Positions 1 through 64,000 of a stretch of 64,000 nucleotides of DNA are shown here, piece by piece. The DNA lies in contig NC_013757.1 in assembly GCF_000025345.1 (NCBI RefSeq), forward strand, positions 2,852,001-2,916,000. Direction: 5' to 3'. The first letter of the stretch is position 1. The number at the start of each line of letters is the position of its first letter. Origin of the DNA: Geodermatophilus obscurus DSM 43160. Lineage in GTDB: Bacteria > Actinomycetota > Actinomycetes > Mycobacteriales > Geodermatophilaceae. Under the pieces are notes generated by a model. The model did not search any database, was not told the origin of the DNA, and worked only from the letters and a program-made list of their open reading frames with translations. The position numbers and the translations under genes are program-made.

Positions 1-91
1 CGCCATCCGGAACGCCGGCGGGACCCCCGACACGGCGGCGCTGCGGGAGTTCGCCGCACGGATCGAGGCCGGCGAGAACCCCTTCAGCTGA
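1..91 (+). CDS. 3' end of an unidentified protein (truncated by window start)
   Basis: An open frame enters from the left edge and stops with TGA at 89-91. It encodes about 29 C-terminal residues ending in EAGENPFS. The frame is rich in G/C third positions and runs straight into the hairpin described next, as a true gene end would. The fragment is too short to assign a family. It is convergent with the small gene at 157-432. Confidence 0.6.
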   Translation, partial: AIRNAGGTPDTAALREFAARIEAGENPFS

Positions 92-96
92 GCATG

Positions 97-160
97 ACGG
101 CCCCGTCCAGGGCCCCACCCTGAGCCTGCGAAGGGTGGGGAGGACGGGGTCCTTCCTCAG
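97..160. terminator. Stop-codon-anchored GC hairpin, copy 1 (bidirectional terminator candidate)
   Basis: The arm GGCCCCGTCC (99-108) pairs with GGACGGGGTCC (142-152), and an inner stem CCCCACCC/GGGTGGGG lies between them. The minus-strand neighbour's TGA (157-159) forms the end of the element. It lies between two converging genes. Related copies occur at 10911-10972, 19551-19613 and 23191-23242. Confidence 0.7.
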
Positions 161-432
161 GCGCGGAAGAGGTCGCGGCGAGCCTGGCGGACGAGGACGT
201 CGGCGGCCTCGCTGTCGGCAACCCCGTGGCCGGCGATCAGGGCGGCGAGGTCGTCCCGGGCGCTGGCGGTGGCGTAGTCGGCGAGCTCGCGCTCGAGGGC
301 GCGGCGGGCGTGGCGCTCGGCCCGGCGACGGCGCAGCGAGTCCACCCACCCCAGGTCGGGCGTGGTGGCGGCGATGGCGAAGGCGGTGCCCTGCATGACG
401 ATCTCCTCGGGTGTCGGTCGGTGTCCCGACAT
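157..432 (-). CDS. Small hypothetical protein, charged, 91 aa
   Basis: The 91-residue product starts MSGHRPTPEEIVMQGTAFA and is rich in Ala, Arg and Glu, with a likely helical middle (SLRRRRAERHARRALERELADYA). No signal peptide, membrane segment or known motif is visible. Its stop codon is part of the recurring hairpin, as for three larger neighbours, which supports it being a translated gene. It has no recognisable relation to the inositol genes. A small hairpin (GGACAC-N5-GTGTCC, 468-484) lies upstream. The function is not known. Confidence 0.55.
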   Translation of the reverse strand: MSGHRPTPEEIVMQGTAFAIAATTPDLGWVDSLRRRRAERHARRALERELADYATASARDDLAALIAGHGVADSEAADVLVRQARRDLFRA

Positions 433-580
433 CCATGGTCGTCCTGACGCCTTGGCATATCTCGCCCGGACACTGTGAGTGTCCCCACCGCGAGTGAGCA
501 GATGTGGCCGACGCCACCGGCTGTCGGCGCTGCGCGGTGAGGCAGGTCATGCCGAAGCCCCGACGCGCGGCCCGGGTGGG

Positions 581-1309
581 TCAGCGACCGACGAGCGTCG
601 TCTCGAAGTCGTAGCGGGACGCGCGGTAGACGTGCCGGCCCAGCTCCACGGCCACGCCCTGGTCGTCGAACGCGGTCCGCTGCATCGTCAGGAGGGCCGA
701 GCGCGGCGGCTCCTCCAGCAGCCGGGCCTCGTCCGTGCGGGCCTGCCGCGCGCCGATCCGCTGGTGGGCGACCCGCAGGTGCACCCCCTGAGACCGCAGG
801 TACTGGTACAGCCCGCGATCGGTGAGGTCCTGGACCGTCGGCTCGAACCGGCCCGGGAGGTGGTTGGTCAGCAGCGCCAGTGGCTCCCCGTGGGAGCGCC
901 GCAGCCGGCGCACGACGACGATCTCGTCCCCCTCCGGCAGGTCGAGCTCCTCGGCGATGTCGGCCGGCGCCGGTACCCGCTCGAGCGACAGGACCTCGGT
1001 CGTGGGTGCCTCGCCGCCCCGCGCGAGGTCGTCGTAGAGGCTGGTGAGCTCGACCGACCGGCGCACGTGCGGCTGGATCACCTGGGTGCCGACCCCGCGC
1101 TTACGGACCAGCAGCCCCTTGTCGACCAGCTCCTGCACCGCCCGGCGCACCGTCGGCCGCGACAGCCCGTAGCGCTGGGCCAGCAGGATCTCGTTCTCCA
1201 GGCGGGATCCGGCCGGCAGGTCGCCACCGGCGATCGCCCCCTCGATCGCCTGGGCCAGCTGGAAGTACAGCGGCGTGGGGCTGGAGCGGTCGATGTCGAA
1301 CGTCAGCAC
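581..1309 (-). CDS. GntR-family (HutC/UTRA) transcriptional regulator, likely of the iol operon
   Basis: The product is 242 aa, the normal length for GntR-UTRA regulators. Residues about 10-75 form the winged helix-turn-helix (LAQRYGLSRPTVRRAVQEL), and residues about 95-235 form a UTRA effector domain. The start at 1309 (MLTFDIDRSSPTPLYFQL) matches the usual N-terminus of the subgroup. It is divergent from iolC across a 223-bp promoter region, which implies it controls the inositol operon and perhaps itself. The effector could be an inositol breakdown intermediate, as for other Iol regulators, but the sequence does not show this. It belongs to a different family from the DeoR-type IolR of Bacillus. 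Confidence 0.85.
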   Translation of the reverse strand: MLTFDIDRSSPTPLYFQLAQAIEGAIAGGDLPAGSRLENEILLAQRYGLSRPTVRRAVQELVDKGLLVRKRGVGTQVIQPHVRRSVELTSLYDDLARGGEAPTTEVLSLERVPAPADIAEELDLPEGDEIVVVRRLRRSHGEPLALLTNHLPGRFEPTVQDLTDRGLYQYLRSQGVHLRVAHQRIGARQARTDEARLLEEPPRSALLTMQRTAFDDQGVAVELGRHVYRASRYDFETTLVGR

Positions 1310-1532
1310 AGGACCTCCTCGGCTGCGGGCACCGCGCGGGCTCGACCGGGAACTCGGCCCCGCCGGTACATGATCGCACCTCAGGACGTCCTGTCGTCAT
1401 CATCTCTCCGGGGCAACTGACCACCGGACGTCTTGTTGCCTTTATGTCCTAACAAAGTCTTGACACGTCCGTGTGGCCCGGAGCACAGTCCCAGGGGCAG
1501 GCGGACGTCGACGGGCGAGGGGACGGAGCACC
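1310..1532. promoter_or_regulatory. Divergent regulator/iol operon promoter region with candidate GntR operator
   Basis: The gap between the GntR gene and iolC holds TATGTCCTAACAAA (1443-1456), directly followed by a TTGACA -35-like hexamer (1460-1465). No clear -10 is visible. A short palindrome AGGACGTCCT (1381-1390) lies nearer the regulator. The ATGTCC-N2-ACA core recurs upstream of the tautomerase (20056-20070) and the ABC-importer lipoprotein (37616-37629), which suggests one regulator acts on all three. Confidence 0.55.
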
Positions 1533-2495
1533 GTGACAGACAGCTTCGAGGTGGTCGTGATGGGCCGCAGTGGGGTGGACGTCTACCCGCTGCAGGTCGG
1601 GGTCGGCCTGGAGGACGTCGAGACGTTCGGCAAGTTCCTCGGTGGCAGTGCGGCGAACGTGGCGGTCGCCGCGGCCCGGCTCGGCCACGCCACCGCCCTG
1701 GTGACCGGGGTCGGCGACGACCCGTTCGGCCGGTTCGTCCAGCGCGCGCTGGGCGACCTCGGTGTCGACGACCGGCTCGTGGTGGTCGATCCGGCCCATC
1801 CCACGCCGGTCACCTTCTGCGAGATCTTCCCGCCGGACGACTTCCCGCTGTACTTCTACCGCCGCCCGAAGGCCCCGGACCTGCAGCTGCGGCCGGAGGA
1901 CCTGGACCTGGCCGCGATCCGGGACGCGGAGCTGTTCTGGGCGACGGTCACCGGCCTGTCCGAGGAGCCCAGCCGGTCGGCGCACCACGCGGCCTGGGAG
2001 GCCCGGGGACGGCGCCGGCACACCGTGCTCGACCTGGACTACCGGCCGACGTTTTGGACGTCGCACGAGGAGGCCACGGCGCAGGTGCGCGCGGTCCTCC
2101 CCCACGTGACCGTCGCCGTCGGCAACCGCGAGGAGTGCGAGGTCGCCGTCGGCGAGACCGAGCCGGACCGGGCGGCCGACGCCCTGCTCGACGCCGGGGT
2201 CGAGCTGGCGATCGTGAAGCAGGGCCCGCGCGGCGTCCTCGGCAAGACCCGCAGCGAGCGGGTCGTCGTCCCGCCCACACCGGTCGAGGTGGTCAACGGG
2301 CTCGGGGCCGGTGACGCGTTCGGTGGCTCGCTGGTCCACGGTCTGCTCACCGGGCTCCCCCTCGAGCAGATGCTGCGCAACGCCAACGCCGCCGGCGCCA
2401 TCGTCGCCTCCCGGCTGGAGTGCTCCACCGCGATGCCCACCTCCGCCGAGATCGAGCAGCACGTCACCGCGTCCCTGGAGGGCACCCGTGTCTGA
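1533..2495 (+). CDS. iolC: 5-dehydro-2-deoxygluconokinase (PfkB family)
   Basis: IolC phosphorylates 5-dehydro-2-deoxy-D-gluconate, the fifth step of myo-inositol breakdown. The GTG at 1533 was chosen because a GGACGGAG ribosome-binding site lies just upstream. The 320-aa product has the PfkB/ribokinase layout: N-terminal substrate motif FLGGSAANVAVAAARLG near residue 40, and the C-terminal signature VNGLGAGDAFGGSLVHG with the catalytic Asp near residue 260. It is the first gene of the operon and overlaps the next gene by 8 bases. A decayed homologue lies at 17510-18063. Confidence 0.92.
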   Translation: MTDSFEVVVMGRSGVDVYPLQVGVGLEDVETFGKFLGGSAANVAVAAARLGHATALVTGVGDDPFGRFVQRALGDLGVDDRLVVVDPAHPTPVTFCEIFPPDDFPLYFYRRPKAPDLQLRPEDLDLAAIRDAELFWATVTGLSEEPSRSAHHAAWEARGRRRHTVLDLDYRPTFWTSHEEATAQVRAVLPHVTVAVGNREECEVAVGETEPDRAADALLDAGVELAIVKQGPRGVLGKTRSERVVVPPTPVEVVNGLGAGDAFGGSLVHGLLTGLPLEQMLRNANAAGAIVASRLECSTAMPTSAEIEQHVTASLEGTRV

Positions 2496-3426
2496 CACCG
2501 TCCTGTCCCCCACCGAGGCCCCCGCACCCGACACCCACGGGTCCCGGCCGGTGTGCACCACCTACGCCGAGGTCACCGAGGTCCGCAGCCGGGACCCGCA
2601 GGCCATCCGCCGGGCGCTGGCCGCACGCCGCCGGCGGCCGGCCTTCCTCCCCGAGGACGGCCGGCTCATGCTCGTGGCCGCCGACCACCCGGCCCGCGGC
2701 GCGCTGTCGGCCCAGGGGCGTCCGGCGGCGATGAACAGCCGCACCGACATGCTCGACCGTTTGCGGACGGCGCTGGCCCGCCCCGGCGTGGACGGCCTCC
2801 TGGCCACCGCCGACATCGCCGAGGACCTGCTGCTGCTCGGCGCGCTCGAGGACAAGGTCGTGGTCGCCTCCATGAACCGCGGCGGCCTGGCCGGGGCCAG
2901 CTTCGAGCTCGACGACCGGATGACCGGCTACGACGTCGCTGGCGTGGTGGAGGCCCGCTTCGACGCGGCGAAGATGCTCAACCGGATCGACCTCGACGAC
3001 CCCGGCACGGTGCAGATGCTGGAGACCTCCGGCCGGGCGGTCACCGAGCTGGCCCGGGCCGGCGTGGTGGCGATGCTGGAGCCGTTCCTGTCCCGGCGGG
3101 TCGACGGCCGGGTCACCAACGACCTCAGCCCCGACGCGGTCATCAAGTCGGTGCACATCACCCAGGGGCTCGGGGCCACCTCGGCCTACACCTGGATGAA
3201 GCTCCCGGTCGTCGCCGAGATGGAGCGGGTCATGGACGCCACCACCCTGCCCACGCTGCTCCTCGGCGGGGACCCCTCCCGCCGACCCGAGGAGACCTAC
3301 GCCGCCTGGCGCGACGCCCTCGCGCTGCCGTCCGTGCGCGGCCTGGTCGTCGGCCGCACGCTGCTCTACCCGCTGGACGACGACGTCGCCTCCGCGGTCG
3401 ACACTGCCGTCTCCCTCGTGCACTGA
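2488..3426 (+). CDS. Cgl0159-type (beta/alpha)8 aldolase-like protein of the inositol pathway
   Basis: This 312-aa protein has the look of the Cgl0159 family, a TIM-barrel protein that follows iolC in actinobacterial inositol clusters. It probably replaces the class II aldolase IolJ that cleaves 2-deoxy-5-keto-gluconate-6-phosphate; this role is inferred from context. Visible conserved segments include LMLVAADHPARGAL, a hydrophobic GLLATADIAEDLLLLGALEDK stretch and IKSVHITQGLGATSAYTWMKLP with candidate active-site lysines. The GTG start lies inside the end of iolC, giving an 8-base overlap and likely translational coupling. In some bacteria the domain is fused to IolC. Confidence 0.8.
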   Translation: MSDTVLSPTEAPAPDTHGSRPVCTTYAEVTEVRSRDPQAIRRALAARRRRPAFLPEDGRLMLVAADHPARGALSAQGRPAAMNSRTDMLDRLRTALARPGVDGLLATADIAEDLLLLGALEDKVVVASMNRGGLAGASFELDDRMTGYDVAGVVEARFDAAKMLNRIDLDDPGTVQMLETSGRAVTELARAGVVAMLEPFLSRRVDGRVTNDLSPDAVIKSVHITQGLGATSAYTWMKLPVVAEMERVMDATTLPTLLLGGDPSRRPEETYAAWRDALALPSVRGLVVGRTLLYPLDDDVASAVDTAVSLVH

Positions 3427-3437
3427 AGGGTCCTTCG

Positions 3438-4349
3438 ATGACCGCGACCACCGCGTCGCAGCACCTGCCTGCCGGCAGCGCAGCCTCCGGCCCGTACGCC
3501 CTCGAGGTGACCCCTGAGTCCGCCGGCTGGGGACACTCCAGCCTGCGGGTGCTGGAGCTGCCCCCTGGCGGCTCGCACACCCTGGACACCGGCGCGGACG
3601 AGGTCCTCGTCGTCCCGCTCTCGGGTGGGCTGGTCGTCGAGTGCGACGGCGAGGTGCTCACCCTCGCCGGGCGCAGCGGCGTGTTCGCCGGGCCGACCGA
3701 CTTCGCCTACCTGCCGCTCGGCGTCACCGCCGAGCTCGCCAGCCGCAACGGCGGGCGGTTCGCGCTGTGCGGCGCGCGGGCCTCCCGTCGCCTGCCGGTG
3801 CGCTACGGCCCAGCGTCGGACGTCCCCGTCGAGCTGCGGGGCGCCGGCCGGTGCAGCCGGCAGGTGAACAACTTCGCCACTGCCGGCGTGTTCGAGGCCG
3901 ACGCGGTCATCGCCTGCGAGGTCCTCACGCCCGGCGGCAACTGGTCCTCCTATCCCCCGCACAAGCACGACGAGGCCTCCGAGGTGGAGAGCGAGCTCGA
4001 GGAGATCTACTACTTCGAGGTCGCCCCGGGCCCGCAGGGGCAGCCCGGCCTGGCCTACCAGCGGGTCTACGGAACCGCCGAGCGGCCGATCGACGTGCTC
4101 GCCGAGGTCCGCGACCGCGACGTCGTGCTCATCCCGCACGGCTGGCACGGGCCGTCCATCGCCGCTCCGGGCCACGACCTCTACTACCTCAACGTCATGG
4201 CCGGTCCCGGCGACGAGCGCGCCTGGCGGATCGTCGACGACCCCGCGCACACCTGGATCCGTGGCACCTGGGCCGACGAGGACGTCGACCCCCGCCTCCC
4301 CCTGCACTCCCCCGCCGGCACCGACCAGAACGGAGCCCCCCGACCGTGA
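3438..4349 (+). CDS. iolB: 5-deoxy-glucuronate isomerase
   Basis: IolB converts 5-deoxy-D-glucuronate to 5-dehydro-2-deoxy-D-gluconate, feeding IolC. The 303-aa product is a bicupin. The second cupin carries the metal site in SSYPPHKHDEASEVESELEE (His-x-His and a distal Glu, residues about 172-190) and a distal His in VLIPHGWHGP. The ATG at 3438 follows the previous stop by 11 bases. The gene ends in a GTGA overlap with iolD, so the two are probably translated together. Confidence 0.93.
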   Translation: MTATTASQHLPAGSAASGPYALEVTPESAGWGHSSLRVLELPPGGSHTLDTGADEVLVVPLSGGLVVECDGEVLTLAGRSGVFAGPTDFAYLPLGVTAELASRNGGRFALCGARASRRLPVRYGPASDVPVELRGAGRCSRQVNNFATAGVFEADAVIACEVLTPGGNWSSYPPHKHDEASEVESELEEIYYFEVAPGPQGQPGLAYQRVYGTAERPIDVLAEVRDRDVVLIPHGWHGPSIAAPGHDLYYLNVMAGPGDERAWRIVDDPAHTWIRGTWADEDVDPRLPLHSPAGTDQNGAPRP

Positions 4350-6295
4350 GCGACTACCCGCCGCCGGCACGGACCGACACCGTGCGGCTCACCGTGTCCC
4401 AGGCCGTCGTGCGCTTCCTCGCGCAGCAGCACACCGAGCGCGACGGGCAGCGCCAGCGGCTGTTCGCCGGCTGCTTCGGCATCTTCGGGCACGGCAACGT
4501 CGCCGGGCTCGGCCAGGCGCTGCTGCAGGCCGAGATCGACGAGCCCGGCGCGCTGCCCTACGTGCTGGGCCGCAACGAGCAGGCCGTCGTGCACACCGCC
4601 GTCGCCTATGCCCGGGCCAAGGACCGCCTGCAGACCTGGGCGGTCTCCACCAGCGTCGGCCCCGGCTCGACGAACACGCTGACCGGCGCGGCGCTGGCGA
4701 CCATCAACCGGCTGCCGGTGCTGCTGCTGCCCGCCGACACCTTCGCCACCCGCTCGGCCGGCCCGCTGCTGCAGGAGCTGGAGCAGCCCCACAGCGGCGA
4801 CGTGACCGTCAACGACGCGTTCCGCCCGGTGTCGCGCTACTTCGACCGCATCTGGCGGCCCGAGCAGCTGCCCGGCGCGCTGCTCGGCGCGATGCGGGTG
4901 CTCACCGACCCGGCCGAGACCGGCGCGGTCACCCTCTGCTTCCCGCAGGACGTGCAGGCCGAGGCGTTCGACTGGCCGGTCGAGCTGTTCGCCGAGCGCA
5001 CCTGGCACGTGGGCCGGCCGCTGCCCGAGCCGGCCGCCCTGCAGCGCGCGGTCGAGGTGATCCGGTCGGCCCGCCGGCCGCTGGTCGTCGCCGGCGGCGG
5101 CGTCATCTACTCGCAGGCCACCGAGGCGCTGGACGCCTTCGTGTCGGCCACCGGCATCCCGGTCGGGCAGACCCAGGCCGGCAAGGGCGCGCTGCCCTAC
5201 GACCACCCGCAGTCGGTGGGGGCGATCGGCTCCACCGGGACGACGGCGGCCAACGCCCTGGCTCGCGAGGCCGACGTCGTCATCGGGATCGGCACCCGCT
5301 ACCAGGACTTCACCACCGCGTCGCACACCGCGTTCAACGACCCCGGCGTGCGGTTCGTCAACGTCAACGTCGCCTCGATGGACGCCGTCAAGCACGCCGG
5401 GGTGGGCGTGCAGGCCGACGCCCGCGAGACGCTCACCGCGCTGACCGACGCCCTGGCCGGCTGGTCGGTCGACGACGCCCACCGGCAGCGCACCGCCGAG
5501 CTCGCCGCGCAGTGGGAGGCCACCGTCGAGGCCGCCTACCACCCGGAGGTGCCCAGCGCGGGCGAGGGCGGCCGGCTCACCCAGAACGAGGTCATCGGCA
5601 TCGTCAACGAGGTCTCCGCCCCGCGGGACGTCGTCGTCTGCGCCGCGGGCTCGATGCCCGGTGACCTGCACAAGATGTGGCGGGTCCGCGACCGCAAGGG
5701 CTACCACGTCGAGTACGGCTACTCGACCATGGGGTACGAGATCCCCGGCGGCATCGGCATCCGGATGGCCAGCCCCGACCGGGACGTCTTCGTGATGATC
5801 GGCGACGGGTCCTACCTGATGATGCCGACCGAGCTGGTCACCGCCGTCCAGGAGGGCGTCAAGATCGTCGTCGTCCTGGTGCAGAACCACGGCTTCGCCT
5901 CGATCGGCGCGCTGTCGGAGCAGCTGGGGTCGCAGCGGTTCGGCACCCGCTACCGCTACCGCTCGGAGTCCGGCCGGCTCGACGGCGACGTGCTGCCGGT
6001 GGACCTCGCCGCCAACGCCGCGAGCCTCGGCGTCGACGTCCTGGTCGCGCAGGACGGGCCGAGCTTCGAGGCGGCGCTGCGCAAGGCCAAGGCCAGCGAC
6101 CGGACGACGGTCGTGCACGTCGAGACCGACCCGCTGATCGACGCCCCCTCCAGCGAGTCCTGGTGGGACGTGCCGGTCAGCGAGGTCTCCACGCTGTCCA
6201 GCACCCAGGAGGCCCGCGCGGTCTACGACCGCTGGAAGGCCGTGCAGCGGCCCGCCTACCTCGCGCCGTCCGAGCGCGACACCCCGCAGTCCTGA
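4346..6295 (+). CDS. iolD: 3D-(3,5/4)-trihydroxycyclohexane-1,2-dione hydrolase (ThDP enzyme)
   Basis: IolD opens the inositol ring of the diketo intermediate. The 649-aa product has the three-domain thiamine-diphosphate layout. The N-terminal domain has the conserved Glu in VLGRNEQAVVHTAVAYAR. The central domain has RRPLVVAGGGVIYSQA. The C-terminal domain has the ThDP/Mg motif starting at MIGDGSYLMMPTELVTA (about residue 485) and closing with QNHGF. The GTG start overlaps the iolB stop by 4 bases. Its length agrees with the family (about 640 aa). Confidence 0.94.
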   Translation: MSDYPPPARTDTVRLTVSQAVVRFLAQQHTERDGQRQRLFAGCFGIFGHGNVAGLGQALLQAEIDEPGALPYVLGRNEQAVVHTAVAYARAKDRLQTWAVSTSVGPGSTNTLTGAALATINRLPVLLLPADTFATRSAGPLLQELEQPHSGDVTVNDAFRPVSRYFDRIWRPEQLPGALLGAMRVLTDPAETGAVTLCFPQDVQAEAFDWPVELFAERTWHVGRPLPEPAALQRAVEVIRSARRPLVVAGGGVIYSQATEALDAFVSATGIPVGQTQAGKGALPYDHPQSVGAIGSTGTTAANALAREADVVIGIGTRYQDFTTASHTAFNDPGVRFVNVNVASMDAVKHAGVGVQADARETLTALTDALAGWSVDDAHRQRTAELAAQWEATVEAAYHPEVPSAGEGGRLTQNEVIGIVNEVSAPRDVVVCAAGSMPGDLHKMWRVRDRKGYHVEYGYSTMGYEIPGGIGIRMASPDRDVFVMIGDGSYLMMPTELVTAVQEGVKIVVVLVQNHGFASIGALSEQLGSQRFGTRYRYRSESGRLDGDVLPVDLAANAASLGVDVLVAQDGPSFEAALRKAKASDRTTVVHVETDPLIDAPSSESWWDVPVSEVSTLSSTQEARAVYDRWKAVQRPAYLAPSERDTPQS

Positions 6296-6326
6296 TCCGC
6301 ACGCCCGCCCACGGAGGAGAGAACAG

Positions 6327-7319
6327 ATGACCGCGCAGCACCCCGCGGCCCCCGCCCAGGCCGCCGCCGAGCCGGGCCGGGCCCGGATCCGCGTCGGGTC
6401 GGCCCCCGACTCGTGGGGCGTCTGGTTCCCCGACGACCCCGAACAGGTGCCGTGGCAGCGGTTCCTCGACGAGGTCAGCGCCTGCGGCTTCGAGTGGATC
6501 GAGCTGGGCCCCTACGGCTACCTGCCCACCGACCCGGCGCAGCTGTCCGACGAGCTCGCGGCGCGGGGGCTGCAGGTGTCGGCCGGCACCGTGTTCGAGC
6601 ACCTGCACCGGCCCGACTCCTGGGACGCGGTGTGGGGCCAGGTGAAGGACGTCGCGGCACTGACCCAGGCGATGGGCGGCACCCACGTGGTGGTCATCCC
6701 CGACACCTTCCGCGACCAGAAGACCGGCGCGGACATCGAGTCCCGCGAGCTCACGGCCGACCAGTGGCAGGCGAAGACCACGGGTGTGGACCGGCTGGCC
6801 CGCGCGATCCGGGACGAGTACGGGCTGACCATCGCCTACCACCCGCACGCCGAGAGCCACGTCGGCTGGCAGCGCGACATCGAGCGGTTCCTCGCCGACA
6901 CCGACCCGCAGTACGTGCCGCTGTGCCTGGACACCGGGCACGTCAGCTACTACCGCGGCGACAACCTGGAGCTGATCAACAAGTACCCGGAGCGGATCGG
7001 TTACCTGCACCTCAAGCAGGTCGACCCGGTCCTCATCGACCGCATCCTGGAAGAGGACATCGTCTGGCCCGAGGCGGTGCGGATGGGCGCGATGGTGGAG
7101 CCGCCGACCGGGGTCCCGGCCTACCCGCCGCTGTTCGAGGCGATCGAGGCGCACGGGTTGGACGTCTTCGCGATCGTCGAGCAGGACATGTACCCCTGCC
7201 CGCCGGACCAGCCCTTCCCGATCGCCCAGCGCACCCACAGGCACATCGCCGGCTGTCAGCTGCCGTCGCTGCAGATCGGCGCCCCGAAGACCACGAGTGC
7301 AGAGGAGCACCGGGCATGA
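6327..7319 (+). CDS. iolE: myo-inosose-2 dehydratase
   Basis: IolE dehydrates scyllo-inosose (2-keto-myo-inositol) to the diketone used by IolD. The 330-aa product is a xylose-isomerase-like TIM barrel. The opening [19 protein letters not shown] is characteristic of the enzyme. Candidate metal and substrate ligands appear in [32 protein letters not shown] and [11 protein letters not shown] strong GGAGGAGAG ribosome-binding site precedes the ATG. The stop overlaps the iolG start (ATGA). Confidence 0.93.
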
Positions 7320-8404
7320 CCACCGCCGAGACCCGTGCCGGGGCGCTCCCGGACCTGGCCGACGTCCCCGCCCGCGAGCTGCAGGTCGCCGTCCTCGGCG
7401 TCGGGATGATGGGCGCCGACCACGTCGCCCGCCTCTACAGCCGTATCTCGGGCGCCCAGGTCGTCGCGGTCAGCGACGCCTTCGCCGAGAAGGCCGAGCA
7501 GGTGGCCGCCACCGTGCCCGGCTGCCGGGTGATCGGCGACCCGCTGGTCGCGATCGCCGACGACGACGTCGACGCCGTCCTGATCGCCACGCCCGGTCAG
7601 TTCCACGAGGAGCAGGTGCTGGCCTGCATCGAGCGGGGCAAGCCGGTGCTGTGCGAGAAGCCGCTGACCATGGAGGCCGACAGCTCCCTGGCCGTGGTGC
7701 GGGCCGAGGACGAGTACGCCGCGCGCACCGGGCGGCGGCTGGTCCAGGTCGGGTTCATGCGCCGCTTCGACCCCGAGTACGCCGAGCTCAAGGCGCTGAT
7801 CGACGCCGGCGGGCTGGGCGAGCCGCTGCTGGTGCACTGCGCGCACCGCAACGCCGCCGTCCCGCCGCACTTCACCAGCGAGATGATGGTCAACGACTCG
7901 GTGGTGCACGAGGTCGACGTCGCCCGGTTCCTCCTCGACGAGGAGATCGCCGCGGTCACCGTGCTGCGCCCGAAGGCGACCCGGCACGCCGTCGCCGGCC
8001 AGTCCGACCCCCTGCTGGTGCTGTTCGAGACCACCAGCGGCCGCATGGTCGACGTCGAGTGCTTCGTGAGCACCGGCGTCGGCTACGAGGTGCGCACCGA
8101 GGTCGTCGGTGAGGACGGCAGCGCCATGATCGGCCTCGACGCCGGCCTGGTGCGCACGTCCGGCGGGTCGTCGGGCGCCGCCCGGTCGACCGGCATCGCG
8201 CCGGACTTCCGGCAGCGGTTCGGCCGGGCCTACGACATCGAGCTGCAGCGGTGGGTGGACGCCGCCCGCCGCGGTGAGGTCGACGGCCCCGGGGCGTGGG
8301 ACGGCTACGCCGCCCAGGCCGTGTGCGCGGCCGGCGTCGAGGCGCTGCGCAGCGGGCAGCGCACCGAGGTCCGGCTGGCGTCGCGGGAGGGCACGGCGTC
8401 ATGA
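7316..8404 (+). CDS. iolG: myo-inositol 2-dehydrogenase (Gfo/Idh/MocA family)
   Basis: IolG oxidises myo-inositol to 2-keto-myo-inositol with NAD, the first pathway step. The 362-aa product has a Rossmann motif [11 protein letters not shown] near residue 25, the family EKP motif in VLCEKPLTM near residue 112, and a catalytic-His region [15 protein letters not shown] near residue 196. The N-terminus carries about 20 extra residues compared with typical IolG. ATGA overlaps on both sides place it in tight translational coupling with iolE and iolH. The closest relative in the window is the gene at 30056-31063, which shares the HCAHRNA motif. Confidence 0.92.
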
Positions 8405-9357
8405 GGATCGCCCTGGACCCGCAGATGCTGCGCACCGTCCCCCTGCTGGAGCTGCCCGACGTGGTGGCCGGCATGGGCTACGAGTGGATCGAGCTGTCCC
8501 CCCGCGAGGACTTCATCCCGTTCTTCAAGCACCCGCGGGTGGACACCGCCACGGTGCGGGCGTTCCGGTCGAGGCTGTCCGATGCGGGCGTCGGCGTCAC
8601 CTCGCTGCTGCCGGTCATGCGCTGGTCGGGCCCGGGTGAGGTGGAGCGGCAGGCCGCCGTCCGCTACTGGAGGCGGGCCATCGAGATTTGCGTCGAGCTC
8701 GGCGTGGACACCATGAACTCGGAGTTCAACGGCCGGCCCGAGGCGCCCGAGCTCGCCGAGGCGATGTTCTGGCGGTCGATGGAGGAGCTGCTGCCGGTCT
8801 TCGAGCGCGAGGGCGTCAAGCTGGCCCTCGAGCCGCACCCGGACGACTTCATCGAGCTCGGCCTCCCGGCACTCGACATGATCCGCGGCATCGACTCGCC
8901 GTGCGTGTCCTTCCTGTACTGCATGCCGCACACGTTCCACCAGGGCGACGACGCGCCGGGGATCATCGCGAACGCCGGCGAGCTGCTCACCCACGTGCAC
9001 GTGGCCGACTCGATGGACCACCGGGCCTCGGACGGGCTGCGCTACATCACCAACCCGCCGGGCAACACCACCCGCGTCCACCAGCACATGGAGCTCGGGC
9101 GCGGCGACGTGGACGCCGACGAGGCCTTCGCGGCGCTGGCGGGGATCGGCTTCGACGGCGTCCTCACCACCTGCGTCTTCGGCTGGGACAACCAGGCCCG
9201 CGAGTCCGGCATCCGCATGCTCGACGCGATCCGCCGGCTGGTCGGCAAGCACTTCCCCGCGGGGACGCTCCCGGACGCCGACGCGGCCGGGCCCGACGCC
9301 GGCACCTCCCGGCCGAACTTCCCGCAGACCCCGCTCCCTGACGACACCGCTCCCTGA
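8401..9357 (+). CDS. iolH: IolH-like sugar phosphate isomerase/epimerase (TIM barrel)
   Basis: This 318-aa xylose-isomerase-like TIM barrel follows iolG with an ATGA overlap, the usual place of iolH. Metal-ligand candidates are seen in [27 protein letters not shown] and [12 protein letters not shown]. The exact reaction of IolH is unsettled, and inosose isomerisation is one proposal. The last codons lie in a 16-bp tandem repeat (9331-9393) that also contains the stop codon, so the C-terminal tail ([11 protein letters not shown]) depends on repeat number and phase. Confidence 0.85.
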
Positions 9358-9393
9358 CGACACCGCTCCCTGACGACACCGCTCCCTGACGGC
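9331..9393. repeat. 16-bp tandem repeat, about 3.8 copies, spanning the iolH stop
   Basis: The unit CCGCTCCCTGACGACA occurs at 9331-9346, 9347-9362 and 9363-9378, and a partial unit follows from 9379. Each unit contains a TGA. As 16 is not a multiple of three, successive units are read in different phases, and the iolH stop (9355-9357) lies in the second unit. The rest fills the iolH-iolA gap. Confidence 0.9.
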
Positions 9394-9419
9394 GGACCGA
9401 ACCACCCAGAGAGGCAGCC

Positions 9420-10913
9420 ATGCCCACGCACATCCCGCACTGGATCGAGGGCGCCCGCCGCGAGGGCGCCAGTGGCCGCACCGGAGAGGTGACCGACTCG
9501 GCGACCGGCGAGGTCATCGGCGAGGTCCCGCTCGCCTCGACCGAGGAGGTCGACGCGGCGGTGGCCGCCGCCTCGGCGGCCTTCCCGGGCTGGCGCGACA
9601 CCTCGCTGGCCAAGCGCACCGCGGTGCTCTTCCGCTTCCGCGAGCTGCTCAACGCCCGCAAGCCCGAGCTGGCGGCGATCATCACCGCCGAGCACGGGAA
9701 GGTCCTCGACGACGCCCTGGGCGAGGTCTCCCGCGGCCAGGAGGTCGTGGAGTACGCCTGCGGCGTGCCCTCGCTGGTCCGCGGCGGCTTCACCGAGAAC
9801 GCCTCGACCAACGTCGACGTGCACTCGGTGCGCCAGCCGCTGGGACCGGTCGCGATCATCAGCCCGTTCAACTTCCCGGCGATGGTGCCGATGTGGTTCT
9901 TCCCCATCGCGATCGCCACCGGCAACACCGTCGTCCTCAAGCCCAGCGAGCAGGACCCGTCGGCGTCGCTGTGGATCGCCGAGCTGTGGAAGGAGGCCGG
10001 GTTGCCCGCCGGCGTGTTCAACGTCGTCCACGGCGACAAGGTCGCCGTCGACCGGCTCCTCGAGCACCCCGACATCCAGTCGGTGTCCTTCGTCGGGTCC
10101 ACCGCGATCGCCCAGTACGTCTACGAGACCGGCACCCGGCACGGCAAGCGGGTGCAGGCCCTGGGCGGGGCGAAGAACCACATGGTCGTGCTGCCCGACG
10201 CCGACCTGGACCTCGCCGCTGACGCGGCGGTGAACTCCGGGTTCGGCTCGGCCGGTGAGCGGTGCATGGCGATCAGTGCCGTGATCGCCGTCGGCGGGGT
10301 GGGCGACGACCTGGTCGCCCGGATCGCCGAGCGCACCCACACCCTGCGCACCGGCGACGGCCGCAAGGGCTGCGACATGGGCCCGCTGATCAGCAAGCGG
10401 CACCGGGACCGGGTCGAGTCCTACGTGGAGGCCGGCGAGAAGGAGGGCGCCAAGCTCGTCGTCGACGGCCGCCAGGTGCAGCCCGAAGGCGGCGAGGACG
10501 GGTTCTGGCTCGGCCCGACCCTGGTCGACCACGTCGAGCCGGCGATGAGCGTCTACACCGACGAGATCTTCGGCCCCGTGCTGTCGGTGCTGCGGGTGGA
10601 CACCTACGAGCACGCCGTCGAGCTGATCAACAGCAACGAGTACGGCAACGGCACCGCGATCTTCACCAACGACGGCGGCGCCGCCCGGCGCTTCCAGCAC
10701 GAGGTGCAGGTCGGGATGATCGGCATCAACGTGCCGATCCCGGTGCCGATGGCCTACTACTCCTTCGGCGGGTGGAAGAACAGCCTCTTCGGTGACACCC
10801 ACGCGCACGGCGCCGAGGGCGTGCACTTCTTCACCCGCGGCAAGGTCATCACCAGCCGCTGGCTGGACCCCAGCCACGGCGGCCTGAACCTGGGCTTCCC
10901 GCAGAACGCCTGA
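9420..10913 (+). CDS. iolA: Methylmalonate-semialdehyde dehydrogenase (CoA-acylating)
   Basis: IolA (MmsA) converts malonate semialdehyde from the inositol pathway to acetyl-CoA, and methylmalonate semialdehyde to propionyl-CoA. The 497-aa aldehyde-dehydrogenase fold shows the cofactor region PLGPVAIISPFNFPAMVPMW, the motif ALGGAKNHMVV and the catalytic cysteine in SAGERCMAISAVI (about residue 282), as in MMSDH proteins. The ATG at 9420 follows an AGAGAGGCAG site. It closes the operon, and its TGA starts a GC-rich terminator-like hairpin. Confidence 0.94.
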   Translation: MPTHIPHWIEGARREGASGRTGEVTDSATGEVIGEVPLASTEEVDAAVAAASAAFPGWRDTSLAKRTAVLFRFRELLNARKPELAAIITAEHGKVLDDALGEVSRGQEVVEYACGVPSLVRGGFTENASTNVDVHSVRQPLGPVAIISPFNFPAMVPMWFFPIAIATGNTVVLKPSEQDPSASLWIAELWKEAGLPAGVFNVVHGDKVAVDRLLEHPDIQSVSFVGSTAIAQYVYETGTRHGKRVQALGGAKNHMVVLPDADLDLAADAAVNSGFGSAGERCMAISAVIAVGGVGDDLVARIAERTHTLRTGDGRKGCDMGPLISKRHRDRVESYVEAGEKEGAKLVVDGRQVQPEGGEDGFWLGPTLVDHVEPAMSVYTDEIFGPVLSVLRVDTYEHAVELINSNEYGNGTAIFTNDGGAARRFQHEVQVGMIGINVPIPVPMAYYSFGGWKNSLFGDTHAHGAEGVHFFTRGKVITSRWLDPSHGGLNLGFPQNA

Positions 10914-10972
10914 AGAAGGACCCCGTCCCCCTCACCGCTCGCGGGCTCGCGGCGAGCCTCTGGACGGGGCCA
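10911..10972. terminator. Stop-codon-anchored GC hairpin, copy 2 (end of iol operon)
   Basis: The iolA TGA (10911-10913) is followed by AGAAGGACCCCGTCC and, after a CGCTCGCGGG/CTCGCGGCGAGC interior, by GGACGGGGCC. Its reverse complement is almost identical to copy 3 at 19551-19613, including the interior. It probably ends the iol transcript. Confidence 0.75.
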
Positions 10973-10973
10973 C

Positions 10974-11290
10974 GTGACCGGCCGGCGCCGGCGAGACCCG
11001 TCTCCGCCGGCGCCGGCTGCCCTGCTCCGGGCGAGCGAGTCGGCTGCTGTCGCGAGCGGGAGGGTCTCCCTCATTCCCGACCAGGGCACGTCCGCCCATC
11101 TGGACGCATCGCACGCCTCGGTCGCCCCTCATCCGAGGCCCGTTCCCAGTGGCTCGAACGGAGAGCCGGGAGCGGCAGTGATGGCCTGACAACCACACGG
11201 CCCGAGCCCTGCTCACAAGCGAGAAGCCGGGCGCACCACCCGATCCTCGAGCAGTGCAGGAAGCCCGAGGCACCCTGGGCCAGACTCGCG
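10974..11290. other. Non-coding stretch after the iol operon
   Basis: I see no gene here. Short open frames on both strands have no start context and no recognisable domain. It begins the scarred segment that runs to about 12900. Confidence 0.5.
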
Positions 11291-11349
11291 ACCGAGAACT
11301 ACGACCGGCTGGGTGTCCGGCGGAACGGGAAGTACCTCCTCGGACCGCC

Positions 11350-12243
11350 GCGCTTGTCCACCGTCATGCCGGAGGAGCCGGCCGCCTCACCGGACCACGG
11401 GAGGGATGTCCACCGCGTCGAGTTCCTCAGCCCCTGGAGGCACCCCGCGATGCATGCCTCGTGCGCGAGGCGGTGGAGCTCGGGCTGCCGGTCGTGTGCG
11501 ACAAGCCCTTCGCCCCCGACGCAACGATGGCGCGGGAGACCGTGCTCGCCGTCGAGCGCCGGCGTTCTGCTGACCATGTACCAGAGCCGCCGGTGGGATG
11601 CGGACTTCGGACCGTCCCGCAGGTCGTCACCGACGGCGCGCTCGGTGAGGTGCTGCTCTTCGAGTCGCGGATGGAGCAGCCGCCGCAGCCGGAGGGCCTC
11701 CCGGTCACCGGCGGTGGCGCGCTGCTGCACCTGGGCAGCCACCCGGTGGACCAGGCCCTGCACCTGTTGGGCCCGGTCGGGTCGGTCTACGCCGAGCTGC
11801 GCCTGGCGCCGAGGAGGACGGGTTCGACGAGGGGTTCTTCGTGGCTCTCCACCACGAGGGCGGGGTGATCTCGCACGTCACCGGCAACTGGGCGCGGCAG
11901 GGTGACGTCGGCTCGCGTTTCCGGGTCGACGGCGCCGCTGCCACCCTGTTCGTTCCCGACGACGACGGCCGGACCGCGCGGCTGACGGCCGGCCGGACAC
12001 CCGAGGCGGAGGGAGCCGCGTGGGCCACGGTCCCCGAGAGCCGATGGGGCGGCATCCACCGCGGCGGCGTCACCCCCGTGCCCTCGCAGCCGGGCGACGG
12101 GAGCGCCTTCTACACCAGCATCGCCCGCGCCGTCTGAAGTGACAGACCGCCCCGGTCGACCCGTGGGACGCCGTCACCGGCGTCGAGGTGCTCGATGCCG
12201 CACGGACCAGCGCGGCGACAGGTCGGGTGGTCGAGCCCGCTAC
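11350..12243 (+). pseudogene. Gfo/Idh/MocA oxidoreductase remnant with multiple frameshifts
   Basis: Translated pieces of one oxidoreductase lie in order but in changing frames. VHRVEFLSP is in frame 2. VREAVELGLPVVCDKPFAPDA (family KP motif) is in frame 1. LLTMYQSRRWDADFG is in frame 2 near 11565-11610. DGALGEVLLFESRME to LGSHPVDQALHLLGPVGSVYAEL is in frame 1. HHEGGVISHVTGNW to TSIARAV is in frame 3, to 12137. DPWDAVTGVEVLDAA is in frame 2 near 12155-12200. At least four frame changes and the missing N-terminal Rossmann motif make it nonfunctional. The order of pieces matches the intact paralogues at 21046 and 37732. Confidence 0.8.
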
Positions 12244-12244
12244 C

Positions 12245-12445
12245 ACCGGCCGGCTGGGATGAAGGGGTCGGACACCGGTCGGGGCATCCGCCGGGTCGCC
12301 CGTCGCCCCTCCAGCGCGACCATCCCCTCGTAGCCCAGCCGCTCCGGCCCTGCGGCGACAGCCGGTCGGTGGCTCCCCCGGTGCCGGGTTCGCCGCGACC
12401 CGGACGTCGACGGGCGACAGGCCATGGGTCGGCCAGTGAGTTCGT
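12245..12445 (-). pseudogene. Remnant of a Hyi-like TIM-barrel isomerase (C-terminal part)
   Basis: On the minus strand two adjacent frames give PGRGEPGTG and then RLGYEGMVALEG. These match, in the same order, PGRCEPGTGEISHP and RLGYPGVVALEG in the intact isomerase at 20273-21049. The match breaks by frameshift and is lost beyond about 12260. This is probably the C-terminal tail of a decayed copy facing the oxidoreductase remnant. Confidence 0.55.
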
Positions 12446-12907
12446 GGCACTCTCGGTCAGCGGGTACAAGCGTCGAGGAGTCCGTGAACGAGCCAGGGGG
12501 AGCAGTCGCGGGGAGCACCTGACGACCGATCGCTCCTCGGCCGACCGTCCGTCCAGGCACCGTCGGGTGCAAGGGTCGGGTCGTCGAGGACGACGTCGGA
12601 CAGCCACAGCCGTCCACGAGGAACTCGCCGTTCTGCCGGACCCCCAGCCAGTCGTGGTTCCCGCTGGTGAGCGTGGCCAACAGGACCTCGAACTCCCGAC
12701 ACTGCTCGAGCATCGGACAGAGCTGGTGAGCCAGCTCCATCTGATCGACGCGGCGGCCGCACACCGGATCGTTGCACTGATCGATGCGGGGCCCGTCGTC
12801 TCTTCCTGCGCAAGGTGCGTCGGGTGAGGCGCCGCGTGTGGACGCCGGAGCTCACGAGGCCGCCCTCCAGATGCGCCCCGGCTCGCTACGACGGGCCATG
12901 CCACCCC
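12446..12907. other. Degenerate stretch, no intact gene
   Basis: No credible complete gene is present. A minus-strand open stretch contains LLATLTSGNHDWLGVRQNGEFLV (about 12600-12690). It resembles a plus-strand translation at 11278-11342 (LATENYDRLGVRRNGKYLLG), and the DNA also matches. Both may derive from one unidentified family. The remainder shows nothing recognisable. Confidence 0.45.
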
Positions 12908-12960
12908 TTGACTGTGACTGAAAACGCTTGCAGACTGCGTTACACGCACAAGGAGGCGCC
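12908..12960 (+). promoter_or_regulatory. Promoter with LacI-type operator for the regulator pair
   Basis: A TTGACT -35-like hexamer (12908-12913) is followed by TGAAAACGCTTGCA (12919-12932), which fits the LacI/CcpA consensus TGNAANCGNTTNCA. It sits between -35 and -10, so binding should block transcription. The AAGGAGG ribosome-binding site (12950-12956) leads into the ATG at 12961. Autorepression by the LacI protein is the simplest reading. Confidence 0.6.
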
Positions 12961-13968
12961 ATGTCCATCCGCAAGGTCGCGGCCCGGGCCGGTGTGTCGA
13001 CTGCGACGGTGTCCCGGGTGTTCACCCAGCCCCAGGCGGTAGCTGACGAGACTCGGCGCCGCGTCATGACGGCGGCCGGGGAGCTCCACTACGCCCCCCA
13101 TCCGGCAGCGAGTGCGCTCGCGCGGGGGCGGACCTGCAACCTGGGCATCGTCGTCCCGGACGTCTCGAACTCCTTCTCCGCCGTCGTCACCAAGGCGGTC
13201 GACCGGCAGGCACGCCGGGAGGGCTACGCCCTCTTCGTCGCCGGGTCCGACGAGGTCGTGCACGACGAGGAGACGTCGGCACGAGCCCTGGCGCAGCAGG
13301 TGGATGGGCTGCTGCTCGTGTCGCCGCGGATGCCGGACGATGCCCTGCTGGCACTCGCCGACATGACGCCGATCGTCATGCTCAACCGCCTCCTCGACGG
13401 CATCCCGGCCGTGCTCACGAACCTCTACGAGGCGACCGGTCACGCCGTCGAGCACCTGCACGCACTCGGACACCGCACCGTTGTCTACCTGGCCGGCCCC
13501 GACGGTTACACCAACGACGTCCGGCTGCGCGGATTCCGTGACGCCTGCAGCCGGTTGGGCATGGAGGCGTCGGAACTCGGTCCCTTCGCGGCGCGGTTCC
13601 AGGCCGGTGTGCGCGCTGCCGACCTGGTCCTCGCAGCGTCGGTGACGGCTGTCGTCGCGTACAACGACGAGATCGCGGTGGGCGTGGTCAACCGGCTTTC
13701 CGACCGCGGGATCGGTGTGCCCTCAGACATCAGCGTCGTCGGCTTCGACGACACCGAGCTGGCCGAGATGGTGACGCCCCGGTTGACCACCGTGCGGATC
13801 CCGGCCGCCATGGCCGGGACCGCTGCCGTCGAGCTGTTGCTGGACCTCGTGCGGGGCCGTGACGCGGGCCTGGGCAGTCCGCGGGAGCTCTCGGCCGAGC
13901 TCGTCGTCCGGTCCAGTACCGGGCCGGCCCGCGTGGCCCCGGACACCGGGCAGGACCCGGCCCCGTGA
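12961..13968 (+). CDS. LacI-family transcriptional regulator
   Basis: The 335-aa product has the LacI DNA-binding headpiece at residues 1-50 (SIRKVAARAGVSTATVSRVF) and a periplasmic-binding-like effector domain from about residue 60, including LGIVVPDVSNSFSAVVTKAV, HLHALGHRTVVYLAGP and SVVGFDDTELAEMVTPRLTTV. The ATG at 12961 has a consensus AAGGAGG site. It overlaps the next gene, a DeoR regulator, by 4 bases (GTGA). The probable targets are sugar genes nearby, such as the MFS transporter at 15879, but the intervening IS element obscures the link. Confidence 0.9.
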   Translation: MSIRKVAARAGVSTATVSRVFTQPQAVADETRRRVMTAAGELHYAPHPAASALARGRTCNLGIVVPDVSNSFSAVVTKAVDRQARREGYALFVAGSDEVVHDEETSARALAQQVDGLLLVSPRMPDDALLALADMTPIVMLNRLLDGIPAVLTNLYEATGHAVEHLHALGHRTVVYLAGPDGYTNDVRLRGFRDACSRLGMEASELGPFAARFQAGVRAADLVLAASVTAVVAYNDEIAVGVVNRLSDRGIGVPSDISVVGFDDTELAEMVTPRLTTVRIPAAMAGTAAVELLLDLVRGRDAGLGSPRELSAELVVRSSTGPARVAPDTGQDPAP

Positions 13969-14741
13969 CAGCTCCGAGCCTGCGCTACGAGGCGGCGGCC
14001 GAGCGTCGGACCTGGATGCTCTCAACGCTGCGATCGGTGGGCTTCCTGTCGGTCACCGACCTCGCCCGCCAGCTCGGTGTCTCGCAGATGACCATCCGCC
14101 GCGACCTGCACGCCCTCGAGAACGACGGTCACGTCCGGTTGGTGCACGGCGGGGCCAGCCTCACGCCCGGCGCTCCGCTGGGTTCCGGCTCTCCCGAGGA
14201 CGCTGAGGCGCGAGAGCGGGTGGCCGCGCATGCCGTCGATCTCGTGAGCGACACGGACACGATCGCCATCGATGCCGGGGCGACGGGTCACGCGGTGGCC
14301 CGCGCGCTTCCGGAGACCTTCAGCGGGTGTGTCATCAGCCACTCCCTGCCCGTGCTGCAGTGCCTCTCCACCCGCAGGCTCGAGCGGGTGGTCGCTCTGG
14401 GAGGCGAACTCCTGGCCGGCCGACACGCGTTCGTCGGCCCCACGACGGAAGCTGCGACCGCCCAGCTGCGGGTCCGGACGTTCTTCCTCACCCCGTGCGG
14501 GATCGACGCCCGTGGCCTGTACGCGGCGTCTCCCGCTGAGGCTAGTGTCCAACGGCAGCTCATGGACATCGCCGACGAAGTGGTCCTGGTGGTGACACGG
14601 GAGGCGTTCCGGACCTCGGCGCCCGCACGGATCGCACCGCTCGGCCGACTGGCGAGGCTGGTCACCGACCAGCGGCCACCCTCGGACTTGGCCTGCGCCC
14701 TGCGACGGGTGGGAGTGGTCCCCCACGTCGTAGACGGGTGA
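13965..14741 (+). CDS. DeoR/GlpR-family transcriptional regulator
   Basis: The 258-aa product has an N-terminal helix-turn-helix (FLSVTDLARQLGVSQMTIRRDLHALENDGHVRLVHGGA, about residues 25-65) typical of DeoR repressors. A C-terminal DeoRC sugar-phosphate sensor domain follows (DTIAIDAGATGHAVARAL and a VVALGGELLAGRHAFVGP segment). The GTG start overlaps the LacI stop. Co-translated LacI-DeoR pairs are uncommon. DeoR regulators usually sense phosphorylated sugars, so one protein may read the sugar and the other its phosphate. Confidence 0.88.
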   Translation: MTAPSLRYEAAAERRTWMLSTLRSVGFLSVTDLARQLGVSQMTIRRDLHALENDGHVRLVHGGASLTPGAPLGSGSPEDAEARERVAAHAVDLVSDTDTIAIDAGATGHAVARALPETFSGCVISHSLPVLQCLSTRRLERVVALGGELLAGRHAFVGPTTEAATAQLRVRTFFLTPCGIDARGLYAASPAEASVQRQLMDIADEVVLVVTREAFRTSAPARIAPLGRLARLVTDQRPPSDLACALRRVGVVPHVVDG

Positions 14742-14762
14742 GCCATCCGGGGTAAGACTCTC

Positions 14763-15676
14763 AGAAGACGTTGCATCAGTTCGCGGGTAGGCGTCGGGCG
14801 CAGATCAGGGTGACGGCCAGGCGGACCAGCGCGGTGATGGTGAGGGCGGTGCGGTCGTAGCGCAGAGCCAGGCGTTTGTAGGACAGCAGCCAGCCGAGGG
14901 TGCGCTCAACGACCCAGCGGTGGCGGCCCAGTCGCGCGCTGGAGTCGCGGCCGATTCGGCCGATTCGGGCGATCCGGGCGGTGATCCCGCGGTGGCGCAG
15001 ATAGCGGCGCACCCGCGGGTTGTCATAGCCCTTGTCGCCGTGCAGCTTGATCGGCCGGCGGCGGGGATGGCCGCGGCCGCCTCGCTTGATCGCCGGCATC
15101 GGGTCGAGGATGGGTTCGACGAAGAGGCTGTCGTGCCGGTTCGCGCCGGAGAACAGGACGTTGAGCGGTAGCCCGGTGGCGTCGACGAGCAGGTGGTACT
15201 TGCTGCCGGCCTTGCCTCGGTCGGTCGGGTTCGGCCCGGTCAGCTCACCCCCCTTTTCGCCCGGACGCTGACCGAGTCCAGGCTGGCCCGCGACCAGTCC
15301 AGCCGGCCACTCTCGCCGAGTCGGTCAAGCACGGCGGTATGCAGCTGGTCGAAGACGCCGGCCTCGGCCCACTCGTGCATCCGCCGCCAGCAGGTCCAAC
15401 CCGAGCCGTAACCCAGTTCGCGGGGCAGCTTGGGCCAGCCGATGCCGGTGGAGAGCACGAAGGCGACGCCTTCGAGCACGTCCCGGTCGAAGACCCGGGG
15501 TCGACCGGTGCGCCCGTGCACCGCCGGCCTCTGTGGCGGGATCAGCGGCTCGGCTAGCGCCCACAGCTCGTCACTTATCAGCCGTGGCGGGGAAGACACC
15601 GACGACATGGGGGGCACCCTGCGCCGAACCGCTCGAGCGGAACAGAGCCCGAAGACCTACTTCTGCAACGTCTTCT
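14763..15676 (-). mobile_element. IS5-family insertion sequence (IS427-like), about 0.9 kb
   Basis: A 13-bp perfect terminal inverted repeat AGAAGACGTTGCA (14763-14775) and TGCAACGTCTTCT (15664-15676) brackets a two-frame transposase gene on the minus strand. The stop codon almost touches the left repeat. No clear target duplication is visible. It lies between the DeoR gene and the MFS transporter. Confidence 0.9.
14776..15617 (-). CDS. IS5-family transposase, two overlapping frames joined by frameshift
   Basis: The first frame starts at 15617 (MPPMSSVSSPPRLISDEL), carries the helix-turn-helix/DUF4096 part and ends RAKRGVS near 15240. The second frame, continuing to 14776, carries ELTGPNPTDRGKAGSKYHLLVDATG and the rest of the DDE domain. 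Catalytic residues are Asp in LDSVSVRAK, Asp in HGDKGYDN and Glu in RWVVERTLGWL. The join falls on an AAAAGGGGGG slippery run (rc of about 15248-15257), as in known IS427-group programmed frameshifting. A fused product of about 280 aa is expected, and the gene looks intact. Confidence 0.88.
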
Positions 15677-15878
15677 TGCTCGGCGAGGTCCCGATACTCG
15701 TGCCGACTGCTTGCTTCGGTGTTATGGACCGAACATCGAATGTGCAATGTCGAACACAAGCGCCCGTTGTGACGCTCACCACCCGCGCTTAGCGTCCTCG
15801 ACACCACCTGGGTGCGGGGCCGGCGTCACGACGTCCGCTCTGTTCGCCCTCGAGGCCCAGGGCCCAATGAGAGGCCAA
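15677..15878 (+). promoter_or_regulatory. Upstream region of the MFS transporter with candidate operator
   Basis: About 200 bp lie between the IS end and the transporter. The segment GAACATCGAATGTGCAATGTCGAAC (15731-15755) contains an imperfect inverted arrangement of ACATCGAATGT and ATGTCGAAC. It is a plausible DeoR- or LacI-type site. The base composition is less GC-rich than in the neighbouring genes. The -35/-10 boxes are not clear. Confidence 0.35.
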
Positions 15879-17372
15879 ATGTCGAAGAAAGGCGCGATGG
15901 TGGCGAGTCACGGTCATGGAAGCGGCCATTCCGTGAAGGCAACGGGTGGAGCCGGGCGGTCGAAAGCGAACAACCGGTTCCTCGTCAAGCTGACCGTGAT
16001 CTCCACGCTCGGCGGTCTCCTCTTCGGCTATGACACCGGCGTCATCTCCGGTGCCCTGCTCTACATGGGCGAGGACCTGAACCTCACGCCGCTCAGCGAG
16101 GCGGTCGTGGTCAGCTCGCTGCTCTTCCCCGGGGCGGCCTTCGGTGCGCTCCTGGGGGGCAAACTGGCCGATGCACTGGGCCGGCGCGGGGCACTCTTCG
16201 TCTGCGCCGTCCTCTTCCTCGTCGGAGCCGCGATCACGGCCGTCGCCCCGAACGTTCCGATCATGGTGGCCGGCCGGATCCTCCTCGGCTTCGGCGTGGG
16301 AGCCGCGGCAGCGGTGGTCCCGCTCTACCTCGCCGAGATGGCGCCGGTGGACGCGCGGGGCCGCATGGTCACGATCAACGAGCTCATGATCGTGACCGGG
16401 CAGTTCCTCGCCTTCGCGACCAACGCCATCCTCGACGCGGTCATCGATGACCCGAACGTCTGGCGGTGGATGCTCGGCGTCGCCACCATCCCCGCGGTCG
16501 CCCTGTTCGTCGGCCTGTTCTTCCTGCCGGACTCGCCGCGCTGGTACGCGGTCCGGAACCGGCTCGACGACACCCGGCGCGTCCTGAACCTGAGCCGGCC
16601 CCCGGCAGAGGCCGCCGAGGAGTACAACGTCGTCGCCGAGCACGCCCGGCGCGACGTGGGCGAGGACAAAGGTGCGGCGATGCGTGACCTGCGCGCCTAC
16701 CCGTGGATGCGTCGGATCCTGTGGATCGGCTGCGGCCTCGCCACCGTGCAGCAGGCGACCGGCATCAACACCGTCAACTACTACGCACCAACCATCCTGG
16801 AGTCCACCGGCCTCGGAGCGAGCGCCAGCCTGATCCTCACCGTCACCGTCGGCGTCATCGCGATCATCGGAACGGTCATCGGCATCATCCTGCTCGGCTT
16901 CATCAACCGCAGGCCGCTCATCATCACCGGCTTCATCGGAGTAGCGGCCGGACACGCGGTCCTCGCCGTCTCGTTCCTGCTCCCCGAGTCCAATTTCCGC
17001 AGCTACCTGATCCTGGCCGCGATGCTCCTGGTCGTCTTCTTCGTGCAGACGTTCATCGGCACGTTGGTCTGGTTGCTGCTCTCGGAGATCTTCCCGATGA
17101 CCATCCGGGGCTTCGCCATGGGTATCGCGGTCTTCGTGCTGTGGACCGTCAATGCGGCGATCTCCTTCGCCTTCCCGCCGTTGGTTGCCACGCTCGGAGC
17201 GACGCTGACCTTCGGTCTGTTCGCGCTCATCAACACCGGTTCGATCGTCTTCGTGACCAAGTTCGCCCCCGAGACCCGCGGCCGCTCCCTGGAGGAACTC
17301 GAGGACAACTTCCGGACGCACGACGCAGGGCACTTCGTGCACGAAGCCCCGGCCGGTGTCCGCGGCGGGTGA
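15879..17372 (+). CDS. MFS sugar porter, probably inositol/sugar:proton symporter
   Basis: The product is about 497 aa with twelve predicted membrane helices and sugar-porter signatures: GGLLFGYDTGVISGALL in helix 1, GRILLGFGVGAAAAVVPLYLAE before helix 5, PDSPRW after helix 6, QQATGINTVNYYAP in helix 7 and PETRGRSLEELE after helix 12. These match IolT/XylE-like transporters of the inner membrane. Possible starts are 15867, 15879 and 15897; 15879 has AGAGG nearby. The decayed iolC just downstream makes inositol the favoured substrate, but xylose or glucose cannot be excluded. Confidence 0.88.
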   Translation: MSKKGAMVASHGHGSGHSVKATGGAGRSKANNRFLVKLTVISTLGGLLFGYDTGVISGALLYMGEDLNLTPLSEAVVVSSLLFPGAAFGALLGGKLADALGRRGALFVCAVLFLVGAAITAVAPNVPIMVAGRILLGFGVGAAAAVVPLYLAEMAPVDARGRMVTINELMIVTGQFLAFATNAILDAVIDDPNVWRWMLGVATIPAVALFVGLFFLPDSPRWYAVRNRLDDTRRVLNLSRPPAEAAEEYNVVAEHARRDVGEDKGAAMRDLRAYPWMRRILWIGCGLATVQQATGINTVNYYAPTILESTGLGASASLILTVTVGVIAIIGTVIGIILLGFINRRPLIITGFIGVAAGHAVLAVSFLLPESNFRSYLILAAMLLVVFFVQTFIGTLVWLLLSEIFPMTIRGFAMGIAVFVLWTVNAAISFAFPPLVATLGATLTFGLFALINTGSIVFVTKFAPETRGRSLEELEDNFRTHDAGHFVHEAPAGVRGG

Positions 17373-17392
17373 GCGTTCGGACCGCTACCGCT

Positions 17393-17426
17393 CGCGCCAC
17401 CCCAGGTCGGTACCCGGGGTGGCGCG
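17393..17426 (+). terminator. Intrinsic terminator-like hairpin after the MFS gene
   Basis: Perfect 11-bp arms CGCGCCACCCC (17393-17403) and GGGGTGGCGCG (17416-17426) enclose a 12-nt loop, 20 bases after the transporter stop. No T-tract follows, as is common in high-GC actinobacteria. Confidence 0.75.
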
Positions 17427-17509
17427 GGCTATCTGAGGTCCCGGGCGCGGAACGACAGCGGGGGTCGGGTCGCCTTCCATGAGCGCGGGACCTAGGCGAG
17501 GAGAGGACC

Positions 17510-18063
17510 ATGGTGGAGGCCGTAGGCGTCCTGGCCCTGGCGCGCTGTGGGGTCGACACTCGTCCCCAGCGGATCGGCGCGGGGCTGTAGGACGTCGTGA
17601 CGTTCGACACGTTCCTCGGCGGCAGCCGCGGCCAACGTGGCGGTCGCCGCGGCCCGGGTGGGGCATTCAGCGGCCCTGATCAGCGGAGTCGGTGAGGATC
17701 GTTCGGCCGGTTCGTGCGGCGGGCCCTCGACGAGCTGGGCCTCGACGACCGCTACGTCGTCGTCGATCCCGAGCATCTGACACCGGTGACGTTCTGCGAG
17801 ATCTTCCCGCACGACGACTTCCCGCTGTACTTCCACCGCCGGCCCGAGGCACCAGACCTCCAGGTCCGTCCGGAAGCCTGGACCGGAACCCGGTGTACAA
17901 GGCGCGGCTGTTCCGGGCGACGGTCACCGGACCATCGGAGCAGCCGAGCCGGTCGGCGCACCGCGCGGCATGGGATGCCCGCGGCCGGCGGGTGCACACC
18001 GTGCTCGTTCTGGACTTCCGGCCGATGTTCTGGTCCTCGTGGCAAGAAGCCGACCGCGCGCAC
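17510..18063 (+). pseudogene. Decayed iolC paralogue
   Basis: The sequence aligns end to end with the first two-thirds of iolC (1533-2495). Matched parts are ALARCGVDTRPQRIGAGL, TFDTFLGGS, GRFVRRALDELGLDDRYVVVDP, TPVTFCEIFPHDDFPLYF and SRSAHRAAWDARGRRVHTVL. A TAG (17587-17589) replaces the GAG of iolC. One-base indels follow after FLGGS, before GRFVRRAL and in the region near 17880-17930. The 3' third with the ATP-site GAGDA motif is missing. The remaining 146 bp up to the next gene show nothing. Confidence 0.88.
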
Positions 18064-18209
18064 CGTGGACAGGCTCCAGGCTTGCCGGCCCGCCGCCCCG
18101 CAGCCCGGCTCCGGGACGGTCATGGTCCGGCCCCCGGACGCGTGTGCGGGGCCGCCCTCGCGCGGCGAGCCGGACGGCTGGGACCCCGCAGACAGGCGAG
18201 GATGACCCG

Positions 18210-19493
18210 GTGACCGCATGGCGACGGTGGGTCAGGGGCCACGCCGCCGCGCTGCTGCTCCTGGTGCAGGGACGGGGCCGCTCGGCCGCCTTCCGCGCGG
18301 CCCGCATGACGGGGGCGACCGTCGCCGCCTTCCTCGTGGCCCAGGCGGTGGGGCTGCACACCCCGCCGCCCCTGATCGCCGCGCTCACCGCCCTGCTGGT
18401 GGTGCAGGCGACCCTCAGCAGCACCCTCCTCAACGGCCTCCAGCGGGTGCTGAGCGTCGTGTCCGGAGTGGCCCTGGCGGTGCTGTTCGCCGCCGTCGTC
18501 GGGCTCACCTGGTGGAGCCTCGGGGCGCTGGTCGCCGCGTCGATCCTGGCCGGTCAGCTGCTCCGGCTGGGGCCGCACCTGGTGGAGGTCCCGATCAGCG
18601 CCATGCTCGTGCTGGGCGCGTCGGGCGCGGAGGACGTCGGCGCCGGCCGCGTCGTCGAGACGCTCATCGGGGCGGCCGTCGGCGTGCTGGTCAACGTGGT
18701 CTTCCCGCCGGCGGTGCAGACCCGGTACGCGACGCAGGCGCTGGAGCGGTTCGCCGACGAGATCGCCTGCCTCCTGCACGACGCGGCGTCGGCCCTGCGC
18801 GCCGGTCGCGTGACCCCCGAGCAGTCGACGCGCTGGCTGGAGGACGCCCGTCGGCTCAACCGGCACGCGCCGCGGGTCGACCGCGCGCTGGCCCACGCCG
18901 AGGAGAGCCGCCGGCTCAACGTCCGGGCGCTGCGGGTCCCGCCGGTCGGCGGGGGGACGCGGGCGGGCCTGGACGCCCTGGAGCACGCCTCGGTGTCGCT
19001 GCGCACCCTGTTCCGGGCCATCGACGACGCCACCCGGGAGCAGACCGGCGTCCGGGAGGACGCCGGGTACGCCGACATCGTCCGGCGCACCGTCGCGAGC
19101 CTCCTCGAACGCATGGGCACCGTGGTCCGCGAGTTCGGTCGGGTGATCATCGCCGAGGCCCGGGACGCCGAGGGCGTCGAGTGGAACCGGCTGGCCGGGG
19201 CGCTCGAGGCGCTCCGCAGTGGCCGGACGCTGATGCAGGACCTGCTGATCGGCGACCCGCGCAGCCACTCCGGCCTCTGGGAGGTCAACTCGACCCTGCT
19301 GGCGACCATCGACCGGATGCTGGACGAGTTCGGCGCGGTCGACGGTGCGCCGGCGCAGCGACCTGCCCCCGGCTCCTCCCGGGCCCGGCGGGCCGCCGTG
19401 ACGGCGGGACAGCGGTTGCGCATCACCCGCCAGGCGCCGACCGCACACGGCAACGGGCCCCTCTCCGGGCGCCCGCCCGGGGAGGACGCCTGA
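18210..19493 (+). CDS. FUSC-family (aromatic acid exporter-like) membrane protein
   Basis: The 427-aa product has about five or six closely spaced membrane segments in the first 185 residues (TVAAFLVAQAVGL, PLIAALTALLVVQATLSS, VLSVVSGVALAVLFAAVVGL, ALVAASILAGQLLRL, TLIGAAVGVLVNVVFPP). A long, charged helical cytoplasmic part follows, the pattern of FUSC/ArAE proteins. The GTG at 18210 follows GCGAGGA. The substrate is unknown; relatives export aromatic carboxylic acids. It stands alone and ends at hairpin copy 3, converging on the tautomerase. Confidence 0.8.
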   Translation: MTAWRRWVRGHAAALLLLVQGRGRSAAFRAARMTGATVAAFLVAQAVGLHTPPPLIAALTALLVVQATLSSTLLNGLQRVLSVVSGVALAVLFAAVVGLTWWSLGALVAASILAGQLLRLGPHLVEVPISAMLVLGASGAEDVGAGRVVETLIGAAVGVLVNVVFPPAVQTRYATQALERFADEIACLLHDAASALRAGRVTPEQSTRWLEDARRLNRHAPRVDRALAHAEESRRLNVRALRVPPVGGGTRAGLDALEHASVSLRTLFRAIDDATREQTGVREDAGYADIVRRTVASLLERMGTVVREFGRVIIAEARDAEGVEWNRLAGALEALRSGRTLMQDLLIGDPRSHSGLWEVNSTLLATIDRMLDEFGAVDGAPAQRPAPGSSRARRAAVTAGQRLRITRQAPTAHGNGPLSGRPPGEDA

Positions 19494-19550
19494 CGTCGGC
19501 CGTGCGGACATGTGTTCCCCCCGGGGACGGAACGGCGGTGACGGAGGAGG

Positions 19551-19613
19551 GCGGCCCCGTCCAGAGACTCGCCGCGAGCCCGCGAGCGGTGCGGAGGACG
19601 GGGTCCTTCCTCA
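19551..19613. terminator. Stop-codon-anchored GC hairpin, copy 3
   Basis: GGCCCCGTCC (19553-19562) pairs with GGACGGGGTCC (19596-19606), followed by TTCCTCA, whose TCA is the minus-strand tautomerase stop. The interior GCCGCGAGCCCGCGAGCGGT is shared with copy 2 in reverse orientation. It lies between converging genes. Confidence 0.75.
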
Positions 19614-20003
19614 GAGGTCGCCCTCGAGGAACTGGGCGCGCCCCAGGCCGAAGGACCAGTCCTCACGGGTGTTCGAGGCGACGGAGACGACGAGGTCGCT
19701 GGGCGACAGGCCGGCGGCCTCCTCGAGCCGCTGCGCCAGGCCGGCGTAGAGGGCCCGCTTCTGTTCCTCCGAGCGCCCCTGCTGGAAGACCTGCAGGACC
19801 ACGAGGTCGTCGGTGCGCTCGATGCCCAGCCCCGTGTCCTCGCAGATGATCTGACCGGGACGGTGCTCGGTGATCACCTGGTACCGGTCCCGCGGCGGCG
19901 CGGCGAAGACGTCGAGCACGACCTCCTGGACGGCGTCTGCCAGGCGGCGCAGCTCCTCGGGGGTACGCCGTCCCTCGATGACGTCGATGCGGACGAGCGG
20001 CAT
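19611..20003 (-). CDS. Tautomerase-superfamily protein
   Basis: The 130-aa product begins MPLVRIDVIEGRRT, so the catalytic Pro becomes the N-terminal residue after Met removal, as in the 4-oxalocrotonate tautomerase/MIF superfamily. A start 24 bases further upstream exists but would bury that proline, so 20003 is preferred. The length is about twice that of a short tautomerase and agrees with the 130-aa class containing ITEHRPGQII. The promoter carries the same ATGTCC-type palindrome as the iol operon, so it may act on a keto/enol intermediate of inositol breakdown; this is inference. Confidence 0.8.
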   Translation of the reverse strand: MPLVRIDVIEGRRTPEELRRLADAVQEVVLDVFAAPPRDRYQVITEHRPGQIICEDTGLGIERTDDLVVLQVFQQGRSEEQKRALYAGLAQRLEEAAGLSPSDLVVSVASNTREDWSFGLGRAQFLEGDL

Positions 20004-20055
20004 GGCGGACCCCTCCAGTGGCGACACGGCACCGACGTGGCGTCGGCCACATCAC

Positions 20056-20070
20056 TATGTCAGGACATTA
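20056..20070 (-). promoter_or_regulatory. Candidate GntR (iol) operator upstream of the tautomerase
   Basis: TATGTCAGGACATTA is a near-perfect palindrome located 53 bp upstream of the tautomerase start. Read on the minus strand it is TAATGTCCTGACATA, which resembles TATGTCCTAACAAA before iolC. The rest of 20071-20272 shows no gene. Confidence 0.5.
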
Positions 20071-20272
20071 AGACGTAGTGAAGGGGTGACGGGGATCTCG
20101 CGGGCCCACCGAGAGCCGGTCGCCGGGGACCGACGACCGGTGGACACGCGGCCGGACCCCCGCGCCTCGCCCACGCGGACGGGGGCCTGCTCCTCTCGAT
20201 CAGGTCGTGGCGACCACCGAGACCGCGGTCCCCGCGGCGTGGTCGTCGCGGGGTGCGGTGCCCACGTGGCGA

Positions 20273-21049
20273 TCAGGAGTAGGCGGCGCGGAAGCTCTCG
20301 AGGGCCTGCACCGGGTCGCCGGAGGCCCAGCCCTCCAACGCGACGACGCCGGGGTAACCGAGCCGGTCGAGGGTGGCGGCGATCGCCGGGTGGGAGATCT
20401 CCCCCGTGCCCGGCTCGCACCGGCCCGGGACGTCGGCGACCTGGATCTCCCCCACCAGCGGCAGCGCCCGCTCCACGAGCTGGACGAGGTTCCCCTCACC
20501 GATCTGCGCGTGGTAGAGGTCGAGGTTGAGCCGCAGGTGCGGGTTGCCGACCGCCTCCACCAGCGCGATCGTGTCGGCGGCACGGGCGAACGGCGTGCCC
20601 GGGTGGTCGACGGCGGTGTTGAGGTTCTCCAGGGTGAAGACCCGCCCGGCCCGCTCGCCCAGCGCGGCCAGCCGCTCCAGCGTGCGCGCGGCGGTCAGCC
20701 ACATCGCCGGGGTCACGACCTCGGTGGGCACCACCGGCAGCCCCCGGCCGTCCAGCCCGGTCCCGTGCACGTTCAGCCGCGGGCAGTCCAGCCGCTCGGC
20801 GACGGCCAGGGACTGCTCGGCGGTGCGCAGCAGCTCCTCGGCGCCGGCGGGGTCCGCCAGGGTGCCGGTCACGTACCCGGTCATGGAGGAGAAGGTCGCG
20901 CCGGTCCTCGTCAGCTCGTCGACGTCCTTGGTCGTCCAGTCCCAGATCTCCACCTCGAACCCGAGGCCGTCGATGCGCCGCACGCGCTCGGCGAACGGCA
21001 GGTCGAGGAAGAGCATCTCGGCCGAGGCGGCCAGCCGGTACGACGTCAC
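20273..21049 (-). CDS. Hydroxypyruvate-isomerase-like TIM-barrel protein
   Basis: The 258-aa product resembles Hyi and related AP-endonuclease-2-type sugar isomerases. Visible motifs are RLAASAEMLFLDLPFAERV, a Glu metal ligand in FTLENLN, LRLNLDLYHAQIGEGNL, IQVADVPGRCEPGTGEI and a Glu ligand in VALEGWASGD. The GTG start overlaps the stop of the upstream dehydrogenase (GTGA), so the pair forms one operon under the LacI regulator at 22168. Substrate could be hydroxypyruvate or a keto-sugar made by the dehydrogenase. A decayed relative lies at 12245-12445. Confidence 0.82.
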   Translation of the reverse strand: MTSYRLAASAEMLFLDLPFAERVRRIDGLGFEVEIWDWTTKDVDELTRTGATFSSMTGYVTGTLADPAGAEELLRTAEQSLAVAERLDCPRLNVHGTGLDGRGLPVVPTEVVTPAMWLTAARTLERLAALGERAGRVFTLENLNTAVDHPGTPFARAADTIALVEAVGNPHLRLNLDLYHAQIGEGNLVQLVERALPLVGEIQVADVPGRCEPGTGEISHPAIAATLDRLGYPGVVALEGWASGDPVQALESFRAAYS

Positions 21050-22056
21050 TTCTCGACCCGGGCGGGACGGCCGGTGCGCACCGACTCCGCCGCCGCGAGC
21101 GCGATCGCCAGCGCCGCGCGGGCGTCCTCTCCGGTCACGGGGGCGGGCTGCCCGGCGCGGACGGCGTCGACGAACGCGGCCAGCTCGGCGGTGTACGCGT
21201 CGGGGAAGAGCTCCTGGTCGCCCCGGACGGTCTCGACGAGCCGGCCGGCCGGCCCGGAGAAGGCCATCCCGCTGCGCCGGCCGTCGCCCATCGTCGCCAT
21301 GCCGCCGGAGCCGAGCACCTCCCCGCGGACGTCGTAGCCGTAGGCGGCCTCGAAGCACGCCTCGGCCACCGCCATGGCCCCGTTGTCGAACCGCACGGTG
21401 ACGACCGCCGTGTCGAGCAGCCCGCGGTCCCGCCACGCCGGCTCCACGAGCGCGTCCGCGGCGGCGGAGACCTCCACGGCCTCGGCGCCGGGGTTCAGGA
21501 AGCGCAGCGTGTCGAAGTCGTGGATCAGCGTCTCGAGGAAGATCGTGTCCGGCAGGACCCGGGCGGGGTCGAAACCCCCGGGGTCGCGGGTGAGCGACCG
21601 CAGCAGGCGCGGGGTCCCCAGGGTGCCGGCGTCCAGCAGCGCCCGGGCCGCGCGCCAGTCGGCGGCGAACCGCCGGTTGAACCCGACCTGCAGGACCACA
21701 CCCGCACTGCGGGCGGCGTCGATGGCGCGGTCGGCGTCCGGCAGCGTGACGGCCATCGGCTTCTCGCATAACGCGTGCCGACCCGCCGCCGCGGCGGCCA
21801 CCACCAGGTCGGCGTGCGACCGGGCCGGCGCGGCGATGACGACCGCGTCGACGTCGGGGTCGGCCCACAGCTGCGCCACGTCGGTGTACGCCCGGCCGGC
21901 ACCGAGCGCGCTGGTCAGCCGCTCGGCGGCACCCGGTGCGGGGTCGGCCACGGCGGCCAGTCGCGCGTGCGGGAGCCGCAGGGCGAGCGTCTCCGCGTGG
22001 AAGGCCCCCATCCGGCCCGACCCGATCAGGGCCACGCCCACGGTCTCGCTCGCCAT
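21046..22056 (-). CDS. Gfo/Idh/MocA dehydrogenase (inositol 2-dehydrogenase-like)
   Basis: The 336-aa product has the Rossmann motif ALIGSGRMGAFHAETLA at the N-terminus, the EKP motif in HALCEKPMAV near residue 97, QVGFNRRFAADW and the catalytic region TLIHDFDTLRFL near residue 170. This matches IolG/MocA-type NAD-dependent polyol or inositol dehydrogenases. It is coupled to the Hyi-like isomerase and divergent from a LacI repressor with two palindromic operators. It is probably induced by its own sugar and not part of the main iol operon. Confidence 0.87.
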   Translation of the reverse strand: MASETVGVALIGSGRMGAFHAETLALRLPHARLAAVADPAPGAAERLTSALGAGRAYTDVAQLWADPDVDAVVIAAPARSHADLVVAAAAAGRHALCEKPMAVTLPDADRAIDAARSAGVVLQVGFNRRFAADWRAARALLDAGTLGTPRLLRSLTRDPGGFDPARVLPDTIFLETLIHDFDTLRFLNPGAEAVEVSAAADALVEPAWRDRGLLDTAVVTVRFDNGAMAVAEACFEAAYGYDVRGEVLGSGGMATMGDGRRSGMAFSGPAGRLVETVRGDQELFPDAYTAELAAFVDAVRAGQPAPVTGEDARAALAIALAAAESVRTGRPARVEK

Positions 22057-22069
22057 GTCGACTCCTCGT

Positions 22070-22083
22070 CTAGAACGTTCTAG
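22070..22083. promoter_or_regulatory. LacI operator 1, CTAGAACGTTCTAG
   Basis: A perfect 14-bp palindrome with a central CG, as LacI operators usually have. It lies 14 bp upstream of the dehydrogenase start at 22056. An identical copy lies at 22132-22145. Confidence 0.8.
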
Positions 22084-22131
22084 GGCACAGTCAGCGTGAC
22101 GGCCGACCCCTCCCTCGTCAAGTGCATCCGG

Positions 22132-22145
22132 CTAGAACGTTCTAG
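22132..22145. promoter_or_regulatory. LacI operator 2, CTAGAACGTTCTAG
   Basis: Identical to operator 1, with centres 62 bp apart (about six helical turns), so a looped tetramer or two dimers on one face are possible. It lies 22 bp before the LacI GTG at 22168, suggesting autoregulation. Confidence 0.8.
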
Positions 22146-22167
22146 GACATCGGGCTACGCTCGCCCG

Positions 22168-23169
22168 GTGCCCCCGACGAGCCCCGACAGGCGGCCGACC
22201 CTGGCCGACGTCGCGGCCCGCGCCGGGGTCTCCACGGCGCTCGTCTCGATCGTCATGCGGGACGCCCCCGGCGCCAGCGCCGCGACCCGCGAGCGGGTGC
22301 GCCGCGCCGCCGACGAGCTCGGCTACCGCCCCGACACCCGCGCCCGCCTGCTGCGCAGCTCCCGCAGCCGGCTGCTCGGCGTCGTCTTCGGGGTCCAGCA
22401 CGCCTTCCACGGCGACCTGCTGGCCGGGCTCTACGACACCGCCGAGAAGGCCGGGTACGAGCTGGCACTGAGCGCCGTCACACCGGGACGCAGCGAGCAG
22501 CGAGCGGTCGACAGCCTGCTGCGGGACCGCTGCGAGGCACTGGTGCTGCTCGGGCCCTCGTCGCCCACCGCGCACCTGACCGACCTCGCCACCCGCCTCC
22601 CCGTGGTGGTCGTCGCCCGCTCCGTGCGGTCCGCCGCGGTCGACGTCGTCCGGACCGCCGACGACGAGGGCATGCACCTGGCGGTGGACCACCTGGTGGC
22701 GCTCGGGCACCGCGACGTCGTACACGTCGACGGCGGCCGGGCGCCCGGGGCGGCCGAGCGACGGCGGGGCTACCGGGGGGCGGTGCGCAGGCACGGGCTC
22801 GAGCCGCGGGTCGTGCCCGGTGGGCCCACCGAGGAGGAGGGCGCCGCCGCGGCGCGCGCCCTCCTGGCCGGCCCCCTGCCCGGTGCGGTCACGGTCTTCA
22901 ACGACCGGTGTGCCGTGGGCCTGCTGGACGTGCTGCGGCGTGCGGGCCGCTCGGTGCCCGGTGAGGTGAGCGTGGCCGGCTACGACGACAGCCGTCTCGC
23001 GCGGCTCTCCTCGGTCGACCTCACGTCCGTCGCCCAGGACGTCGAGCGGCTGACCACGCTGGCCGTCCGGCGCGCCCTCGACCGGCTGGACGGGGTCCCC
23101 GTCCAGCAGCGCGAGCTCGTGGTCCCGCCCCGGCTCGTCGTCCGGAGCACCACCGCCCCGCCTCCGTGA
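22168..23169 (+). CDS. LacI-family transcriptional regulator
   Basis: The 333-aa product has the headpiece PTLADVAARAGVSTALVSIVMRDAPGAS at residues about 10-37 and a full effector domain (LLGVVFGVQHAFHGDLLAGL, HLVALGHRDVVHVDGG, VSVAGYDDSRLARLSSVDLT). The recognition helix reads STALVSIVMR instead of the common TVSRVLN. The GTG at 22168 was chosen since upstream starts would overlap the operator. It is divergent from the dehydrogenase/isomerase pair. It resembles the LacI protein at 25611 (same ending, PPRLVVR-TTAPPP), so the two are likely paralogues. Confidence 0.9.
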   Translation: MPPTSPDRRPTLADVAARAGVSTALVSIVMRDAPGASAATRERVRRAADELGYRPDTRARLLRSSRSRLLGVVFGVQHAFHGDLLAGLYDTAEKAGYELALSAVTPGRSEQRAVDSLLRDRCEALVLLGPSSPTAHLTDLATRLPVVVVARSVRSAAVDVVRTADDEGMHLAVDHLVALGHRDVVHVDGGRAPGAAERRRGYRGAVRRHGLEPRVVPGGPTEEEGAAAARALLAGPLPGAVTVFNDRCAVGLLDVLRRAGRSVPGEVSVAGYDDSRLARLSSVDLTSVAQDVERLTTLAVRRALDRLDGVPVQQRELVVPPRLVVRSTTAPPP

Positions 23170-23190
23170 CGGTCTGGAACGGCCCCGGGT

Positions 23191-23242
23191 CAGGGCCCCG
23201 TCCCGAGCTTGCGAGGGATGGAGGACGCGGGGTCCTTCCTCA
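23191..23242. terminator. Stop-codon-anchored GC hairpin, copy 4 (shortened)
   Basis: GGGCCCCGTCC (23193-23203) faces GGACGCGGGGTCC (23222-23234) followed by TTCCTCA, whose TCA is the minus-strand P450 stop. The interior is shorter than in the other copies. It lies between the converging LacI and P450 genes. Confidence 0.7.
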
Positions 23243-25510
23243 GAGGTCGAGGACCAGCCGGTCGCCCCGGGCGCGGGAGACGCAGATCATCATGCAGTCG
23301 TCCGCCTTCCGCTCCTCGTCGCTGAGGACGGAGTCGCGGTGGTCGGGGACGCCGTCGAGGACGGCGGTCTCACAGGTGCCGCAGGTGCCCTCGGCGCACG
23401 AGGAGAGGACGCCGACCCCCGCCTCCTCGACGACCGACAAGATCGACCGGTCCGGCGGCACGGTCAGGGTGAGCCCGCTCTGCTCCAGCACGACCTCGAA
23501 CGCCTCGGCCCGCGCCGGCTCGCCCTGGGGCCGGGGCGCGAACCGCTCGACGTGCAGCGCCCCCCGCGGCCAGCCGGTGCAGCGCTGCTCGACCGCCGCC
23601 AGCAGCGGCTCGGGGCCGCAGCAGTAGACGAGCGTGTCCGGCTCGGGCGTCCCCAGCAGGCCGTCGAGGTCGAGCAGCCCGGTCTCGTCCTGCGGGCGGA
23701 CCGACACCCGGTCGCCGTACGGCGCGAGCTCGTCGAGGAAGGCCATGGACGCCCGCTGCCGGCCGCCGTACACCAGTCGCCAGTCGGCGCCCGCGGCCTC
23801 CGCCGCCCGGATCATCGGCAGGACCGGTGTGATGCCGATGCCACCGGCGATGAACAGGTACCGCGGCGAGCCGACCAGCGGGAAGTTGTTCCGCGGGCCG
23901 CGCACCCGCACCGGATCGCCGACGGCCAGCCGGTCGTGCACGAACCGCGAGCTGCCGCGGCCGTCCGCGTCGCGCAGGATGCCCAGGCGGTACTCCGAGT
24001 GGTCGGCGGCACCACCGCACAGCGAGTACTGCCGGGTGGGCACCCCGTCGAGGACGAGGTCGACGTGCGCGCCCGGCTCCCAGGCGGGCAGCGGACGGCC
24101 GCCCGCCTCGCGCAGGGTCAGGGCGACGACGCCGTCGGCCACCTCCTCCTTGGCGGCCACCCGCGCCTCGGCCTCGAACTCGGCGGTGGCGAGGGTGACG
24201 GTCGTCGTCCGGTGGTGGACGGCCTCGACGTGCGGCCGGCGGGCCGGCGCGCCGAACGTGACCGGGAGGTTCTTCCAGACGTACATGTTGGGCGAGCTCG
24301 GGTAGAAGGTGGGCGGGCCGGCGAGGTCGTAGTCGCCGAGCACCGGCAGCGCCTCCTCCAGGGCGATCCGCGCCTCGAGGCGGGCCAGCGGGGCGCCGAG
24401 GCACCCGTGCACGCCCTCGCCGAAGCCGAGGTGGCGGCCCCGGGGCCTGGTGATGTCGAAGGTGTCCGGGTCGGGGAACTGGCGCTCGTCGCGGTTGGCC
24501 GCGCCGGGGATGAGGACGACGCGGCTCCCGGCGGGCATCGTCACCCCGTGCAGGGTGACCTCGCGCGAGGTCGTGCGGGCGGTGAGCTGCAGCGGCGTGA
24601 TGAGGCGCATGGCCTCCTCCACCGCGGCCGGGATCAGCGACGGGTCGGCCTGCAGCAGCGCCCGCTGATCGGGGTTCTCGGCGAGCAGCTCGAACAGCGT
24701 GCCGGTCAGCCCGGCGGTGGACTCCACCCCGCCGAGGAAGAGGATCATCATCAGGCCGCTGACCTCGGACTCCGTCGTGACCCGCTCGCCCACGAACGGC
24801 ACCCCGTCGATGTCGGCGTTCACGAACTCCGTGACGAGGTCGTCCCGCCCGCAGCGGCGGCGCTCGTCGAGCAGGTCGATGAAGAACTGCTGGACGCCGG
24901 CCGTCGCGGCCCGCGCCACCTCGGTCAGGTGGGGGGTGCCGGGCACCCGGTCCTTGAGCTCGTGGGTCCAGTGCTCCAGCTGGTCGCGCCGCGCCCGCTC
25001 CAGGGGGTCCTGGTCGTGCCGGCTCGGCAGGCCCATCAGGTGGAAGAAGACGTCGAAGGGCATGGGCCAGGCCAGCTCCTGGGCGATGTCCACCCTCCCC
25101 CGGCCGCCCGCGCCCCGGTCGCGCCACGAGCCGACGAGGTCGCGGACCACCGCGCGGACGCCGTCCTCGAGCCCGGCGATCCGGCGCGGCAGGAAGTACG
25201 GCTGCACCACCGAGCGCACCTGGTCGTGCCGCGGGTTGTCCATGCTGCCGATGGACCCCGGCGGGACCTGCTCCAGCCGGCTGTCGTCGATGTCCATGCC
25301 CTCGAAGCTGCGGAAGGTGTCCGCGTCGAGCGCCGCTGCCCGCACGTCGTCGAAGCGGGTCAGGGCGTACCAGCCCCAGCGCTCGCTCCAGTAGACGGGC
25401 GCCTCGTCCCGCATCCGCCGGTACGTCCCGAACGGGTCGGACGTGTAGAAGTCCGGCGCGAACGGGTTGTAGTCGATCTCGGTGGCCGGAGCGGTGGCGG
25501 TCTGGGCCAT
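23240..25510 (-). CDS. Self-sufficient cytochrome P450 fused to phthalate-dioxygenase-type reductase (CYP116B-like)
   Basis: One 756-aa chain holds, in order, a P450 domain, an FMN/NAD reductase domain and a C-terminal plant-type 2Fe-2S ferredoxin. The P450 shows the oxygen-binding helix ILFLGGVESTAGLTGTL and the heme motif FGEGVHGCLGAPLARLEA with the Cys ligand near residue 370. The reductase shows RQYSLCG, FIAGGIGITPVLPM and YCCGPEPLL. The cluster cysteines are in CAEGTCGTC (about 703-711) and near 740. This matches P450RhF-type monooxygenases, which need only NAD(P)H and O2. The ATG at 25510 follows GTGGAG. The substrate is unknown. A LacI-like operator lies just upstream. Confidence 0.93.
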   Translation of the reverse strand: MAQTATAPATEIDYNPFAPDFYTSDPFGTYRRMRDEAPVYWSERWGWYALTRFDDVRAAALDADTFRSFEGMDIDDSRLEQVPPGSIGSMDNPRHDQVRSVVQPYFLPRRIAGLEDGVRAVVRDLVGSWRDRGAGGRGRVDIAQELAWPMPFDVFFHLMGLPSRHDQDPLERARRDQLEHWTHELKDRVPGTPHLTEVARAATAGVQQFFIDLLDERRRCGRDDLVTEFVNADIDGVPFVGERVTTESEVSGLMMILFLGGVESTAGLTGTLFELLAENPDQRALLQADPSLIPAAVEEAMRLITPLQLTARTTSREVTLHGVTMPAGSRVVLIPGAANRDERQFPDPDTFDITRPRGRHLGFGEGVHGCLGAPLARLEARIALEEALPVLGDYDLAGPPTFYPSSPNMYVWKNLPVTFGAPARRPHVEAVHHRTTTVTLATAEFEAEARVAAKEEVADGVVALTLREAGGRPLPAWEPGAHVDLVLDGVPTRQYSLCGGAADHSEYRLGILRDADGRGSSRFVHDRLAVGDPVRVRGPRNNFPLVGSPRYLFIAGGIGITPVLPMIRAAEAAGADWRLVYGGRQRASMAFLDELAPYGDRVSVRPQDETGLLDLDGLLGTPEPDTLVYCCGPEPLLAAVEQRCTGWPRGALHVERFAPRPQGEPARAEAFEVVLEQSGLTLTVPPDRSILSVVEEAGVGVLSSCAEGTCGTCETAVLDGVPDHRDSVLSDEERKADDCMMICVSRARGDRLVLDL

Positions 25511-25532
25511 GGGGGTCTCCACGGTCGGGGAC

Positions 25533-25546
25533 TTGAAGCGCTTGAA
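25533..25546 (-). promoter_or_regulatory. LacI-type operator upstream of the P450
   Basis: TTGAAGCGCTTGAA lies 23 bp upstream of the P450 start. It differs from the perfect palindrome TTAAAGCGCTTTAA (26687-26700) by one base per half. This suggests the LacI protein at 25611 also controls the P450. Confidence 0.6.
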
Positions 25547-25610
25547 GACTCGCCGGTCACCCACGCCACTGTCAACGGCTTGTCAGGACGGAGCCCGCGG
25601 CCTCGCCGAG

Positions 25611-26630
25611 TCAGTCCTCCCCGGGCGGCGGAGCCGTCGTCCCCCGCACCACCAGCCGCGGGGGGACGACGACCTCGCGGTGCCCGGTGCGGCCGCCGTC
25701 GAGCCGCTCGACCACCGCGGCGACGGCGTGCCGCATCTGCTCCCGGGACTCCTGGCTGACGGTGGTCAGGTCGACGTGCGCGAGCCGCGAGAGCGGGCTG
25801 TCGTCGTAGCCCACCACCGACACCTGGCCCGGGACGTCCACGCCGCTGCGCAGCAGCGCGTCGAGCAGGCCGACGGCGGAGGCGTCGTTGTACGTCACGA
25901 CCGCGGTCGGGGGCGTCTCGGACCCGAACAGCGTCCGCGCCGCCCGCGCTCCGGACGCCTCGCCGGAGTTCCCCGCCACGACCTGCACGTGCGATCCGAG
26001 CCGGTGCCGGCGCATGGCCCGCTGGTAGCCGCGCCGCCGGCCGCCGGCGATGACCCCGGGCCCGCCGTCGACGTGGGCGATGCGGCGGTGCCCGAGGCCG
26101 ACGAGGTGGTCGACGGCCTGGGCGACCCCCTCCTCGTCGGCGACCCGGACGACGTCGACACCGGCCGAGGGCACCGCGCGGCCGACGGCCACCACGGGCA
26201 GCTGCCGGTCCAGCGCGCCCAGCCGTGAGGAGGGGGCCTCCGGGCCGAGCAGGACCAGCGCCTCGCAGCGCGAGTCGAGCAGCGTCTCGATCGCCCGCCC
26301 CTCGTCGCGGGTGCGGGTCACCGTGCTGAGCACCAGGTCGTACCCGTGCTCCTCGGCCGCCTCGTGGACGTCCTCGACGAGCTGGGCGTGGAAGGTGCTG
26401 CGGACGTCCATCAGGACGCCGATGAGCCTGCTGCGCCGGCGGGCCAGCAGGCTCGCCGCGCGGTCGGCCCGGTAGCCCAGCCGGGTGGCGGCGTCGAGCA
26501 CGCGCTGGCGGGTGGCGCTGCTGGGGCCCGCGACGCCGCGCAGCACGAGCGAGGCCGTCGCCGGCGAGACCCGCGCCTCGGCGGCGACGTCCTGCAGCCG
26601 GGGACGACGCAGCGACTCCTCCGCGCTCAC
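25611..26630 (-). CDS. LacI-family transcriptional regulator
   Basis: The 339-aa product has the headpiece PRLQDVAAEARVSPATASLVLRGVAGPS and an effector domain with LIGVLMDVRSTFHAQLVEDV, HLVGLGHRRIAHVDGG and VSVVGYDDSPLSRLAHVDLT. The GTG at 26630, with AGGAGG eight bases upstream, is preferred. A longer ATG start at 26687 would lie inside the operator. It sits between the P450 and the divergent oxidoreductase/isomerase genes, both with AAGCGCTT-centred sites. It is probably a paralogue of the regulator at 22168. Confidence 0.9.
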   Translation of the reverse strand: MSAEESLRRPRLQDVAAEARVSPATASLVLRGVAGPSSATRQRVLDAATRLGYRADRAASLLARRRSRLIGVLMDVRSTFHAQLVEDVHEAAEEHGYDLVLSTVTRTRDEGRAIETLLDSRCEALVLLGPEAPSSRLGALDRQLPVVAVGRAVPSAGVDVVRVADEEGVAQAVDHLVGLGHRRIAHVDGGPGVIAGGRRRGYQRAMRRHRLGSHVQVVAGNSGEASGARAARTLFGSETPPTAVVTYNDASAVGLLDALLRSGVDVPGQVSVVGYDDSPLSRLAHVDLTTVSQESREQMRHAVAAVVERLDGGRTGHREVVVPPRLVVRGTTAPPPGED

Positions 26631-26647
26631 GGCGACCACCTCCTCCC

Positions 26648-26700
26648 TTGACACGACCGCGGCACCCTGCTGTGATCGCGCCATCATTAAAGCGCTTTAA
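26648..26700 (+). promoter_or_regulatory. Promoter plus LacI operator TTAAAGCGCTTTAA
   Basis: TTGACA (26648-26653) is separated by 17 bp from a TGTGAT -10-like hexamer (26671-26676), reading towards the oxidoreductase at 26802. A perfect 14-bp palindrome TTAAAGCGCTTTAA follows at 26687-26700, at or just after the expected transcription start, a classic repressor position. Confidence 0.7.
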
Positions 26701-26801
26701 GCACCCACGGGCCCGGTGCCCCCTGCGGGAGCGTGCCACGTCGGCGAGACCGCCGTCCGCACCGCAGGGGCCGGCGTCCGCCCGATGAGAGGAGAGCAGC
26801 C

Positions 26802-27989
26802 ATGTCCCAGCGCCCACTGTCGGTGGCGGTGATCGGGGCCGGGATGGCCGGCCGCAGCCACGCCGCGGGCTACCGCCAGGTGAACACCGTCTTCGGGGAG
26901 GGGCTCCCGCCGGTCCGGCTGGCCGCGATCGCCGACGTCAACGAGCAGCTCGCCCGCGACGCGGCCCGCCGCTACGGCTTCGAGAGGGCGGTGTCCGGCT
27001 GGGAGGAGGTCGTCGAGGACCCCTCGATCGACGCGATCAGCATCGTCGTCGGCAACTCCCTGCACCGGCCGATCGCCGAGGCGGCCATCGCCGCCGGCAA
27101 GCACGTGCTCTGCGAGAAGCCGCTGGCCGGCTCGCTGGAGGACGCCCGCGCGATGGTCGCCGCCGAGCAGTCCGCGGACGTCGTCACCGCGGTCGGCTAC
27201 ACCTACCGCCGGTCCCCGGCGATCGCCGCGATCCGCGATCACGTGCAGAACCGCGAGCTGGGTGAGCTGACCTTGTTCGACGGCCGCTACTGGTGCGACT
27301 ACGCCTGCGACCCCCGCGGCCCGCTGACCTGGCGGTACAGGGGCGGCCCCGGCAGCGGTGCCCTCGGCGACATCGGCGCCCATGTCATCGACGTCGGCCA
27401 GTTCCTCTGCGGACCGGTCGTAGCGGTGTCCGGGGCGGTGCTGTCCACCCAGATCCCCAAGCGGCCACTCCCCCTCGGCCCCACGGTGGGCCACGACGCC
27501 GCCCCGGTGAGCGAGGAGATGGGCGAGGTCGAGAACGAGGACACCGCCGTGTTCTCGGCCCGCTTCGAGTCCGGCCTGTCCGCGTCCTTCTCGGTGTCAC
27601 GCACCGCCTTCGGCATGCCCAACGGGCTGGCCTTCGACGTCTACGGCCTGGACGGACGGGCCTCCTTCGACTGGCACCGGCCCTCGGAGTACCTCTTCGA
27701 CGACCGCCAGCCCGAGGCCCGCACCCGCGGCGTGCGGCAGGTCATCGTCGGCCCGCAGATGCCCTACTTCGCCGGCGGCTACCCGATGGAGGCCCCGGGC
27801 GTGGGCGGCGGCAACGCCGAGATGTTCGTCTACCAGTGCCGGGCCTTCCTCGACCAGATCGCCGGCACCCCCGACCCGCTGCCGCGCAACGCCAGCTTCG
27901 CCGACGGGCTGCACACGATGCAGATCGTCCAGGCCGTCGTGCAGTCCGCGCAGTCCGGCGGTGCTGCGGTCCCCGTCCCCACCCACTGA
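26802..27989 (+). CDS. Gfo/Idh/MocA-family oxidoreductase
   Basis: The 395-aa product has VAVIGAGMAGRSHAAGYR at the N-terminus, an EKP motif in HVLCEKPLAGSLEDA near residue 107, TAVGYTYRRSPAI and LGDIGAHVIDVGQFL with the candidate catalytic His near residue 195. The length, near 390, and the WRYRGGPGSGALGDIG segment place it with the longer glucose-6-phosphate-3-dehydrogenase or levoglucosan-dehydrogenase-like members, not with IolG. The site GAGGAGAG precedes the ATG. It forms an operon with the isomerase at 28016 under LacI control. Confidence 0.87.
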   Translation: MSQRPLSVAVIGAGMAGRSHAAGYRQVNTVFGEGLPPVRLAAIADVNEQLARDAARRYGFERAVSGWEEVVEDPSIDAISIVVGNSLHRPIAEAAIAAGKHVLCEKPLAGSLEDARAMVAAEQSADVVTAVGYTYRRSPAIAAIRDHVQNRELGELTLFDGRYWCDYACDPRGPLTWRYRGGPGSGALGDIGAHVIDVGQFLCGPVVAVSGAVLSTQIPKRPLPLGPTVGHDAAPVSEEMGEVENEDTAVFSARFESGLSASFSVSRTAFGMPNGLAFDVYGLDGRASFDWHRPSEYLFDDRQPEARTRGVRQVIVGPQMPYFAGGYPMEAPGVGGGNAEMFVYQCRAFLDQIAGTPDPLPRNASFADGLHTMQIVQAVVQSAQSGGAAVPVPTH

Positions 27990-28015
27990 CCCGCCGACCG
28001 GAAGGCCGATCCCCG

Positions 28016-29014
28016 ATGTCACTGAAGCTCGGTGCCTACACCGCCTGCCTGCACGACCGTCCGCTGGAGGAGGCCCTCGACGTGCTGCAGGCCGACGGCC
28101 TGACCTCCGTCGAGGTGAACACCGGCGGCTTCATCCCCTCACCGCACTGCCACGTCGACCTGCTGCTCTCCTCCGAGCAGGCCCGGCGCGACTACTTGGA
28201 GACCTTCTCCTCCCGCGGGATGGAGCTGACCGGGCTCAACTGCAACGGCAACCCGCTGAACCCGCTGCCCGGCGTCGGCCCGAAGCACGCCGACGACCTG
28301 CGCCGCACCATCGAGCTGGCCGGCCTGCTCGGGGTGAGGCACGTGGTGACGATGTCGGGCACGCCCGGGTCGGACCCCGACGCCAGGTACCCCTCCTGGG
28401 TGGTCAACCCGTGGGACGGCGTCTACATGGACGTCCTGGACTACCAGTGGGGCGTCGCGGCCGAGTTCTGGACGGAGATCGACGCCCTCGCCCGCGCCTC
28501 CGACGTCCGGGTGGCCATCGAGATGCACCCGCACAACCTGGTGTTCTCGCCGGTGACCCTGCGCAGGCTGGTCGACACCATCGGCGCCACGAACACCGGC
28601 GCCGAGATGGACCCCTCGCACCTGATGTGGCAGGGCATGGACGTCGTGGCCTGCATCCGCGACCTCGGCCCGCTGGTGTTCCACGCCGCGGCCAAGGACG
28701 CGATGATCACCCCCGGGGTCGACATCCGCGGGGTGCTCGACACCTCGTTCGAGCGCGTCCCGGCCGACGCCCCGGGCAAGGTGCCCACCGGCTACGGCTT
28801 CTGGTGCAACGCCTGGCCGGAGAACCCCGGCTGGCGGTTCGTGGCCGTGGGCGTCGGCCACGACGTCGACTGGTGGGCGGAGTTCCTGCGCGCCCTCGCC
28901 GACGTCGACCCCGACATGGCGGTCAACATCGAGCACGAGGACGCCGCCTACGACCGTCTCGAGGGCCTGGCGCTCGCCGCCGAGAACCTGCGCGCCGCGG
29001 CCGAGAAGCTGTAG
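28016..29014 (+). CDS. Sugar phosphate isomerase/epimerase (xylose-isomerase-like TIM barrel)
   Basis: The 332-aa product shows the TIM-barrel features LKLGAYTACLHDRPLEEAL, VEVNTGGF, a Glu metal ligand in VAIEMHPHNLVFSP, EMDPSHLMWQGMD and NIEHEDAAY near the C-terminus. It starts 27 bases after the dehydrogenase stop with a weak GGAAGG site. Dehydrogenase-isomerase pairs like this occur in 3-keto-sugar pathways, where the isomerase acts on the oxidised sugar. The exact substrate cannot be read from the sequence. Confidence 0.83.
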   Translation: MSLKLGAYTACLHDRPLEEALDVLQADGLTSVEVNTGGFIPSPHCHVDLLLSSEQARRDYLETFSSRGMELTGLNCNGNPLNPLPGVGPKHADDLRRTIELAGLLGVRHVVTMSGTPGSDPDARYPSWVVNPWDGVYMDVLDYQWGVAAEFWTEIDALARASDVRVAIEMHPHNLVFSPVTLRRLVDTIGATNTGAEMDPSHLMWQGMDVVACIRDLGPLVFHAAAKDAMITPGVDIRGVLDTSFERVPADAPGKVPTGYGFWCNAWPENPGWRFVAVGVGHDVDWWAEFLRALADVDPDMAVNIEHEDAAYDRLEGLALAAENLRAAAEKL

Positions 29015-29021
29015 GGCCGGG

Positions 29022-30059
29022 TCAGGCCCCGGCCCGGTGCGGCTCGTGCCGCAGCCGCGGCCGGGGCGGCAGCCCGGCGAGCCGGTAGCACCGGTCGATC
29101 AGCGTCATGGTCGCGACCGCGTCGTCCGCGCCGGTGGGGACCGGGGACCCGTGCCGCAGTGCCTCGACCAATGCCTCCAGCTGGTAGGTGTACGACGTCC
29201 GGGTGCCCAGGTGCTCGGTGCGCTCCCCGGCCGGTGTGCGCACCAGGAGGCGGTCGTCCCGGTTCGGCTCGACGAACGCCGGCGCCGTCACCTCCCCGCG
29301 GGTGCCGACGACCCGCAGCGAGAAGTCCCGGTCCGGGTGCACCATGCTGCAGCGCACGGCGGCGGTGGCGCCGGACGGGAAGTGCAGGTCGGCGTCGAGC
29401 CACTCGTCCACGCCCGGGGCACCCGCCCGCTCGCCGGCCCGGGCGGCGTCGGGCTCCGGTCCGCCCCCCGTCCACGGCGCCAGGCTGCGCAGCGCGTGCA
29501 GGCCGTAGCAGCCGAGGTCCATGAGGGCGCCGCCGCCGAGCTCGAGCGACCAGCGCGGGTCCCCGTCGTCCGGCGGGAGCATGGCGATCGTCGCCTCGAC
29601 GTGGACGACGTCCCCCAGCTCGCCGGCGTCCACCAGATCGAGGAGCCGGCGCATCACCGGGTGGTAGAGGTGGTGGAACCCCTCCATGACCGTGACGCCC
29701 GCAGTCCGCGCCGCGTCCCGGACCTCGGCGGCCTCCTCCGCGTTCGAGGCGAACGGCTTCTCCGACAGCACGTGCTTGCCGGCCGCGACGGCGGCCAGGT
29801 TCCACGGACCGTGCAGCGCGTTCGGCAGCGGGTCGTAGACGACCTCGACGTCCGGGTCGGCGAGGACGTCCGCGTAGGTGGGCAGCACGCGCTCGACGCC
29901 GTGCGCCCGCGCGAACGCCTCGGCCCGCCCCGGGTCCCGGGCGGCGACCGCCACCAGCCGGCTGCCGGTGTCCCGGGCGGGGACGGCGATGCCCCGCTCG
30001 GCGATGCGGGCGGCGCCCAGGACCCCGATCCGCAGGGGCTCGGCGGGGTCCGTCGTCAC
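29022..30059 (-). CDS. Gfo/Idh/MocA-family oxidoreductase
   Basis: The 345-aa product begins with RIGVLGAARIAERGIAVPA and has the EKP motif in HVLSEKPFASNAEEA, EGFHHLYHPVMRRL, GGGALMDLGCYGLHALRSL and a C-terminal TLIDRCYRLAGLPPRPR. These match the dimeric-dihydrodiol-dehydrogenase/xylose-dehydrogenase-like branch. The GTG start overlaps the stop of the upstream IolG-like gene (GTGA), so both are one transcript. The gene converges closely (7 bp) with the isomerase at 28016-29014, and I see no terminator between them. Confidence 0.86.
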   Translation of the reverse strand: MTTDPAEPLRIGVLGAARIAERGIAVPARDTGSRLVAVAARDPGRAEAFARAHGVERVLPTYADVLADPDVEVVYDPLPNALHGPWNLAAVAAGKHVLSEKPFASNAEEAAEVRDAARTAGVTVMEGFHHLYHPVMRRLLDLVDAGELGDVVHVEATIAMLPPDDGDPRWSLELGGGALMDLGCYGLHALRSLAPWTGGGPEPDAARAGERAGAPGVDEWLDADLHFPSGATAAVRCSMVHPDRDFSLRVVGTRGEVTAPAFVEPNRDDRLLVRTPAGERTEHLGTRTSYTYQLEALVEALRHGSPVPTGADDAVATMTLIDRCYRLAGLPPRPRLRHEPHRAGA

Positions 30060-31063
30060 CGGTACAGCTCGGGGCGCGCGGGGAGCTCGACCGCCACCCG
30101 GCCGCCGGAGTGCAGCGACTGGAGCGCCGCGTCGGACACGACCTGTGCGGCGTAGCCGTCCCAGGCGCCGGGGCCCTGCGGCGGACTCCCGGCGACGACG
30201 GTGTCGACCCACTCGCGCAGCTCGACGTCGTAGGACAGGGCGAACCGCTCCCGCCAGTCGGCCGGGACCAGACCGGCGACGGCGCCCTCGCGGCGCAGGC
30301 GCACCGGGGCGGGGTCGGCCAGCTCGGCGGTGCCGGTCTCCCCCGACACCTCGCAGCGGATCTCGTAGCCGTAGTGGACGTTGACCGACACCTCGACGTC
30401 GGCGAGGACGCCGTCGGCGAGCTCGAAGAGCACGAGCAGCGGGTCCTGCAGCTCGCCCCCGCGGCTGCTCCTGCGGGGGGTGAAGACCTGCGCGGCGACG
30501 ATCTCCTGGCCGAACAGCCAACGCAGCTCGTCGATCTCGTGGATGGCGGTGTCGGCGATCGACATGTCCCGCGTGTAGTGCGCAGGCACGGACGCGTTGC
30601 GGTGGGCGCAGTGCGCCAGCAGCGGGGCGCCGATCGCGCCGCCGTCCACGGCCAGCTTGAGCGCCCGGTGCGCGGGGTCGTAGCGCCGGTTGAAGCCCAC
30701 CTGCACCAGCCGGCGACCCGCAGCGACCTCGGCGTCGACGATCCGCCGGCACGCCTCCTGGGTGGTCGCCAGCGGCTTCTCGCAGAACACCGGCTTGCCG
30801 GCGGCGATGCAGGCCAGCACGTACGGCTCGTGCGTCGGCCCCCAGGAGGTGATCACCACCGCGTCGACCGCGTCCGAGACGACCAGCTCCTCGCCGCTGG
30901 GCAGGGCCTTCGCGGCGGGCAGCTGCGCGGCCACGGTCGCGGCGCGCTCGGCGTCCGCGTCGGCCACCGCCACCACGCGGCTGCCCCTGGGGCCGCCGTC
31001 GAGCCTGCGGATGTGCTCCTGGCCGATCATGCCGACCCCGATGACCCCGATGTCCAGCCCCAC
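30056..31063 (-). CDS. Inositol 2-dehydrogenase-like protein (IolG paralogue)
   Basis: The 335-aa product is the closest relative of iolG (7316) in the window. It shares the Rossmann start VIGVGMIGQEHIRRL, EKP in VFCEKPLATTQEA, QVGFNRRYDPAH, LLAHCAHRNASVP, the catalytic segment ADTAIHEIDELRWL and [11 protein letters not shown]. The start is GTG at 31063 with GAGGAGGG upstream. Being separate from the iol operon and paired with another dehydrogenase, it may act on scyllo-, chiro- or pinitol-type inositols. That is inference. Confidence 0.88.
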   Translation of the reverse strand: MGLDIGVIGVGMIGQEHIRRLDGGPRGSRVVAVADADAERAATVAAQLPAAKALPSGEELVVSDAVDAVVITSWGPTHEPYVLACIAAGKPVFCEKPLATTQEACRRIVDAEVAAGRRLVQVGFNRRYDPAHRALKLAVDGGAIGAPLLAHCAHRNASVPAHYTRDMSIADTAIHEIDELRWLFGQEIVAAQVFTPRRSSRGGELQDPLLVLFELADGVLADVEVSVNVHYGYEIRCEVSGETGTAELADPAPVRLRREGAVAGLVPADWRERFALSYDVELREWVDTVVAGSPPQGPGAWDGYAAQVVSDAALQSLHSGGRVAVELPARPELYR

Positions 31064-31157
31064 GGCGCCCTCCTCGACTCCGTCGCGGCCCGGTCCGCGG
31101 TGCCGCACCGGTCCAGGTTCCGGGCCCGGCAACGCGCAGGTCAACGACGGGAAGCCC

Positions 31158-32201
31158 TCAAGAGCCCCTCAGCACGTCGGCGGGGACGTTGTACGGCGTG
31201 ACGACCTGGACGCCCGAGTGCCAGGACCGCGGGGTGCCCGGCAGCGCGCCGTGGGCCTGCATGACCACGTGGCAGGCGCGGCGCAGGTCCAGCGCGAGGT
31301 CGTGGTGCAGCACCGCGGACAGCCGTCCGGCCCGCAGCAGCGCGAGGTTCTCGGCGTCCAGGTCGTGGGCCACGAACGCCCGGCAGGTCCGCCCGGCGTC
31401 GGCGAAGGCAGCGACGGTCGCGTCGTTGCCACCGGCGGCGTACATCGAGTAGACCGCCGCGATGCCCGGGTCGGCGGCCAGCGCGTCCCGGACCAGCCCG
31501 CGCAGCACGTCGTCGTCCCCGGTCGCATCCACCAGGTCGACCTGCCGCCGCCCGGGCCGCACCCGCCGCAGGGTGGCGCGGAAGCCCATCTCCCGGTCGT
31601 CCTCACCGCGGAAGGAGCCGGTCCCCCGGGTGACCAGCACCGCGCCGCCGTCCTCGCCGAGCCACTGGTCCAGCAGGTACGACGCGGTCGCGCCGGCGGC
31701 GCGGTTGTCCAGGCCGACGTAGGCGACGCGGCGGCTGGTCGGCAGGTCGGTGACCAACGTGACGACGGGGATCCCGGCCTCGGCGAGGCGCTCGACCGCC
31801 GCGACGACCAGCGGGTGGTCAGGGGCCTTGAGGACGACGCCCTGCGACCCCCGGCTGGCGATCCCCTCGAGCGTGGACACGAGTTCGGGCACCGGCGGCG
31901 CCTCGGCGAGGTGGAACCGCGCCCGGAACGTCGCCGGCCGGACCAGCGGCAGCTGCGACTCCAGGGCGGCCCGAACCGCGGCGGAGAAGCGGTCGGGGGC
32001 GTCGACGACCAGGTCCAGGAAGAACGTGCGCCCGGTCAGCCGGACCTGCGAGCGCTGCCGGTGCAGGTCGGCGACGGCGCGGTGGACCTCGTCCACCGTG
32101 CTCTGCCGCACGCCGCCGCGCTGGTTCAGGACGCGGTCGACGGTCGCCTCCGAGAGGCCTGCCTGGCGGGCGATCACGCGGATCGGGTACGGGTGCGCCA
32201 C
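31158..32201 (-). CDS. LacI-family transcriptional regulator
   Basis: The 347-aa product has the headpiece YPIRVIARQAGLSEATVDRVLNQRGGVRQST and a sugar-binding domain resembling those of substrate-binding proteins (VVLKAPDHPLVVAAVERLAEAGIPVVTLVTDLP, AYVGLDNRAAGATASYL, SVYSMYAAGGND-like segment). The GTG at 32201 begins right before the helix-turn-helix. It is divergent from the aldo/keto reductase across a 72-bp region with two CTGACGGGT repeats. It lies 94 bp beyond the IolG-like operon and may govern both sides. Confidence 0.85.
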   Translation of the reverse strand: MAHPYPIRVIARQAGLSEATVDRVLNQRGGVRQSTVDEVHRAVADLHRQRSQVRLTGRTFFLDLVVDAPDRFSAAVRAALESQLPLVRPATFRARFHLAEAPPVPELVSTLEGIASRGSQGVVLKAPDHPLVVAAVERLAEAGIPVVTLVTDLPTSRRVAYVGLDNRAAGATASYLLDQWLGEDGGAVLVTRGTGSFRGEDDREMGFRATLRRVRPGRRQVDLVDATGDDDVLRGLVRDALAADPGIAAVYSMYAAGGNDATVAAFADAGRTCRAFVAHDLDAENLALLRAGRLSAVLHHDLALDLRRACHVVMQAHGALPGTPRSWHSGVQVVTPYNVPADVLRGS

Positions 32202-32210
32202 GCGGGCAGT

Positions 32211-32230
32211 CTGACGGGTCCCTGACGGGT
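32211..32230. promoter_or_regulatory. Direct repeats CTGACGGGT between LacI and aldo/keto reductase
   Basis: CTGACGGGT occurs at 32211-32219 and 32222-32230, a period of 11 bp (one helical turn). The same octamer CTGACGGG recurs at 33121-33128, and inverted at 33167-33174, before the dioxygenase gene. It is a candidate operator for the adjacent LacI protein. Confidence 0.5.
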
Positions 32231-32273
32231 CGCCGAGGTTGCCCGGCAGCGGGGCGCTCACCAGGCTGAGGGG

Positions 32274-33110
32274 ATGACCGCTGTCCCCACCGTGCCCCTG
32301 AACAACGGCGTCGCGATCCCGCAGCTCGGCCTCGGCACCGCCCGGCTCCCGGACGAGGAGACCCGGCGGATCGTGCGGGAGGCTCTCGAGGTCGGCTACC
32401 GGTTCGTCGACACGGCCGCCAGCTACGAGAACGAGCGCGGGGTCGGGGAGGGCATCGCCGACTCCGGCCTCCCCCGGGAGGAGGTGTTCGTCTCCACCAA
32501 GCTGCGCGGCCGGGACCAGGGGTCCGACTCGGCGAAGGAGGCGCTGCGCTCGAGCCTGGACCGGCTCGGGCTCGACTTCGTCGACCTCTACCTCATCCAC
32601 TGGCCGCTCCCCCGGCTCGACCGCTACGTCGCGTCCTGGCAGGCGATGGAGGAGCTGCTGGCCGAGGGCCTCACGCGGGCGATCGGCGTCTCGAACTTCC
32701 TGCCCGAGCACCTGGACCGGCTCGCCGCCGCCTCCTCGACGGTGCCGGCGGTGAACCAGATCGAGTGCCACCCGCGGGAGCCGCAGCTCGAGCAGCGCGC
32801 CGACGACGCCCGCCGCGGGATCGTCACCGAGTCGTGGTCGCCGCTGGCCAACGGCGGTGAGCTCCTGCGGCAGCCGGTGCTCGCCGAGGTCGGCGCGCGG
32901 CACGGCCGGACTCCCGCGCAGGTGGTCCTGCGCTGGCACGTGCAGCAGGGCCTGGTGACCTTCCCCAAGGCGTCGTCCCGTGGCCGGCTGGTCGAGAACC
33001 TCGACGTCTTCGACTTCGCGCTCACCGACCAGGACCTGGCGGGCATCGCCACGCTCGCCGACGGGACGCGGGTCGACGGGCAGTTCCCGGACGTCTGGGA
33101 GGAGTTCTGA
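32274..33110 (+). CDS. Aldo/keto reductase (2,5-diketo-gluconate-reductase-like)
   Basis: The 278-aa product has the complete AKR barrel: LGLGTARLPDEE, the catalytic Asp/Tyr region FVDTAASYENERGVG (Tyr near residue 51), Lys in VSTKLRG near 77 and His in YLIHWPLP near 110. It ends with PKASSRGRLVENLDVFDF, the NADPH-binding region. AKR5-type enzymes reduce sugar carbonyls and aldehydes with NADPH. It is divergent from a LacI regulator and followed 103 bp later by a dioxygenase-like gene with the same putative operator. Confidence 0.9.
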   Translation: MTAVPTVPLNNGVAIPQLGLGTARLPDEETRRIVREALEVGYRFVDTAASYENERGVGEGIADSGLPREEVFVSTKLRGRDQGSDSAKEALRSSLDRLGLDFVDLYLIHWPLPRLDRYVASWQAMEELLAEGLTRAIGVSNFLPEHLDRLAAASSTVPAVNQIECHPREPQLEQRADDARRGIVTESWSPLANGGELLRQPVLAEVGARHGRTPAQVVLRWHVQQGLVTFPKASSRGRLVENLDVFDFALTDQDLAGIATLADGTRVDGQFPDVWEEF

Positions 33111-33120
33111 GGCCCGTCGG

Positions 33121-33174
33121 CTGACGGGTTCTTGAGGGATCCGCAGCCTTGTGGGCCACGCACCGCCCCGTCAG
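33121..33174 (+). promoter_or_regulatory. Inverted CTGACGGG sites upstream of the dioxygenase gene
   Basis: CTGACGGG (33121-33128) and its inverse CCCGTCAG (33167-33174) bracket the likely promoter of the gene at 33214. They match the repeats at 32211-32230. Confidence 0.45.
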
Positions 33175-33213
33175 GCTCGATCCCACTCCACCCGTACCCG
33201 GAAGGACGACGTC

Positions 33214-34401
33214 ATGACCGCACCCGCCACCCTTCGGACCGCACCCGGCTGGTTCGCCGCGGAGGACTGCCGCCTGGAGGACTTCCGCGCCGTGGTCGAG
33301 ACCACCACCGACCTGGCCGAGTACCCCTGCGCCGACGAGGTCCGGGAGAACGTCCTCGTCTACGGCTCCCGCCTGCGCGACTCCGTCGCCACCCCCGCGG
33401 GACGCCGGGACGTCCAGGCCGAGCTGGCCCGCGCGCTCGCCGACGGGCCGGGGATCGTCGTCTTCGCCGGCGCCTTCCCCGACACCGGCGTCGTCGACCA
33501 GGCCACCGCCGTCTTCCAGGCGATGATCGACGAGCAGAAGGCGGCCGGCGTCGTCGGCGGCGACCACTTCGCCACGCCTGGCGCCAACGACCGGGTGTGG
33601 GGTGCCCTGGACAAGTTCGCCGTCCGCGACCCGGAGGCCTTCGCCGCCTACTACGGCAACGACGTCATCGCGCTGGTCTCGGAGGCGTGGCTGGGCCGCG
33701 GCTACCAGGTCACCAGCCAGGTGAACGTGGTCAACCCCGGCGGGCAGGCGCAGGTGGCCCACCGCGACTACCACCTGGGCTTCATGTCCGAGGAGCAGGC
33801 CCTGGCCTACCCGGTCCACGTGCACCGCCTCTCCCCCGTCATGACCCTGCAGGGAGCGGTCGCCCACTGCGACATGCCGGTGGAGACCGGGCCGACCATG
33901 TACCTGCCGCACTCGCAGAAGTACGCGCCCGGGTACGTCGCCTTCCACCGGCCGGAGTTCACCGCGTACTTCGACGAGCACTTCGTCCAGCTGCCGCTGC
34001 GCAAGGGCGACGCCGCCTTCTTCAACCCGGCGCTGTTCCACGGCGCGGGCACCAACCGGTCGGCCGGCGTGCGCCGCATGGCCAACCTGCTGCAGGTCTC
34101 CTCGGCGTTCGGCCGGGCGATGGAGGCGGTCGACCGGACGGCGATGTCCCGGGCGCTCCACCCGGTCCTGCTCGCGCAGAAGGCCGCCGGCGCAGACGAG
34201 CGCACGCTGCGCAACGTCGTCGCCGCCTCGGCCGAGGGCTACGCCTTCCCGACAAACCTCGACCGCGACCAGCCGCTCGGCGGCCTGGCACCGGAGACGC
34301 AGGCCGAGCTGGTCTGGCGGGCACTGCAGGAGGACTGGTCACCCGAGGCCCTGGACGCCGAGCTGACCGCCCAGGCCGAGCGGCACACCAGCGCCCCCTG
34401 A
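33214..34401 (+). CDS. Phytanoyl-CoA dioxygenase-family Fe(II)/2-oxoglutarate oxygenase
   Basis: The 395-aa product shows the Fe(II) facial-triad pattern: AHRDYHLGFM near residue 183 (His-x-Asp) and LFHGAGTNRS near residue 275 (distal His, with an Arg for 2-oxoglutarate). MPVETGPTMYLPHSQKY lies between them, typical of PhyH proteins. The ATG follows GGAAGGAC. It is longer than many PhyH enzymes owing to a C-terminal helical tail. Neighbours suggest oxidation of a small hydroxylated or methylated compound. Demethylation of a methylated inositol would suit the context but is speculative. Confidence 0.85.
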   Translation: MTAPATLRTAPGWFAAEDCRLEDFRAVVETTTDLAEYPCADEVRENVLVYGSRLRDSVATPAGRRDVQAELARALADGPGIVVFAGAFPDTGVVDQATAVFQAMIDEQKAAGVVGGDHFATPGANDRVWGALDKFAVRDPEAFAAYYGNDVIALVSEAWLGRGYQVTSQVNVVNPGGQAQVAHRDYHLGFMSEEQALAYPVHVHRLSPVMTLQGAVAHCDMPVETGPTMYLPHSQKYAPGYVAFHRPEFTAYFDEHFVQLPLRKGDAAFFNPALFHGAGTNRSAGVRRMANLLQVSSAFGRAMEAVDRTAMSRALHPVLLAQKAAGADERTLRNVVAASAEGYAFPTNLDRDQPLGGLAPETQAELVWRALQEDWSPEALDAELTAQAERHTSAP

Positions 34402-34454
34402 TGCGACCTGGAGCAGCCGATACCGGCCCGGGTGCTGCGGGCGGCTCCCCCCTC

Positions 34455-34530
34455 ACGACGATCATGGAGCAGCGGTGGCGACACGCGGCCGACGCCCGCG
34501 TGTCGCCACGCCGGCCTCATGATCGTCACG
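34455..34530. repeat. Long imperfect inverted repeat (REP-like hairpin)
   Basis: The left arm GACGATCATGGAGCAGCGG followed by TGGCGACACGCGG faces a right arm that reads CGTGACGATCATGAGG then CGTGGCGACACGCGG on the other strand. The innermost 14 bp (GTGGCGACACGCGG) are perfectly paired around a 6-nt loop. It fills the gap between the converging dioxygenase and ABC ATPase genes. It may terminate both, or be a mobile palindromic element. Confidence 0.8.
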
Positions 34531-34606
34531 GGCCGGGCGCGGCGGGACACCGGGACACGGCTCCGCCCGGCCGGGTCCCCAGGGCCCGGCCCGGCGGAGC
34601 CGGTGA

Positions 34607-35422
34607 TCAGCGCTTCAGCTCGTGCGAGAGCTCCGCGAGCTCCTGGCCGCCGGCCATCTCGGTGGTGAGCTCCTCGAGCGAGACCTCGGAGCGCTTCTTG
34701 TCCAGCACCCGGCGGCCGAGCTTGAGGATGATGAAATGGTCGCCGACCAGGTAGGCGTGGTGCGGGTTGTGGGTGATGAAGACGACCCCGAGTCCGGCGT
34801 CGCGGGCGGCGGCGGTGTACTTGAGCACCACGCCGGACTGCTTGACGCCGAGGGCCGCCGTCGGCTCGTCGAGGATGAGCACCCGCGCGCCGAAGTAGAC
34901 CGCCCGGGCGATGGCGACGCACTGCCGCTGACCACCGGAGAGCGTGCCGATCGGCTGGTTGATGTCCTTGACCGTGATGCCCATCTTCTGCAGCTCGGCG
35001 TCGGCGATCTCCCGCATGGCCTTGATGTCCAGCGGCGCCAGCGGGTACTTGCCCTTGCGGAGCTCCGAGCCGAGGAAGAAGTTGCGCCACACCTCCATGA
35101 GGCCCACCACCGCCAGGTCCTGGTACACGGTGGCGATCCCGGCGTCCAGCGACTCGCGCGGGGAGGAGAACTTGCGCTCCTGGCCGTCGACCCGCAGCGT
35201 GCCCTCGGTGTGCGAGTGCAACCCCGAGATGATTTTGATGAGGGTCGACTTGCCGGCGCCGTTGTCCCCCAGCACGCAGGCCACCTCCCCGGCGTTCACC
35301 GTCAGGTTGATGCCCTCGAGCGCGCGGATGGCGCCGTAGGCCTTGCCGACGCCCTCCATCTCGACGAGTGGCGTGCCGGCCCTGAGGTCTGCCGCTGCGT
35401 GCTCGGCGATGGTGTCGGTCAT
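34607..35422 (-). CDS. Sugar ABC transporter ATP-binding protein (single-domain, FrcA/RbsA-half type)
   Basis: The 271-aa product has one nucleotide-binding domain: Walker [10 protein letters not shown] near residue 49, Q-loop VYQDLAVV, signature LSGGQRQ near 160, Walker [13 protein letters not shown] near 185 and the H-loop [10 protein letters not shown]. Ribose-type importers often have two fused domains. A single domain, as here, is seen in FrcA-like systems and in several actinobacterial inositol importers. It starts 2 bp after the permease stop. It energises the importer formed with the genes at 35425 and 36551. Confidence 0.9.
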
Positions 35423-35424
35423 GG

Positions 35425-36486
35425 TCACTTCCTCCGGGCGGCGTAGTTCTTGACGTACAGGTTGACGAGGACGGCGAGGAGGAGCATCACGCCGAGGAAG
35501 GTGCGGAACCAGTTCGGGTCCCAGCCGGCGAAGACGATCCCCTGGGTGGTCATCCCGAAGATGAAGGCGCCGAGGGCGGACCCGACCGCCGAGCCGTACC
35601 CACCGGTGAGCAACGCACCGCCGACGACCGCGGCGATGATGTAGATGAACTCGTTGCCGACTCCCAGGCCCGACTGCACCGAGCTGAAGTTGAACAACAG
35701 GTGCATGCCGAGGAACCAGGCCAGGAAGGCCACGCCCATGAAGAGACCGATCTTGACCCGGGGCACCGGGACGCCGACGGCCCGGGCGCTGGCCTCGTTG
35801 CCGCCCGAGGCGAAGATCCAGTTGCCGACCCTGGTGCGCAGCAGCAGCCAGGTGGCGACCGCGACGAACAGGAACCACCAGAGCACGGTGATCTTCAACG
35901 TGATGAACCCCAGGTTCACGTCCCCGGCGAAGACCGCCCGAGCGGACGCGAACCCGTCCAGCGAGCTGGCGTTCGGCGTGGCGACCGCGCCGGTGACCAG
36001 CTTGGTGACGCCGAGGTTGATGCCCTGCAGGATGAAGAAAGTCGAGAGGGTGATGAGGAAGCTCGGGATCCCGGTGCGCATCACGAGCCAGCCGTTGACG
36101 AAGCCGATCGCCAGCGCGATGAGCAGGCTGACCACGACGCCCACCCACATGTTCAAGCTGAACTGGTAGGTCAGCATCGCCGCCGCCAGAGCCGAGGTGG
36201 TGACCGCGACGCCGGAAGACAGGTCGAACTCGCCGCCGATCATCAGCAGCGCGACGCCCACCGCCACGATGCCGATGGTGGAGCTGGCGTAGAGCACGGT
36301 GGCGAAGGCCGGAAGCGTCCGGAAGGGTTCGGCGACCGCGTAGAAGAAGACGAAGATGGCGATCGCCGCGGCCAGCGCGCCGATCTCGGGTCGGGCCAGC
36401 ACACGGGACACGAGCGATCGCTGCGTGCGCTGCGGCGGGGCGGCGGCCCGCGGGGCGGACGGCTGTGTCGCCACGGATGAGCTCAT
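35425..36486 (-). CDS. Sugar ABC transporter permease (RbsC/FrcC family)
   Basis: The 353-aa product has about ten hydrophobic helices and the family signature [28 protein letters not shown]. The EAA-like loop [18 protein letters not shown] contacts the ATPase, and [20 protein letters not shown] follows. It lies in the inner membrane and is transcribed between the binding protein and the ATPase. The likely substrate class is pentose, fructose or inositol. Confidence 0.9.
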
Positions 36487-36550
36487 GACTGCTCCAGGGA
36501 GGCGGGTGGCCCGTGGGGAGCCGGGGTACCCCGGCTCCCCACGGTGCGGG

Positions 36551-37537
36551 TCAGCGGGTGTTGTTCTCGGCGAACGGCAGGATCACGTCGATGTTGGACT
36601 CGTCGACGATCGACGGTCCGGTGAGCACCGGCTGCCCACCGCCGATGTCGTTGCCGTTGATCAGGTTCAGGTACAGCGCCTGCACGGCCATGTACCCCTG
36701 CACGTAGGGCTGCTGGTCCACGGAGAAGGAGATGTCTCCGGCCTGGATCGCCTGCGCCACCTCGGGGTTGAGGTCGAAGGTGACGACCTCGGCCTGACTG
36801 CCGGTGTCACCCTTGGCCGCCTGGGCGGCCTGGGCCACCTGGGCACCCAGCGTGACGATGTGGGTGACCGAGGGGTCGGTCTGCAGGCTGGAGCCGATCG
36901 TCTGCTGGACGGACGGCAGGTCGGTGCCCTGGACGTAGAGGATCTCCGTGTTCGGGAAGCCCTCCGTGACGCCAGCGCAGCGGGTCTCCAGCGCCACCTG
37001 GCCCTGCTCCTGGATCACGCAGAGGGCCTTCTGCCCACCGTCGGCCCCGATCCGCTCACCCACGGTGCGGCCGGCGAGCTGCTCGTTGGAACCGAAGTAC
37101 ATCGGGATGCCGTAGTCCACGTAGTCGTTGATCCCCGAGTTGAAGGCGACGACCGGGATCCCACCCTGCACGGCGCTCTGCGCCGCCGGGCCGACCTGGT
37201 CGGGGTAGGCCAGGGTGATCGCGATGCCGTCGACGTCGCTGTCGACCTGGTTCTGCACCAGCGTGGCCTGCTCGCCGGCGGCCGGGGCGTTGGAGTAGTT
37301 GAGCGTGACGCCGAGACTGTCGGCGGCCGCGTTGGCGCCGGACCGGATCTTGTCCCAGAACGCGTCACCCGGCGCCTCGTGGGTGATCATCGCGATGGTG
37401 TAGTCCTGCCCACCTCCACCCCCACCGCCGCCGCCGGACTCGTTCTGTGCGCCGCCCTGACTGCTGCACGCGGACAGCGCCAGGGCGGCCGCACTGACGG
37501 TCACCACCGCGTGCAGCGACCTGCGGGTGGTCCTCAT
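36551..37537 (-). CDS. Sugar/inositol-binding lipoprotein of ABC importer
   Basis: The 328-aa product has a lipoprotein signal with lipobox LSAC (Cys near residue 24), a Gly-rich linker of nine glycines, and a ribose-binding-type domain (YTIAMITHEAPGDAFWDKIRSGANAAAD, IPVVAFNSGIND, VVTFDLNPEVAQAIQAGDISFSVDQQPYVQGYMAV). This matches IbpA/FrcB/RbsB-like proteins. The start at 37537 has GAGGAG upstream, and longer in-frame starts would precede the signal peptide. The upstream ATGTCC motif shared with iolC favours inositol as substrate. Confidence 0.9.
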   Translation of the reverse strand: MRTTRRSLHAVVTVSAAALALSACSSQGGAQNESGGGGGGGGGQDYTIAMITHEAPGDAFWDKIRSGANAAADSLGVTLNYSNAPAAGEQATLVQNQVDSDVDGIAITLAYPDQVGPAAQSAVQGGIPVVAFNSGINDYVDYGIPMYFGSNEQLAGRTVGERIGADGGQKALCVIQEQGQVALETRCAGVTEGFPNTEILYVQGTDLPSVQQTIGSSLQTDPSVTHIVTLGAQVAQAAQAAKGDTGSQAEVVTFDLNPEVAQAIQAGDISFSVDQQPYVQGYMAVQALYLNLINGNDIGGGQPVLTGPSIVDESNIDVILPFAENNTR

Positions 37538-37615
37538 GTGGATCTCCTCGTCGCGAGGGCCGCCGTCCTGGCGGCCGGGGATGCCCACGTCCGGACGCCT
37601 GGTGCGCTCGTCCGC

Positions 37616-37629
37616 ATGTATGGACATAG
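37616..37629 (-). promoter_or_regulatory. Candidate GntR (iol) operator upstream of the ABC importer
   Basis: CATGTATGGACATA (minus strand TATGTCCATACATG) lies 79 bp before the lipoprotein start and resembles the iolC site TATGTCCTAACAAA. An adjacent GTGACATGGCA extends the region. Confidence 0.5.
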
Positions 37630-37731
37630 TGACATGGCAGAATGTGGCATGGCTCACCAAGAGCGTCAAGGGTCCTGCCTGCCGGAGTCCACGTCCAGCA
37701 CGGCCTGATCGCCTGCCGCACGCTGCGGTGC

Positions 37732-38907
37732 TCAGGCCGGCGGGACGTCGACCCGCGCACCCCGGGCCGCCGAGTCGGCGAGGGCGTCGAGGACGACCGC
37801 CGCGCGGACGGCGTCGTCCAGGCCCACGCCGACGGGGCGACCCGCCTCGACCGAGGCGAGCAGGTCGCGCAGCTCGACCACCTTGAGGTCGTCGTAACCC
37901 ATCGCGATCCCGGCACCGGGCTGGAAGGCGGCGTACTCCCCGGCTCCCGGCCCGACCAGCACGGTGGCGACCGGCTGGTCCTGGACGGCCGGTCCGCGGC
38001 TGAGCTGGAGCTCGCCCATCCGGCGGAAGTCCCAGGCCAGGCGCCCCGCCGTCCCGTGCACCTCGAAGCCGTAGGCGTTCTGCTCCCCCACGGCCACCCG
38101 GCTGGCCTCGAGCACCACCCGGGCTCCGGTCGACAGGCGCAGCAGCGCGGAGACGTGGTCGTCGTTCTCCACCGGCCCCGGCACGCCGCCGGCCGCGACG
38201 GCGTGCCCGGACGTCGCGCCGGTCGGGCGCGGTCGTTCGGGGACGAAGACCGCGGTGTCGGCCAGCACGGAGGCGATCTCGCCGTGCAGGACGAAACGGA
38301 CGAGGTCGACGGCGTGCGAGGCGAGGTCCCCCAGGACGCCGCTGCCGCCCCGCGCCCGCTCGTAGCGCCAGGTCAGGGCGCCCTCGGGGGCGGCGGCGTA
38401 GTCACTGAGGAAGGCGAACCGGGCATGCGTGACCCGGCCGATCCCGCCCTCGTCGACCAGCCGGCGGGCCAGGGCGACCGCGGGCGCGTGCCGGTAGTTG
38501 AAGCCCACGGTGCCCTGCACGCCGGCCACTGCGACGGCGCCGGCCACCGTACGGGCGTCGTCCGCGGTGAGACCCACGGGCTTCTCGATCCACAGGTGCC
38601 GGCCGGCCTCGGCCACGGCCACGCCGATCTCCCGGTGCAGCCAGTTGGGGGCGGTGACCGACACGAGCTCGACCCGCGGGTCGGTGAGCAGCTCGCGCCA
38701 GTCCGCCGTCGCGGAGGCGAACCCGAACTGCGCGGCGGCCGCCTCGGCCCGGCCGGGGACGTCGTCGGCGACCGCGACCAGCTCCGGGACCTGACCCAGG
38801 TCCGGGAAGTGGTGCCGGAGCCGGGCGTGGGCCTGGGCGTGCACCCGGCCCATCCACCCGAAGCCGATGACCCCCACGCCGATCGACCGCGCTGCCGTCG
38901 TCCCCAT
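37732..38907 (-). CDS. Gfo/Idh/MocA-family oxidoreductase
   Basis: The 391-aa product has GVIGFGWMGRVHAQAHAR near residue 10, EKP in HLWIEKPVGLTADDA near 120, GTVGFNYRHAPAVAL, LTWRYERARGGSGVLGDLASHAVDLVRF with a candidate catalytic His near 205 and ENDDHVSALLRL. It resembles the gene at 26802 in length and segment order. The ATG at 38907 has GAGAGGGA upstream. It is transcribed towards the inositol-type ABC genes with a 194-bp gap, so it could supply a dehydrogenase for the imported sugar. Confidence 0.87.
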   Translation of the reverse strand: MGTTAARSIGVGVIGFGWMGRVHAQAHARLRHHFPDLGQVPELVAVADDVPGRAEAAAAQFGFASATADWRELLTDPRVELVSVTAPNWLHREIGVAVAEAGRHLWIEKPVGLTADDARTVAGAVAVAGVQGTVGFNYRHAPAVALARRLVDEGGIGRVTHARFAFLSDYAAAPEGALTWRYERARGGSGVLGDLASHAVDLVRFVLHGEIASVLADTAVFVPERPRPTGATSGHAVAAGGVPGPVENDDHVSALLRLSTGARVVLEASRVAVGEQNAYGFEVHGTAGRLAWDFRRMGELQLSRGPAVQDQPVATVLVGPGAGEYAAFQPGAGIAMGYDDLKVVELRDLLASVEAGRPVGVGLDDAVRAAVVLDALADSAARGARVDVPPA

Positions 38908-39016
38908 GAACGTCCCTCTCGTCAGGCCGGCCGAGGGCGCGAGCCTAGGGCCAGGGGGACCGGCCGGGCGGAACGGAAGCCCTGCCACCGCACCGCTCAC
39001 GGGTTCGGCGCCGGCG

Positions 39017-39826
39017 TCAGGTCAGGGGTCGCACGGTCAGCAGCTGTCCGGCCCGCCCCACCGGGCCGGTGAGGTCGTGGAGCACGGTCGTGGTGAGGCC
39101 GGCACCGTCCGGCCCGAAGACGACGGTGGTGTCCAGGCCCACCCATCGGCCCGCCGGCTGCCGGTGCAGGTGGATGGTCAGGTCCACGTTGGGGAACATC
39201 CACTCCATCGGCGACTGACGCACCGCGATGCCGTTCGCGGTGTCGACCAGGCCGACGAAGCGGGCCAGCTCGCCGACCGGCTCGCCCGCGACCAGGGCGA
39301 CCGGCGTGTCGAGCCACACGGTGGCCCGTCCCGGCTCGGGTGCGCGCAGCGGGCGCACGTCCAGCGAGGCGATGTAGCCGCCGGGCCACACCGCGGACAG
39401 GTCGACCGACGCCAGCCCGTCCGGCGGGGGCAGGGGGTCGGGATGGCCGCCGGCCACCACACCGGTGTCGTGCCGCGCCAGCCGCCACGCACGGGCGCGC
39501 AGGACCGCGCGCCCACCGGAGACGGCGACGGCCTCGAGCAGCTCGATGGTGCGCCCGGGGCGCACCACCTCCACGTGGACCTCGACCTCGTCGATCGGGA
39601 CGACCCCGAGGATGTCGAAGGTGGTGCGGGCGGTGACCAGCCGGCCGCCGGTCGCCCGCTCGGCCACGAACCGGTCCACCGCGTGCACGAGCAGCCCGTT
39701 GAGCGGGCTGATGTGCTGCTCGGTCACCGACCACGCGCCGCCGGTGTGCTCGGTGGCCCGGTACCGACCGGGAGCGAGGCGCTCGAAGTAGGCCGGCGGC
39801 GCTGCGGTCGGGACGGGGCCGGGCAT
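39017..39826 (-). CDS. Thioesterase-family protein (double hotdog, acyl-CoA thioesterase-like)
   Basis: The 269-aa product has two hotdog-like halves. The first contains HISPLNGLLVHAVDRF and a TFDILGVVPIDEVEVHVEVVRPGRTIELLEA strand region, and the second MEWMFPNVDLTIHLHRQPAGRWVGLDTTVVFGPDGAGLTTTVLHD. This matches TesB-like or 4HBT_3 acyl-CoA thioesterases of actinobacteria. No signal peptide is visible. It appears to be a single-gene unit divergent from the NTF2-like gene, with no link to polyol use. Confidence 0.8.
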   Translation of the reverse strand: MPGPVPTAAPPAYFERLAPGRYRATEHTGGAWSVTEQHISPLNGLLVHAVDRFVAERATGGRLVTARTTFDILGVVPIDEVEVHVEVVRPGRTIELLEAVAVSGGRAVLRARAWRLARHDTGVVAGGHPDPLPPPDGLASVDLSAVWPGGYIASLDVRPLRAPEPGRATVWLDTPVALVAGEPVGELARFVGLVDTANGIAVRQSPMEWMFPNVDLTIHLHRQPAGRWVGLDTTVVFGPDGAGLTTTVLHDLTGPVGRAGQLLTVRPLT

Positions 39827-40108
39827 GGTCGCCTTCCGGGAGCAGGGCGGCAGGGCCACGCGCGCGGCGTGTCCCGAGGATGCCAAGCGCAACGCGGGCC
39901 CGGCACCGTGCGGCGACTGCCCAGGTGATCTGCGGGAGCGCGCGCAGCAGCCGCCTGCCACAACCGGCTTTTCCGGCTCATCCGTTCGGCATGACGATAG
40001 CGCGAGGCACGCCGGTGGCGTACGGCCGCCGTCAAGCGGTGTCCCCGGCGACGAGTCGTGCCACGGTGTCCTGCCACACCCCGACGTCGGGCCAGGAGGA
40101 CCACCACC
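39827..40108. other. Divergent intergenic region, no gene seen
   Basis: About 280 bp separate two divergent genes. CCGGCTTTTCCGG (39963-39975) and a GCATGACGATAGCG stretch are less GC-rich and may be promoter sequence. I see no clear operator or RNA gene. Confidence 0.4.
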
Positions 40109-40462
40109 ATGACCGCACCGGACCGCGAGGAGTCCTTGCGCGCGCTGTACCGGGCTTTCAACGCGCGGGACATCGACACGGTGCTGGCCGCCATGGCCGC
40201 GGACGTCGACTGGCCCAACGGCTGGGAGGGTGGCCGGGTCGTCGGGCACGACGCCGTCCGCCGCTACTGGGCACGCCAGTGGGCCGAGATCCGCGCCAGG
40301 GGGGAACCGACCGGCATCCGCGAGCGCCCGGACGGCACGGTCGAGGTGGGCGTCCACCAGGTGTTCCGCGACCGGGGCGGCACCCTCCTCGCGGTCGGCG
40401 ACGTCCGCCACGTCTACAGCTTCGCGGGCGACCTGGTGGCCCGCATGGACGTCGAGCAGTAG
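40109..40462 (+). CDS. NTF2-like (SnoaL-like) small protein
   Basis: The 117-aa product opens with SLRALYRAFNARDIDTVLAAMAADVDWPNGWEGGRVVGHDAVRRYW, a clear SnoaL/NTF2-like start, and continues with EVGVHQVFRDRGGTLLAVGDVRHVYSFAGDLVARMDV. Such cone-shaped folds act as small isomerases, cyclases or ligand-binding proteins, and the specific role is unknown. AGGAGGA precedes the ATG at 40109. Confidence 0.85.
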   Translation: MTAPDREESLRALYRAFNARDIDTVLAAMAADVDWPNGWEGGRVVGHDAVRRYWARQWAEIRARGEPTGIRERPDGTVEVGVHQVFRDRGGTLLAVGDVRHVYSFAGDLVARMDVEQ

Positions 40463-40751
40463 CGCGAGGCCGTCCGACACCGTCAGTGAGGTCGCAGCTC
40501 ACCGACCCCGCGACGGCGTCCTGGTCCCGACACGGCCCGCCTGCGCGTTCCGCTCGACCGCGTCGTGGCGCTGGAGGACGTGGCGTCGGGTTCGAGCACA
40601 CGGGCTCCGGGCAGCTCCGCGGCAAGGTGGTCGTCTCGCTGGCCGCGCGGCCGTGGGCCCGGGAACGGCGGAGGCGGCTGAGGCGGCGCCCCCTGGTCGG
40701 GGACGCCGCCTCCCGTGGTGCCAGTCCTGCCCCGGTCACCCCTGGCGTTCG
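40463..40751. terminator. Convergent intergenic region with hairpin at 40681-40711
   Basis: AGGCGGCGCCCCC (40681-40693) pairs with GGGGACGCCGCCT (40699-40711), with one bulge. It lies 41 bases after the GDSL gene stop on the minus strand and can also serve the plus-strand gene. Nothing else is recognised in this 289-bp region. Confidence 0.6.
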
Positions 40752-42215
40752 TCAGCCGGCCGCCATGGCGCGTGGAGCGGCGGAGGCGACCAGCTCCCGC
40801 AGCTCCGCCAGGTCGAACGCGCCGCCCATGGCGAGGAACCCGGCGCGGTTGGGGTGCAGGTGGTCGCCGGGGCCGCCTACCGACGTGTTGGTGTCGTAGG
40901 CGGGCAGCAGCCGGCTGGGGTCGGCCGGGTCCTCGGTGGCCGCCGCGAAGTCGACCACGGCGTCGAACACCCCGCTGGTGCGGATGAAGTCGTTCACCGC
41001 CCGCCGCTGCGCGTCCGTCTCGGGCGTGCCGTAGTTCGCCAGGCCGTCCTCGGCACCGCCCGAGGGCGTGAGCGTGGCCCCGATGATCGGGATCCCGGCG
41101 GCGTGCACCCGGTCGGCGATATCCGCCATGCCGGCGATGACCTCCGCCGCGGTCGCGCCGCCGCCACCGAGGTCGTTGATGCCCTCCAGCAGGACGACGG
41201 CGCGCAGACCCGGCTGGCCGAGCACGTCCTCGTCGAGCCGGTCGACGGCCGGCGGCCCGTCGCACGGGGTGCAGCCGCCCTCGAGGCGCCCCACCCAGGT
41301 GACCATGTTGCCGGCGATGCCCTGGTTGACGACCGAGACGACCTCCTCGTCGTCCTCGGCCAGCAGGCGGCGCTGCAGCACGTCGGGCCAGCGGTCGTTG
41401 CCGTTGAGCGTGGAGAAGAACCCGTCGGTGATGGAGTCGCCGAGGGCGACGACCGTCCCGGCGTCCTCCCGCTGGACCTCCAGTCCGGTCAGGTAGAACC
41501 AGCTCGTCGTGGAGTGCGGGAACGCCTCGTCGGTGAGGTCGCCGGTGTGGTCGCCGGCTCCCGGGTCGGTGACGTAGGAGGTGGTGAAGGACGCCGCGTG
41601 CCAGGTCATCGGCCCGCTGGCCCCGCGGACGTGCAGGCTCACCGCCACGTTCGACCGCTGGGCGTCGGCGTCGCTGAGCTCCATGGGGACGGCGTCGCTG
41701 CGCACCTCCTCGCCCGGCTGCAGGGTCACCGACGGTGAGCCGTCGAAGGTGAGCTGCTGCTCGGTGCCCGGGACGACGGTGGCGCCGCTCTGCTGCAGGG
41801 CGGCGGTCGCGCGACCGAAGGTCACCGGCTGCGTGCCGAACCGGTTGCTGAGCTCCACCCGCCACTCGTCGCCGCCGATGCCCGGGTGCACGACCATGCG
41901 CATGGTCTGGTCCTGCGCCTGCTCGTCGGGGAAGGCGTACTCCAGGAGCGGCTGCTCGACGCCGGGCACCACCTCGCCCAGCGGTCCGGGCTGCCCCACG
42001 GCGTAGCCGAGCGGGTAGACGCCCTGCGGCGCGGTGGTCCACGCCGCCACCCACGGCTCGGAGCCGGGGTCCTGGTGGCCGGGGTCGGGGTGCCCGGGGT
42101 CGTGCTGCGTGGCCAGCGGTCGCGCCTGCTGCGGGGGAACCGCCAGCGCCGGTACGGCCAGCACCACGCAGCCGGCCGCCGTGAGGACGGCCGTCGTCAG
42201 GGATCGCACTCGCAT
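40752..42215 (-). CDS. Secreted GDSL/SGNH-family lipase or esterase
   Basis: The 487-aa product begins with a signal peptide (VRSLTTAVLTAAGCVVLAVPALA). A spacer with repeated HPDPGH-like motifs and a beta-rich N-terminal part follow. The SGNH domain has the nucleophile motif VALGDSITDGF near residue 258, GIAGNMVTW (block II Gly), LEGINDLGGGG (block III Asn) and DHLHPNRAGF near 450 with the catalytic Asp and His. Relatives include extracellular esterases and polysaccharide deacetylases. The exact ester substrate is unknown. Confidence 0.9.
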   Translation of the reverse strand: MRVRSLTTAVLTAAGCVVLAVPALAVPPQQARPLATQHDPGHPDPGHQDPGSEPWVAAWTTAPQGVYPLGYAVGQPGPLGEVVPGVEQPLLEYAFPDEQAQDQTMRMVVHPGIGGDEWRVELSNRFGTQPVTFGRATAALQQSGATVVPGTEQQLTFDGSPSVTLQPGEEVRSDAVPMELSDADAQRSNVAVSLHVRGASGPMTWHAASFTTSYVTDPGAGDHTGDLTDEAFPHSTTSWFYLTGLEVQREDAGTVVALGDSITDGFFSTLNGNDRWPDVLQRRLLAEDDEEVVSVVNQGIAGNMVTWVGRLEGGCTPCDGPPAVDRLDEDVLGQPGLRAVVLLEGINDLGGGGATAAEVIAGMADIADRVHAAGIPIIGATLTPSGGAEDGLANYGTPETDAQRRAVNDFIRTSGVFDAVVDFAAATEDPADPSRLLPAYDTNTSVGGPGDHLHPNRAGFLAMGGAFDLAELRELVASAAPRAMAAG

Positions 42216-42364
42216 GCTGTTCCTCCTCGAACCAGCGACCCCGTCGGGGTCTGGAGCGTGGCGGGAGGCTAGGGAGGCCACCGGGGATGGTGGCAAGGGC
42301 GCTCGTCCGACGATGCGGAACCCCGCTGCTCGCGGTGCGCGTCGCCGCCGGACCGGTCCAGGGC

Positions 42365-44023
42365 TCAGCCGGCGTCGGCCCAGGAGGCGACGACCGAGAC
42401 GTCGAGCGGGAAGTCGACGGGGAAGCCGCCGAAGAGCAGCCGCCCGGCCGTGGCGGCGGCGGCGCGCACCTCCTCGGCGACCGCGTCGGCGAGGGGCTCG
42501 GGCGTGTGGACGACGACCTCGTCGTGCAGGAAGAAGACCAGGTGCGGCCGCTGCTCCAGCGGGCCGGTGCCGCCCAGGCGCCACAGCCGGTTGCGCAGGT
42601 CGGCCAGCCAGCACAGGGCCCACTCCGCGCCGGTGCCCTGGACGACGAAGTTGCGGGTGAACCGACCCCAGGCGCGGCGGGCACGGTCCCGCTCCTCCGG
42701 CGACCCGCTGACCTCGGCCGGCTCGCCCAGCGCGACGGCGCGCTCCGCCCAGGCGCCGGTGGGGCGTGGCGAGCCGCGGCCGAGCAGGGTGTGCACCACG
42801 TCGCCGCGCTCCCCCGCCCGGGCGGCCTGCTCGACCAACCCGATGGCCCGCGGGTAGCGGCGGGCCAGCCGGGGCATGATGCGGCCGCTCTCGCCCCGGG
42901 TGGCGCCGTACATCGCGCCGAGGATCGCGACCTTGGCCTGGGCCCGCGTCTCGACGGTGCCGGCGGCCACCATCCCCTCGTAGAGGTCGGCGGCCCGGGC
43001 GGCCTCGGCCATCGCGTCGTCCCCGCTCATGCCGGCGAGCACCCGCGGCTCCAGCTGGGCGACGTCGGCGACGACGAGCCGCCAGCCGTCGTCGGCCACC
43101 GCCGCGGGGCGCACCTGCGTCGGGACCGACAGCGCTCCTCCGCCGTTGGACGCCCACCGCCCGGTCACCACGCCGCCGGGGACGAACCACGACCGGAACC
43201 GGCCGTCGCGCACCCACGTGTCCAGCCACGCCCAGCCGTTGGCGGTGAGCAGCCGGGCGAGCCTCTTGTACTCCAGCAGCGGGCCGACGACGGGGTGGTC
43301 GAGCTGCTCCAGCGTCCACGACCGGGTGTCCTCCACCGGCAGCCCCGCGGCCTGCAGTGCCGCGAGCAGCGCGCCGGGCGAGTCGGGGTTCAGGCCCGGT
43401 GCGCGCAGCGCCGCGCGGACCTCCTGGGCCAGCGCCTCCAGGACCGCCGGGCGGGCGCCGGACGCCGGCCGCGGCCCCAGCAGCTCGGTGAGCAGGCGGG
43501 CGTGCACGTCGGCCCGCCACGGCAGCCCGGCGTGCGTCATCTCGGCGGCCACCAGCGCCCCGGAGGACTCCGCCGCCAGCAGCAGGGCCAGCCGGTGCGG
43601 CTCCGCGGACGCGGCGACGGCGGCCTGCTGGCGTCCGTGCTCGGCGACCGGGTCGAGGGTGTCGGCGGGGTCGTCGAGCGGGAAGAGGGCGGGGTCGGGC
43701 GCGGAGACCGGCTGCAGGGCGTCCCAGTCCGCGGTCTCGCCGGCGGCGAGCAGTGCCTGGTCGACGAACGGCGAGCGCCGCAGCACCGCGTGGGTGAGCC
43801 TCAGGTCGGTGCAGCGCTCGACGCGGACGCCGGCGTCCAGGAGCCCCGGGTACCAGCGGGTGGTGTCGTCCCACACCCAGCGGACCGGCGTCCGCTCCCG
43901 GTCCGCGACGACGGCCGCCAGCTCACCGGCGCGGTGCCGGGTGACCCCGACCGCCGTCCCGTCCTCGGTGAGCTCCCGTGCCTCCACGACGTCCCCGGCC
44001 CGGCGCAGGACGACGCGGTTCAC
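42365..44023 (-). CDS. Family A DNA polymerase-like protein (bifunctional 3'-5' exonuclease/DNA polymerase)
   Basis: The 552-aa product carries polymerase motif A (LVVADVAQLEPRVLAGMSGDD), motif B region (QAKVAILGAMYGATRG) and motif C (FFLHDEVVVHTPE). The N-terminal part is short and looks like a degenerate exonuclease domain. This is the small actinobacterial PolA paralogue often annotated as bifunctional exonuclease/polymerase. The usual motif A serine (DYSQIELR) is Ala and the Tyr is Val, so activity could be altered. The start is GTG at 44023. It is probably involved in repair, but its role is unproven. Confidence 0.85.
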   Translation of the reverse strand: MNRVVLRRAGDVVEARELTEDGTAVGVTRHRAGELAAVVADRERTPVRWVWDDTTRWYPGLLDAGVRVERCTDLRLTHAVLRRSPFVDQALLAAGETADWDALQPVSAPDPALFPLDDPADTLDPVAEHGRQQAAVAASAEPHRLALLLAAESSGALVAAEMTHAGLPWRADVHARLLTELLGPRPASGARPAVLEALAQEVRAALRAPGLNPDSPGALLAALQAAGLPVEDTRSWTLEQLDHPVVGPLLEYKRLARLLTANGWAWLDTWVRDGRFRSWFVPGGVVTGRWASNGGGALSVPTQVRPAAVADDGWRLVVADVAQLEPRVLAGMSGDDAMAEAARAADLYEGMVAAGTVETRAQAKVAILGAMYGATRGESGRIMPRLARRYPRAIGLVEQAARAGERGDVVHTLLGRGSPRPTGAWAERAVALGEPAEVSGSPEERDRARRAWGRFTRNFVVQGTGAEWALCWLADLRNRLWRLGGTGPLEQRPHLVFFLHDEVVVHTPEPLADAVAEEVRAAAATAGRLLFGGFPVDFPLDVSVVASWADAG

Positions 44024-44080
44024 CGCCGCAGTGTCGCCGCCGCGGCCGGCAGGTCGTGCGCGCCGCGAGCGGGGCGTCGG

Positions 44081-44467
44081 TCACCCGTCGGCGGAGAACC
44101 GGTAGACGACGTCGTCGATCGCATCGGTCGCGAAGGCGTACACGAAGCGGAGGGTGCCCTCGCCGGTGTTGCGGATGCCGTGCTCGGCATCGCCGGGGAT
44201 GAACACCGCCGACCCCGCCGCCACCGAGTGCTCCACACCGTCCAGGACGACCACCCCGCTGCCCTCGACGAGGTGGTAGACCTCGGCCTGGGTGTGCCGG
44301 TGCAGACCCAGCCAGCCGCCGGGGGCGAGTTCGGTGAGACCGGTGTAGAGCGAGGACGTCGGCGTCCGGTCGGCGCTGAACAGCACCCGGAAGGAGACGT
44401 CCCCGCGCACCGGGTCGTCCCACACCTCGGACTCGACCTGGCTGCTGTCGCGGACCTGTGGGCGCAC
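44081..44467 (-). CDS. Cupin-domain protein
   Basis: The product is 128 aa from the GTG at 44467; a longer start at 44518 adds 17 residues but lacks a ribosome-binding site. Cupin motif 1 is WLGLHRHTQAEVYHLVEGSGVV (His-x-His and Glu), and motif 2 is VFIPGDAEHGIRNTGEG with the third His. It is a single-domain metal cupin. The substrate is unknown. It lies between the polymerase and the VapBC pair on the same strand. Confidence 0.82.
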   Translation of the reverse strand: MRPQVRDSSQVESEVWDDPVRGDVSFRVLFSADRTPTSSLYTGLTELAPGGWLGLHRHTQAEVYHLVEGSGVVVLDGVEHSVAAGSAVFIPGDAEHGIRNTGEGTLRFVYAFATDAIDDVVYRFSADG

Positions 44468-44528
44468 CGCTCCATCCTCGTCGGACGACCCTCGCTCCGC
44501 AGACCGGAGCAGGGCCACGGGAGCGGCG

Positions 44529-44954
44529 TCAGGGCACCGATCCGGCCGGGACGACCCACTCGGTGCGCTGTCCGGTCACGGCGGCGACGCCGTCGAAGTC
44601 CCCGTCGTAGTGCAGCACGGTCACCCGGTGCCGCTCGGCCACCGCACTGATGACCAGGTCGGCCAGCCCGACGCCCCGCCACCGGCCGGCGTCGGCCAGG
44701 GCCGCCTGGACCTGCAGCGCGCGCTGCCAGTCCCCGTCCTCGGTGGGCAGGTACTCGTAGGCGAGCCGGCGGTCGGCCCGGACCTCCCGGTACTCCCGCG
44801 GGGATCGGGCGCTGTACAGGGCCTCCAGGTCCAGGGCGGCGCAGGTGGCGAGCAGCCCGGCGGACAGCAGGGGGACGACGCGGTCGGCCACCTGCGGGGC
44901 GGGCACCCTCGCGGCCGCGCTGGTGTCGAGCAGGTAGCGGGCGACTACCGCCAC
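44529..44954 (-). CDS. vapC: PIN-domain toxin (VapC family ribonuclease)
   Basis: The 141-aa PIN domain has the first catalytic Asp in YLLDTSAAAR, a Glu in LDLEALYSAR, and the Asp residues in GLADLVISAVAERH and LHYDGDFDGVA. VapC toxins cleave tRNA or rRNA when freed from VapB. The GTG start overlaps the antitoxin stop region by 10 bases, so translation of the two is linked. Confidence 0.9.
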   Translation of the reverse strand: MAVVARYLLDTSAAARVPAPQVADRVVPLLSAGLLATCAALDLEALYSARSPREYREVRADRRLAYEYLPTEDGDWQRALQVQAALADAGRWRGVGLADLVISAVAERHRVTVLHYDGDFDGVAAVTGQRTEWVVPAGSVP

Positions 44955-45151
44955 GCCCGGTCCCGCTCCTCGCCGACGGCGAGGAGGGCCGAGGACCCGT
45001 CGAGCAGCCGCTCCACCTCGCGCCGGCGCGCGGCGGAGGCGGCCGCCTCGCGCAGCGCCCGGCCGACGGTCTCCTTGATCGTCGAGGTCGACAGCGCCGC
45101 CCGGGCCGCGTCGAGGTCGGCGTCGTCGATCTCCACCAGGCGTTTCGTCAC
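44945..45151 (-). CDS. vapB: VapB-family antitoxin
   Basis: The 68-aa product has the VapB N-terminus TKRLVEIDDADLDAARAAL followed by TIKETVGRALREA. A charged C-terminal tail (EERDRAWR) would occupy the toxin site. It starts with GTG at 45151. An inverted repeat TACGC-N5-GCGTA (45171-45185) lies 20 bases upstream in unusually AT-rich sequence, as expected for autoregulation by the VapBC complex. Confidence 0.88.
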   Translation of the reverse strand: MTKRLVEIDDADLDAARAALSTSTIKETVGRALREAAASAARRREVERLLDGSSALLAVGEERDRAWR

Positions 45152-45158
45152 AGGCGCC

Positions 45159-45190
45159 AGTATATATCCGTACGCGTGATGCGTATACAC
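45159..45190 (-). promoter_or_regulatory. vapBC promoter/operator
   Basis: The AT-rich patch AGTATATATCCG next to TACGCGTGATGCGTA (5-bp perfect arms, 45171-45185) and GTATACAC lies just upstream of vapB. It is one of the few AT-rich spots in the window. Confidence 0.6.
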
Positions 45191-45347
45191 GCCGCGGCCG
45201 CTGGGCGTGCCGCTGTCGCCCTCGAGGTCGCCGTCGACGCGGGCGTGCCGACCGTGCCGGCTCTGCTGCGCCGGCCCGGCACGCGGCCGGGACGACGGGG
45301 CGGTCCCCGCTGGCACGATGGGGCCCGGAGCGGAGGGAGGCGGTGTC

Positions 45348-45938
45348 GTGACCCTGCCCGGTCCCCTCCCCCACGGCATCCGCCGGTTCACGCTCGGCTC
45401 GGGCCCGCTGAAGCGCACGAGCGACACGGTGGAGTTCGTGTCGCGGGTCGTCGTCCTGCTCGTCGTGCTGCTCTCCGTGCCGGTCGCGCTCGCCGTGGGC
45501 ACCGCCGTCCGCTCCGACCTGGCGGCCACGGCCCGGCAGCAGGCCGAGGAGCGCACCCGGGTGACCGCCGTCGTGACCGCCGACGCGGTGGCACCCGCGG
45601 ACGCCTCCCCGCGCACCCGGGTCCCCGTGCCGGCCCGGTGGACGTCTCCCGGCGGGGAGCCGGTGGGTGGCGAGGTCCCCGCTCGGCCCACCACCCGTGC
45701 CGGGGACACCCTGACGCTGTGGACGACCGCCGACGGGCGGCGGTCCGACGAGCCGATGACCCCGGCCGAGGTGCGGCGTAGCACGCTGGTGCTGGTCGGC
45801 GCCGGGTGGGCGGGCAGCGTGGGCGCCGTCGTACTGCTGCACACCGCGCTGTGCCGGCTGCTCGACCGCCTGCGGGACCGGCGGTGGACCTGCGAGTGGG
45901 CCCGCGTCGAGCCGACGTGGAGCCGCCGCGTGCCCTGA
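45348..45938 (+). CDS. Rv1733c-like two-pass membrane protein
   Basis: The 196-aa product has one membrane helix near residues 30-52 (VSRVVVLLVVLLSVPVALAVGTAV) and a second near 145-167 (TLVLVGAGWAGSVGAVVLLHTAL). An extracytoplasmic loop of about 90 residues (TARQQAEERTRVTAVVTADA) lies between them. This is the arrangement of mycobacterial Rv1733c, whose role is unknown. The GTG at 45348 has GGAGGGAGG upstream. It appears to stand alone. Confidence 0.8.
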   Translation: MTLPGPLPHGIRRFTLGSGPLKRTSDTVEFVSRVVVLLVVLLSVPVALAVGTAVRSDLAATARQQAEERTRVTAVVTADAVAPADASPRTRVPVPARWTSPGGEPVGGEVPARPTTRAGDTLTLWTTADGRRSDEPMTPAEVRRSTLVLVGAGWAGSVGAVVLLHTALCRLLDRLRDRRWTCEWARVEPTWSRRVP

Positions 45939-46053
45939 CCGCCGGGCCGGCCCCGGACGACGGGAGGACGGCGCCGCGGCGGGCACCTAGGGTCGGCGGT
46001 CGTGCGCCCGACGTCGGCGCGCAGCCGCTGCCGTCGAGCTCTGCGAGGTGCCC

Positions 46054-46824
46054 GTGTCCGACGCCACCGCGACTCCCGCCCAGGTGCCCGTCCGGGTGCT
46101 CGGCGGGCCGACCGCGCTCATCGAGTACGGCGGCCTGCGGTTCCTCACCGACCCGACGTTCGACGCTCCGGGCGAGTACCCGCTCGGCGGTGGCCGCTCG
46201 CTGACCAAGACCGCCCCGTCCGCCGCCGACCCGGCCGACCTGGGCCCGGTCGACGCGGTCCTGCTCTCCCACGACCAGCACCCCGACAACCTCGACACCG
46301 CCGGTCGCGCCCTGCTCGCCGAGCTCCCGGTCGTGCTCACCACCCGCAGCGCGGCGGCGCGCCTCGGCGGGACGACGCGGGGGCTCGCCCCGTGGGACGC
46401 CGTGGACCTGCCCCGCCCCGGCGGCGGGACCGTCACCGTGACCGCGACGCCCGCGCTGCACGGCCCGGAGGGGTGCGAGCCGATCACCGGTGAGGTCGTG
46501 GGCTTCGTGCTGACCGCCGCCGGCCTGCCGACGGTCCACGTCAGCGGCGACAACGCGTCGCTCGACGTCGTCCGCGAGATCGCCGGGCGCGTCGGCCCGG
46601 TGGACACCGCGGTGCTCTTCGCCGGTGCCGCCCGCACCGCGCTCTTCGACGGCGCCCTGCTCACGATCGACGGCGCCCGGGCCGCCGAGGCCGCCAGGGT
46701 CCTCGGCGCGCGCCGGGTGGTCGCCGCCCACTGCGACAGCTGGGCGCACTTCACCGAGGGCCGCGAGGACGTCGTGGCCGCCTTCACCGCAGCCGGGATC
46801 GCCGACCGCCTGCAGCTGGACTGA
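46054..46824 (+). CDS. MBL-fold metal-dependent hydrolase (UlaG/RomA-like)
   Basis: The product is about 256 aa. It shows RVLGGPTALIEYGGLRFLTDPTFD, the metal motif LLSHDQHPDNLD in place of the classic HxHxDH, TPALHGPEG and VHVSGDNASLDVVREIA, a pattern of the UlaG-like beta-lactamase fold. The start is GTG at 46048 or 46054, with GCGAGG favouring 46054. It is followed 18 bp later by an acyl-CoA dehydrogenase on the same strand, so the two may form an operon. The substrate is unknown. Confidence 0.82.
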   Translation: MSDATATPAQVPVRVLGGPTALIEYGGLRFLTDPTFDAPGEYPLGGGRSLTKTAPSAADPADLGPVDAVLLSHDQHPDNLDTAGRALLAELPVVLTTRSAAARLGGTTRGLAPWDAVDLPRPGGGTVTVTATPALHGPEGCEPITGEVVGFVLTAAGLPTVHVSGDNASLDVVREIAGRVGPVDTAVLFAGAARTALFDGALLTIDGARAAEAARVLGARRVVAAHCDSWAHFTEGREDVVAAFTAAGIADRLQLD

Positions 46825-46842
46825 CCGCGCAGAGGAGTCCCC

Positions 46843-48027
46843 GTGCCCGACACCACCCCCCAGCGCGCCGGACGGGGAGCCGATCTCGAGGCGCTGCGGG
46901 AGCGCACCCGCGCCCTGTGCGCCGGCTTCCCGGACGCGTACTGGCGCGAGACCGACCGCGACCGCCGCTATCCGCAGGAGTTCGTCGACACCCTGACCGC
47001 GGCCGGCCTGCTGTCGGTCCTCATCCCTGCCGAGTACGGCGGCGCCGGCCTGGGCGTGACCGAGGCGTCCGTGGTGATGGAGGAGATCAACCGGTCCGGC
47101 GGGCACTCGGCCGCCTGCCACGCGCAGATGTACACGATGGGCGCCCTGCTGCGGCACGGCAGCCAGGCGCTGAAGGACGCCTACCTGCCGCACATCGCCC
47201 GGGGCGAGCTGCGGCTGCAGGCCTTCTCCGTCACCGAGGCCGCCGCCGGCTCGGACACCACCGCCATCGCCACCACCGCGACCCGCGACGGCGACGACTA
47301 CGTCATCACCGGGCACAAGAACTGGACCAGCCGCATCGCCGAGTCCGACCTGGCCCTCGTCCTCGCCCGCACCGGCCACGAGGACGCCGACCGGACCCGG
47401 GGGCTGACCCTCTTCCTCGTCGACCTGCGTCAGGTGCGCGCCGAGCAGCCGGAGACCCTGGAGGTCGTACCGGTGCGCACGATGTTCAACTACGCCACCA
47501 ACCAGGTGCACTACCGCGGCGTGCGGGTGCCTGCCGACCACGTCGTCGGGGCCGCCGACGCCGGCTTCCGCTACGTCCTCGACGGCTGGAACGCCGAGCG
47601 CATCCTGCTCGCCGCCGAGGCGATCGGGGACGGCTACTGGTTCGTCGAGCGAGCCGTCGCCTACGCCACCGGGCGGGAGGTCTTCGGCCGCCCGATCGGC
47701 GCCAACCAGGGCGTCGCGTTCCCCCTGGCCGACGTCTACATGAAGGTCCGCGCCGCGGACCTGGTGCGGTGGGAGGCCGCCCGGCTGTTCGACGCGGGAC
47801 AGCCCTGCGGCGCGGAGGCCAACATGGCCAAGCACCTGGCCTCCGAGGCCAGCTGGGCCGCGGCCAACGTCGCCCTGGACACGCACGGCGGCAACGGGTT
47901 CGTCGACGAGTACGACGTCGAGCGCAAGTTCCGGGAGACCCGGCTGTACCAGGTGGCGCCGGTCAGCAACAACATGATCAAGGCGTTCGTCGCCACGAAG
48001 GTGCTGGGGCTCCCCCGGTCCTACTGA
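46843..48027 (+). CDS. Acyl-CoA dehydrogenase
   Basis: The 394-aa flavoprotein has the normal layout. An N-terminal helical domain contains FVDTLTAAGLLSVLIPAEYGGAGLG. A middle beta domain contains FSVTEAAAGSDTTAIATTATRDGDDYVITGHKNWTSR. A C-terminal helical domain contains RILLAAEAIGDGYWFVERAVAYATGREVFGRPIGANQGV and DTHGGNGFVDEYDVER. The catalytic base could be the Glu in the GFVDEYDVER segment. It starts with GTG after AGAGGAG. The acyl-CoA specificity is not evident. Confidence 0.9.
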   Translation: MPDTTPQRAGRGADLEALRERTRALCAGFPDAYWRETDRDRRYPQEFVDTLTAAGLLSVLIPAEYGGAGLGVTEASVVMEEINRSGGHSAACHAQMYTMGALLRHGSQALKDAYLPHIARGELRLQAFSVTEAAAGSDTTAIATTATRDGDDYVITGHKNWTSRIAESDLALVLARTGHEDADRTRGLTLFLVDLRQVRAEQPETLEVVPVRTMFNYATNQVHYRGVRVPADHVVGAADAGFRYVLDGWNAERILLAAEAIGDGYWFVERAVAYATGREVFGRPIGANQGVAFPLADVYMKVRAADLVRWEAARLFDAGQPCGAEANMAKHLASEASWAAANVALDTHGGNGFVDEYDVERKFRETRLYQVAPVSNNMIKAFVATKVLGLPRSY

Positions 48028-48302
48028 GCAGACGTCGGCGCGGTCAGGACCGCCGGGTGCCCTCCGGCGTGGCGGCTGCGACGACGCCGTCCTCGCGGCC
48101 GTGCGCCTCGGGACGGGAGGCCCCGCCGCGGGCACCCACCCTCCTCCGGCCGGCACCCGGCGTCGTCCGCGGCCGTGCCCGTCGTCGGCCGGCCCGCACC
48201 GGGTCGTGGACACGCGGCGCGCACCCTCCGGCCGCCTCGGTCGTTCTTCACAGGACGTCGGTCGTCGCCCGGGACCGACGGATGGGAGCGAGGACCTCGT
48301 TC
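48028..48302. other. Gap after the acyl-CoA dehydrogenase
   Basis: The 275 bp contain GC-rich sequence without a convincing gene. GCCCCGCCGCGGGC near 48120 is a short palindromic stretch. No clear promoter is visible. Confidence 0.35.
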
Positions 48303-48704
48303 ATGCACGACGGGCGCATCACGTGGACGACCTGCCCCCGCTGCGGCGACCGGGCGGCCCTCGGCTGGCGGATCACCACCGGCCGCGACGGCGCGGTCCG
48401 GGAGGACCCGGTGTCGTTCCACTGCAACGTCGGCTGCACCCAGACGGACCTGCAGTTCCTCCACTGGTTCCCAGCCGGCGTCCCTGACCGGGCGCCCGGC
48501 TCACGGGCCGGGCCGAGGACGACCCGTCGCCTCCGGGTCGACCTCGCCACCGGTGCCCCGGACCGGTCCACCGCCCTCTCGTCCGACGCTGACCGAGCGC
48601 TTCCGCCCCGGGACGGGGGGTTCAGGACGCGGCCCGGTGGGCATGGCCGTAGCCGGGTCCAACAGCGGCTCGACCGCTCCCGCACCGCTCGAGGACCTCG
48701 ATGA
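48303..48704 (+). CDS. Small zinc-ribbon-like protein
   Basis: The product is 133 aa. The conserved N-terminal part ITWTTCPRCGDRAALGWR, followed by FHCNVGCT, offers four Cys in CxxC...CxxxC spacing for zinc. The C-terminal half is basic and low in complexity. The start lies at 48303 or, with FMHDG internal, at 48282. It overlaps the next gene by ATGA. A shorter protein with the same TW-TCP-CG--AA-GWR motif is encoded at 51962-52171. The function is unknown. Confidence 0.6.
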   Translation: MHDGRITWTTCPRCGDRAALGWRITTGRDGAVREDPVSFHCNVGCTQTDLQFLHWFPAGVPDRAPGSRAGPRTTRRLRVDLATGAPDRSTALSSDADRALPPRDGGFRTRPGGHGRSRVQQRLDRSRTARGPR

Positions 48705-50200
48705 CGCACGCCCCCACCCGGGCCCTCCCCCTGACCGACCGCACCCTGGACCAGCTGCCCCCCGGTGTCTCGGCACCGGACTACGACCGCGGGGCGCTGC
48801 GCCCCGGCATCGTCCACATCGGCGTCGGTGGGTTCCACCGCGCGCACCAGGCCGTCTACCTCGACGAGCTCGCCCGGCGCGGCGAGACGGGGTGGGGCGT
48901 CGTCGGTGTCGGCCTCCACAGCCGCGAGATCGGCGAGGTCCTGCACGCCCAGGACCGGCTGTACACCGTCGTGGAGCGCGCCGCGGACGAGGACGACGCC
49001 CGGGTGGTCGGGGTCCTGACCCGGTACCTGTACGCCCCCGACGACCCCGCAGCCGTGCTGGCGGTCCTGGCCGACGAGCAGACCCGCCTGGTGACCCTCA
49101 CCATCACCGGCACCGGCTACCGCATCGACGCCCACACCGGCGACTTTGACGCCGACGACGTCCACGTCGCCTCCGACCTGGAGGACCCGGGCCGGCCCGA
49201 GACGGTCTTCGGGTACCTGGTGGAGGCCCTGCACCGGCGGCGCGCCGCCGGGCTGGCCCCATTCACGGTCCTGTCCTGCGACAACATGCAGCACAACGGG
49301 TCGGCCGCCCGCACCGCCGTCGTCTCCTTCGCCCGGCTGCGCGACCCCGACCTGGCCGCCTGGATCGAGGAGCACGTCGCCTTCCCCAGCAGCATGGTCG
49401 ACCGCATCACCCCCACCACCACCCCCGAGGACCGCGACGCGGTCGCCGCCGCCACCGGGATCGACGACCGCTGGCCGGTCGTCACCGAGCCGTTCCGCCA
49501 GTGGGTCGTCGAGGACTCCTTCTGCAACGGCCGCCCCCCACTGGAGCAGGTCGGCGTCGAGTTCGTGGACGACGTCACGCCGTACGAGGTGGTGAAGACG
49601 CGGTTGCTCAACGCCGGGCACAGCGCCATCGCCTACCTCGGCTACCTGGCCGGCCTGCGGACCACCGCCGAGGTCATGGCCGACCCGGTCTTCCGCAGCT
49701 ACCTGACCCGGCTGATGGCCGAGGAGGTCGCCCCCGGGTTGCCCGAGCTCGAGGGGGTGGACCTGGCGGAGTACCAGCAGGTCCTGCTGGAGCGCCTGGC
49801 CAACCCGCAGATGGCCGACCAGCTGGCCCGCCTGGCCCGGCGCGGATCGACCAAGATCCCGAACTACCTGCTGCCCTCGGTGACGGCCGCCATGGAGCAG
49901 GGACGCCCGCACCCCCTGCTGTGCCTCGCCGTGGCCGGCTGGCTGCGCTTCCTGCGCGGACACGACTACGCCGGTGAGGAGGTCCCCATCCAGGGGCCAC
50001 GCACCGACCTGGTCCCGGTGGCCCAGGAGGCCGATGGCGACGCCACGCCGCTGCTGTCCGAGCGGAGCATCTTCGACCACGTCGGCCAGGACCCGCGGTT
50101 CGCCGAGCCGGTGCAGCGGGCCCTCGAGGCGCTGGACCGGGAGGGTCCCCGCGAGGTCGTCGAGCGGTACCTGGCCGGGGACGGGCGCCCGGCGTCGTGA
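48701..50200 (+). CDS. Mannitol dehydrogenase family protein (polyol 2-dehydrogenase)
   Basis: The 499-aa long-chain polyol dehydrogenase converts a hexitol to a ketose with NAD. It has the N-terminal cofactor region GIVHIGVGGFHRAHQAVYLDEL, VLSCDNMQHNG, MVDRITPTTTPED and the catalytic Lys region YEVVKTRLLNAGHSAIAYLGYLAG. A paralogue with the same segments lies at 56129-57646. It overlaps the HAD gene by GTGA, suggesting that oxidation and dephosphorylation belong to one small polyol module. Confidence 0.92.
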   Translation: MTHAPTRALPLTDRTLDQLPPGVSAPDYDRGALRPGIVHIGVGGFHRAHQAVYLDELARRGETGWGVVGVGLHSREIGEVLHAQDRLYTVVERAADEDDARVVGVLTRYLYAPDDPAAVLAVLADEQTRLVTLTITGTGYRIDAHTGDFDADDVHVASDLEDPGRPETVFGYLVEALHRRRAAGLAPFTVLSCDNMQHNGSAARTAVVSFARLRDPDLAAWIEEHVAFPSSMVDRITPTTTPEDRDAVAAATGIDDRWPVVTEPFRQWVVEDSFCNGRPPLEQVGVEFVDDVTPYEVVKTRLLNAGHSAIAYLGYLAGLRTTAEVMADPVFRSYLTRLMAEEVAPGLPELEGVDLAEYQQVLLERLANPQMADQLARLARRGSTKIPNYLLPSVTAAMEQGRPHPLLCLAVAGWLRFLRGHDYAGEEVPIQGPRTDLVPVAQEADGDATPLLSERSIFDHVGQDPRFAEPVQRALEALDREGPREVVERYLAGDGRPAS

Positions 50201-50922
50201 CCCCCCTGGACCCGGCGGCGGCGACCTCCCTCCTGTGCGATGCCGACGGCACGCTCTTCCCGTCGGAGGAGCCGGCCTACGCCGCCTCTGCCGACGTCAC
50301 CAACCGGTTCCTCGCCTCCCTCGGCTCCCGGCGGAGCCACGGCCCGCGGGAGCTGCAGGCCATGACCAACGGCAAGAACTTCCGGGGCGCCGCGCACGAG
50401 CTCGCGGCCGGGTACGGCCGCGAGCTCGTGCGGGCCGAGTTGGACTCCTGGGTGGCCGAGGAGAAGGACGTGGTGACCGCCCACCTGCGCACGGTGCTGC
50501 GCCCGGACCCGCAGGTCCGTGGACCCCTCATGCGTCTCGCCGGCCGCCTCGACCTGGCCGCGGTCACCTCCAGCGCCTCCAGCCGGCTGGACGCCTGCCT
50601 CGAGGTGACCGGCCTGGCACCGCTGTTCCCGCCGGAGCGCCGGTTCAGCGCCGAGGACTCGCTCCCGGAGCCGACCAGCAAGCCGGACCCGGCCGTCTAC
50701 ACCCACGCCGGGCAGGTCCTGGGGACCGCCCCCGGCGCGGGCATCGCCGTGGAGGACTCGATCAACGGCGCCCGATCGGCGGTCGCGGCCGGCTACCCGA
50801 CGGTGGGCATCGTCCTGTTCGTCCCGCCGCCGGACCGCGAGGACCGCACCGCGGCCCTGCGGGAGGCCGGGGTCAGCGCGGTCGTGGCGTCGTGGGAGGA
50901 GCTGGCCGACCTCCTGCTGTAG
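50197..50922 (+). CDS. HAD-superfamily sugar/polyol phosphatase
   Basis: The 241-aa product has HAD motif I (LLCDADGTLFPSEE, Asp nucleophile near residue 14), motif II (LAAVTSSASSRLDAC), motif III (TSKPDPAVY) and motif IV (GIAVEDSINGARSAVAAGY). A helical cap domain lies between I and II. This matches beta-phosphoglucomutase-like phosphatases. The GTG start overlaps the dehydrogenase stop. A plausible role is dephosphorylating a hexitol or ketose phosphate. Confidence 0.88.
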   Translation: MTPLDPAAATSLLCDADGTLFPSEEPAYAASADVTNRFLASLGSRRSHGPRELQAMTNGKNFRGAAHELAAGYGRELVRAELDSWVAEEKDVVTAHLRTVLRPDPQVRGPLMRLAGRLDLAAVTSSASSRLDACLEVTGLAPLFPPERRFSAEDSLPEPTSKPDPAVYTHAGQVLGTAPGAGIAVEDSINGARSAVAAGYPTVGIVLFVPPPDREDRTAALREAGVSAVVASWEELADLLL

Positions 50923-51189
50923 CGGGTCGTGGTCGGTCCCCCGGAGCCGGACGGGGCGCTCGCCCCACGCCCGCCGGGCGTGCGCACGGCGGGTCCGGGC
51001 AGTCGCAGCGCCTCGCGGTACTGACCATCCGCGGCCGGCGGGCCCCGAGCGGGTCTCCTCGGAGACGCTCGACCTCGGAGCGCCGGGGCGCTGTCTCCGG
51101 CGGGGTTTCGGACGGGACGAGACGGGCAGGTCTGGTCCGAGCCCCGCCCGCGGTCGTCACGCCGCACCGTGGGACGTGGAGAGGCCGCC
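50923..51189. other. Intergenic region before the GAF-ANTAR gene
   Basis: I see no gene in these 267 bp. A GGTCTCC/GGAGACG near-palindrome (51053-51067) is the only structure noted. Confidence 0.4.
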
Positions 51190-51927
51190 GTGGACATCGC
51201 CACCCGTTTCGCCGAGGCGCTGCACGAGCGCTCCGGCGGTCCCGACGACCCGGACCTGCTCGCCGTCCGGCTGGCGCGTGCCGCCGCCGCCGTGCTCCCC
51301 GTCGAGGGGGTCGGGCTGAGCGTCCACGGGGAGCGCGACCTGCGCACCCCCCTGGCGGCCAGCAGCGAGGTCGCCGCGACGGCCGAGCGGCTGCAGTTCA
51401 CCGCCGGCAGCGGGCCGTGCCTGCTCGCCGCCGAGTCCGGGCTGCCGGTCTTCGGCACCGAGGCGGTCCTGGCGCGTCGCTGGCCGGTCTTCCACGACCT
51501 GCTCGTCACCTCCACGCCGCTGCGCAGCGTGCTCGCCCTGTCGCTGCGCGGCCGGCTGGAGGGCGTCGGTGGGATGGACCTCTACTGCGCCGACCCCGAC
51601 GGGGCGACCGCCGTCGACGTCTTCGCGGCCCGGTACGTCGCCGAGCTGGTGGCCGACCACCTGGACGGCGCGGCCGACTGGTCGGTGTGGACCCCCACCG
51701 AGGCGCCGGCCTGGGTGGACACCCCGGATGCGCGGCGCCGCGGCCGGCTGTGGATGGCCGTCGGCATGCTCACGCTGGCCCTGGAGGTGCCCGCCGCGGA
51801 CGCCCTGGCGCTGCTGCGGGGCTATGCCTACGCCGCGGGCCGGACCGCCGATGACGTCGCCGCCGACCTGGTCGAGCGCCGCCTCGCACCCGACCGGCTG
51901 CGCACGGGCGCCGGCAGCGAGCACTGA
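51190..51927 (+). CDS. GAF-ANTAR domain regulator (RNA-binding antiterminator type)
   Basis: The 245-aa product has a GAF sensor domain at about residues 20-155 (LQFTAGSGPCLLAAESGLPVFG, RSVLALSLRGRLEGVGGMDLY). A C-terminal ANTAR domain follows (RGRLWMAVGMLTLALEVPAADALALLRGYAYAAGRTADDVAADLVERRL). ANTAR proteins bind paired RNA hairpins to prevent termination. The start GTG at 51190 has GGAGAGG. The target RNA is not apparent nearby. Confidence 0.85.
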   Translation: MDIATRFAEALHERSGGPDDPDLLAVRLARAAAAVLPVEGVGLSVHGERDLRTPLAASSEVAATAERLQFTAGSGPCLLAAESGLPVFGTEAVLARRWPVFHDLLVTSTPLRSVLALSLRGRLEGVGGMDLYCADPDGATAVDVFAARYVAELVADHLDGAADWSVWTPTEAPAWVDTPDARRRGRLWMAVGMLTLALEVPAADALALLRGYAYAAGRTADDVAADLVERRLAPDRLRTGAGSEH

Positions 51928-51961
51928 CCGGCCCGTCGTGGGCGCCCGATGGGCCGGCGCC

Positions 51962-52171
51962 TCACGCCCAGCTCCGGGCCGCGGCCGTCCAGCGCGCGGC
52001 CGACGACGGCAGGTCGCCGGTCCGGGGTGTCCGCCGGGCGAACACCTCCGCGCCCACTCCGCAGCCGCCGGGACAGTCCACCTCGAGCGGGAGGCCGCCG
52101 CGCCAGCCCACCGCGGCGCACCGCCCGCAGCTCGGGCAGGTCTCCCAGGTGAGGCGCTCACTCGTGCTCAT
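51962..52171 (-). CDS. Small zinc-ribbon-like protein, 69 aa
   Basis: The product starts MSTSERLTWETCPSCGRCAAVGWR and has four to five Cys (CPSC, DCPGGC) suited to zinc binding. It shares its core motif with the protein at 48303-48704, including Trp before the first Cys and GWR after it. It converges on the GAF-ANTAR gene 34 bp away. The function is unknown. Confidence 0.6.
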   Translation of the reverse strand: MSTSERLTWETCPSCGRCAAVGWRGGLPLEVDCPGGCGVGAEVFARRTPRTGDLPSSAARWTAAARSWA

Positions 52172-52431
52172 GACAGGACACCTCGTGGCCGCAGACGTCC
52201 ACGACCCAGCCGGGGAGCCGGAGACCTCCGGCGCGAGCCTGCGCGCTCCCGTGATGTTGAGGACTACCCAGCACGCCCGGGCCCAACCCGGCTCCGCCGG
52301 CGGGCGGCGACCCGACCCGGTCGCCGGGTCCCGCTGCCCGGCTGTGAGCTCACTGTCGGCCGGTGTGTCCGGGGAGCGGCACCGGTCCTGCCGGGACACA
52401 CTCCCCGGGACGGCGAAGGGACGCGGGCGGC

Positions 52432-54972
52432 ATGGACGTGCAGGAGGAGGGGCGGGCGGACGGCGCCGTCGCCCCGGCGGGGCTGACGCAGCGGGAGGCC
52501 GACGCCCTGCGCCGGCGCGGGGAGGGCAACACCGCCGTCCGCGGATCCTCGCGCAGCTACGGCCGGATCCTGCGCACCAACGTCTTCTCCTTCTTCAACA
52601 CGATCCTGTTCGTCATCGGCGCCGCGCTGCTGGCCCTCGGTCGCTACAACGACGCGTTCACCAGCGTGGGCCTCGGGCTGGTCAACGCGGGCATCAGCGC
52701 CGTCCAGGAGATCCGGGCCAAGCGCAAGCTCGACCAGCTGCAGCTGCTCGACCGCGCGCGGGTCACCGTCGTCCGCGACGGCCGGGACGTCGAGGTGGTG
52801 CCCGAGGAGGTGGTGCGCGGCGACGTGCTGCACGTGCGCCCCGGGGACCAGGTCGTCGTCGACGGCCCGGTGCTCGACGGCGGGCTGGTCGAGGTCGACG
52901 AGTCGCTGCTGACCGGTGAGTCCGAGGCGCTGCTGAAGAAGCCCGGCGACGATCTGCTGTCCGGCAGCTTCTGCGTCGGCGGGGAGGGGCACCAGCTGGC
53001 CCGGGACGTCGGCGCCGCCAGCCACGCCAGCCGGCTCACCGCCGACGTCCGCCGGGTCTCCACGGACGCGACGCCGTTGCAACGGCAGATCGACTTCGTC
53101 GTGCGCCTGGTCATGCTGCTCGTGGCGCTGATGAGCGCGACGATCCTGCTGCAGGCCGCCCTCGAGGGGTTCTCGCTGGTCCGCGTCGTGCAGACCACCG
53201 CGGTGCTCTCCGGCCTGGTGCCCTACGGGTTGTTCTTCCTGGTGGCGCTGGCCTACACGGTCGGCGCGGCGCGGAGCGCCGGCAACGGTGCGCTGGTCCA
53301 GCAGGTCAACGCCGTCGAGTCGATGAGCAACGTCGACGTCGTCTGCACCGACAAGACCGGCACGCTGACCACGGGCCGGCTGGCGCTGGCGGAGGTGGTC
53401 CCGGTCGGCCCGGTGCCCGCCGGGGAGGTCGACCGGCTGGTCGGCTCGATGGCCCGCAGCGCGGCGACCGGCAACCTGACGACCGCGGCGCTGGCCGCCG
53501 CCCTGCCCGGCGAGGCGTGGGCGGTCCGCGACGAGGTCCCGTTCTCCTCCTCGCTGCGCTGGAGCGCGCTGCGCACCGACGACGGCGTGCACGTCCTCGG
53601 CGCGCCCGACCGGCTCGCCCCCCAGCTGGCCGGGGAGCCGCTCACCGACGCGGTCACCGAACGGACGGCGCAGGGCCTGCGGGTGCTCGTCGTCGCCCGC
53701 GCCGCCGACCCCGCCACCCCACTGCGCGACACCTCCGGCCGGCCGCGGCTGCCCGCCCTCGAACCCCTGGCCCTGGTGGTCCTCGCCGACGAGCTGCGGC
53801 CCGGGGTCCCCGAGACGATCGCGCGGTTTGCCGCCGACGGCACCGACCTCAAGGTGGTCTCCGGCGACGACCCCCGCACCGTGGCGGCGCTGGCCCGCCA
53901 GGCCGGACTGGACGGGGGCGAGCCGGTGAGCGGCGCCGACCTCGACGCCCTCGCCGACCCCGAGCTGGACGCGCTGGTGACCCGGGCCGCCGTCTTCGGC
54001 CGGATCGCGCCGGAGCAGAAGGAGCGGCTGGTCGCCTCGCTGCGCCGGCAGGGCCGCTACGTCGCCATGATCGGGGACGGCGTCAACGACGCGCGTGCGC
54101 TGAAGCGGGCCCAGGTCGGCGTGGCGATGAAGAGCGGGAGCGCCGTGACCCGCGACGTCGCGGACATCGTGCTGACCGAGGACTCCCTGGCTGCGCTGCT
54201 TCCCGCCCAGCACGAGGGCCGCCGGATCATCAGCGGCATCGGGACCTCGATGCAGGTCTTCCTGGCCCGCGTCGGCACCCAGGGTCTGGTGATCCTCGCC
54301 GTCACCATGCTCGGCCTGGGCTTTCCCTACTCACCGGCGAACGTCGGGCTGACGCTGCTGACCGTCGGCGTCCCGACGCTGTTCCTCACCACGTGGGCCC
54401 GTCCGACCCGGCCCGACCCGCAGCTGCTGACCACGCTGTGGCGCTTCGTCGTCCCGGCCGTGGTGGTCACCGCGGCGGGCGGGGTCGGGGTGTACGCCTT
54501 CCACTACACGACCCTGCTGGACGGGTTGAGCAGGGCGGATGCACCCGCCGGCTTCCTGACCGCCTTCGAGCGCTTCACCGGGCTGTCCTCCGACGACGTG
54601 GGCTTCGCCGAGGCGGCGGCCACCATCGGCGCGCAGACCGCCCTCTCCACGTTCGTCTCCTACGCCGCGTTCCTGCTCATCCTGTTCCTGCGGCCGCCGC
54701 ACCGGTTCTTCGCCTCGTGGACGCGGCCGGACGGGGACCGGCGCCCGGCCGTGCTCGTCGCCGCGCTGGTCGTGGCGTTCTCCGGGGGCCTGTTCGTCCC
54801 CGCGTTCACCGGCTACTTCGGGCTCACCGACGCCGCGGACCCGGTCTTCCGCACCGTGCTGCCCGCGCTGGTCGTCTGGTTCGCCGTGCTCAGCGCCGTG
54901 TACCGCGCCCGGCTGCTCGAGCGGGCACTGGGGCTGGCGCCACCGGAGCAGGACGGCGTGCCCTCGCGCTGA
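52432..54972 (+). CDS. P-type cation-transporting ATPase (CtpE-like)
   Basis: The 846-aa product has the full P-type layout. An N-terminal helix pair around FFNTILFVIGAALLALGRY is followed by the actuator domain with VDESLLTGESEALLKKPG near residue 160. The phosphorylation motif VVCTDKTGTLTTG has the Asp near 307. A nucleotide-binding domain and the hinge MIGDGVNDARALKRAQVGVAM come next, then six C-terminal helices. The absence of CPx in helix 4 (LSGLVPYGLF) argues against heavy-metal transport. It resembles mycobacterial CtpE, a calcium importer. ATG at 52432. Confidence 0.87.
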   Translation: MDVQEEGRADGAVAPAGLTQREADALRRRGEGNTAVRGSSRSYGRILRTNVFSFFNTILFVIGAALLALGRYNDAFTSVGLGLVNAGISAVQEIRAKRKLDQLQLLDRARVTVVRDGRDVEVVPEEVVRGDVLHVRPGDQVVVDGPVLDGGLVEVDESLLTGESEALLKKPGDDLLSGSFCVGGEGHQLARDVGAASHASRLTADVRRVSTDATPLQRQIDFVVRLVMLLVALMSATILLQAALEGFSLVRVVQTTAVLSGLVPYGLFFLVALAYTVGAARSAGNGALVQQVNAVESMSNVDVVCTDKTGTLTTGRLALAEVVPVGPVPAGEVDRLVGSMARSAATGNLTTAALAAALPGEAWAVRDEVPFSSSLRWSALRTDDGVHVLGAPDRLAPQLAGEPLTDAVTERTAQGLRVLVVARAADPATPLRDTSGRPRLPALEPLALVVLADELRPGVPETIARFAADGTDLKVVSGDDPRTVAALARQAGLDGGEPVSGADLDALADPELDALVTRAAVFGRIAPEQKERLVASLRRQGRYVAMIGDGVNDARALKRAQVGVAMKSGSAVTRDVADIVLTEDSLAALLPAQHEGRRIISGIGTSMQVFLARVGTQGLVILAVTMLGLGFPYSPANVGLTLLTVGVPTLFLTTWARPTRPDPQLLTTLWRFVVPAVVVTAAGGVGVYAFHYTTLLDGLSRADAPAGFLTAFERFTGLSSDDVGFAEAAATIGAQTALSTFVSYAAFLLILFLRPPHRFFASWTRPDGDRRPAVLVAALVVAFSGGLFVPAFTGYFGLTDAADPVFRTVLPALVVWFAVLSAVYRARLLERALGLAPPEQDGVPSR

Positions 54973-54973
54973 G

Positions 54974-54998
54974 GTCCCGCCCCTGGAGGGACGGGGCC
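54974..54998 (+). terminator. Hairpin after the P-type ATPase gene
   Basis: GTCCCGCCCC and GGGACGGGGCC pair imperfectly 2 bases after the TGA at 54970-54972. The layout (stop codon then GGTCCCG...GGACGGGGCC) resembles a degenerate relative of the four stop-anchored hairpins. It lies between converging genes. Confidence 0.45.
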
Positions 54999-55037
54999 GG
55001 CGGGCGTCGGGCGGGTGCCCGGGGCGGCGGCAGGGCG

Positions 55038-55928
55038 TCAGCCGCGGCGGCGGCGCTTGTCGGCGTACATCCGCCGATCGGCGTCGCCGATCAGCGTCGC
55101 CACACCGGCCGACGTGTCCGTGCCGCCGTGGACGTGACCGAGTCCGATGGAGCACCGCACCGGGATCGGGCTGCCGTCCAGGTCGAACGGCTCCACGAGC
55201 AGCGTGTGCAGTCGCGCGATGAGGGCCTCGGCGTCGTACGGGGTACTCCGCTCGCAGATGACGGCGAACTCGTCGCCGCCGAGGCGGGCCGCGGTGTCGC
55301 TGGCGCGCAGTGCCGCGGTGAGCCGGTCGGCGAACGCGGCCAGCACCCGGTCCCCGACCGGGTGTCCGTACCGGTCGTTGATCTCCTTGAACCCGTCGAG
55401 GTCGATCATCAGCACGCAGGTCTCGGTGCCCTCGCGGCGTCCCCGGTCGAGGGCGTGCTGCAGGCGGTCTCGGAAGAGCACCCGGTTGGGCAGGCCCGTC
55501 AGCGGGTCGTGCACCGCCTGGTGCCGCAGCCCCGCCTCGACGGCCTTCCGGTCCCGGATGTCCTCGATGATCATCACCAGGTACGCCGCCTGCCCGCCGT
55601 CGGCGTCGACCCACGACGTCGCGACCTGCACCGCGACGGACCGGCCGTCCAGGCACAGGAACCGGCACTCGTGACGCCAGTGGGAGCTGCGGTGGACCCG
55701 CAGGCCGGCGCAGGACCGACGAGCGTCCTCGCGGTCGTCGGGGTGCGTCAGGTCGAACAGGGACGTGCCCCGCAGGGCCTCGGGCGTCCGCCCGAGCAGG
55801 GTGCCGAGGGCCAGGTTGACCTCGACCAGGACGCCGTCGACGGTCGTCACGGCCATGCCCATGGGGGCGTGCAGGAAGGCGGCGTGCCGGGCGGCCGCGT
55901 GCGAGGAGGCGAGGTACCCGCTGCTCAT
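55038..55928 (-). CDS. PAS-GGDEF protein (probable diguanylate cyclase)
   Basis: The 296-aa product has a PAS domain at about residues 15-130 (VDGVLVEVNLALGTLLGRTPEALRGTSLFDLTHPDDREDAR) and a GGDEF domain from about residue 135 (HDPLTGLPNRVLFRDRLQHAL). The intact active-site signature RLGGDEFAVI lies near 214-220. It should make cyclic di-GMP from GTP in response to a PAS-sensed signal. No EAL domain or membrane segment is present. It appears monocistronic. Confidence 0.92.
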   Translation of the reverse strand: MSSGYLASSHAAARHAAFLHAPMGMAVTTVDGVLVEVNLALGTLLGRTPEALRGTSLFDLTHPDDREDARRSCAGLRVHRSSHWRHECRFLCLDGRSVAVQVATSWVDADGGQAAYLVMIIEDIRDRKAVEAGLRHQAVHDPLTGLPNRVLFRDRLQHALDRGRREGTETCVLMIDLDGFKEINDRYGHPVGDRVLAAFADRLTAALRASDTAARLGGDEFAVICERSTPYDAEALIARLHTLLVEPFDLDGSPIPVRCSIGLGHVHGGTDTSAGVATLIGDADRRMYADKRRRRG

Positions 55929-56128
55929 CGTGACGTCACCTGGCTGGGACACCTCCCGTTGGTTCCCCTCCGACGGCCCACCCACTCCTCGGGCACGCTG
56001 CTCCGCGGCCGGGGACGACCCGGCGGGGACCGGCACGCCCGGACGGTTGCGGGTGGACGGCGGACGTGCGGTCCCCTCGCCGCCCGACCGGCTCGACGGG
56101 CGCCTCGCCGACGGGGACGGTCCGGGCC

Positions 56129-57646
56129 TCAGCGCCCCGTACCACCGAGCGACGTGGACGGCGTCGGCAGGGCGTCCCCGACCAGGGCCTCGAGGGTCGC
56201 CCTGGCCCCCCGCTCGTGCAGTGAGGCCAGCGCCGCCAGGTAGGGCCCGGTGAACCGCTCGTCGTCCACGAGGTCCCCGAAGAGCGCCCGGTCGGCGAGG
56301 AACGCGAGCGGCTCCTCCCGCTCGCGGCGCGCCGCGGCCATGAGGGGGTCCCGTCGGCGGTCGGCGATCTCGATCGGCCGGCCCTGCTCGTCCACGCCCT
56401 CGGAGTACCGGGCCCAGCCGGCGACGACCGCGGCCGAGCGGCGCACCTCCCCGCCGCGGGCGAGCTGGTCCCGGACGACCGGGAGCAGCCACTTGGGCAG
56501 CCGCTCGGACCCGTCGAAGGCCAGCCGCGCCAGCGTGTCGCGGATGTGCGGGTTGGAGAAGCGGGCGATGAGGGTCCTCCGGTAGTCCTCGAGGTCGATC
56601 CCGGGGACCGGCCGGAGGGTGGGCGTGGCCTCCTCCTCCATGTAACCGAGCAGGAACCGCTGGAACAGCGGGTCCTGCGCCGCGTCGTGGACGAGCCGGT
56701 AGCCCGCGAGGTGGCCGAGGTAGGCGAGCGCCTGGTGGCTGGCGTTGAGCAGCCGCAGCTTCATCCGCTCGTAGGGGTCGACGTCGTCGACGATCTGGAC
56801 GCCGGCGTCCTCCAGGGGCGGGCGCCCGAGGCCGAACCGGTCCTCCAGCACCCACTGGGTGAAGTGCTCGCAGACCACCGGCCACGCGTCGTCGACGCCG
56901 AACCGCCGGGCAACCTCCGCCCGGTCGTCGTCCGTGGTCGCGGGGGTGATCCGGTCCACCATCGAGTTCGGGAACGGCACCTCCCGCTCGACCCACGCGC
57001 CCAGCTCCGGGTCCCGCAGGGCGGCGAAGGCGGCGAAGCTGCGCCGGGCGACGTCGCCGTTGTGCTGGATGTTGTCGCAGGACACCACGGTGAACGGGGC
57101 GAGACCGCGGTCGCGCCGGCGCACCAGCGCCTCGGTGACCAGCCCGAACGACGTCCGCAGCGCGGCGCCGGGCCGCAGGTCGGAGACGACGTCGGGGTGG
57201 GTCGGGTCGAACTCACCGGTGATCGCCGCGATGTTGTATCCGCCCTCGGTGACCGTCAGCGACACGATCCGGGTGTCCTCGGCCGCCATCTTCTCGACGA
57301 CCGCGTCGGGGTCGTCCGGTGCGAGCAGGTACTCGACGACCGATCCCACGACGCGGGCGTCGAAGCGCCCGTCCGAGTGCTTGACCACCAGGGTGTACAG
57401 GCCGTCCTGGGCCGCCATCACCTCCGCCATCCGGCGGTCGGACGGCAGCACGCCGACACCGCAGATGCCCCAGTCCCGCGCCTTCCCCTCCTCCATGAGC
57501 CGGTCGAGGTACATGGCCTGGTGCGACCGGTGGAACGCGCCCACCCCCAGGTGCACGATCCCGGTGCGCACCGAGGACCGGTCGTAGGACGGCACGGACA
57601 GCGAGCCGCCGAGGGACGCCAGGGTCGCGGTGCTGAGCTGTGGCAC
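56129..57646 (-). CDS. Mannitol dehydrogenase family protein (last gene of polyol operon)
   Basis: The 505-aa polyol 2-dehydrogenase has GIVHLGVGAFHRSHQAMYLDRL, VVSCDNIQHNG, MVDRITPATTDDD and YERMKLRLLNASHQALAYLGHLAG with the catalytic Lys. It oxidises mannitol, arabitol or sorbitol to the ketose with NAD. The GTG at 57646 follows AGGAGGA. It is 23 bp downstream of the ABC ATPase gene in an operon with permeases and a zinc dehydrogenase. Its paralogue lies at 48701-50200. Confidence 0.92.
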   Translation of the reverse strand: MPQLSTATLASLGGSLSVPSYDRSSVRTGIVHLGVGAFHRSHQAMYLDRLMEEGKARDWGICGVGVLPSDRRMAEVMAAQDGLYTLVVKHSDGRFDARVVGSVVEYLLAPDDPDAVVEKMAAEDTRIVSLTVTEGGYNIAAITGEFDPTHPDVVSDLRPGAALRTSFGLVTEALVRRRDRGLAPFTVVSCDNIQHNGDVARRSFAAFAALRDPELGAWVEREVPFPNSMVDRITPATTDDDRAEVARRFGVDDAWPVVCEHFTQWVLEDRFGLGRPPLEDAGVQIVDDVDPYERMKLRLLNASHQALAYLGHLAGYRLVHDAAQDPLFQRFLLGYMEEEATPTLRPVPGIDLEDYRRTLIARFSNPHIRDTLARLAFDGSERLPKWLLPVVRDQLARGGEVRRSAAVVAGWARYSEGVDEQGRPIEIADRRRDPLMAAARREREEPLAFLADRALFGDLVDDERFTGPYLAALASLHERGARATLEALVGDALPTPSTSLGGTGR

Positions 57647-57669
57647 GGGGGGGTCCTCCTGCGCTGCGT

Positions 57670-58782
57670 TCAGGCGGGGATGCGACGGCCGGTCGACGGG
57701 GAGAAGAGGTGCTCCTTGCCCGGCTGGATGCGCAGGTGCACCCGCTCCCCCTTCGCCGGCGGCCGGGCGGGGTCGACCCGCGCGACGATGCTCTCGGCGA
57801 GCGGGCCGGACTCCTCGCGGAGCTCCGGCAGCGTGCCGTGCAGGAACGCGTCGGAGCCCAGCTCCTCCACCACCCCGACGTCCACGGCGAAGGCGCCGGG
57901 CGCGCCCTCCGTGGTGAGGTCCAGGGCCTCCGGCCGGAAGCCGACGACGACGCGGTCGGCCCCTTCCGCCGAGAGCGCGCTCAGCGCCGCGGTGGTCAGC
58001 GGGAGGCGTGCGCTGCCGAGCACCGCGTACCCGTCGTGCAGCCGGAACTCGGCGATGTTCATGCCGGGGGAACCGATGAACCCGGCGACGAAGACGTTGG
58101 CCGGCTCCTGGTAGAGCCGCAACGGGGTGTCGCACTGCTCGAGGATGCCGGCGCGGAGCACCGCGACCCGGTCGCCCATGGTCATCGCCTCGACCTGGTC
58201 GTGGGTGACGTACACGGTGGTGGTGCCGAGCCGGCGCTGCAGCGCGGCGATCTGGGTGCGGGTCTGCACGCGCAGCTTGGCGTCGAGGTTGGACAGCGGC
58301 TCGTCCATCAGGAACACCTGCGGCGAGCGCACGATGGCCCGGCCCATGGCGACGCGCTGGCGCTGACCCCCGGAGAGGGCCTTGGGCTTGCGGTCCAGGA
58401 AGGTCTCCAGGTCGAGGATCTTCGCGGCTTCCCCGACCCGCTGGGCGATCTCGTCCTTGCCGACCCCGGCGATCTTGAGCGCGAAGCCCATGTTGTCCCC
58501 GACCGTCATGTGCGGGTAGAGCGCGTAGCTCTGGAACACCATCGCGATGTCCCGGTCCTTGGACTTCAGGTGCGTGACGTCCCGGTCCCCGATGAGGATC
58601 GCCCCGTCGTCGATGTCCTCCAGACCGGCGAGCATGCGCAGGCTGGTCGACTTGCCGCAGCCGGAGGGGCCGACCAGGACGAGGAACTCGCCGTCGGCGA
58701 TCTGGAGGTCGAGGGCGTCGACCGCGGGCTTCTCGGTGCCGGGGTAGATGCGGCTCGCCCGGTCGTAGGTGACGGAGGCCAT
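57670..58782 (-). CDS. Carbohydrate ABC transporter ATP-binding protein (MsmK/UgpC/SmoK type)
   Basis: The 370-aa product has Walker A GPSGCGKSTSLRML near residue 38, Q-loop VFQSYALYPHMTV, signature ALSGGQRQRVAMGRAI, Walker B VFLMDEPLSNLDAK and H-loop VYVTHDQVEAMTMGD. The C-terminal TOBE/OB regulatory part includes FIGSPGMNIAEF. This energises the polyol importer made with the two permeases and the lipoprotein. The ATG follows GAGAGATTCC. Confidence 0.93.
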   Translation of the reverse strand: MASVTYDRASRIYPGTEKPAVDALDLQIADGEFLVLVGPSGCGKSTSLRMLAGLEDIDDGAILIGDRDVTHLKSKDRDIAMVFQSYALYPHMTVGDNMGFALKIAGVGKDEIAQRVGEAAKILDLETFLDRKPKALSGGQRQRVAMGRAIVRSPQVFLMDEPLSNLDAKLRVQTRTQIAALQRRLGTTTVYVTHDQVEAMTMGDRVAVLRAGILEQCDTPLRLYQEPANVFVAGFIGSPGMNIAEFRLHDGYAVLGSARLPLTTAALSALSAEGADRVVVGFRPEALDLTTEGAPGAFAVDVGVVEELGSDAFLHGTLPELREESGPLAESIVARVDPARPPAKGERVHLRIQPGKEHLFSPSTGRRIPA

Positions 58783-58821
58783 GGAATCTCTCCTCGCTGG
58801 AGCCAGAGGTCAGGGGGAACG

Positions 58822-59892
58822 TCAGGTCTGGGGGTGGACGACGACCTTCACCGACCGCGGGTCGCGGCGGCCGGCCGTCAGTGCGTCCTCGGCCTGGTCC
58901 AGGCGGTAGCTGCCGGTGACCAGGCGGTCGAGGTCGATCCGCCCGGCGGCGACCAGCGCGATCGCCGTCGGCCAGGTCCCGGCGTAGCGGAAGGTGCCGG
59001 TGACCTCGAGCTCGCGCTCCTGCACCACCGACAGCGGCAGGGCGAGCTCGTCCCCGCCCATGCCGACGAGCACGGCCCGGCCCGCCCGGTCCAGAGCGCG
59101 GATCGCGTCCGCGGTGGCGGCCGGGTGTCCGGAGCACTCGAGCAGCACCTGGGGTGGGCGCGGCAGGTCCGCGACGCGCGCAGTCCGGGCGTCGACGACC
59201 TCGGTGGCGCCGAGGTCCTGGGCCAGAGCCAGCCGGGCGGGGTTGACGTCGGACACCACGACCTCGGTGGCGCCGAACGCCAGCGCCGCCTGGACGCTCA
59301 CCAGCCCGATCGGCCCGGCCCCGGTGACCAGCACCCGGGAGCCGGCACCCACCCGGCCCCTGCGGCAGGCCCAGATGCCGACCGACAGGGGTTCCAGCAG
59401 TGCGGCGGCGTCGTCGCTGATCGTCTCGGGCACCGGGTGGGCGAAGGCCGCGTGGACGACGACGTACTCGGCGAAGGCGCCGTCGATCGGCGGGGTGGCG
59501 AAGAAGCGCATGTCGGGACAGAGGTTGTAGCGCCCGGCCAGGCACTGCGGGCAGGTCAGGTCCGGCACCCCCGGCTCGACCGACACCCGCTGCCCGACGG
59601 CGAGCGTGGCGACGCCGGGGCCGAGGGCGGCCACCTCCCCCGCCGCCTCGTGCCCCAGCACCAGCGGGGACTCGACGACGAACCGGCCGATGCGTCCGTG
59701 GTCGTAGTAGTGCGTGTCCGATCCGCAGACCCCGACCGAGGAGACGCGGACCACCACCTCGCCGGGGCCCGGCTGCGGGACGGCCCGCTCCTCGACGACC
59801 ACGTCGCCGGGCCCGCGCAGGACCGAGGCCCGCATCGTGCCCGCCGGACCGATGCCTCCGGTCCCCCGGACCGTCCCGGTCGCCGCGCTCAC
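58822..59892 (-). CDS. Zinc-dependent alcohol dehydrogenase (sorbitol/xylitol dehydrogenase-like)
   Basis: The 356-aa MDR enzyme has the catalytic zinc ligand Cys in VGVCGSDTHYYDHGRIGRF, GHEAAGEVAALGPGV and the Rossmann motif VLVTGAGPIGLVSVQAALAFGA. The structural-zinc lobe reads EPGVPDLTCPQCLAGRYNLC. The first of the usual four Cys is Asp here, so the structural zinc site is incomplete, as in several sorbitol dehydrogenases. The GTG start overlaps the permease stop; MRASVLRG (59835) is an alternative. It oxidises imported polyol to a ketose. Confidence 0.9.
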   Translation of the reverse strand: MSAATGTVRGTGGIGPAGTMRASVLRGPGDVVVEERAVPQPGPGEVVVRVSSVGVCGSDTHYYDHGRIGRFVVESPLVLGHEAAGEVAALGPGVATLAVGQRVSVEPGVPDLTCPQCLAGRYNLCPDMRFFATPPIDGAFAEYVVVHAAFAHPVPETISDDAAALLEPLSVGIWACRRGRVGAGSRVLVTGAGPIGLVSVQAALAFGATEVVVSDVNPARLALAQDLGATEVVDARTARVADLPRPPQVLLECSGHPAATADAIRALDRAGRAVLVGMGGDELALPLSVVQERELEVTGTFRYAGTWPTAIALVAAGRIDLDRLVTGSYRLDQAEDALTAGRRDPRSVKVVVHPQT

Positions 59893-60782
59893 TTGACCGC
59901 GCCCAGCGACAGCCCCTGCACCAGCTTGTCCTGGGCGGCGAAGCCGGCGACGAGCACCGGCAGCGACACCACGAACGAGGCCGCGCAGACCTGCGCGAGG
60001 AAGAGCCCCTGGCTGGTCACGAAACCGGTCAGGTAGACCGGCGCGGTCCCGGCCACGGTGCCGGTCAGGGTCCGGGCCAGCAGCAGCTCGTTCCAGCTGA
60101 AGATGAAGCAGATCAGCGAGGTCGCGGCGATGCCCGGCAGGACGATGGGCGCCACCACCTGACGGAGGGTCAGCAGCAGCCCCGCGCCGTCCATCGAGGC
60201 CGCCTCGAGGATCTCGACCGGGACCTCGGCGAGGAACGAGCGCATCATCCAGACCGCGATCGGCAGGTTCATGGCCGTGTACAGCACGATGAGCAGCCAG
60301 ATGTTGTCCAGGAGCCCGGTGAACTGGGCGAACAGGTAGATGGGCAGCAGCCCGGCCACGATCGGCAGCATCCGGGTGGACAGGAAGAAGAACATCACGT
60401 CGGTCCACTTGCGCACCGGCTTGATCGACAGCGCGTAGGCGGCCGGGATGGCCAGCAGCAGCACGATGATCGTGGAGACCACGCTGGCGGTCAGCGAGTT
60501 GGCCAGCGACGGCCAGGGGCTGGTGCCGGCGCCCACACCGAAGAAGGACTGGTAGCCCTCGGTGGTCAGCGGGGCGAAGAGCGACGGCGGGTTGGTGGCG
60601 GCGTCCTCCTCGCTGTGGAACGACGTGAGCACCATCCAGAGCACCGGCACGACGAACAGGAAGCCGATCAGCCAGGCGAGCAGCCCCAGGAGGGCACCGG
60701 ACCGCGGCTTGCGCGGCCGGCGGGGTTGACCCTGGGGCGTGCGGGTGGCGGCGACCGGTGCGACATCGGTGATCGAGCTCAT
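59889..60782 (-). CDS. Carbohydrate ABC transporter permease (MalG/SmoG type)
   Basis: The 297-aa product has six membrane helices and the EAA loop EILEAASMDGAGLLLTLRQVVAPIVLPGI, which contacts the ATPase. The first helix LLAWLIGFLFVVPVLWMVLTSFHSEED is typical of MalG-like subunits. It overlaps both neighbours by 4 bases and pairs with the permease at 60779. Confidence 0.93.
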   Translation of the reverse strand: MSSITDVAPVAATRTPQGQPRRPRKPRSGALLGLLAWLIGFLFVVPVLWMVLTSFHSEEDAATNPPSLFAPLTTEGYQSFFGVGAGTSPWPSLANSLTASVVSTIIVLLLAIPAAYALSIKPVRKWTDVMFFFLSTRMLPIVAGLLPIYLFAQFTGLLDNIWLLIVLYTAMNLPIAVWMMRSFLAEVPVEILEAASMDGAGLLLTLRQVVAPIVLPGIAATSLICFIFSWNELLLARTLTGTVAGTAPVYLTGFVTSQGLFLAQVCAASFVVSLPVLVAGFAAQDKLVQGLSLGAVK

Positions 60783-61765
60783 CGCGCGTTCTCCTCCTGG
60801 AACAGCGTCGACACCGTCCGCAGCGCCAGGGTGGCGATCACGATCGTGCCGATGACGACGACGACGCCGGCGGCGGACGCCCGGCCGTAGTCGTGGGCCT
60901 GGTAGAAGGTCTGGTAGATCACGTACGGGAGGTTCGCGGTGCCCAGGCCGCCCGAGGTGATCGTGAAGACCGCGTCGAAGTTCTGCACGATGTAGATCGC
61001 CCCCAGCAGCCCGCCGAGCTCCAGGTAGCGGCGCAGGTGCGGGAAGGTCATGTAGCGGAAGATCTGCCAGCTGCTCGCGCCGTCGATGCGCGCCGCCTCG
61101 ATGACGTCCAGCGGCCGGCTCTGCAGCCCGGCCAGCAGGATCAGCATCATGAACGGCGTCCACTGCCAGATGAGCGCCACCTCCACCGAGATCAGCGGCG
61201 CCATGGTGATCCAGTCCGGCTGCGGCGCGCTGTCCGAGCCGAACAACCGCCACACCGCGGTGAGCGTCCCGTTGAGCAGGCCGTACTCGGGGTTGAACAG
61301 CGCGTGCTTCCACAGCAGCGCCGCGGCTACCGGCACGATCAGGAACGGCGTGATCATCATGGTGCGCACCACGCCCCGGCCGCGGAACTGCCGGTCCAGC
61401 AGCAGCGCGATGCCCATCCCCAGCAGCAGGCTGACCAGCACGACGACCGCGGTCAGGATCACCGTGACGAGGATGGCCCGGCGCATGTTGACGTCGGTCA
61501 GCACGCTCGCGTAGTTGCCGAACCCGGCGAAGCCGCGCTCGTCGGGGTAGTAGGCGTTCCAGTCCATGAACGAGACGATCAGCGTGACCACGAACGGCAG
61601 CTGGGTCACGATGATCGTGAAGACCAGCGCGGGCAGCAGCGGCGCCCGGCGGGCCCAGTCGGCGGATCGGCGGAGCGCGCCGCCCGGCGACGGGGTGGGC
61701 GGTGCCGGCGGCGGCGTCGGCGGTTGCTGACCCCGCCCGCGGCCGGTCTCGAGAGTGGTGCTCAT
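60779..61765 (-). CDS. Carbohydrate ABC transporter permease (MalF/SmoF type)
   Basis: The 328-aa product has a proline-rich cytoplasmic N-terminus, six helices starting at LLPALVFTIIVTQLPFVVTLIVSFMDW, and the EAA loop DVIEAARIDGASSWQIFRYMTFPHLRRYLEL. It is the first permease after the lipoprotein and overlaps the second by ATGA. Confidence 0.93.
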   Translation of the reverse strand: MSTTLETGRGRGQQPPTPPPAPPTPSPGGALRRSADWARRAPLLPALVFTIIVTQLPFVVTLIVSFMDWNAYYPDERGFAGFGNYASVLTDVNMRRAILVTVILTAVVVLVSLLLGMGIALLLDRQFRGRGVVRTMMITPFLIVPVAAALLWKHALFNPEYGLLNGTLTAVWRLFGSDSAPQPDWITMAPLISVEVALIWQWTPFMMLILLAGLQSRPLDVIEAARIDGASSWQIFRYMTFPHLRRYLELGGLLGAIYIVQNFDAVFTITSGGLGTANLPYVIYQTFYQAHDYGRASAAGVVVVIGTIVIATLALRTVSTLFQEENAR

Positions 61766-61802
61766 CCTGCTGCCTCCCCCTGGGATCGTGCTGCCGGCTC
61801 GG

Positions 61803-63170
61803 TCACTTCGACTCCCGCTCCCGGTAGCGCTCGGCGACGTCCTCGGCGAGCTGCTGCCCCCGTTCGAGCGCCTCCTCCACGGTCGTCCGGCCGGCGATCG
61901 CGGAGCTGACGTCCTGCGAGACCTGGGTGGCCAGGTCCGGGAACTCCGGGATGCCCATGAACTGGATCCCGGGTGCGGGGCGGGGCTGCACGCCGGGGTC
62001 GTTCGGGTCGGCGGCCTCGATGGCCGCCAGCGTGGGCTCGGCGAACGCCGAGGCCTCCGCGAGGTAGTCGGGGTTGTCGTACGTCGACGCCCGCTTGCCC
62101 GCGGGGACCTTCGACCAGCCCAGCTCCTCGCCGACGAGCTGCTCGTACTCCGCGCTGGACGCCCAGGAGATGAACTCCCACGCGGCGTCCTTCTTCGCAC
62201 TGGCCTGCTGGATGCTCCAGGACCACGCGTACAGCCAGCCCGAGCTGTCGGTCTCGACCACCGGTGCCGCGACGTAACCCATCTGGCCCTTGACCGGCGA
62301 GTCCGCCGCCTCCAGCGACCCGGCGGCCGAGGTGGCGTCGTACCACATGGCGGCGTTGCCCTGGATCACGTTGTTGAGGCACTCGGTGAAGCCCGCCTGC
62401 GGTGCACCGACCTCGCCGTGCTCGCGGACCAGGTCGACGTAGAACTCGGTGGCCTCGCGGAACTCCGGGCTGTCGACACCGGGCTCCCAGTCCTCGGTGA
62501 ACCAGGTGCCGCCGAAGGTGTTGACCACCGTGGTCAGCGGCGCGAACAGCTGTCCCCAGCCGGGCTGGCCGCGCAGGCAGATCCCGGCCATCCCGGGCTC
62601 GGCGCCGTCGACCTCCGCCGCGATGTCCGCGACCTCCTGCCAGGTCGGGTTCGCCGGCATCTGGATGCCGGCCGCGTCCAGGACGTCCTTGCGGTACATG
62701 AGGAACGAGGACTCGCCGTAGAACGGCTCCCCGTAGAGCCGGCCGTCGTCGCCGGACAGCGACGCGGTCAGCGGCCCGAGGACGTCGTCCTGGTCGAACT
62801 CCGCATCCGCCGCGACGTACTCGTCCAGCGGGGCGATCCACTCGCTCCGGGCGTAGATGGGGATCTCGAAGTTGCTCAGGGTGGCGACGTCGTACTGCCC
62901 CGCCTGGCTGGAGAACTCCTGGCTGATCTTGTCCCGGACGTCGTTCTCGGGCAGCACCGTGTAGTTCACCGAGATGCCGGTCTTGGCGGTGAAGTGCTCG
63001 GCGGTGAGCTGCTGCAGGTCGACCATCTGCGGGTTGTTGACCATCAGCACGTTGATGCTGTCCGGCCCACCGCCGGTTGGTCCCCCACCCCAGCCGGCAC
63101 ACCCGCCGACCCCCACGGCCAGTGCGGTCGCCGTCGCGGCGGCGAGCGCAGGTCGCACCTGTCTGTGCAC
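61803..63170 (-). CDS. Polyol/sugar-binding lipoprotein of ABC importer (family 1 extracellular solute-binding)
   Basis: The 455-aa product starts with a GTG at 63170 (GAGGAGGA upstream). It has a lipoprotein signal (VRPALAAATATALAVGVGGC, Cys near residue 24) and a family-1 solute-binding domain: INVLMVNNPQMVDLQQLTAEHF, VATLSNFEIPIYARSEWIAPLDEY and AAWEFISWASSAEYEQLVG. The long length and sequence style match SmoE-like sorbitol/mannitol binding proteins. It is the first gene of the minus-strand operon. Confidence 0.92.
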   Translation of the reverse strand: MHRQVRPALAAATATALAVGVGGCAGWGGGPTGGGPDSINVLMVNNPQMVDLQQLTAEHFTAKTGISVNYTVLPENDVRDKISQEFSSQAGQYDVATLSNFEIPIYARSEWIAPLDEYVAADAEFDQDDVLGPLTASLSGDDGRLYGEPFYGESSFLMYRKDVLDAAGIQMPANPTWQEVADIAAEVDGAEPGMAGICLRGQPGWGQLFAPLTTVVNTFGGTWFTEDWEPGVDSPEFREATEFYVDLVREHGEVGAPQAGFTECLNNVIQGNAAMWYDATSAAGSLEAADSPVKGQMGYVAAPVVETDSSGWLYAWSWSIQQASAKKDAAWEFISWASSAEYEQLVGEELGWSKVPAGKRASTYDNPDYLAEASAFAEPTLAAIEAADPNDPGVQPRPAPGIQFMGIPEFPDLATQVSQDVSSAIAGRTTVEEALERGQQLAEDVAERYRERESK

Positions 63171-63203
63171 GAGGCAGTCCTCCTCGGGGCCGACCCCGCA
63201 GTC

Positions 63204-63311
63204 GCTCATGTGAGCAGAGGAGGTCTCAGATGTGTGTGGCGTGAGTCTCACTCCGCCGAGTGACGGCGTCAAGGGGTGTGCCATAGTGAGCAGCTAGACG
63301 CTCAGATGAGC
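63204..63311. promoter_or_regulatory. Divergent promoter region with two GCTCANNTGAGC palindromes
   Basis: Perfect palindromes GCTCATGTGAGC (63204-63215) and GCTCAGATGAGC (63300-63311) lie 34 bp before the lipoprotein start and 12 bp before the SorC gene start. A further palindrome GTGAGTCTCAC (63241-63251) lies between. These are good candidates for binding by the adjacent SorC-type regulator. Confidence 0.7.
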
Positions 63312-63323
63312 AGGAGTGAGTCC

Positions 63324-64000
63324 ATGGCAGAGGTCCTCGACGGCCCGGCGCGGGTCGTCCTCACGGCATCCGTCGCACGGCGCTACTACCTCGACGGCCG
63401 GTCGAAGGTCGAGATCGCCGAGGAGTTCGGCCTCAGCCGCTTCAAGGTCGCCCGGCTGCTCGACGCGGCCCGCACGAGCGGGCTGGTGCGCATCGAGATC
63501 CGCCACCAGGGCGAGATCGACGTCGACCTGTCGGCGCGGCTGCAGGACCGGTTCGGCTTGCAGCACGCGGTCGTCGTCGACATCCCCGACGACGACGCCG
63601 ACTCCCTTCGCGGACACCTCGGCCGGGCGGCGGCCCGGCTGCTCGCGGAGATCATCACGCCGCAGGACGTGCTCGGTCTCGCGTGGGCCCGGGCGGTGAG
63701 CGCGATGGCCCGGGCGCTGCCGCCGCTGCCCGGGACGCCGGTCGTCCAGCTCACCGGAGCGCTCTCGCTCCCGGACGGACCCGACACCTCGGTGGACGTC
63801 GTCCGGGAGGTGGCCAGCGCATCGGGCGGCGCGGCGCACGTCTTCTACGCGCCCTTCACGGTCCCCGACGCGGCCACCGCGCGGGCCCTCCGGGGTCAGC
63901 CCGAGGTGGCGCGCGCCTTCGCCCAGCTCCCCCTCGTCACCAAGGCCGTGGCCGGGGTCGGTCTCTGGAAGCCCGGCGGGTCCACCCTGTACGACGCCCT
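63324..64000 (+). CDS. SorC/DeoR-type sugar-binding transcriptional regulator (cut by window end)
   Basis: The first 225 residues are visible. A helix-turn-helix (YYLDGRSKVEIAEEFGLSRFKVARLLDAAR, residues about 22-51) is followed by the start of a sugar-binding domain with VDLSARLQDRFGLQHAVVVD, VLGLAWARAVSAMARAL and VVQLTGALSLPDG, typical of SorC-family effector domains that sense phosphorylated sugars. The ATG at 63324 follows AGGAG. It is divergent from the polyol operon and is very probably its regulator. Confidence 0.9.
   Translation, partial: MAEVLDGPARVVLTASVARRYYLDGRSKVEIAEEFGLSRFKVARLLDAARTSGLVRIEIRHQGEIDVDLSARLQDRFGLQHAVVVDIPDDDADSLRGHLGRAAARLLAEIITPQDVLGLAWARAVSAMARALPPLPGTPVVQLTGALSLPDGPDTSVDVVREVASASGGAAHVFYAPFTVPDAATARALRGQPEVARAFAQLPLVTKAVAGVGLWKPGGSTLYDA

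Follow-up and report, generated by a model that had tools for sequence, protein, structure and literature searches.

Among the described systems, REP sequences, which are tagged with GTAG/CGTC and occur with REP-associated tyrosine transposases (RAYTs), resemble the element reported here in being short, dispersed, high-copy palindromes, one end of which can supply a stop codon (PMC3733652). The element, however, holds no GTAG/CGTC tag, ending instead in GAAGGACC and GGCC, and no Y1 transposase was found in its host family; moreover, unlike REPs, it is 57 nt long, has a nearly invariant loop, nests into loops, and sits at a fixed distance and in a fixed orientation at stop codons. Some E. coli REPs, lying 15 nt or less from a stop codon, share with the element a position close enough to affect the terminating ribosome. 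This proximity is reported for 446/4072 (PMC12306157, citing an earlier study), compared with 46/96 copies of the element lying within 8 nt of a stop, most of the others being nested or without an assigned stop.

Terminator-like short repeats enriched at gene 3' ends are also described for SPRITE from Streptococcus pneumoniae, although these are AT-rich with a U-rich tract, and the available description of them does not report a fixed stop-codon junction. The YPAL/RU-2 repeats of Yersinia reportedly insert closely behind stop codons, a trait shared by the element. They are likewise mobile palindromic repeats whose sites may be filled in one relative and empty in another, their targets adjoin dyad symmetry, and they differ in their length of 168 bp, in their target duplications of 3–26 bp, and in their host (PMC2229807). 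Genes of GC-rich bacteria can also be followed by I-shaped (U-lacking) terminators, which resemble the element as GC hairpins with no U-tract; they are described as a structural class (PMC8269248), whereas the element is a repeated mobile sequence. No description of the element was found in the searchable part of the CC-licensed PMC literature; none of six repeat-related terms occur in the accessible text of PMC5742155, nor do the words "palindromic" and "terminator" in that of the Geodermatophilus obscurus genome paper (PMC3035280).

The window, a stretch of 64,000 nt from G. obscurus DSM 43160, had been suggested to hold four copies of a hairpin that begins at a stop codon. All four are real, since a covariance model search of the window returned exactly four matches (E from 7e-17 to 2e-13), which is partly so by construction because these copies were among the 30 on which the model was trained. 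The features are as follows:

99..155, minus strand: copy 1 of the 57-nt element (cmsearch 82.9 bits, E 7e-17)
157..159, minus strand: TGA stop of the small ORF 157-396 (-), by gene call; foot of copy 1 at +1 nt
10911..10913, plus strand: TGA stop of gene 9420-10913 (+), by gene call; foot of copy 2 at +1 nt
10915..10971, plus strand: copy 2 (cmsearch 81.2 bits; filled/empty comparison with relatives)
10982..11016, plus strand: older GC hairpin, CCGGCGCCGG..CCGGCGCCGG, 3' of iolA and copy 2 (sequence; relatives)
19553..19609, minus strand: copy 3 (cmsearch 78.6 bits; common to genome G063)
19611..19613, minus strand: TGA stop of gene 19611-20027 (-), by gene call; foot of copy 3 at +1 nt
23181..23238, minus strand: copy 4, diverged, 58 nt (cmsearch 67.9 bits)
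23240..23242, minus strand: TGA stop of gene 23240-25564 (-), by gene call; foot of copy 4 at +1 nt

The last three genes are called iolA, tautomerase and P450 fusion, respectively, only after the naming of the original prediction. In all four cases the GAAGG foot of the element follows the TGA of a called gene at a distance of one nucleotide. Copy 4 (GGACCCCGCGTCC .. GGGGCC) exists, but the start assigned to it, 23191, needs correction, the model match beginning at 23181. The noted similarity of copies 2 and 3 holds (94% over 62 nt); they occupy opposite strands, and so run in the same direction relative to the element. Within the window alone, with 2 mismatches allowed, the short motif matched 6 times, a weak result equalled in 3/100 shuffles, and as RNA only some of the copies give a stronger fold than shuffled versions of themselves (z of -2.3, -0.6, -1.7 and -0.4 for copies 1–4). 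A search of the window against Rfam gave no matches at gathering score.

The element is an imperfect palindrome of 57 nt, GAAGGACCCC..TCGCnnGCTC..GGGGCC, whose copied unit extends from GAAGGACC to GGCC. It could fold into an outer stem of 10 bp that carries a bulged A, followed by an inner stem and a nearly invariant 10-nt loop, TCGCnnGCTC. An even genome sample of 800 kb holds 92 cmsearch matches, which extrapolates to about 610 intact copies in the 5.32-Mb genome, a count that leaves out outer copies interrupted by a nested one. Across copies, 90.9% of pair cells are paired, and the covariation score of 0.254 (0.089 in shuffles) was reached in 0/500 shuffles; pairs changed on both sides and further pair types were unremarkable, their levels being equalled in 27/500 and 406/500 shuffles, respectively. 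The element was found in 67/76 Geodermatophilaceae genomes, and of the 17 genomes that gave a match in an order-wide sample, 15 are from this family; match counts for whole genomes are limited by how many candidates were scored. GTTCC recurs to the right of the element in 8/96 copies.

The genome-wide motif search that had been called for, with GAAGGACCCCGTC and at most one mismatch, gave 276 matches against 18 in the reversed control; a loose search for the pair of arms without the loop gave 101 against 67. In a genome of 74% GC, short GC-rich palindromes would be common, and a chance or convergent likeness of GC-rich terminators might be thought sufficient. This explanation is rejected by the 276 to 18 excess and by the exact 57-nt twins described below, to which the nearly invariant loop and the presence/absence polymorphism between relatives can be added, and its probability is close to nil.

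The proposal that the element spreads by copying is borne out by exact twins at distant sites, by presence and absence in close relatives, and by nesting. Of the 30 best-scoring copies, drawn from loci chosen for high score, 21 have a twin elsewhere that is identical over all 57 nt, and gene conversion could account for such twins in part. On the other hand, the closest pairs in the sample are less than 95% identical (81 copies, ungapped), so that many copies are old. Between the closely related genomes G000 and G063, 9 of the 15 comparable gene-stop sites are polymorphic, filled in one and empty in the other, which is the kind of mobility expected of a MITE; the compared blocks hold 36 copies, 17 of which were left out (15 without a scoring gene end and two without synteny), and the direction of gain or loss has outgroup support at iolA and the tautomerase gene only. 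Copy 4, for instance, is missing in G063 from the orthologous stop, which is itself kept. At two polymorphic sites, B126046 and B150102, element sequence does occur in the corresponding gap of the other genome, but at a different place. The cleanest empty site, B113287, allows a target duplication of at most 1 nt, as estimated visually from right flanks that have diverged. At the tautomerase stop, full elements are present in G. africanus and G. siccatus and a remnant in G. chilensis, and none was found in G. saharensis or G. sabuli.

Copies also enter one another. In 29 of 30 nested pairs of the same orientation, the outer copy is broken 20–30 nt from its foot, that is, in the apical part near the loop, and the outer loop is then mostly missing. 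These pairs come from 160 simple elements, including relatives and loci fetched for carrying the element, and from a search limited to outer copies with undamaged arms and to a set range of distances, so the nestings seen represent a subset. One 57-nt sequence was found five times, inside a different outer copy each time, and a single pair (A130722/B132670) displays nesting directly, before and after. Because the two bases preceding nested copies vary, no clean target motif was found. As a whole, the observations are best explained by a mobile element of the Geodermatophilaceae that is palindromic, 57 nt long, and non-autonomous, a reading to which we assign a probability of roughly 0.7.

The association with stop codons is upheld in the even genome sample, although 20/96 copies lie outside any assigned stop. 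The GAAGG foot falls at -4 to +8 of a sense stop in 46/96 copies, 28 of them at exactly +1 nt. A further 20 lie within a composite whose foot adjoins a sense stop and 8 within a composite of opposite orientation at the stop of the facing gene, by a composite rule so loose that 65/692 element-free stops also pass it. Among the 20 copies without an assigned stop, several follow stops missed by the gene caller, an in-house codon-usage script rather than a published annotator, and others come after a lone TAG that lies outside genes; 10 of the 24 best-scoring loci in relatives are likewise away from a stop. Only 2/96 copies overlap a called gene, and there are 2982 unused stop triplets in intergenic DNA, compared with 796 called stops. 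The GAAGG end faces the gene in 46 cases and away from it in 2, one copy being counted in both.

At the polymorphic sites, the stop codon usually appears to predate the element. It is identical in the other genome at 6/9 sites, and at one it occupies the same position with TGA and TAG swapped; at the remaining two, the gene is 1 or 4 codons shorter on the element-bearing side. That the element brings the stop codon itself was thus rejected as a rule, such cases (2/9 shifted upstream) seemingly being a minority. TAA is the stop in 3/46 element-bearing genes compared with 4/750 others.

The iolA locus bears on the proposed bidirectional intrinsic terminator, conserved for its function. Of 21 orthologous iolA ends, 19 have TGA at the same place, G067 has TAG, and the locus is cut in G069. 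In genomes G000 and G065, from different species, the stretch from this TGA to the older GC hairpin is occupied by different versions of the element, that of G065 being a nested pair; element-like sequence also follows this TGA in G041, G070, G015, and possibly G059. No element was found behind iolA in G063, G062, G072, G060, G046, G023, or G064, even though the G063 gene is 99% identical. In seven element-free relatives, the older hairpin lies within about 12 nt of the iolA stop, which makes it the probable original terminator of the gene. The difference between the filled site and its empty counterpart in G063 exceeds the 57 nt of the element, and the locus does not represent a simple insertion.

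A terminator function would agree with a GC-rich hairpin at gene ends, with at least 3 T among the 8 nt that follow the stem on the antisense strand in 35/46 at-stop copies, and with the location of 20/46 between convergent genes. The sense strand, in contrast, carries such a tract in just 2/46, the orientation is fixed at 46 to 2, the element sits ahead of an older hairpin at iolA, and it is missing from the same genes in closely related species. Besides, a terminator needs neither a nearly invariant loop nor nesting. Bidirectional termination is therefore distinctly improbable as the reason for the element's conservation, and a terminator role of the element is only partly supported by its sequence. 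With its U-rich tail, the antisense strand is nevertheless terminator-like, so the element may shield the gene 3' end from antisense transcription.

A different possibility is that the element spreads without targeting stops, and that copies behind them are kept by selection because they end or protect transcripts there while leaving the protein undamaged; untargeted insertion followed by selection could yield the same placement. U-tract-less GC hairpins are known 3'-end features in Streptomyces (PMC8269248), and tight operon junctions are avoided: once the element is removed, the gaps of the 26 co-directional at-stop cases measure at least 36 nt, while 206/516 co-directional pairs are separated by less than 30 nt. 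Furthermore, copy 1 and its ortholog in G063 differ at 5 positions; positions 20 and 39 among them face each other and were altered together, from A-T to G-C, at a pair left open by the family model. Against selection, a hairpin could work either way round, yet the orientation is 46 to 2, and other strong hairpins behind stops start over 0–24 nt rather than at one nucleotide (52/66; 10/22 in shuffled sequence). The orientation of neighbors is near that of other gaps of at least 60 nt (20/46 convergent compared with 142/373), though the element alone takes up most of a gap of this size. In E. coli, moreover, one terminator set a few bp past a gene is described as almost fully repressed (PMC4824070). 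Selection alone is thus possible as the source of the placement, but doubtful.

Regarding the mobilizer, the short palindrome in high copy number, adjoining genes and with one fixed end, recalls a classical REP moved by a RAYT, all the more so as GTAG REPs are described as often giving flanking ORFs their TAG stop (PMC3733652). Y1_Tnp (PF01797, E 0.001), however, was detected neither in the genome itself (0/1) nor in the family (0/76), compared with 5/14 control genomes, and neither end of the element bears the REP tag. RAYT/IS200 was consequently rejected as the mobilizer, and a REP/RAYT origin is very hard to sustain. Reverse transcriptases (37/76 family genomes) and IS110 (51/76) are not supported either, since their presence does not track the abundance of the element: reverse transcriptases occur in 25/52 element-rich, 8/14 intermediate, and 4/10 element-poor genomes, and IS110 in 36/52, 6/14, and 9/10, respectively, with element-rich meaning at least 66 matches among at most about 74 candidates scored per genome. 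None of Y1_Tnp, reverse transcriptase, and IS110 was found in 7 of the 52 element-rich genomes.

Under the preferred reading of a mobile palindrome, the hairpin would be moved as a single-stranded nucleic acid by a trans-acting enzyme other than a Y1 transposase, and its 5' foot joined to an exposed, often T-containing site, of which the stop codon would be one. Insertion there would be tolerated because the protein stays intact. More speculatively, the element may target translation stops and its own loops in one orientation by means of no known transposase class; the feature common to these targets may be single-stranded, RNA-level exposure, with integration linked to mRNA ends or to the termination of translation and not to a DNA motif. 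As a specific mechanism, we regard this as rather unlikely.

About 6% of the called gene ends in the G. obscurus sample (46/796) bear the element directly at the stop. The stem would begin about 4 nt past the stop codon and would, in the mRNA, therefore meet the terminating ribosome. The natural pairs of genes with and without the element provide a test of what a hairpin just past the stop does to translation termination and mRNA ends. If placement at stops in a single orientation occurs without a recognizable transposase, it would point to an unknown route of mobilization.

All four hairpin copies of the original prediction are real; a covariance model built from 30 simple copies, the window's four included, finds each of them and no fifth in the window. 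The element is a 57-nt imperfect palindrome with the architecture GAA-GG-A(bulge)-CCCCGTCC-..-inner stem-TCGCnnGCTC-inner stem-..-GGACGGGG-CC, in whose alignment the foot (GAAGG) and the loop are near-invariant, while the stems vary via paired changes. Paired cells make up 90.9% of this alignment, double-changed cells number 43 versus 12.7 in shuffles, and the covariation score was matched by none of 500 shuffles; neither the pairs changed on both sides nor the further pair types stand out (27 and 406 of 500 shuffles, respectively, equal the real alignment). These counts back the fold, yet the test is biased, because the aligned copies were chosen by foot, loop, and right end. Single-copy RNA folding gave z values of -2.3 and -1.7 for copies 1 and 3, and weaker ones of -0.6 and -0.4 for copies 2 and 4. 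A sister subfamily, similar in foot and loop and having the stem GGACCACCCTTCC..GAAGGGTGG, also occurs in the sampled loci, several of its copies likewise beginning at stop codons. Its copies include, among others:

L057:9605-9661, sister-subfamily copy
L064:10446-10503, sister-subfamily copy
L038:9398, sister-subfamily copy
L045:1050, sister-subfamily copy

The genome-wide excess that the original prediction called for is found in the closed chromosome of G. obscurus (5,322,497 bp, with the window at 2,852,001-2,916,000), where GAAGGACCCCGTC (at most one mismatch) occurs 276 times and its reversed control 18 times. Forty 20-kb stretches sampled evenly, together with the window (864 kb in all), hold 96 model matches, and the 92 in the 800-kb sample extrapolate to about 610 copies per genome. 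Matches are sparser in a contiguous block of 400 kb surrounding the window, which has 19 (L204-L223), as against 17 in the corresponding block of the close relative G063. Across the sample (L031-L070) the spread is uneven, from zero copies near 0.4-0.5, 2.4-2.7, and 2.9-3.1 Mb to as many as 6 per 20 kb near 4.26-4.39 Mb. GTTCC stands directly right of 8 of the 96 copies (e.g., window 23171-23180), which may mark either an extended form of the element or a favoured right flank. The element was present in all 26 Geodermatophilus genomes searched (from at least 24 to at least 159 matches each, with scoring limited to 150 candidates), and in 67 of 76 genomes and 9 of 12 genera of the Geodermatophilaceae; among the matches listed, with scoring limited to about 74 candidates per genome, 52 family genomes have at least 66, 14 have 2 to 65, and 10 have 0-1. 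In a sample of 121 genomes from the order, 17 held a match, 15 of them Geodermatophilaceae, and the other two, from two other families, held 2 and 1.

Genes called by a codon-usage script (825 in 864 kb, 85% coding) bear out the association with stop codons. The foot lies -4 to +8 nt from the stop of the upstream sense gene in 46 of the 96 copies, and exactly one nt 3' of it in 28 of these. Another 20 copies lie within a composite whose own foot adjoins a sense stop, and 8 within an opposite-orientation composite at the stop of the facing gene, although a few of these 28 assignments may be chance, because the rule is loose and admits 65 of 692 stops that have no element within 150 nt. The remainder comprises 2 copies overlapping a called gene and 20 classed as 'other', several of which, by eye, follow stops missed by the caller, and some a bare TAG outside genes. 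For 2 copies it is the GGCC end that comes equally close to a stop, that of the facing gene; one of the two has a stop at its foot as well. Since intergenic stop triplets unused as stops number 2982 in the sample versus 796 called stops, the element is associated more with functioning stops than with the triplet itself. Strong non-element hairpins stand behind 66 of 353 stops, as against 22 in shuffled sequence; 52 of these 66 start at positions spread across 0 to 24 nt from the stop. The rare stop TAA is enriched among element genes (3/46 versus 4/750), apparently as a T joined to the AAGGACC of the foot, and some stops overlap the foot (e.g., genes at L063:13796-13854 and L063:14419-14477).

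Mobility is the best explanation, we think, for the presence of the element. The proposed spread by copying gains support from the 30 best-scoring copies, 21 of which are repeated exactly, over all 57 nt, at another place in the genome; the sequence common to such twins ends at GAAGG and GGCC, and one 57-nt sequence is found five times, within five different outer copies. Many old copies are also present, because nearest neighbours among 81 sampled copies (ungapped) are all less than 95% identical, with a median of 88%. Nesting is frequent, with 30 same-orientation pairs among 160 distinct simple copies, besides triple and inverted cases. In 29 of the 30 pairs the break in the outer copy lies 20-30 nt from its foot, at or beside the loop, and in 24 its right-hand piece measures 17-26 nt, so that the old loop is mostly missing. 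A direct before and after is seen at A130722/B132670, where the outer copy is uninterrupted in G063 and its loop is replaced in G. obscurus by two bases and the inner copy. The two bases preceding the inner foot vary (GA 8, TG 5, TA 4, TC 3, and others; n = 30), evidence against a simple target word of fixed sequence.

Relatives indicate the order of events. At the gene that the original prediction named iolA, a GC hairpin (CCGGCGCCGG..) lies within about 12 nt of the stop in seven empty relatives (G063, G062, G072, G060, G046, G023, and G064); in G. obscurus the element lies between the TGA and this hairpin, and G065 has a nested pair at the same insertion point. Other element-like sequences occupy that point in G041, G070, G015, and possibly G059, other arrangements are found in G057 (opening with an element-like foot), G051, G067, G004, G030, and G058, G071 has two copies of the hairpin, and the locus of G069 is cut short. 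For the tautomerase, likewise named in the original prediction, 12 of 80 loci were compared: full elements follow the stop in G. africanus and G. siccatus, a remnant in G. chilensis, and none in G. saharensis, G. sabuli, two Modestobacter records, and one Blastococcus record, the aligned protein end being followed in each of these relatives by TGA, but by TAG in Blastococcus. The remaining four loci, from an Actinomycetota MAG and three other-family records, are also without the element. At both genes, therefore, the stop codon predates the insertion.

The comparison with G063, the closest genome found (iolA 99% identical), covered collinear sequence of about 197 kb that is 94.3% identical. 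Among 36 copies in either block, 2 lack synteny and 15 a scoring gene end at the foot; the 19 usable copies represent 15 gene-stop sites, 9 of them polymorphic. At six of the nine the gene ends in both genomes with the same stop codon, at one a TGA in one genome stands where the other has TAG, and at two the gene with the element is 1 or 4 codons shorter; for two of the nine (B126046 and B150102), element sequence is present at another point of that gap in the other genome. The element occupies the remaining six sites in both genomes, at two of them as visibly different subfamilies. At the best-resolved empty site (B113287) the duplication is, by eye, at most a possible single base. Two other short insertions in G. 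obscurus, of 93 and 70 bp (G000:C1:2819513 and 2838420; loci L211 and L212), are absent from G063, share the end GTGACCTCGC[CG]GGCTC, and are flanked by duplications of GGTCACAG (8 bp) and GGTCACG (7 bp), respectively; they constitute a second, MITE-like repeat with target duplication. A short tandem repeat, GACGACACCGCTCCCT, at window 9343-9371 accompanies a 29-nt length difference between both genomes, and segments 1650-2063 and 17628-18039, about 80% identical, in direct orientation and 16 kb apart, are probably a gene duplication.

One-sided orientation, the bulged hairpin, insertion into loops, and no obvious target duplication suggest that the element would be transferred as a single strand. 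REPs are mobilised by Y1 transposases, which were found in none of the 76 family genomes; some genomes carry reverse transcriptases or IS110 transposases, but neither family tracks the element, and 7 of the 52 element-rich genomes lack all three. Nearest in behaviour among published repeats are REPs, whose ends can supply TAG stops (PMC3733652), YPAL (PMC2229807, PMC2759123), and SPRITE (PMC3049150). No description of the 57-nt Geodermatophilaceae repeat was found in the available portions of CC-licensed papers, a restriction that makes this only weak evidence of an unpublished repeat. Placement at stops by selection fits as well, in that tight operon junctions are avoided: with the element removed, the 26 co-directional at-stop cases have gaps of at least 36 nt, versus less than 30 nt in 206 of 516 co-directional pairs, and the 20 convergent cases have gaps as small as 8 nt. 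However, an orientation that is fixed and a spacing of one nucleotide speak for targeting, in which the mobilising machinery itself would choose the stop.

The reading as a bidirectional terminator gains only partial support. In the commonest arrangement the stem starts about 4 nt behind the stop codon. The opposite strand has at least three T in the 8 nt after the stem in 35 of 46 cases, because the TCCTTC of the foot and the complement of the stop supply them; the strand of the adjoining gene has them in 2 of 46. As an intrinsic terminator, the element is therefore oriented for antisense transcription and not for the adjoining gene. U-lacking 3' ends are known in Streptomyces, however (PMC8269248). 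In E. coli, a terminator a few bp behind a gene is almost fully repressed, and ribosome stalling is reported for REPs at most 15 nt from the stop (PMC4824070 and PMC12306157, respectively). Together with the orientation of the T-rich tail, these E. coli findings and the occurrence of the element where a GC hairpin already follows the gene, as at iolA, favour mobility as the reason for its presence, and effects on ribosomes and antisense transcription are possible.
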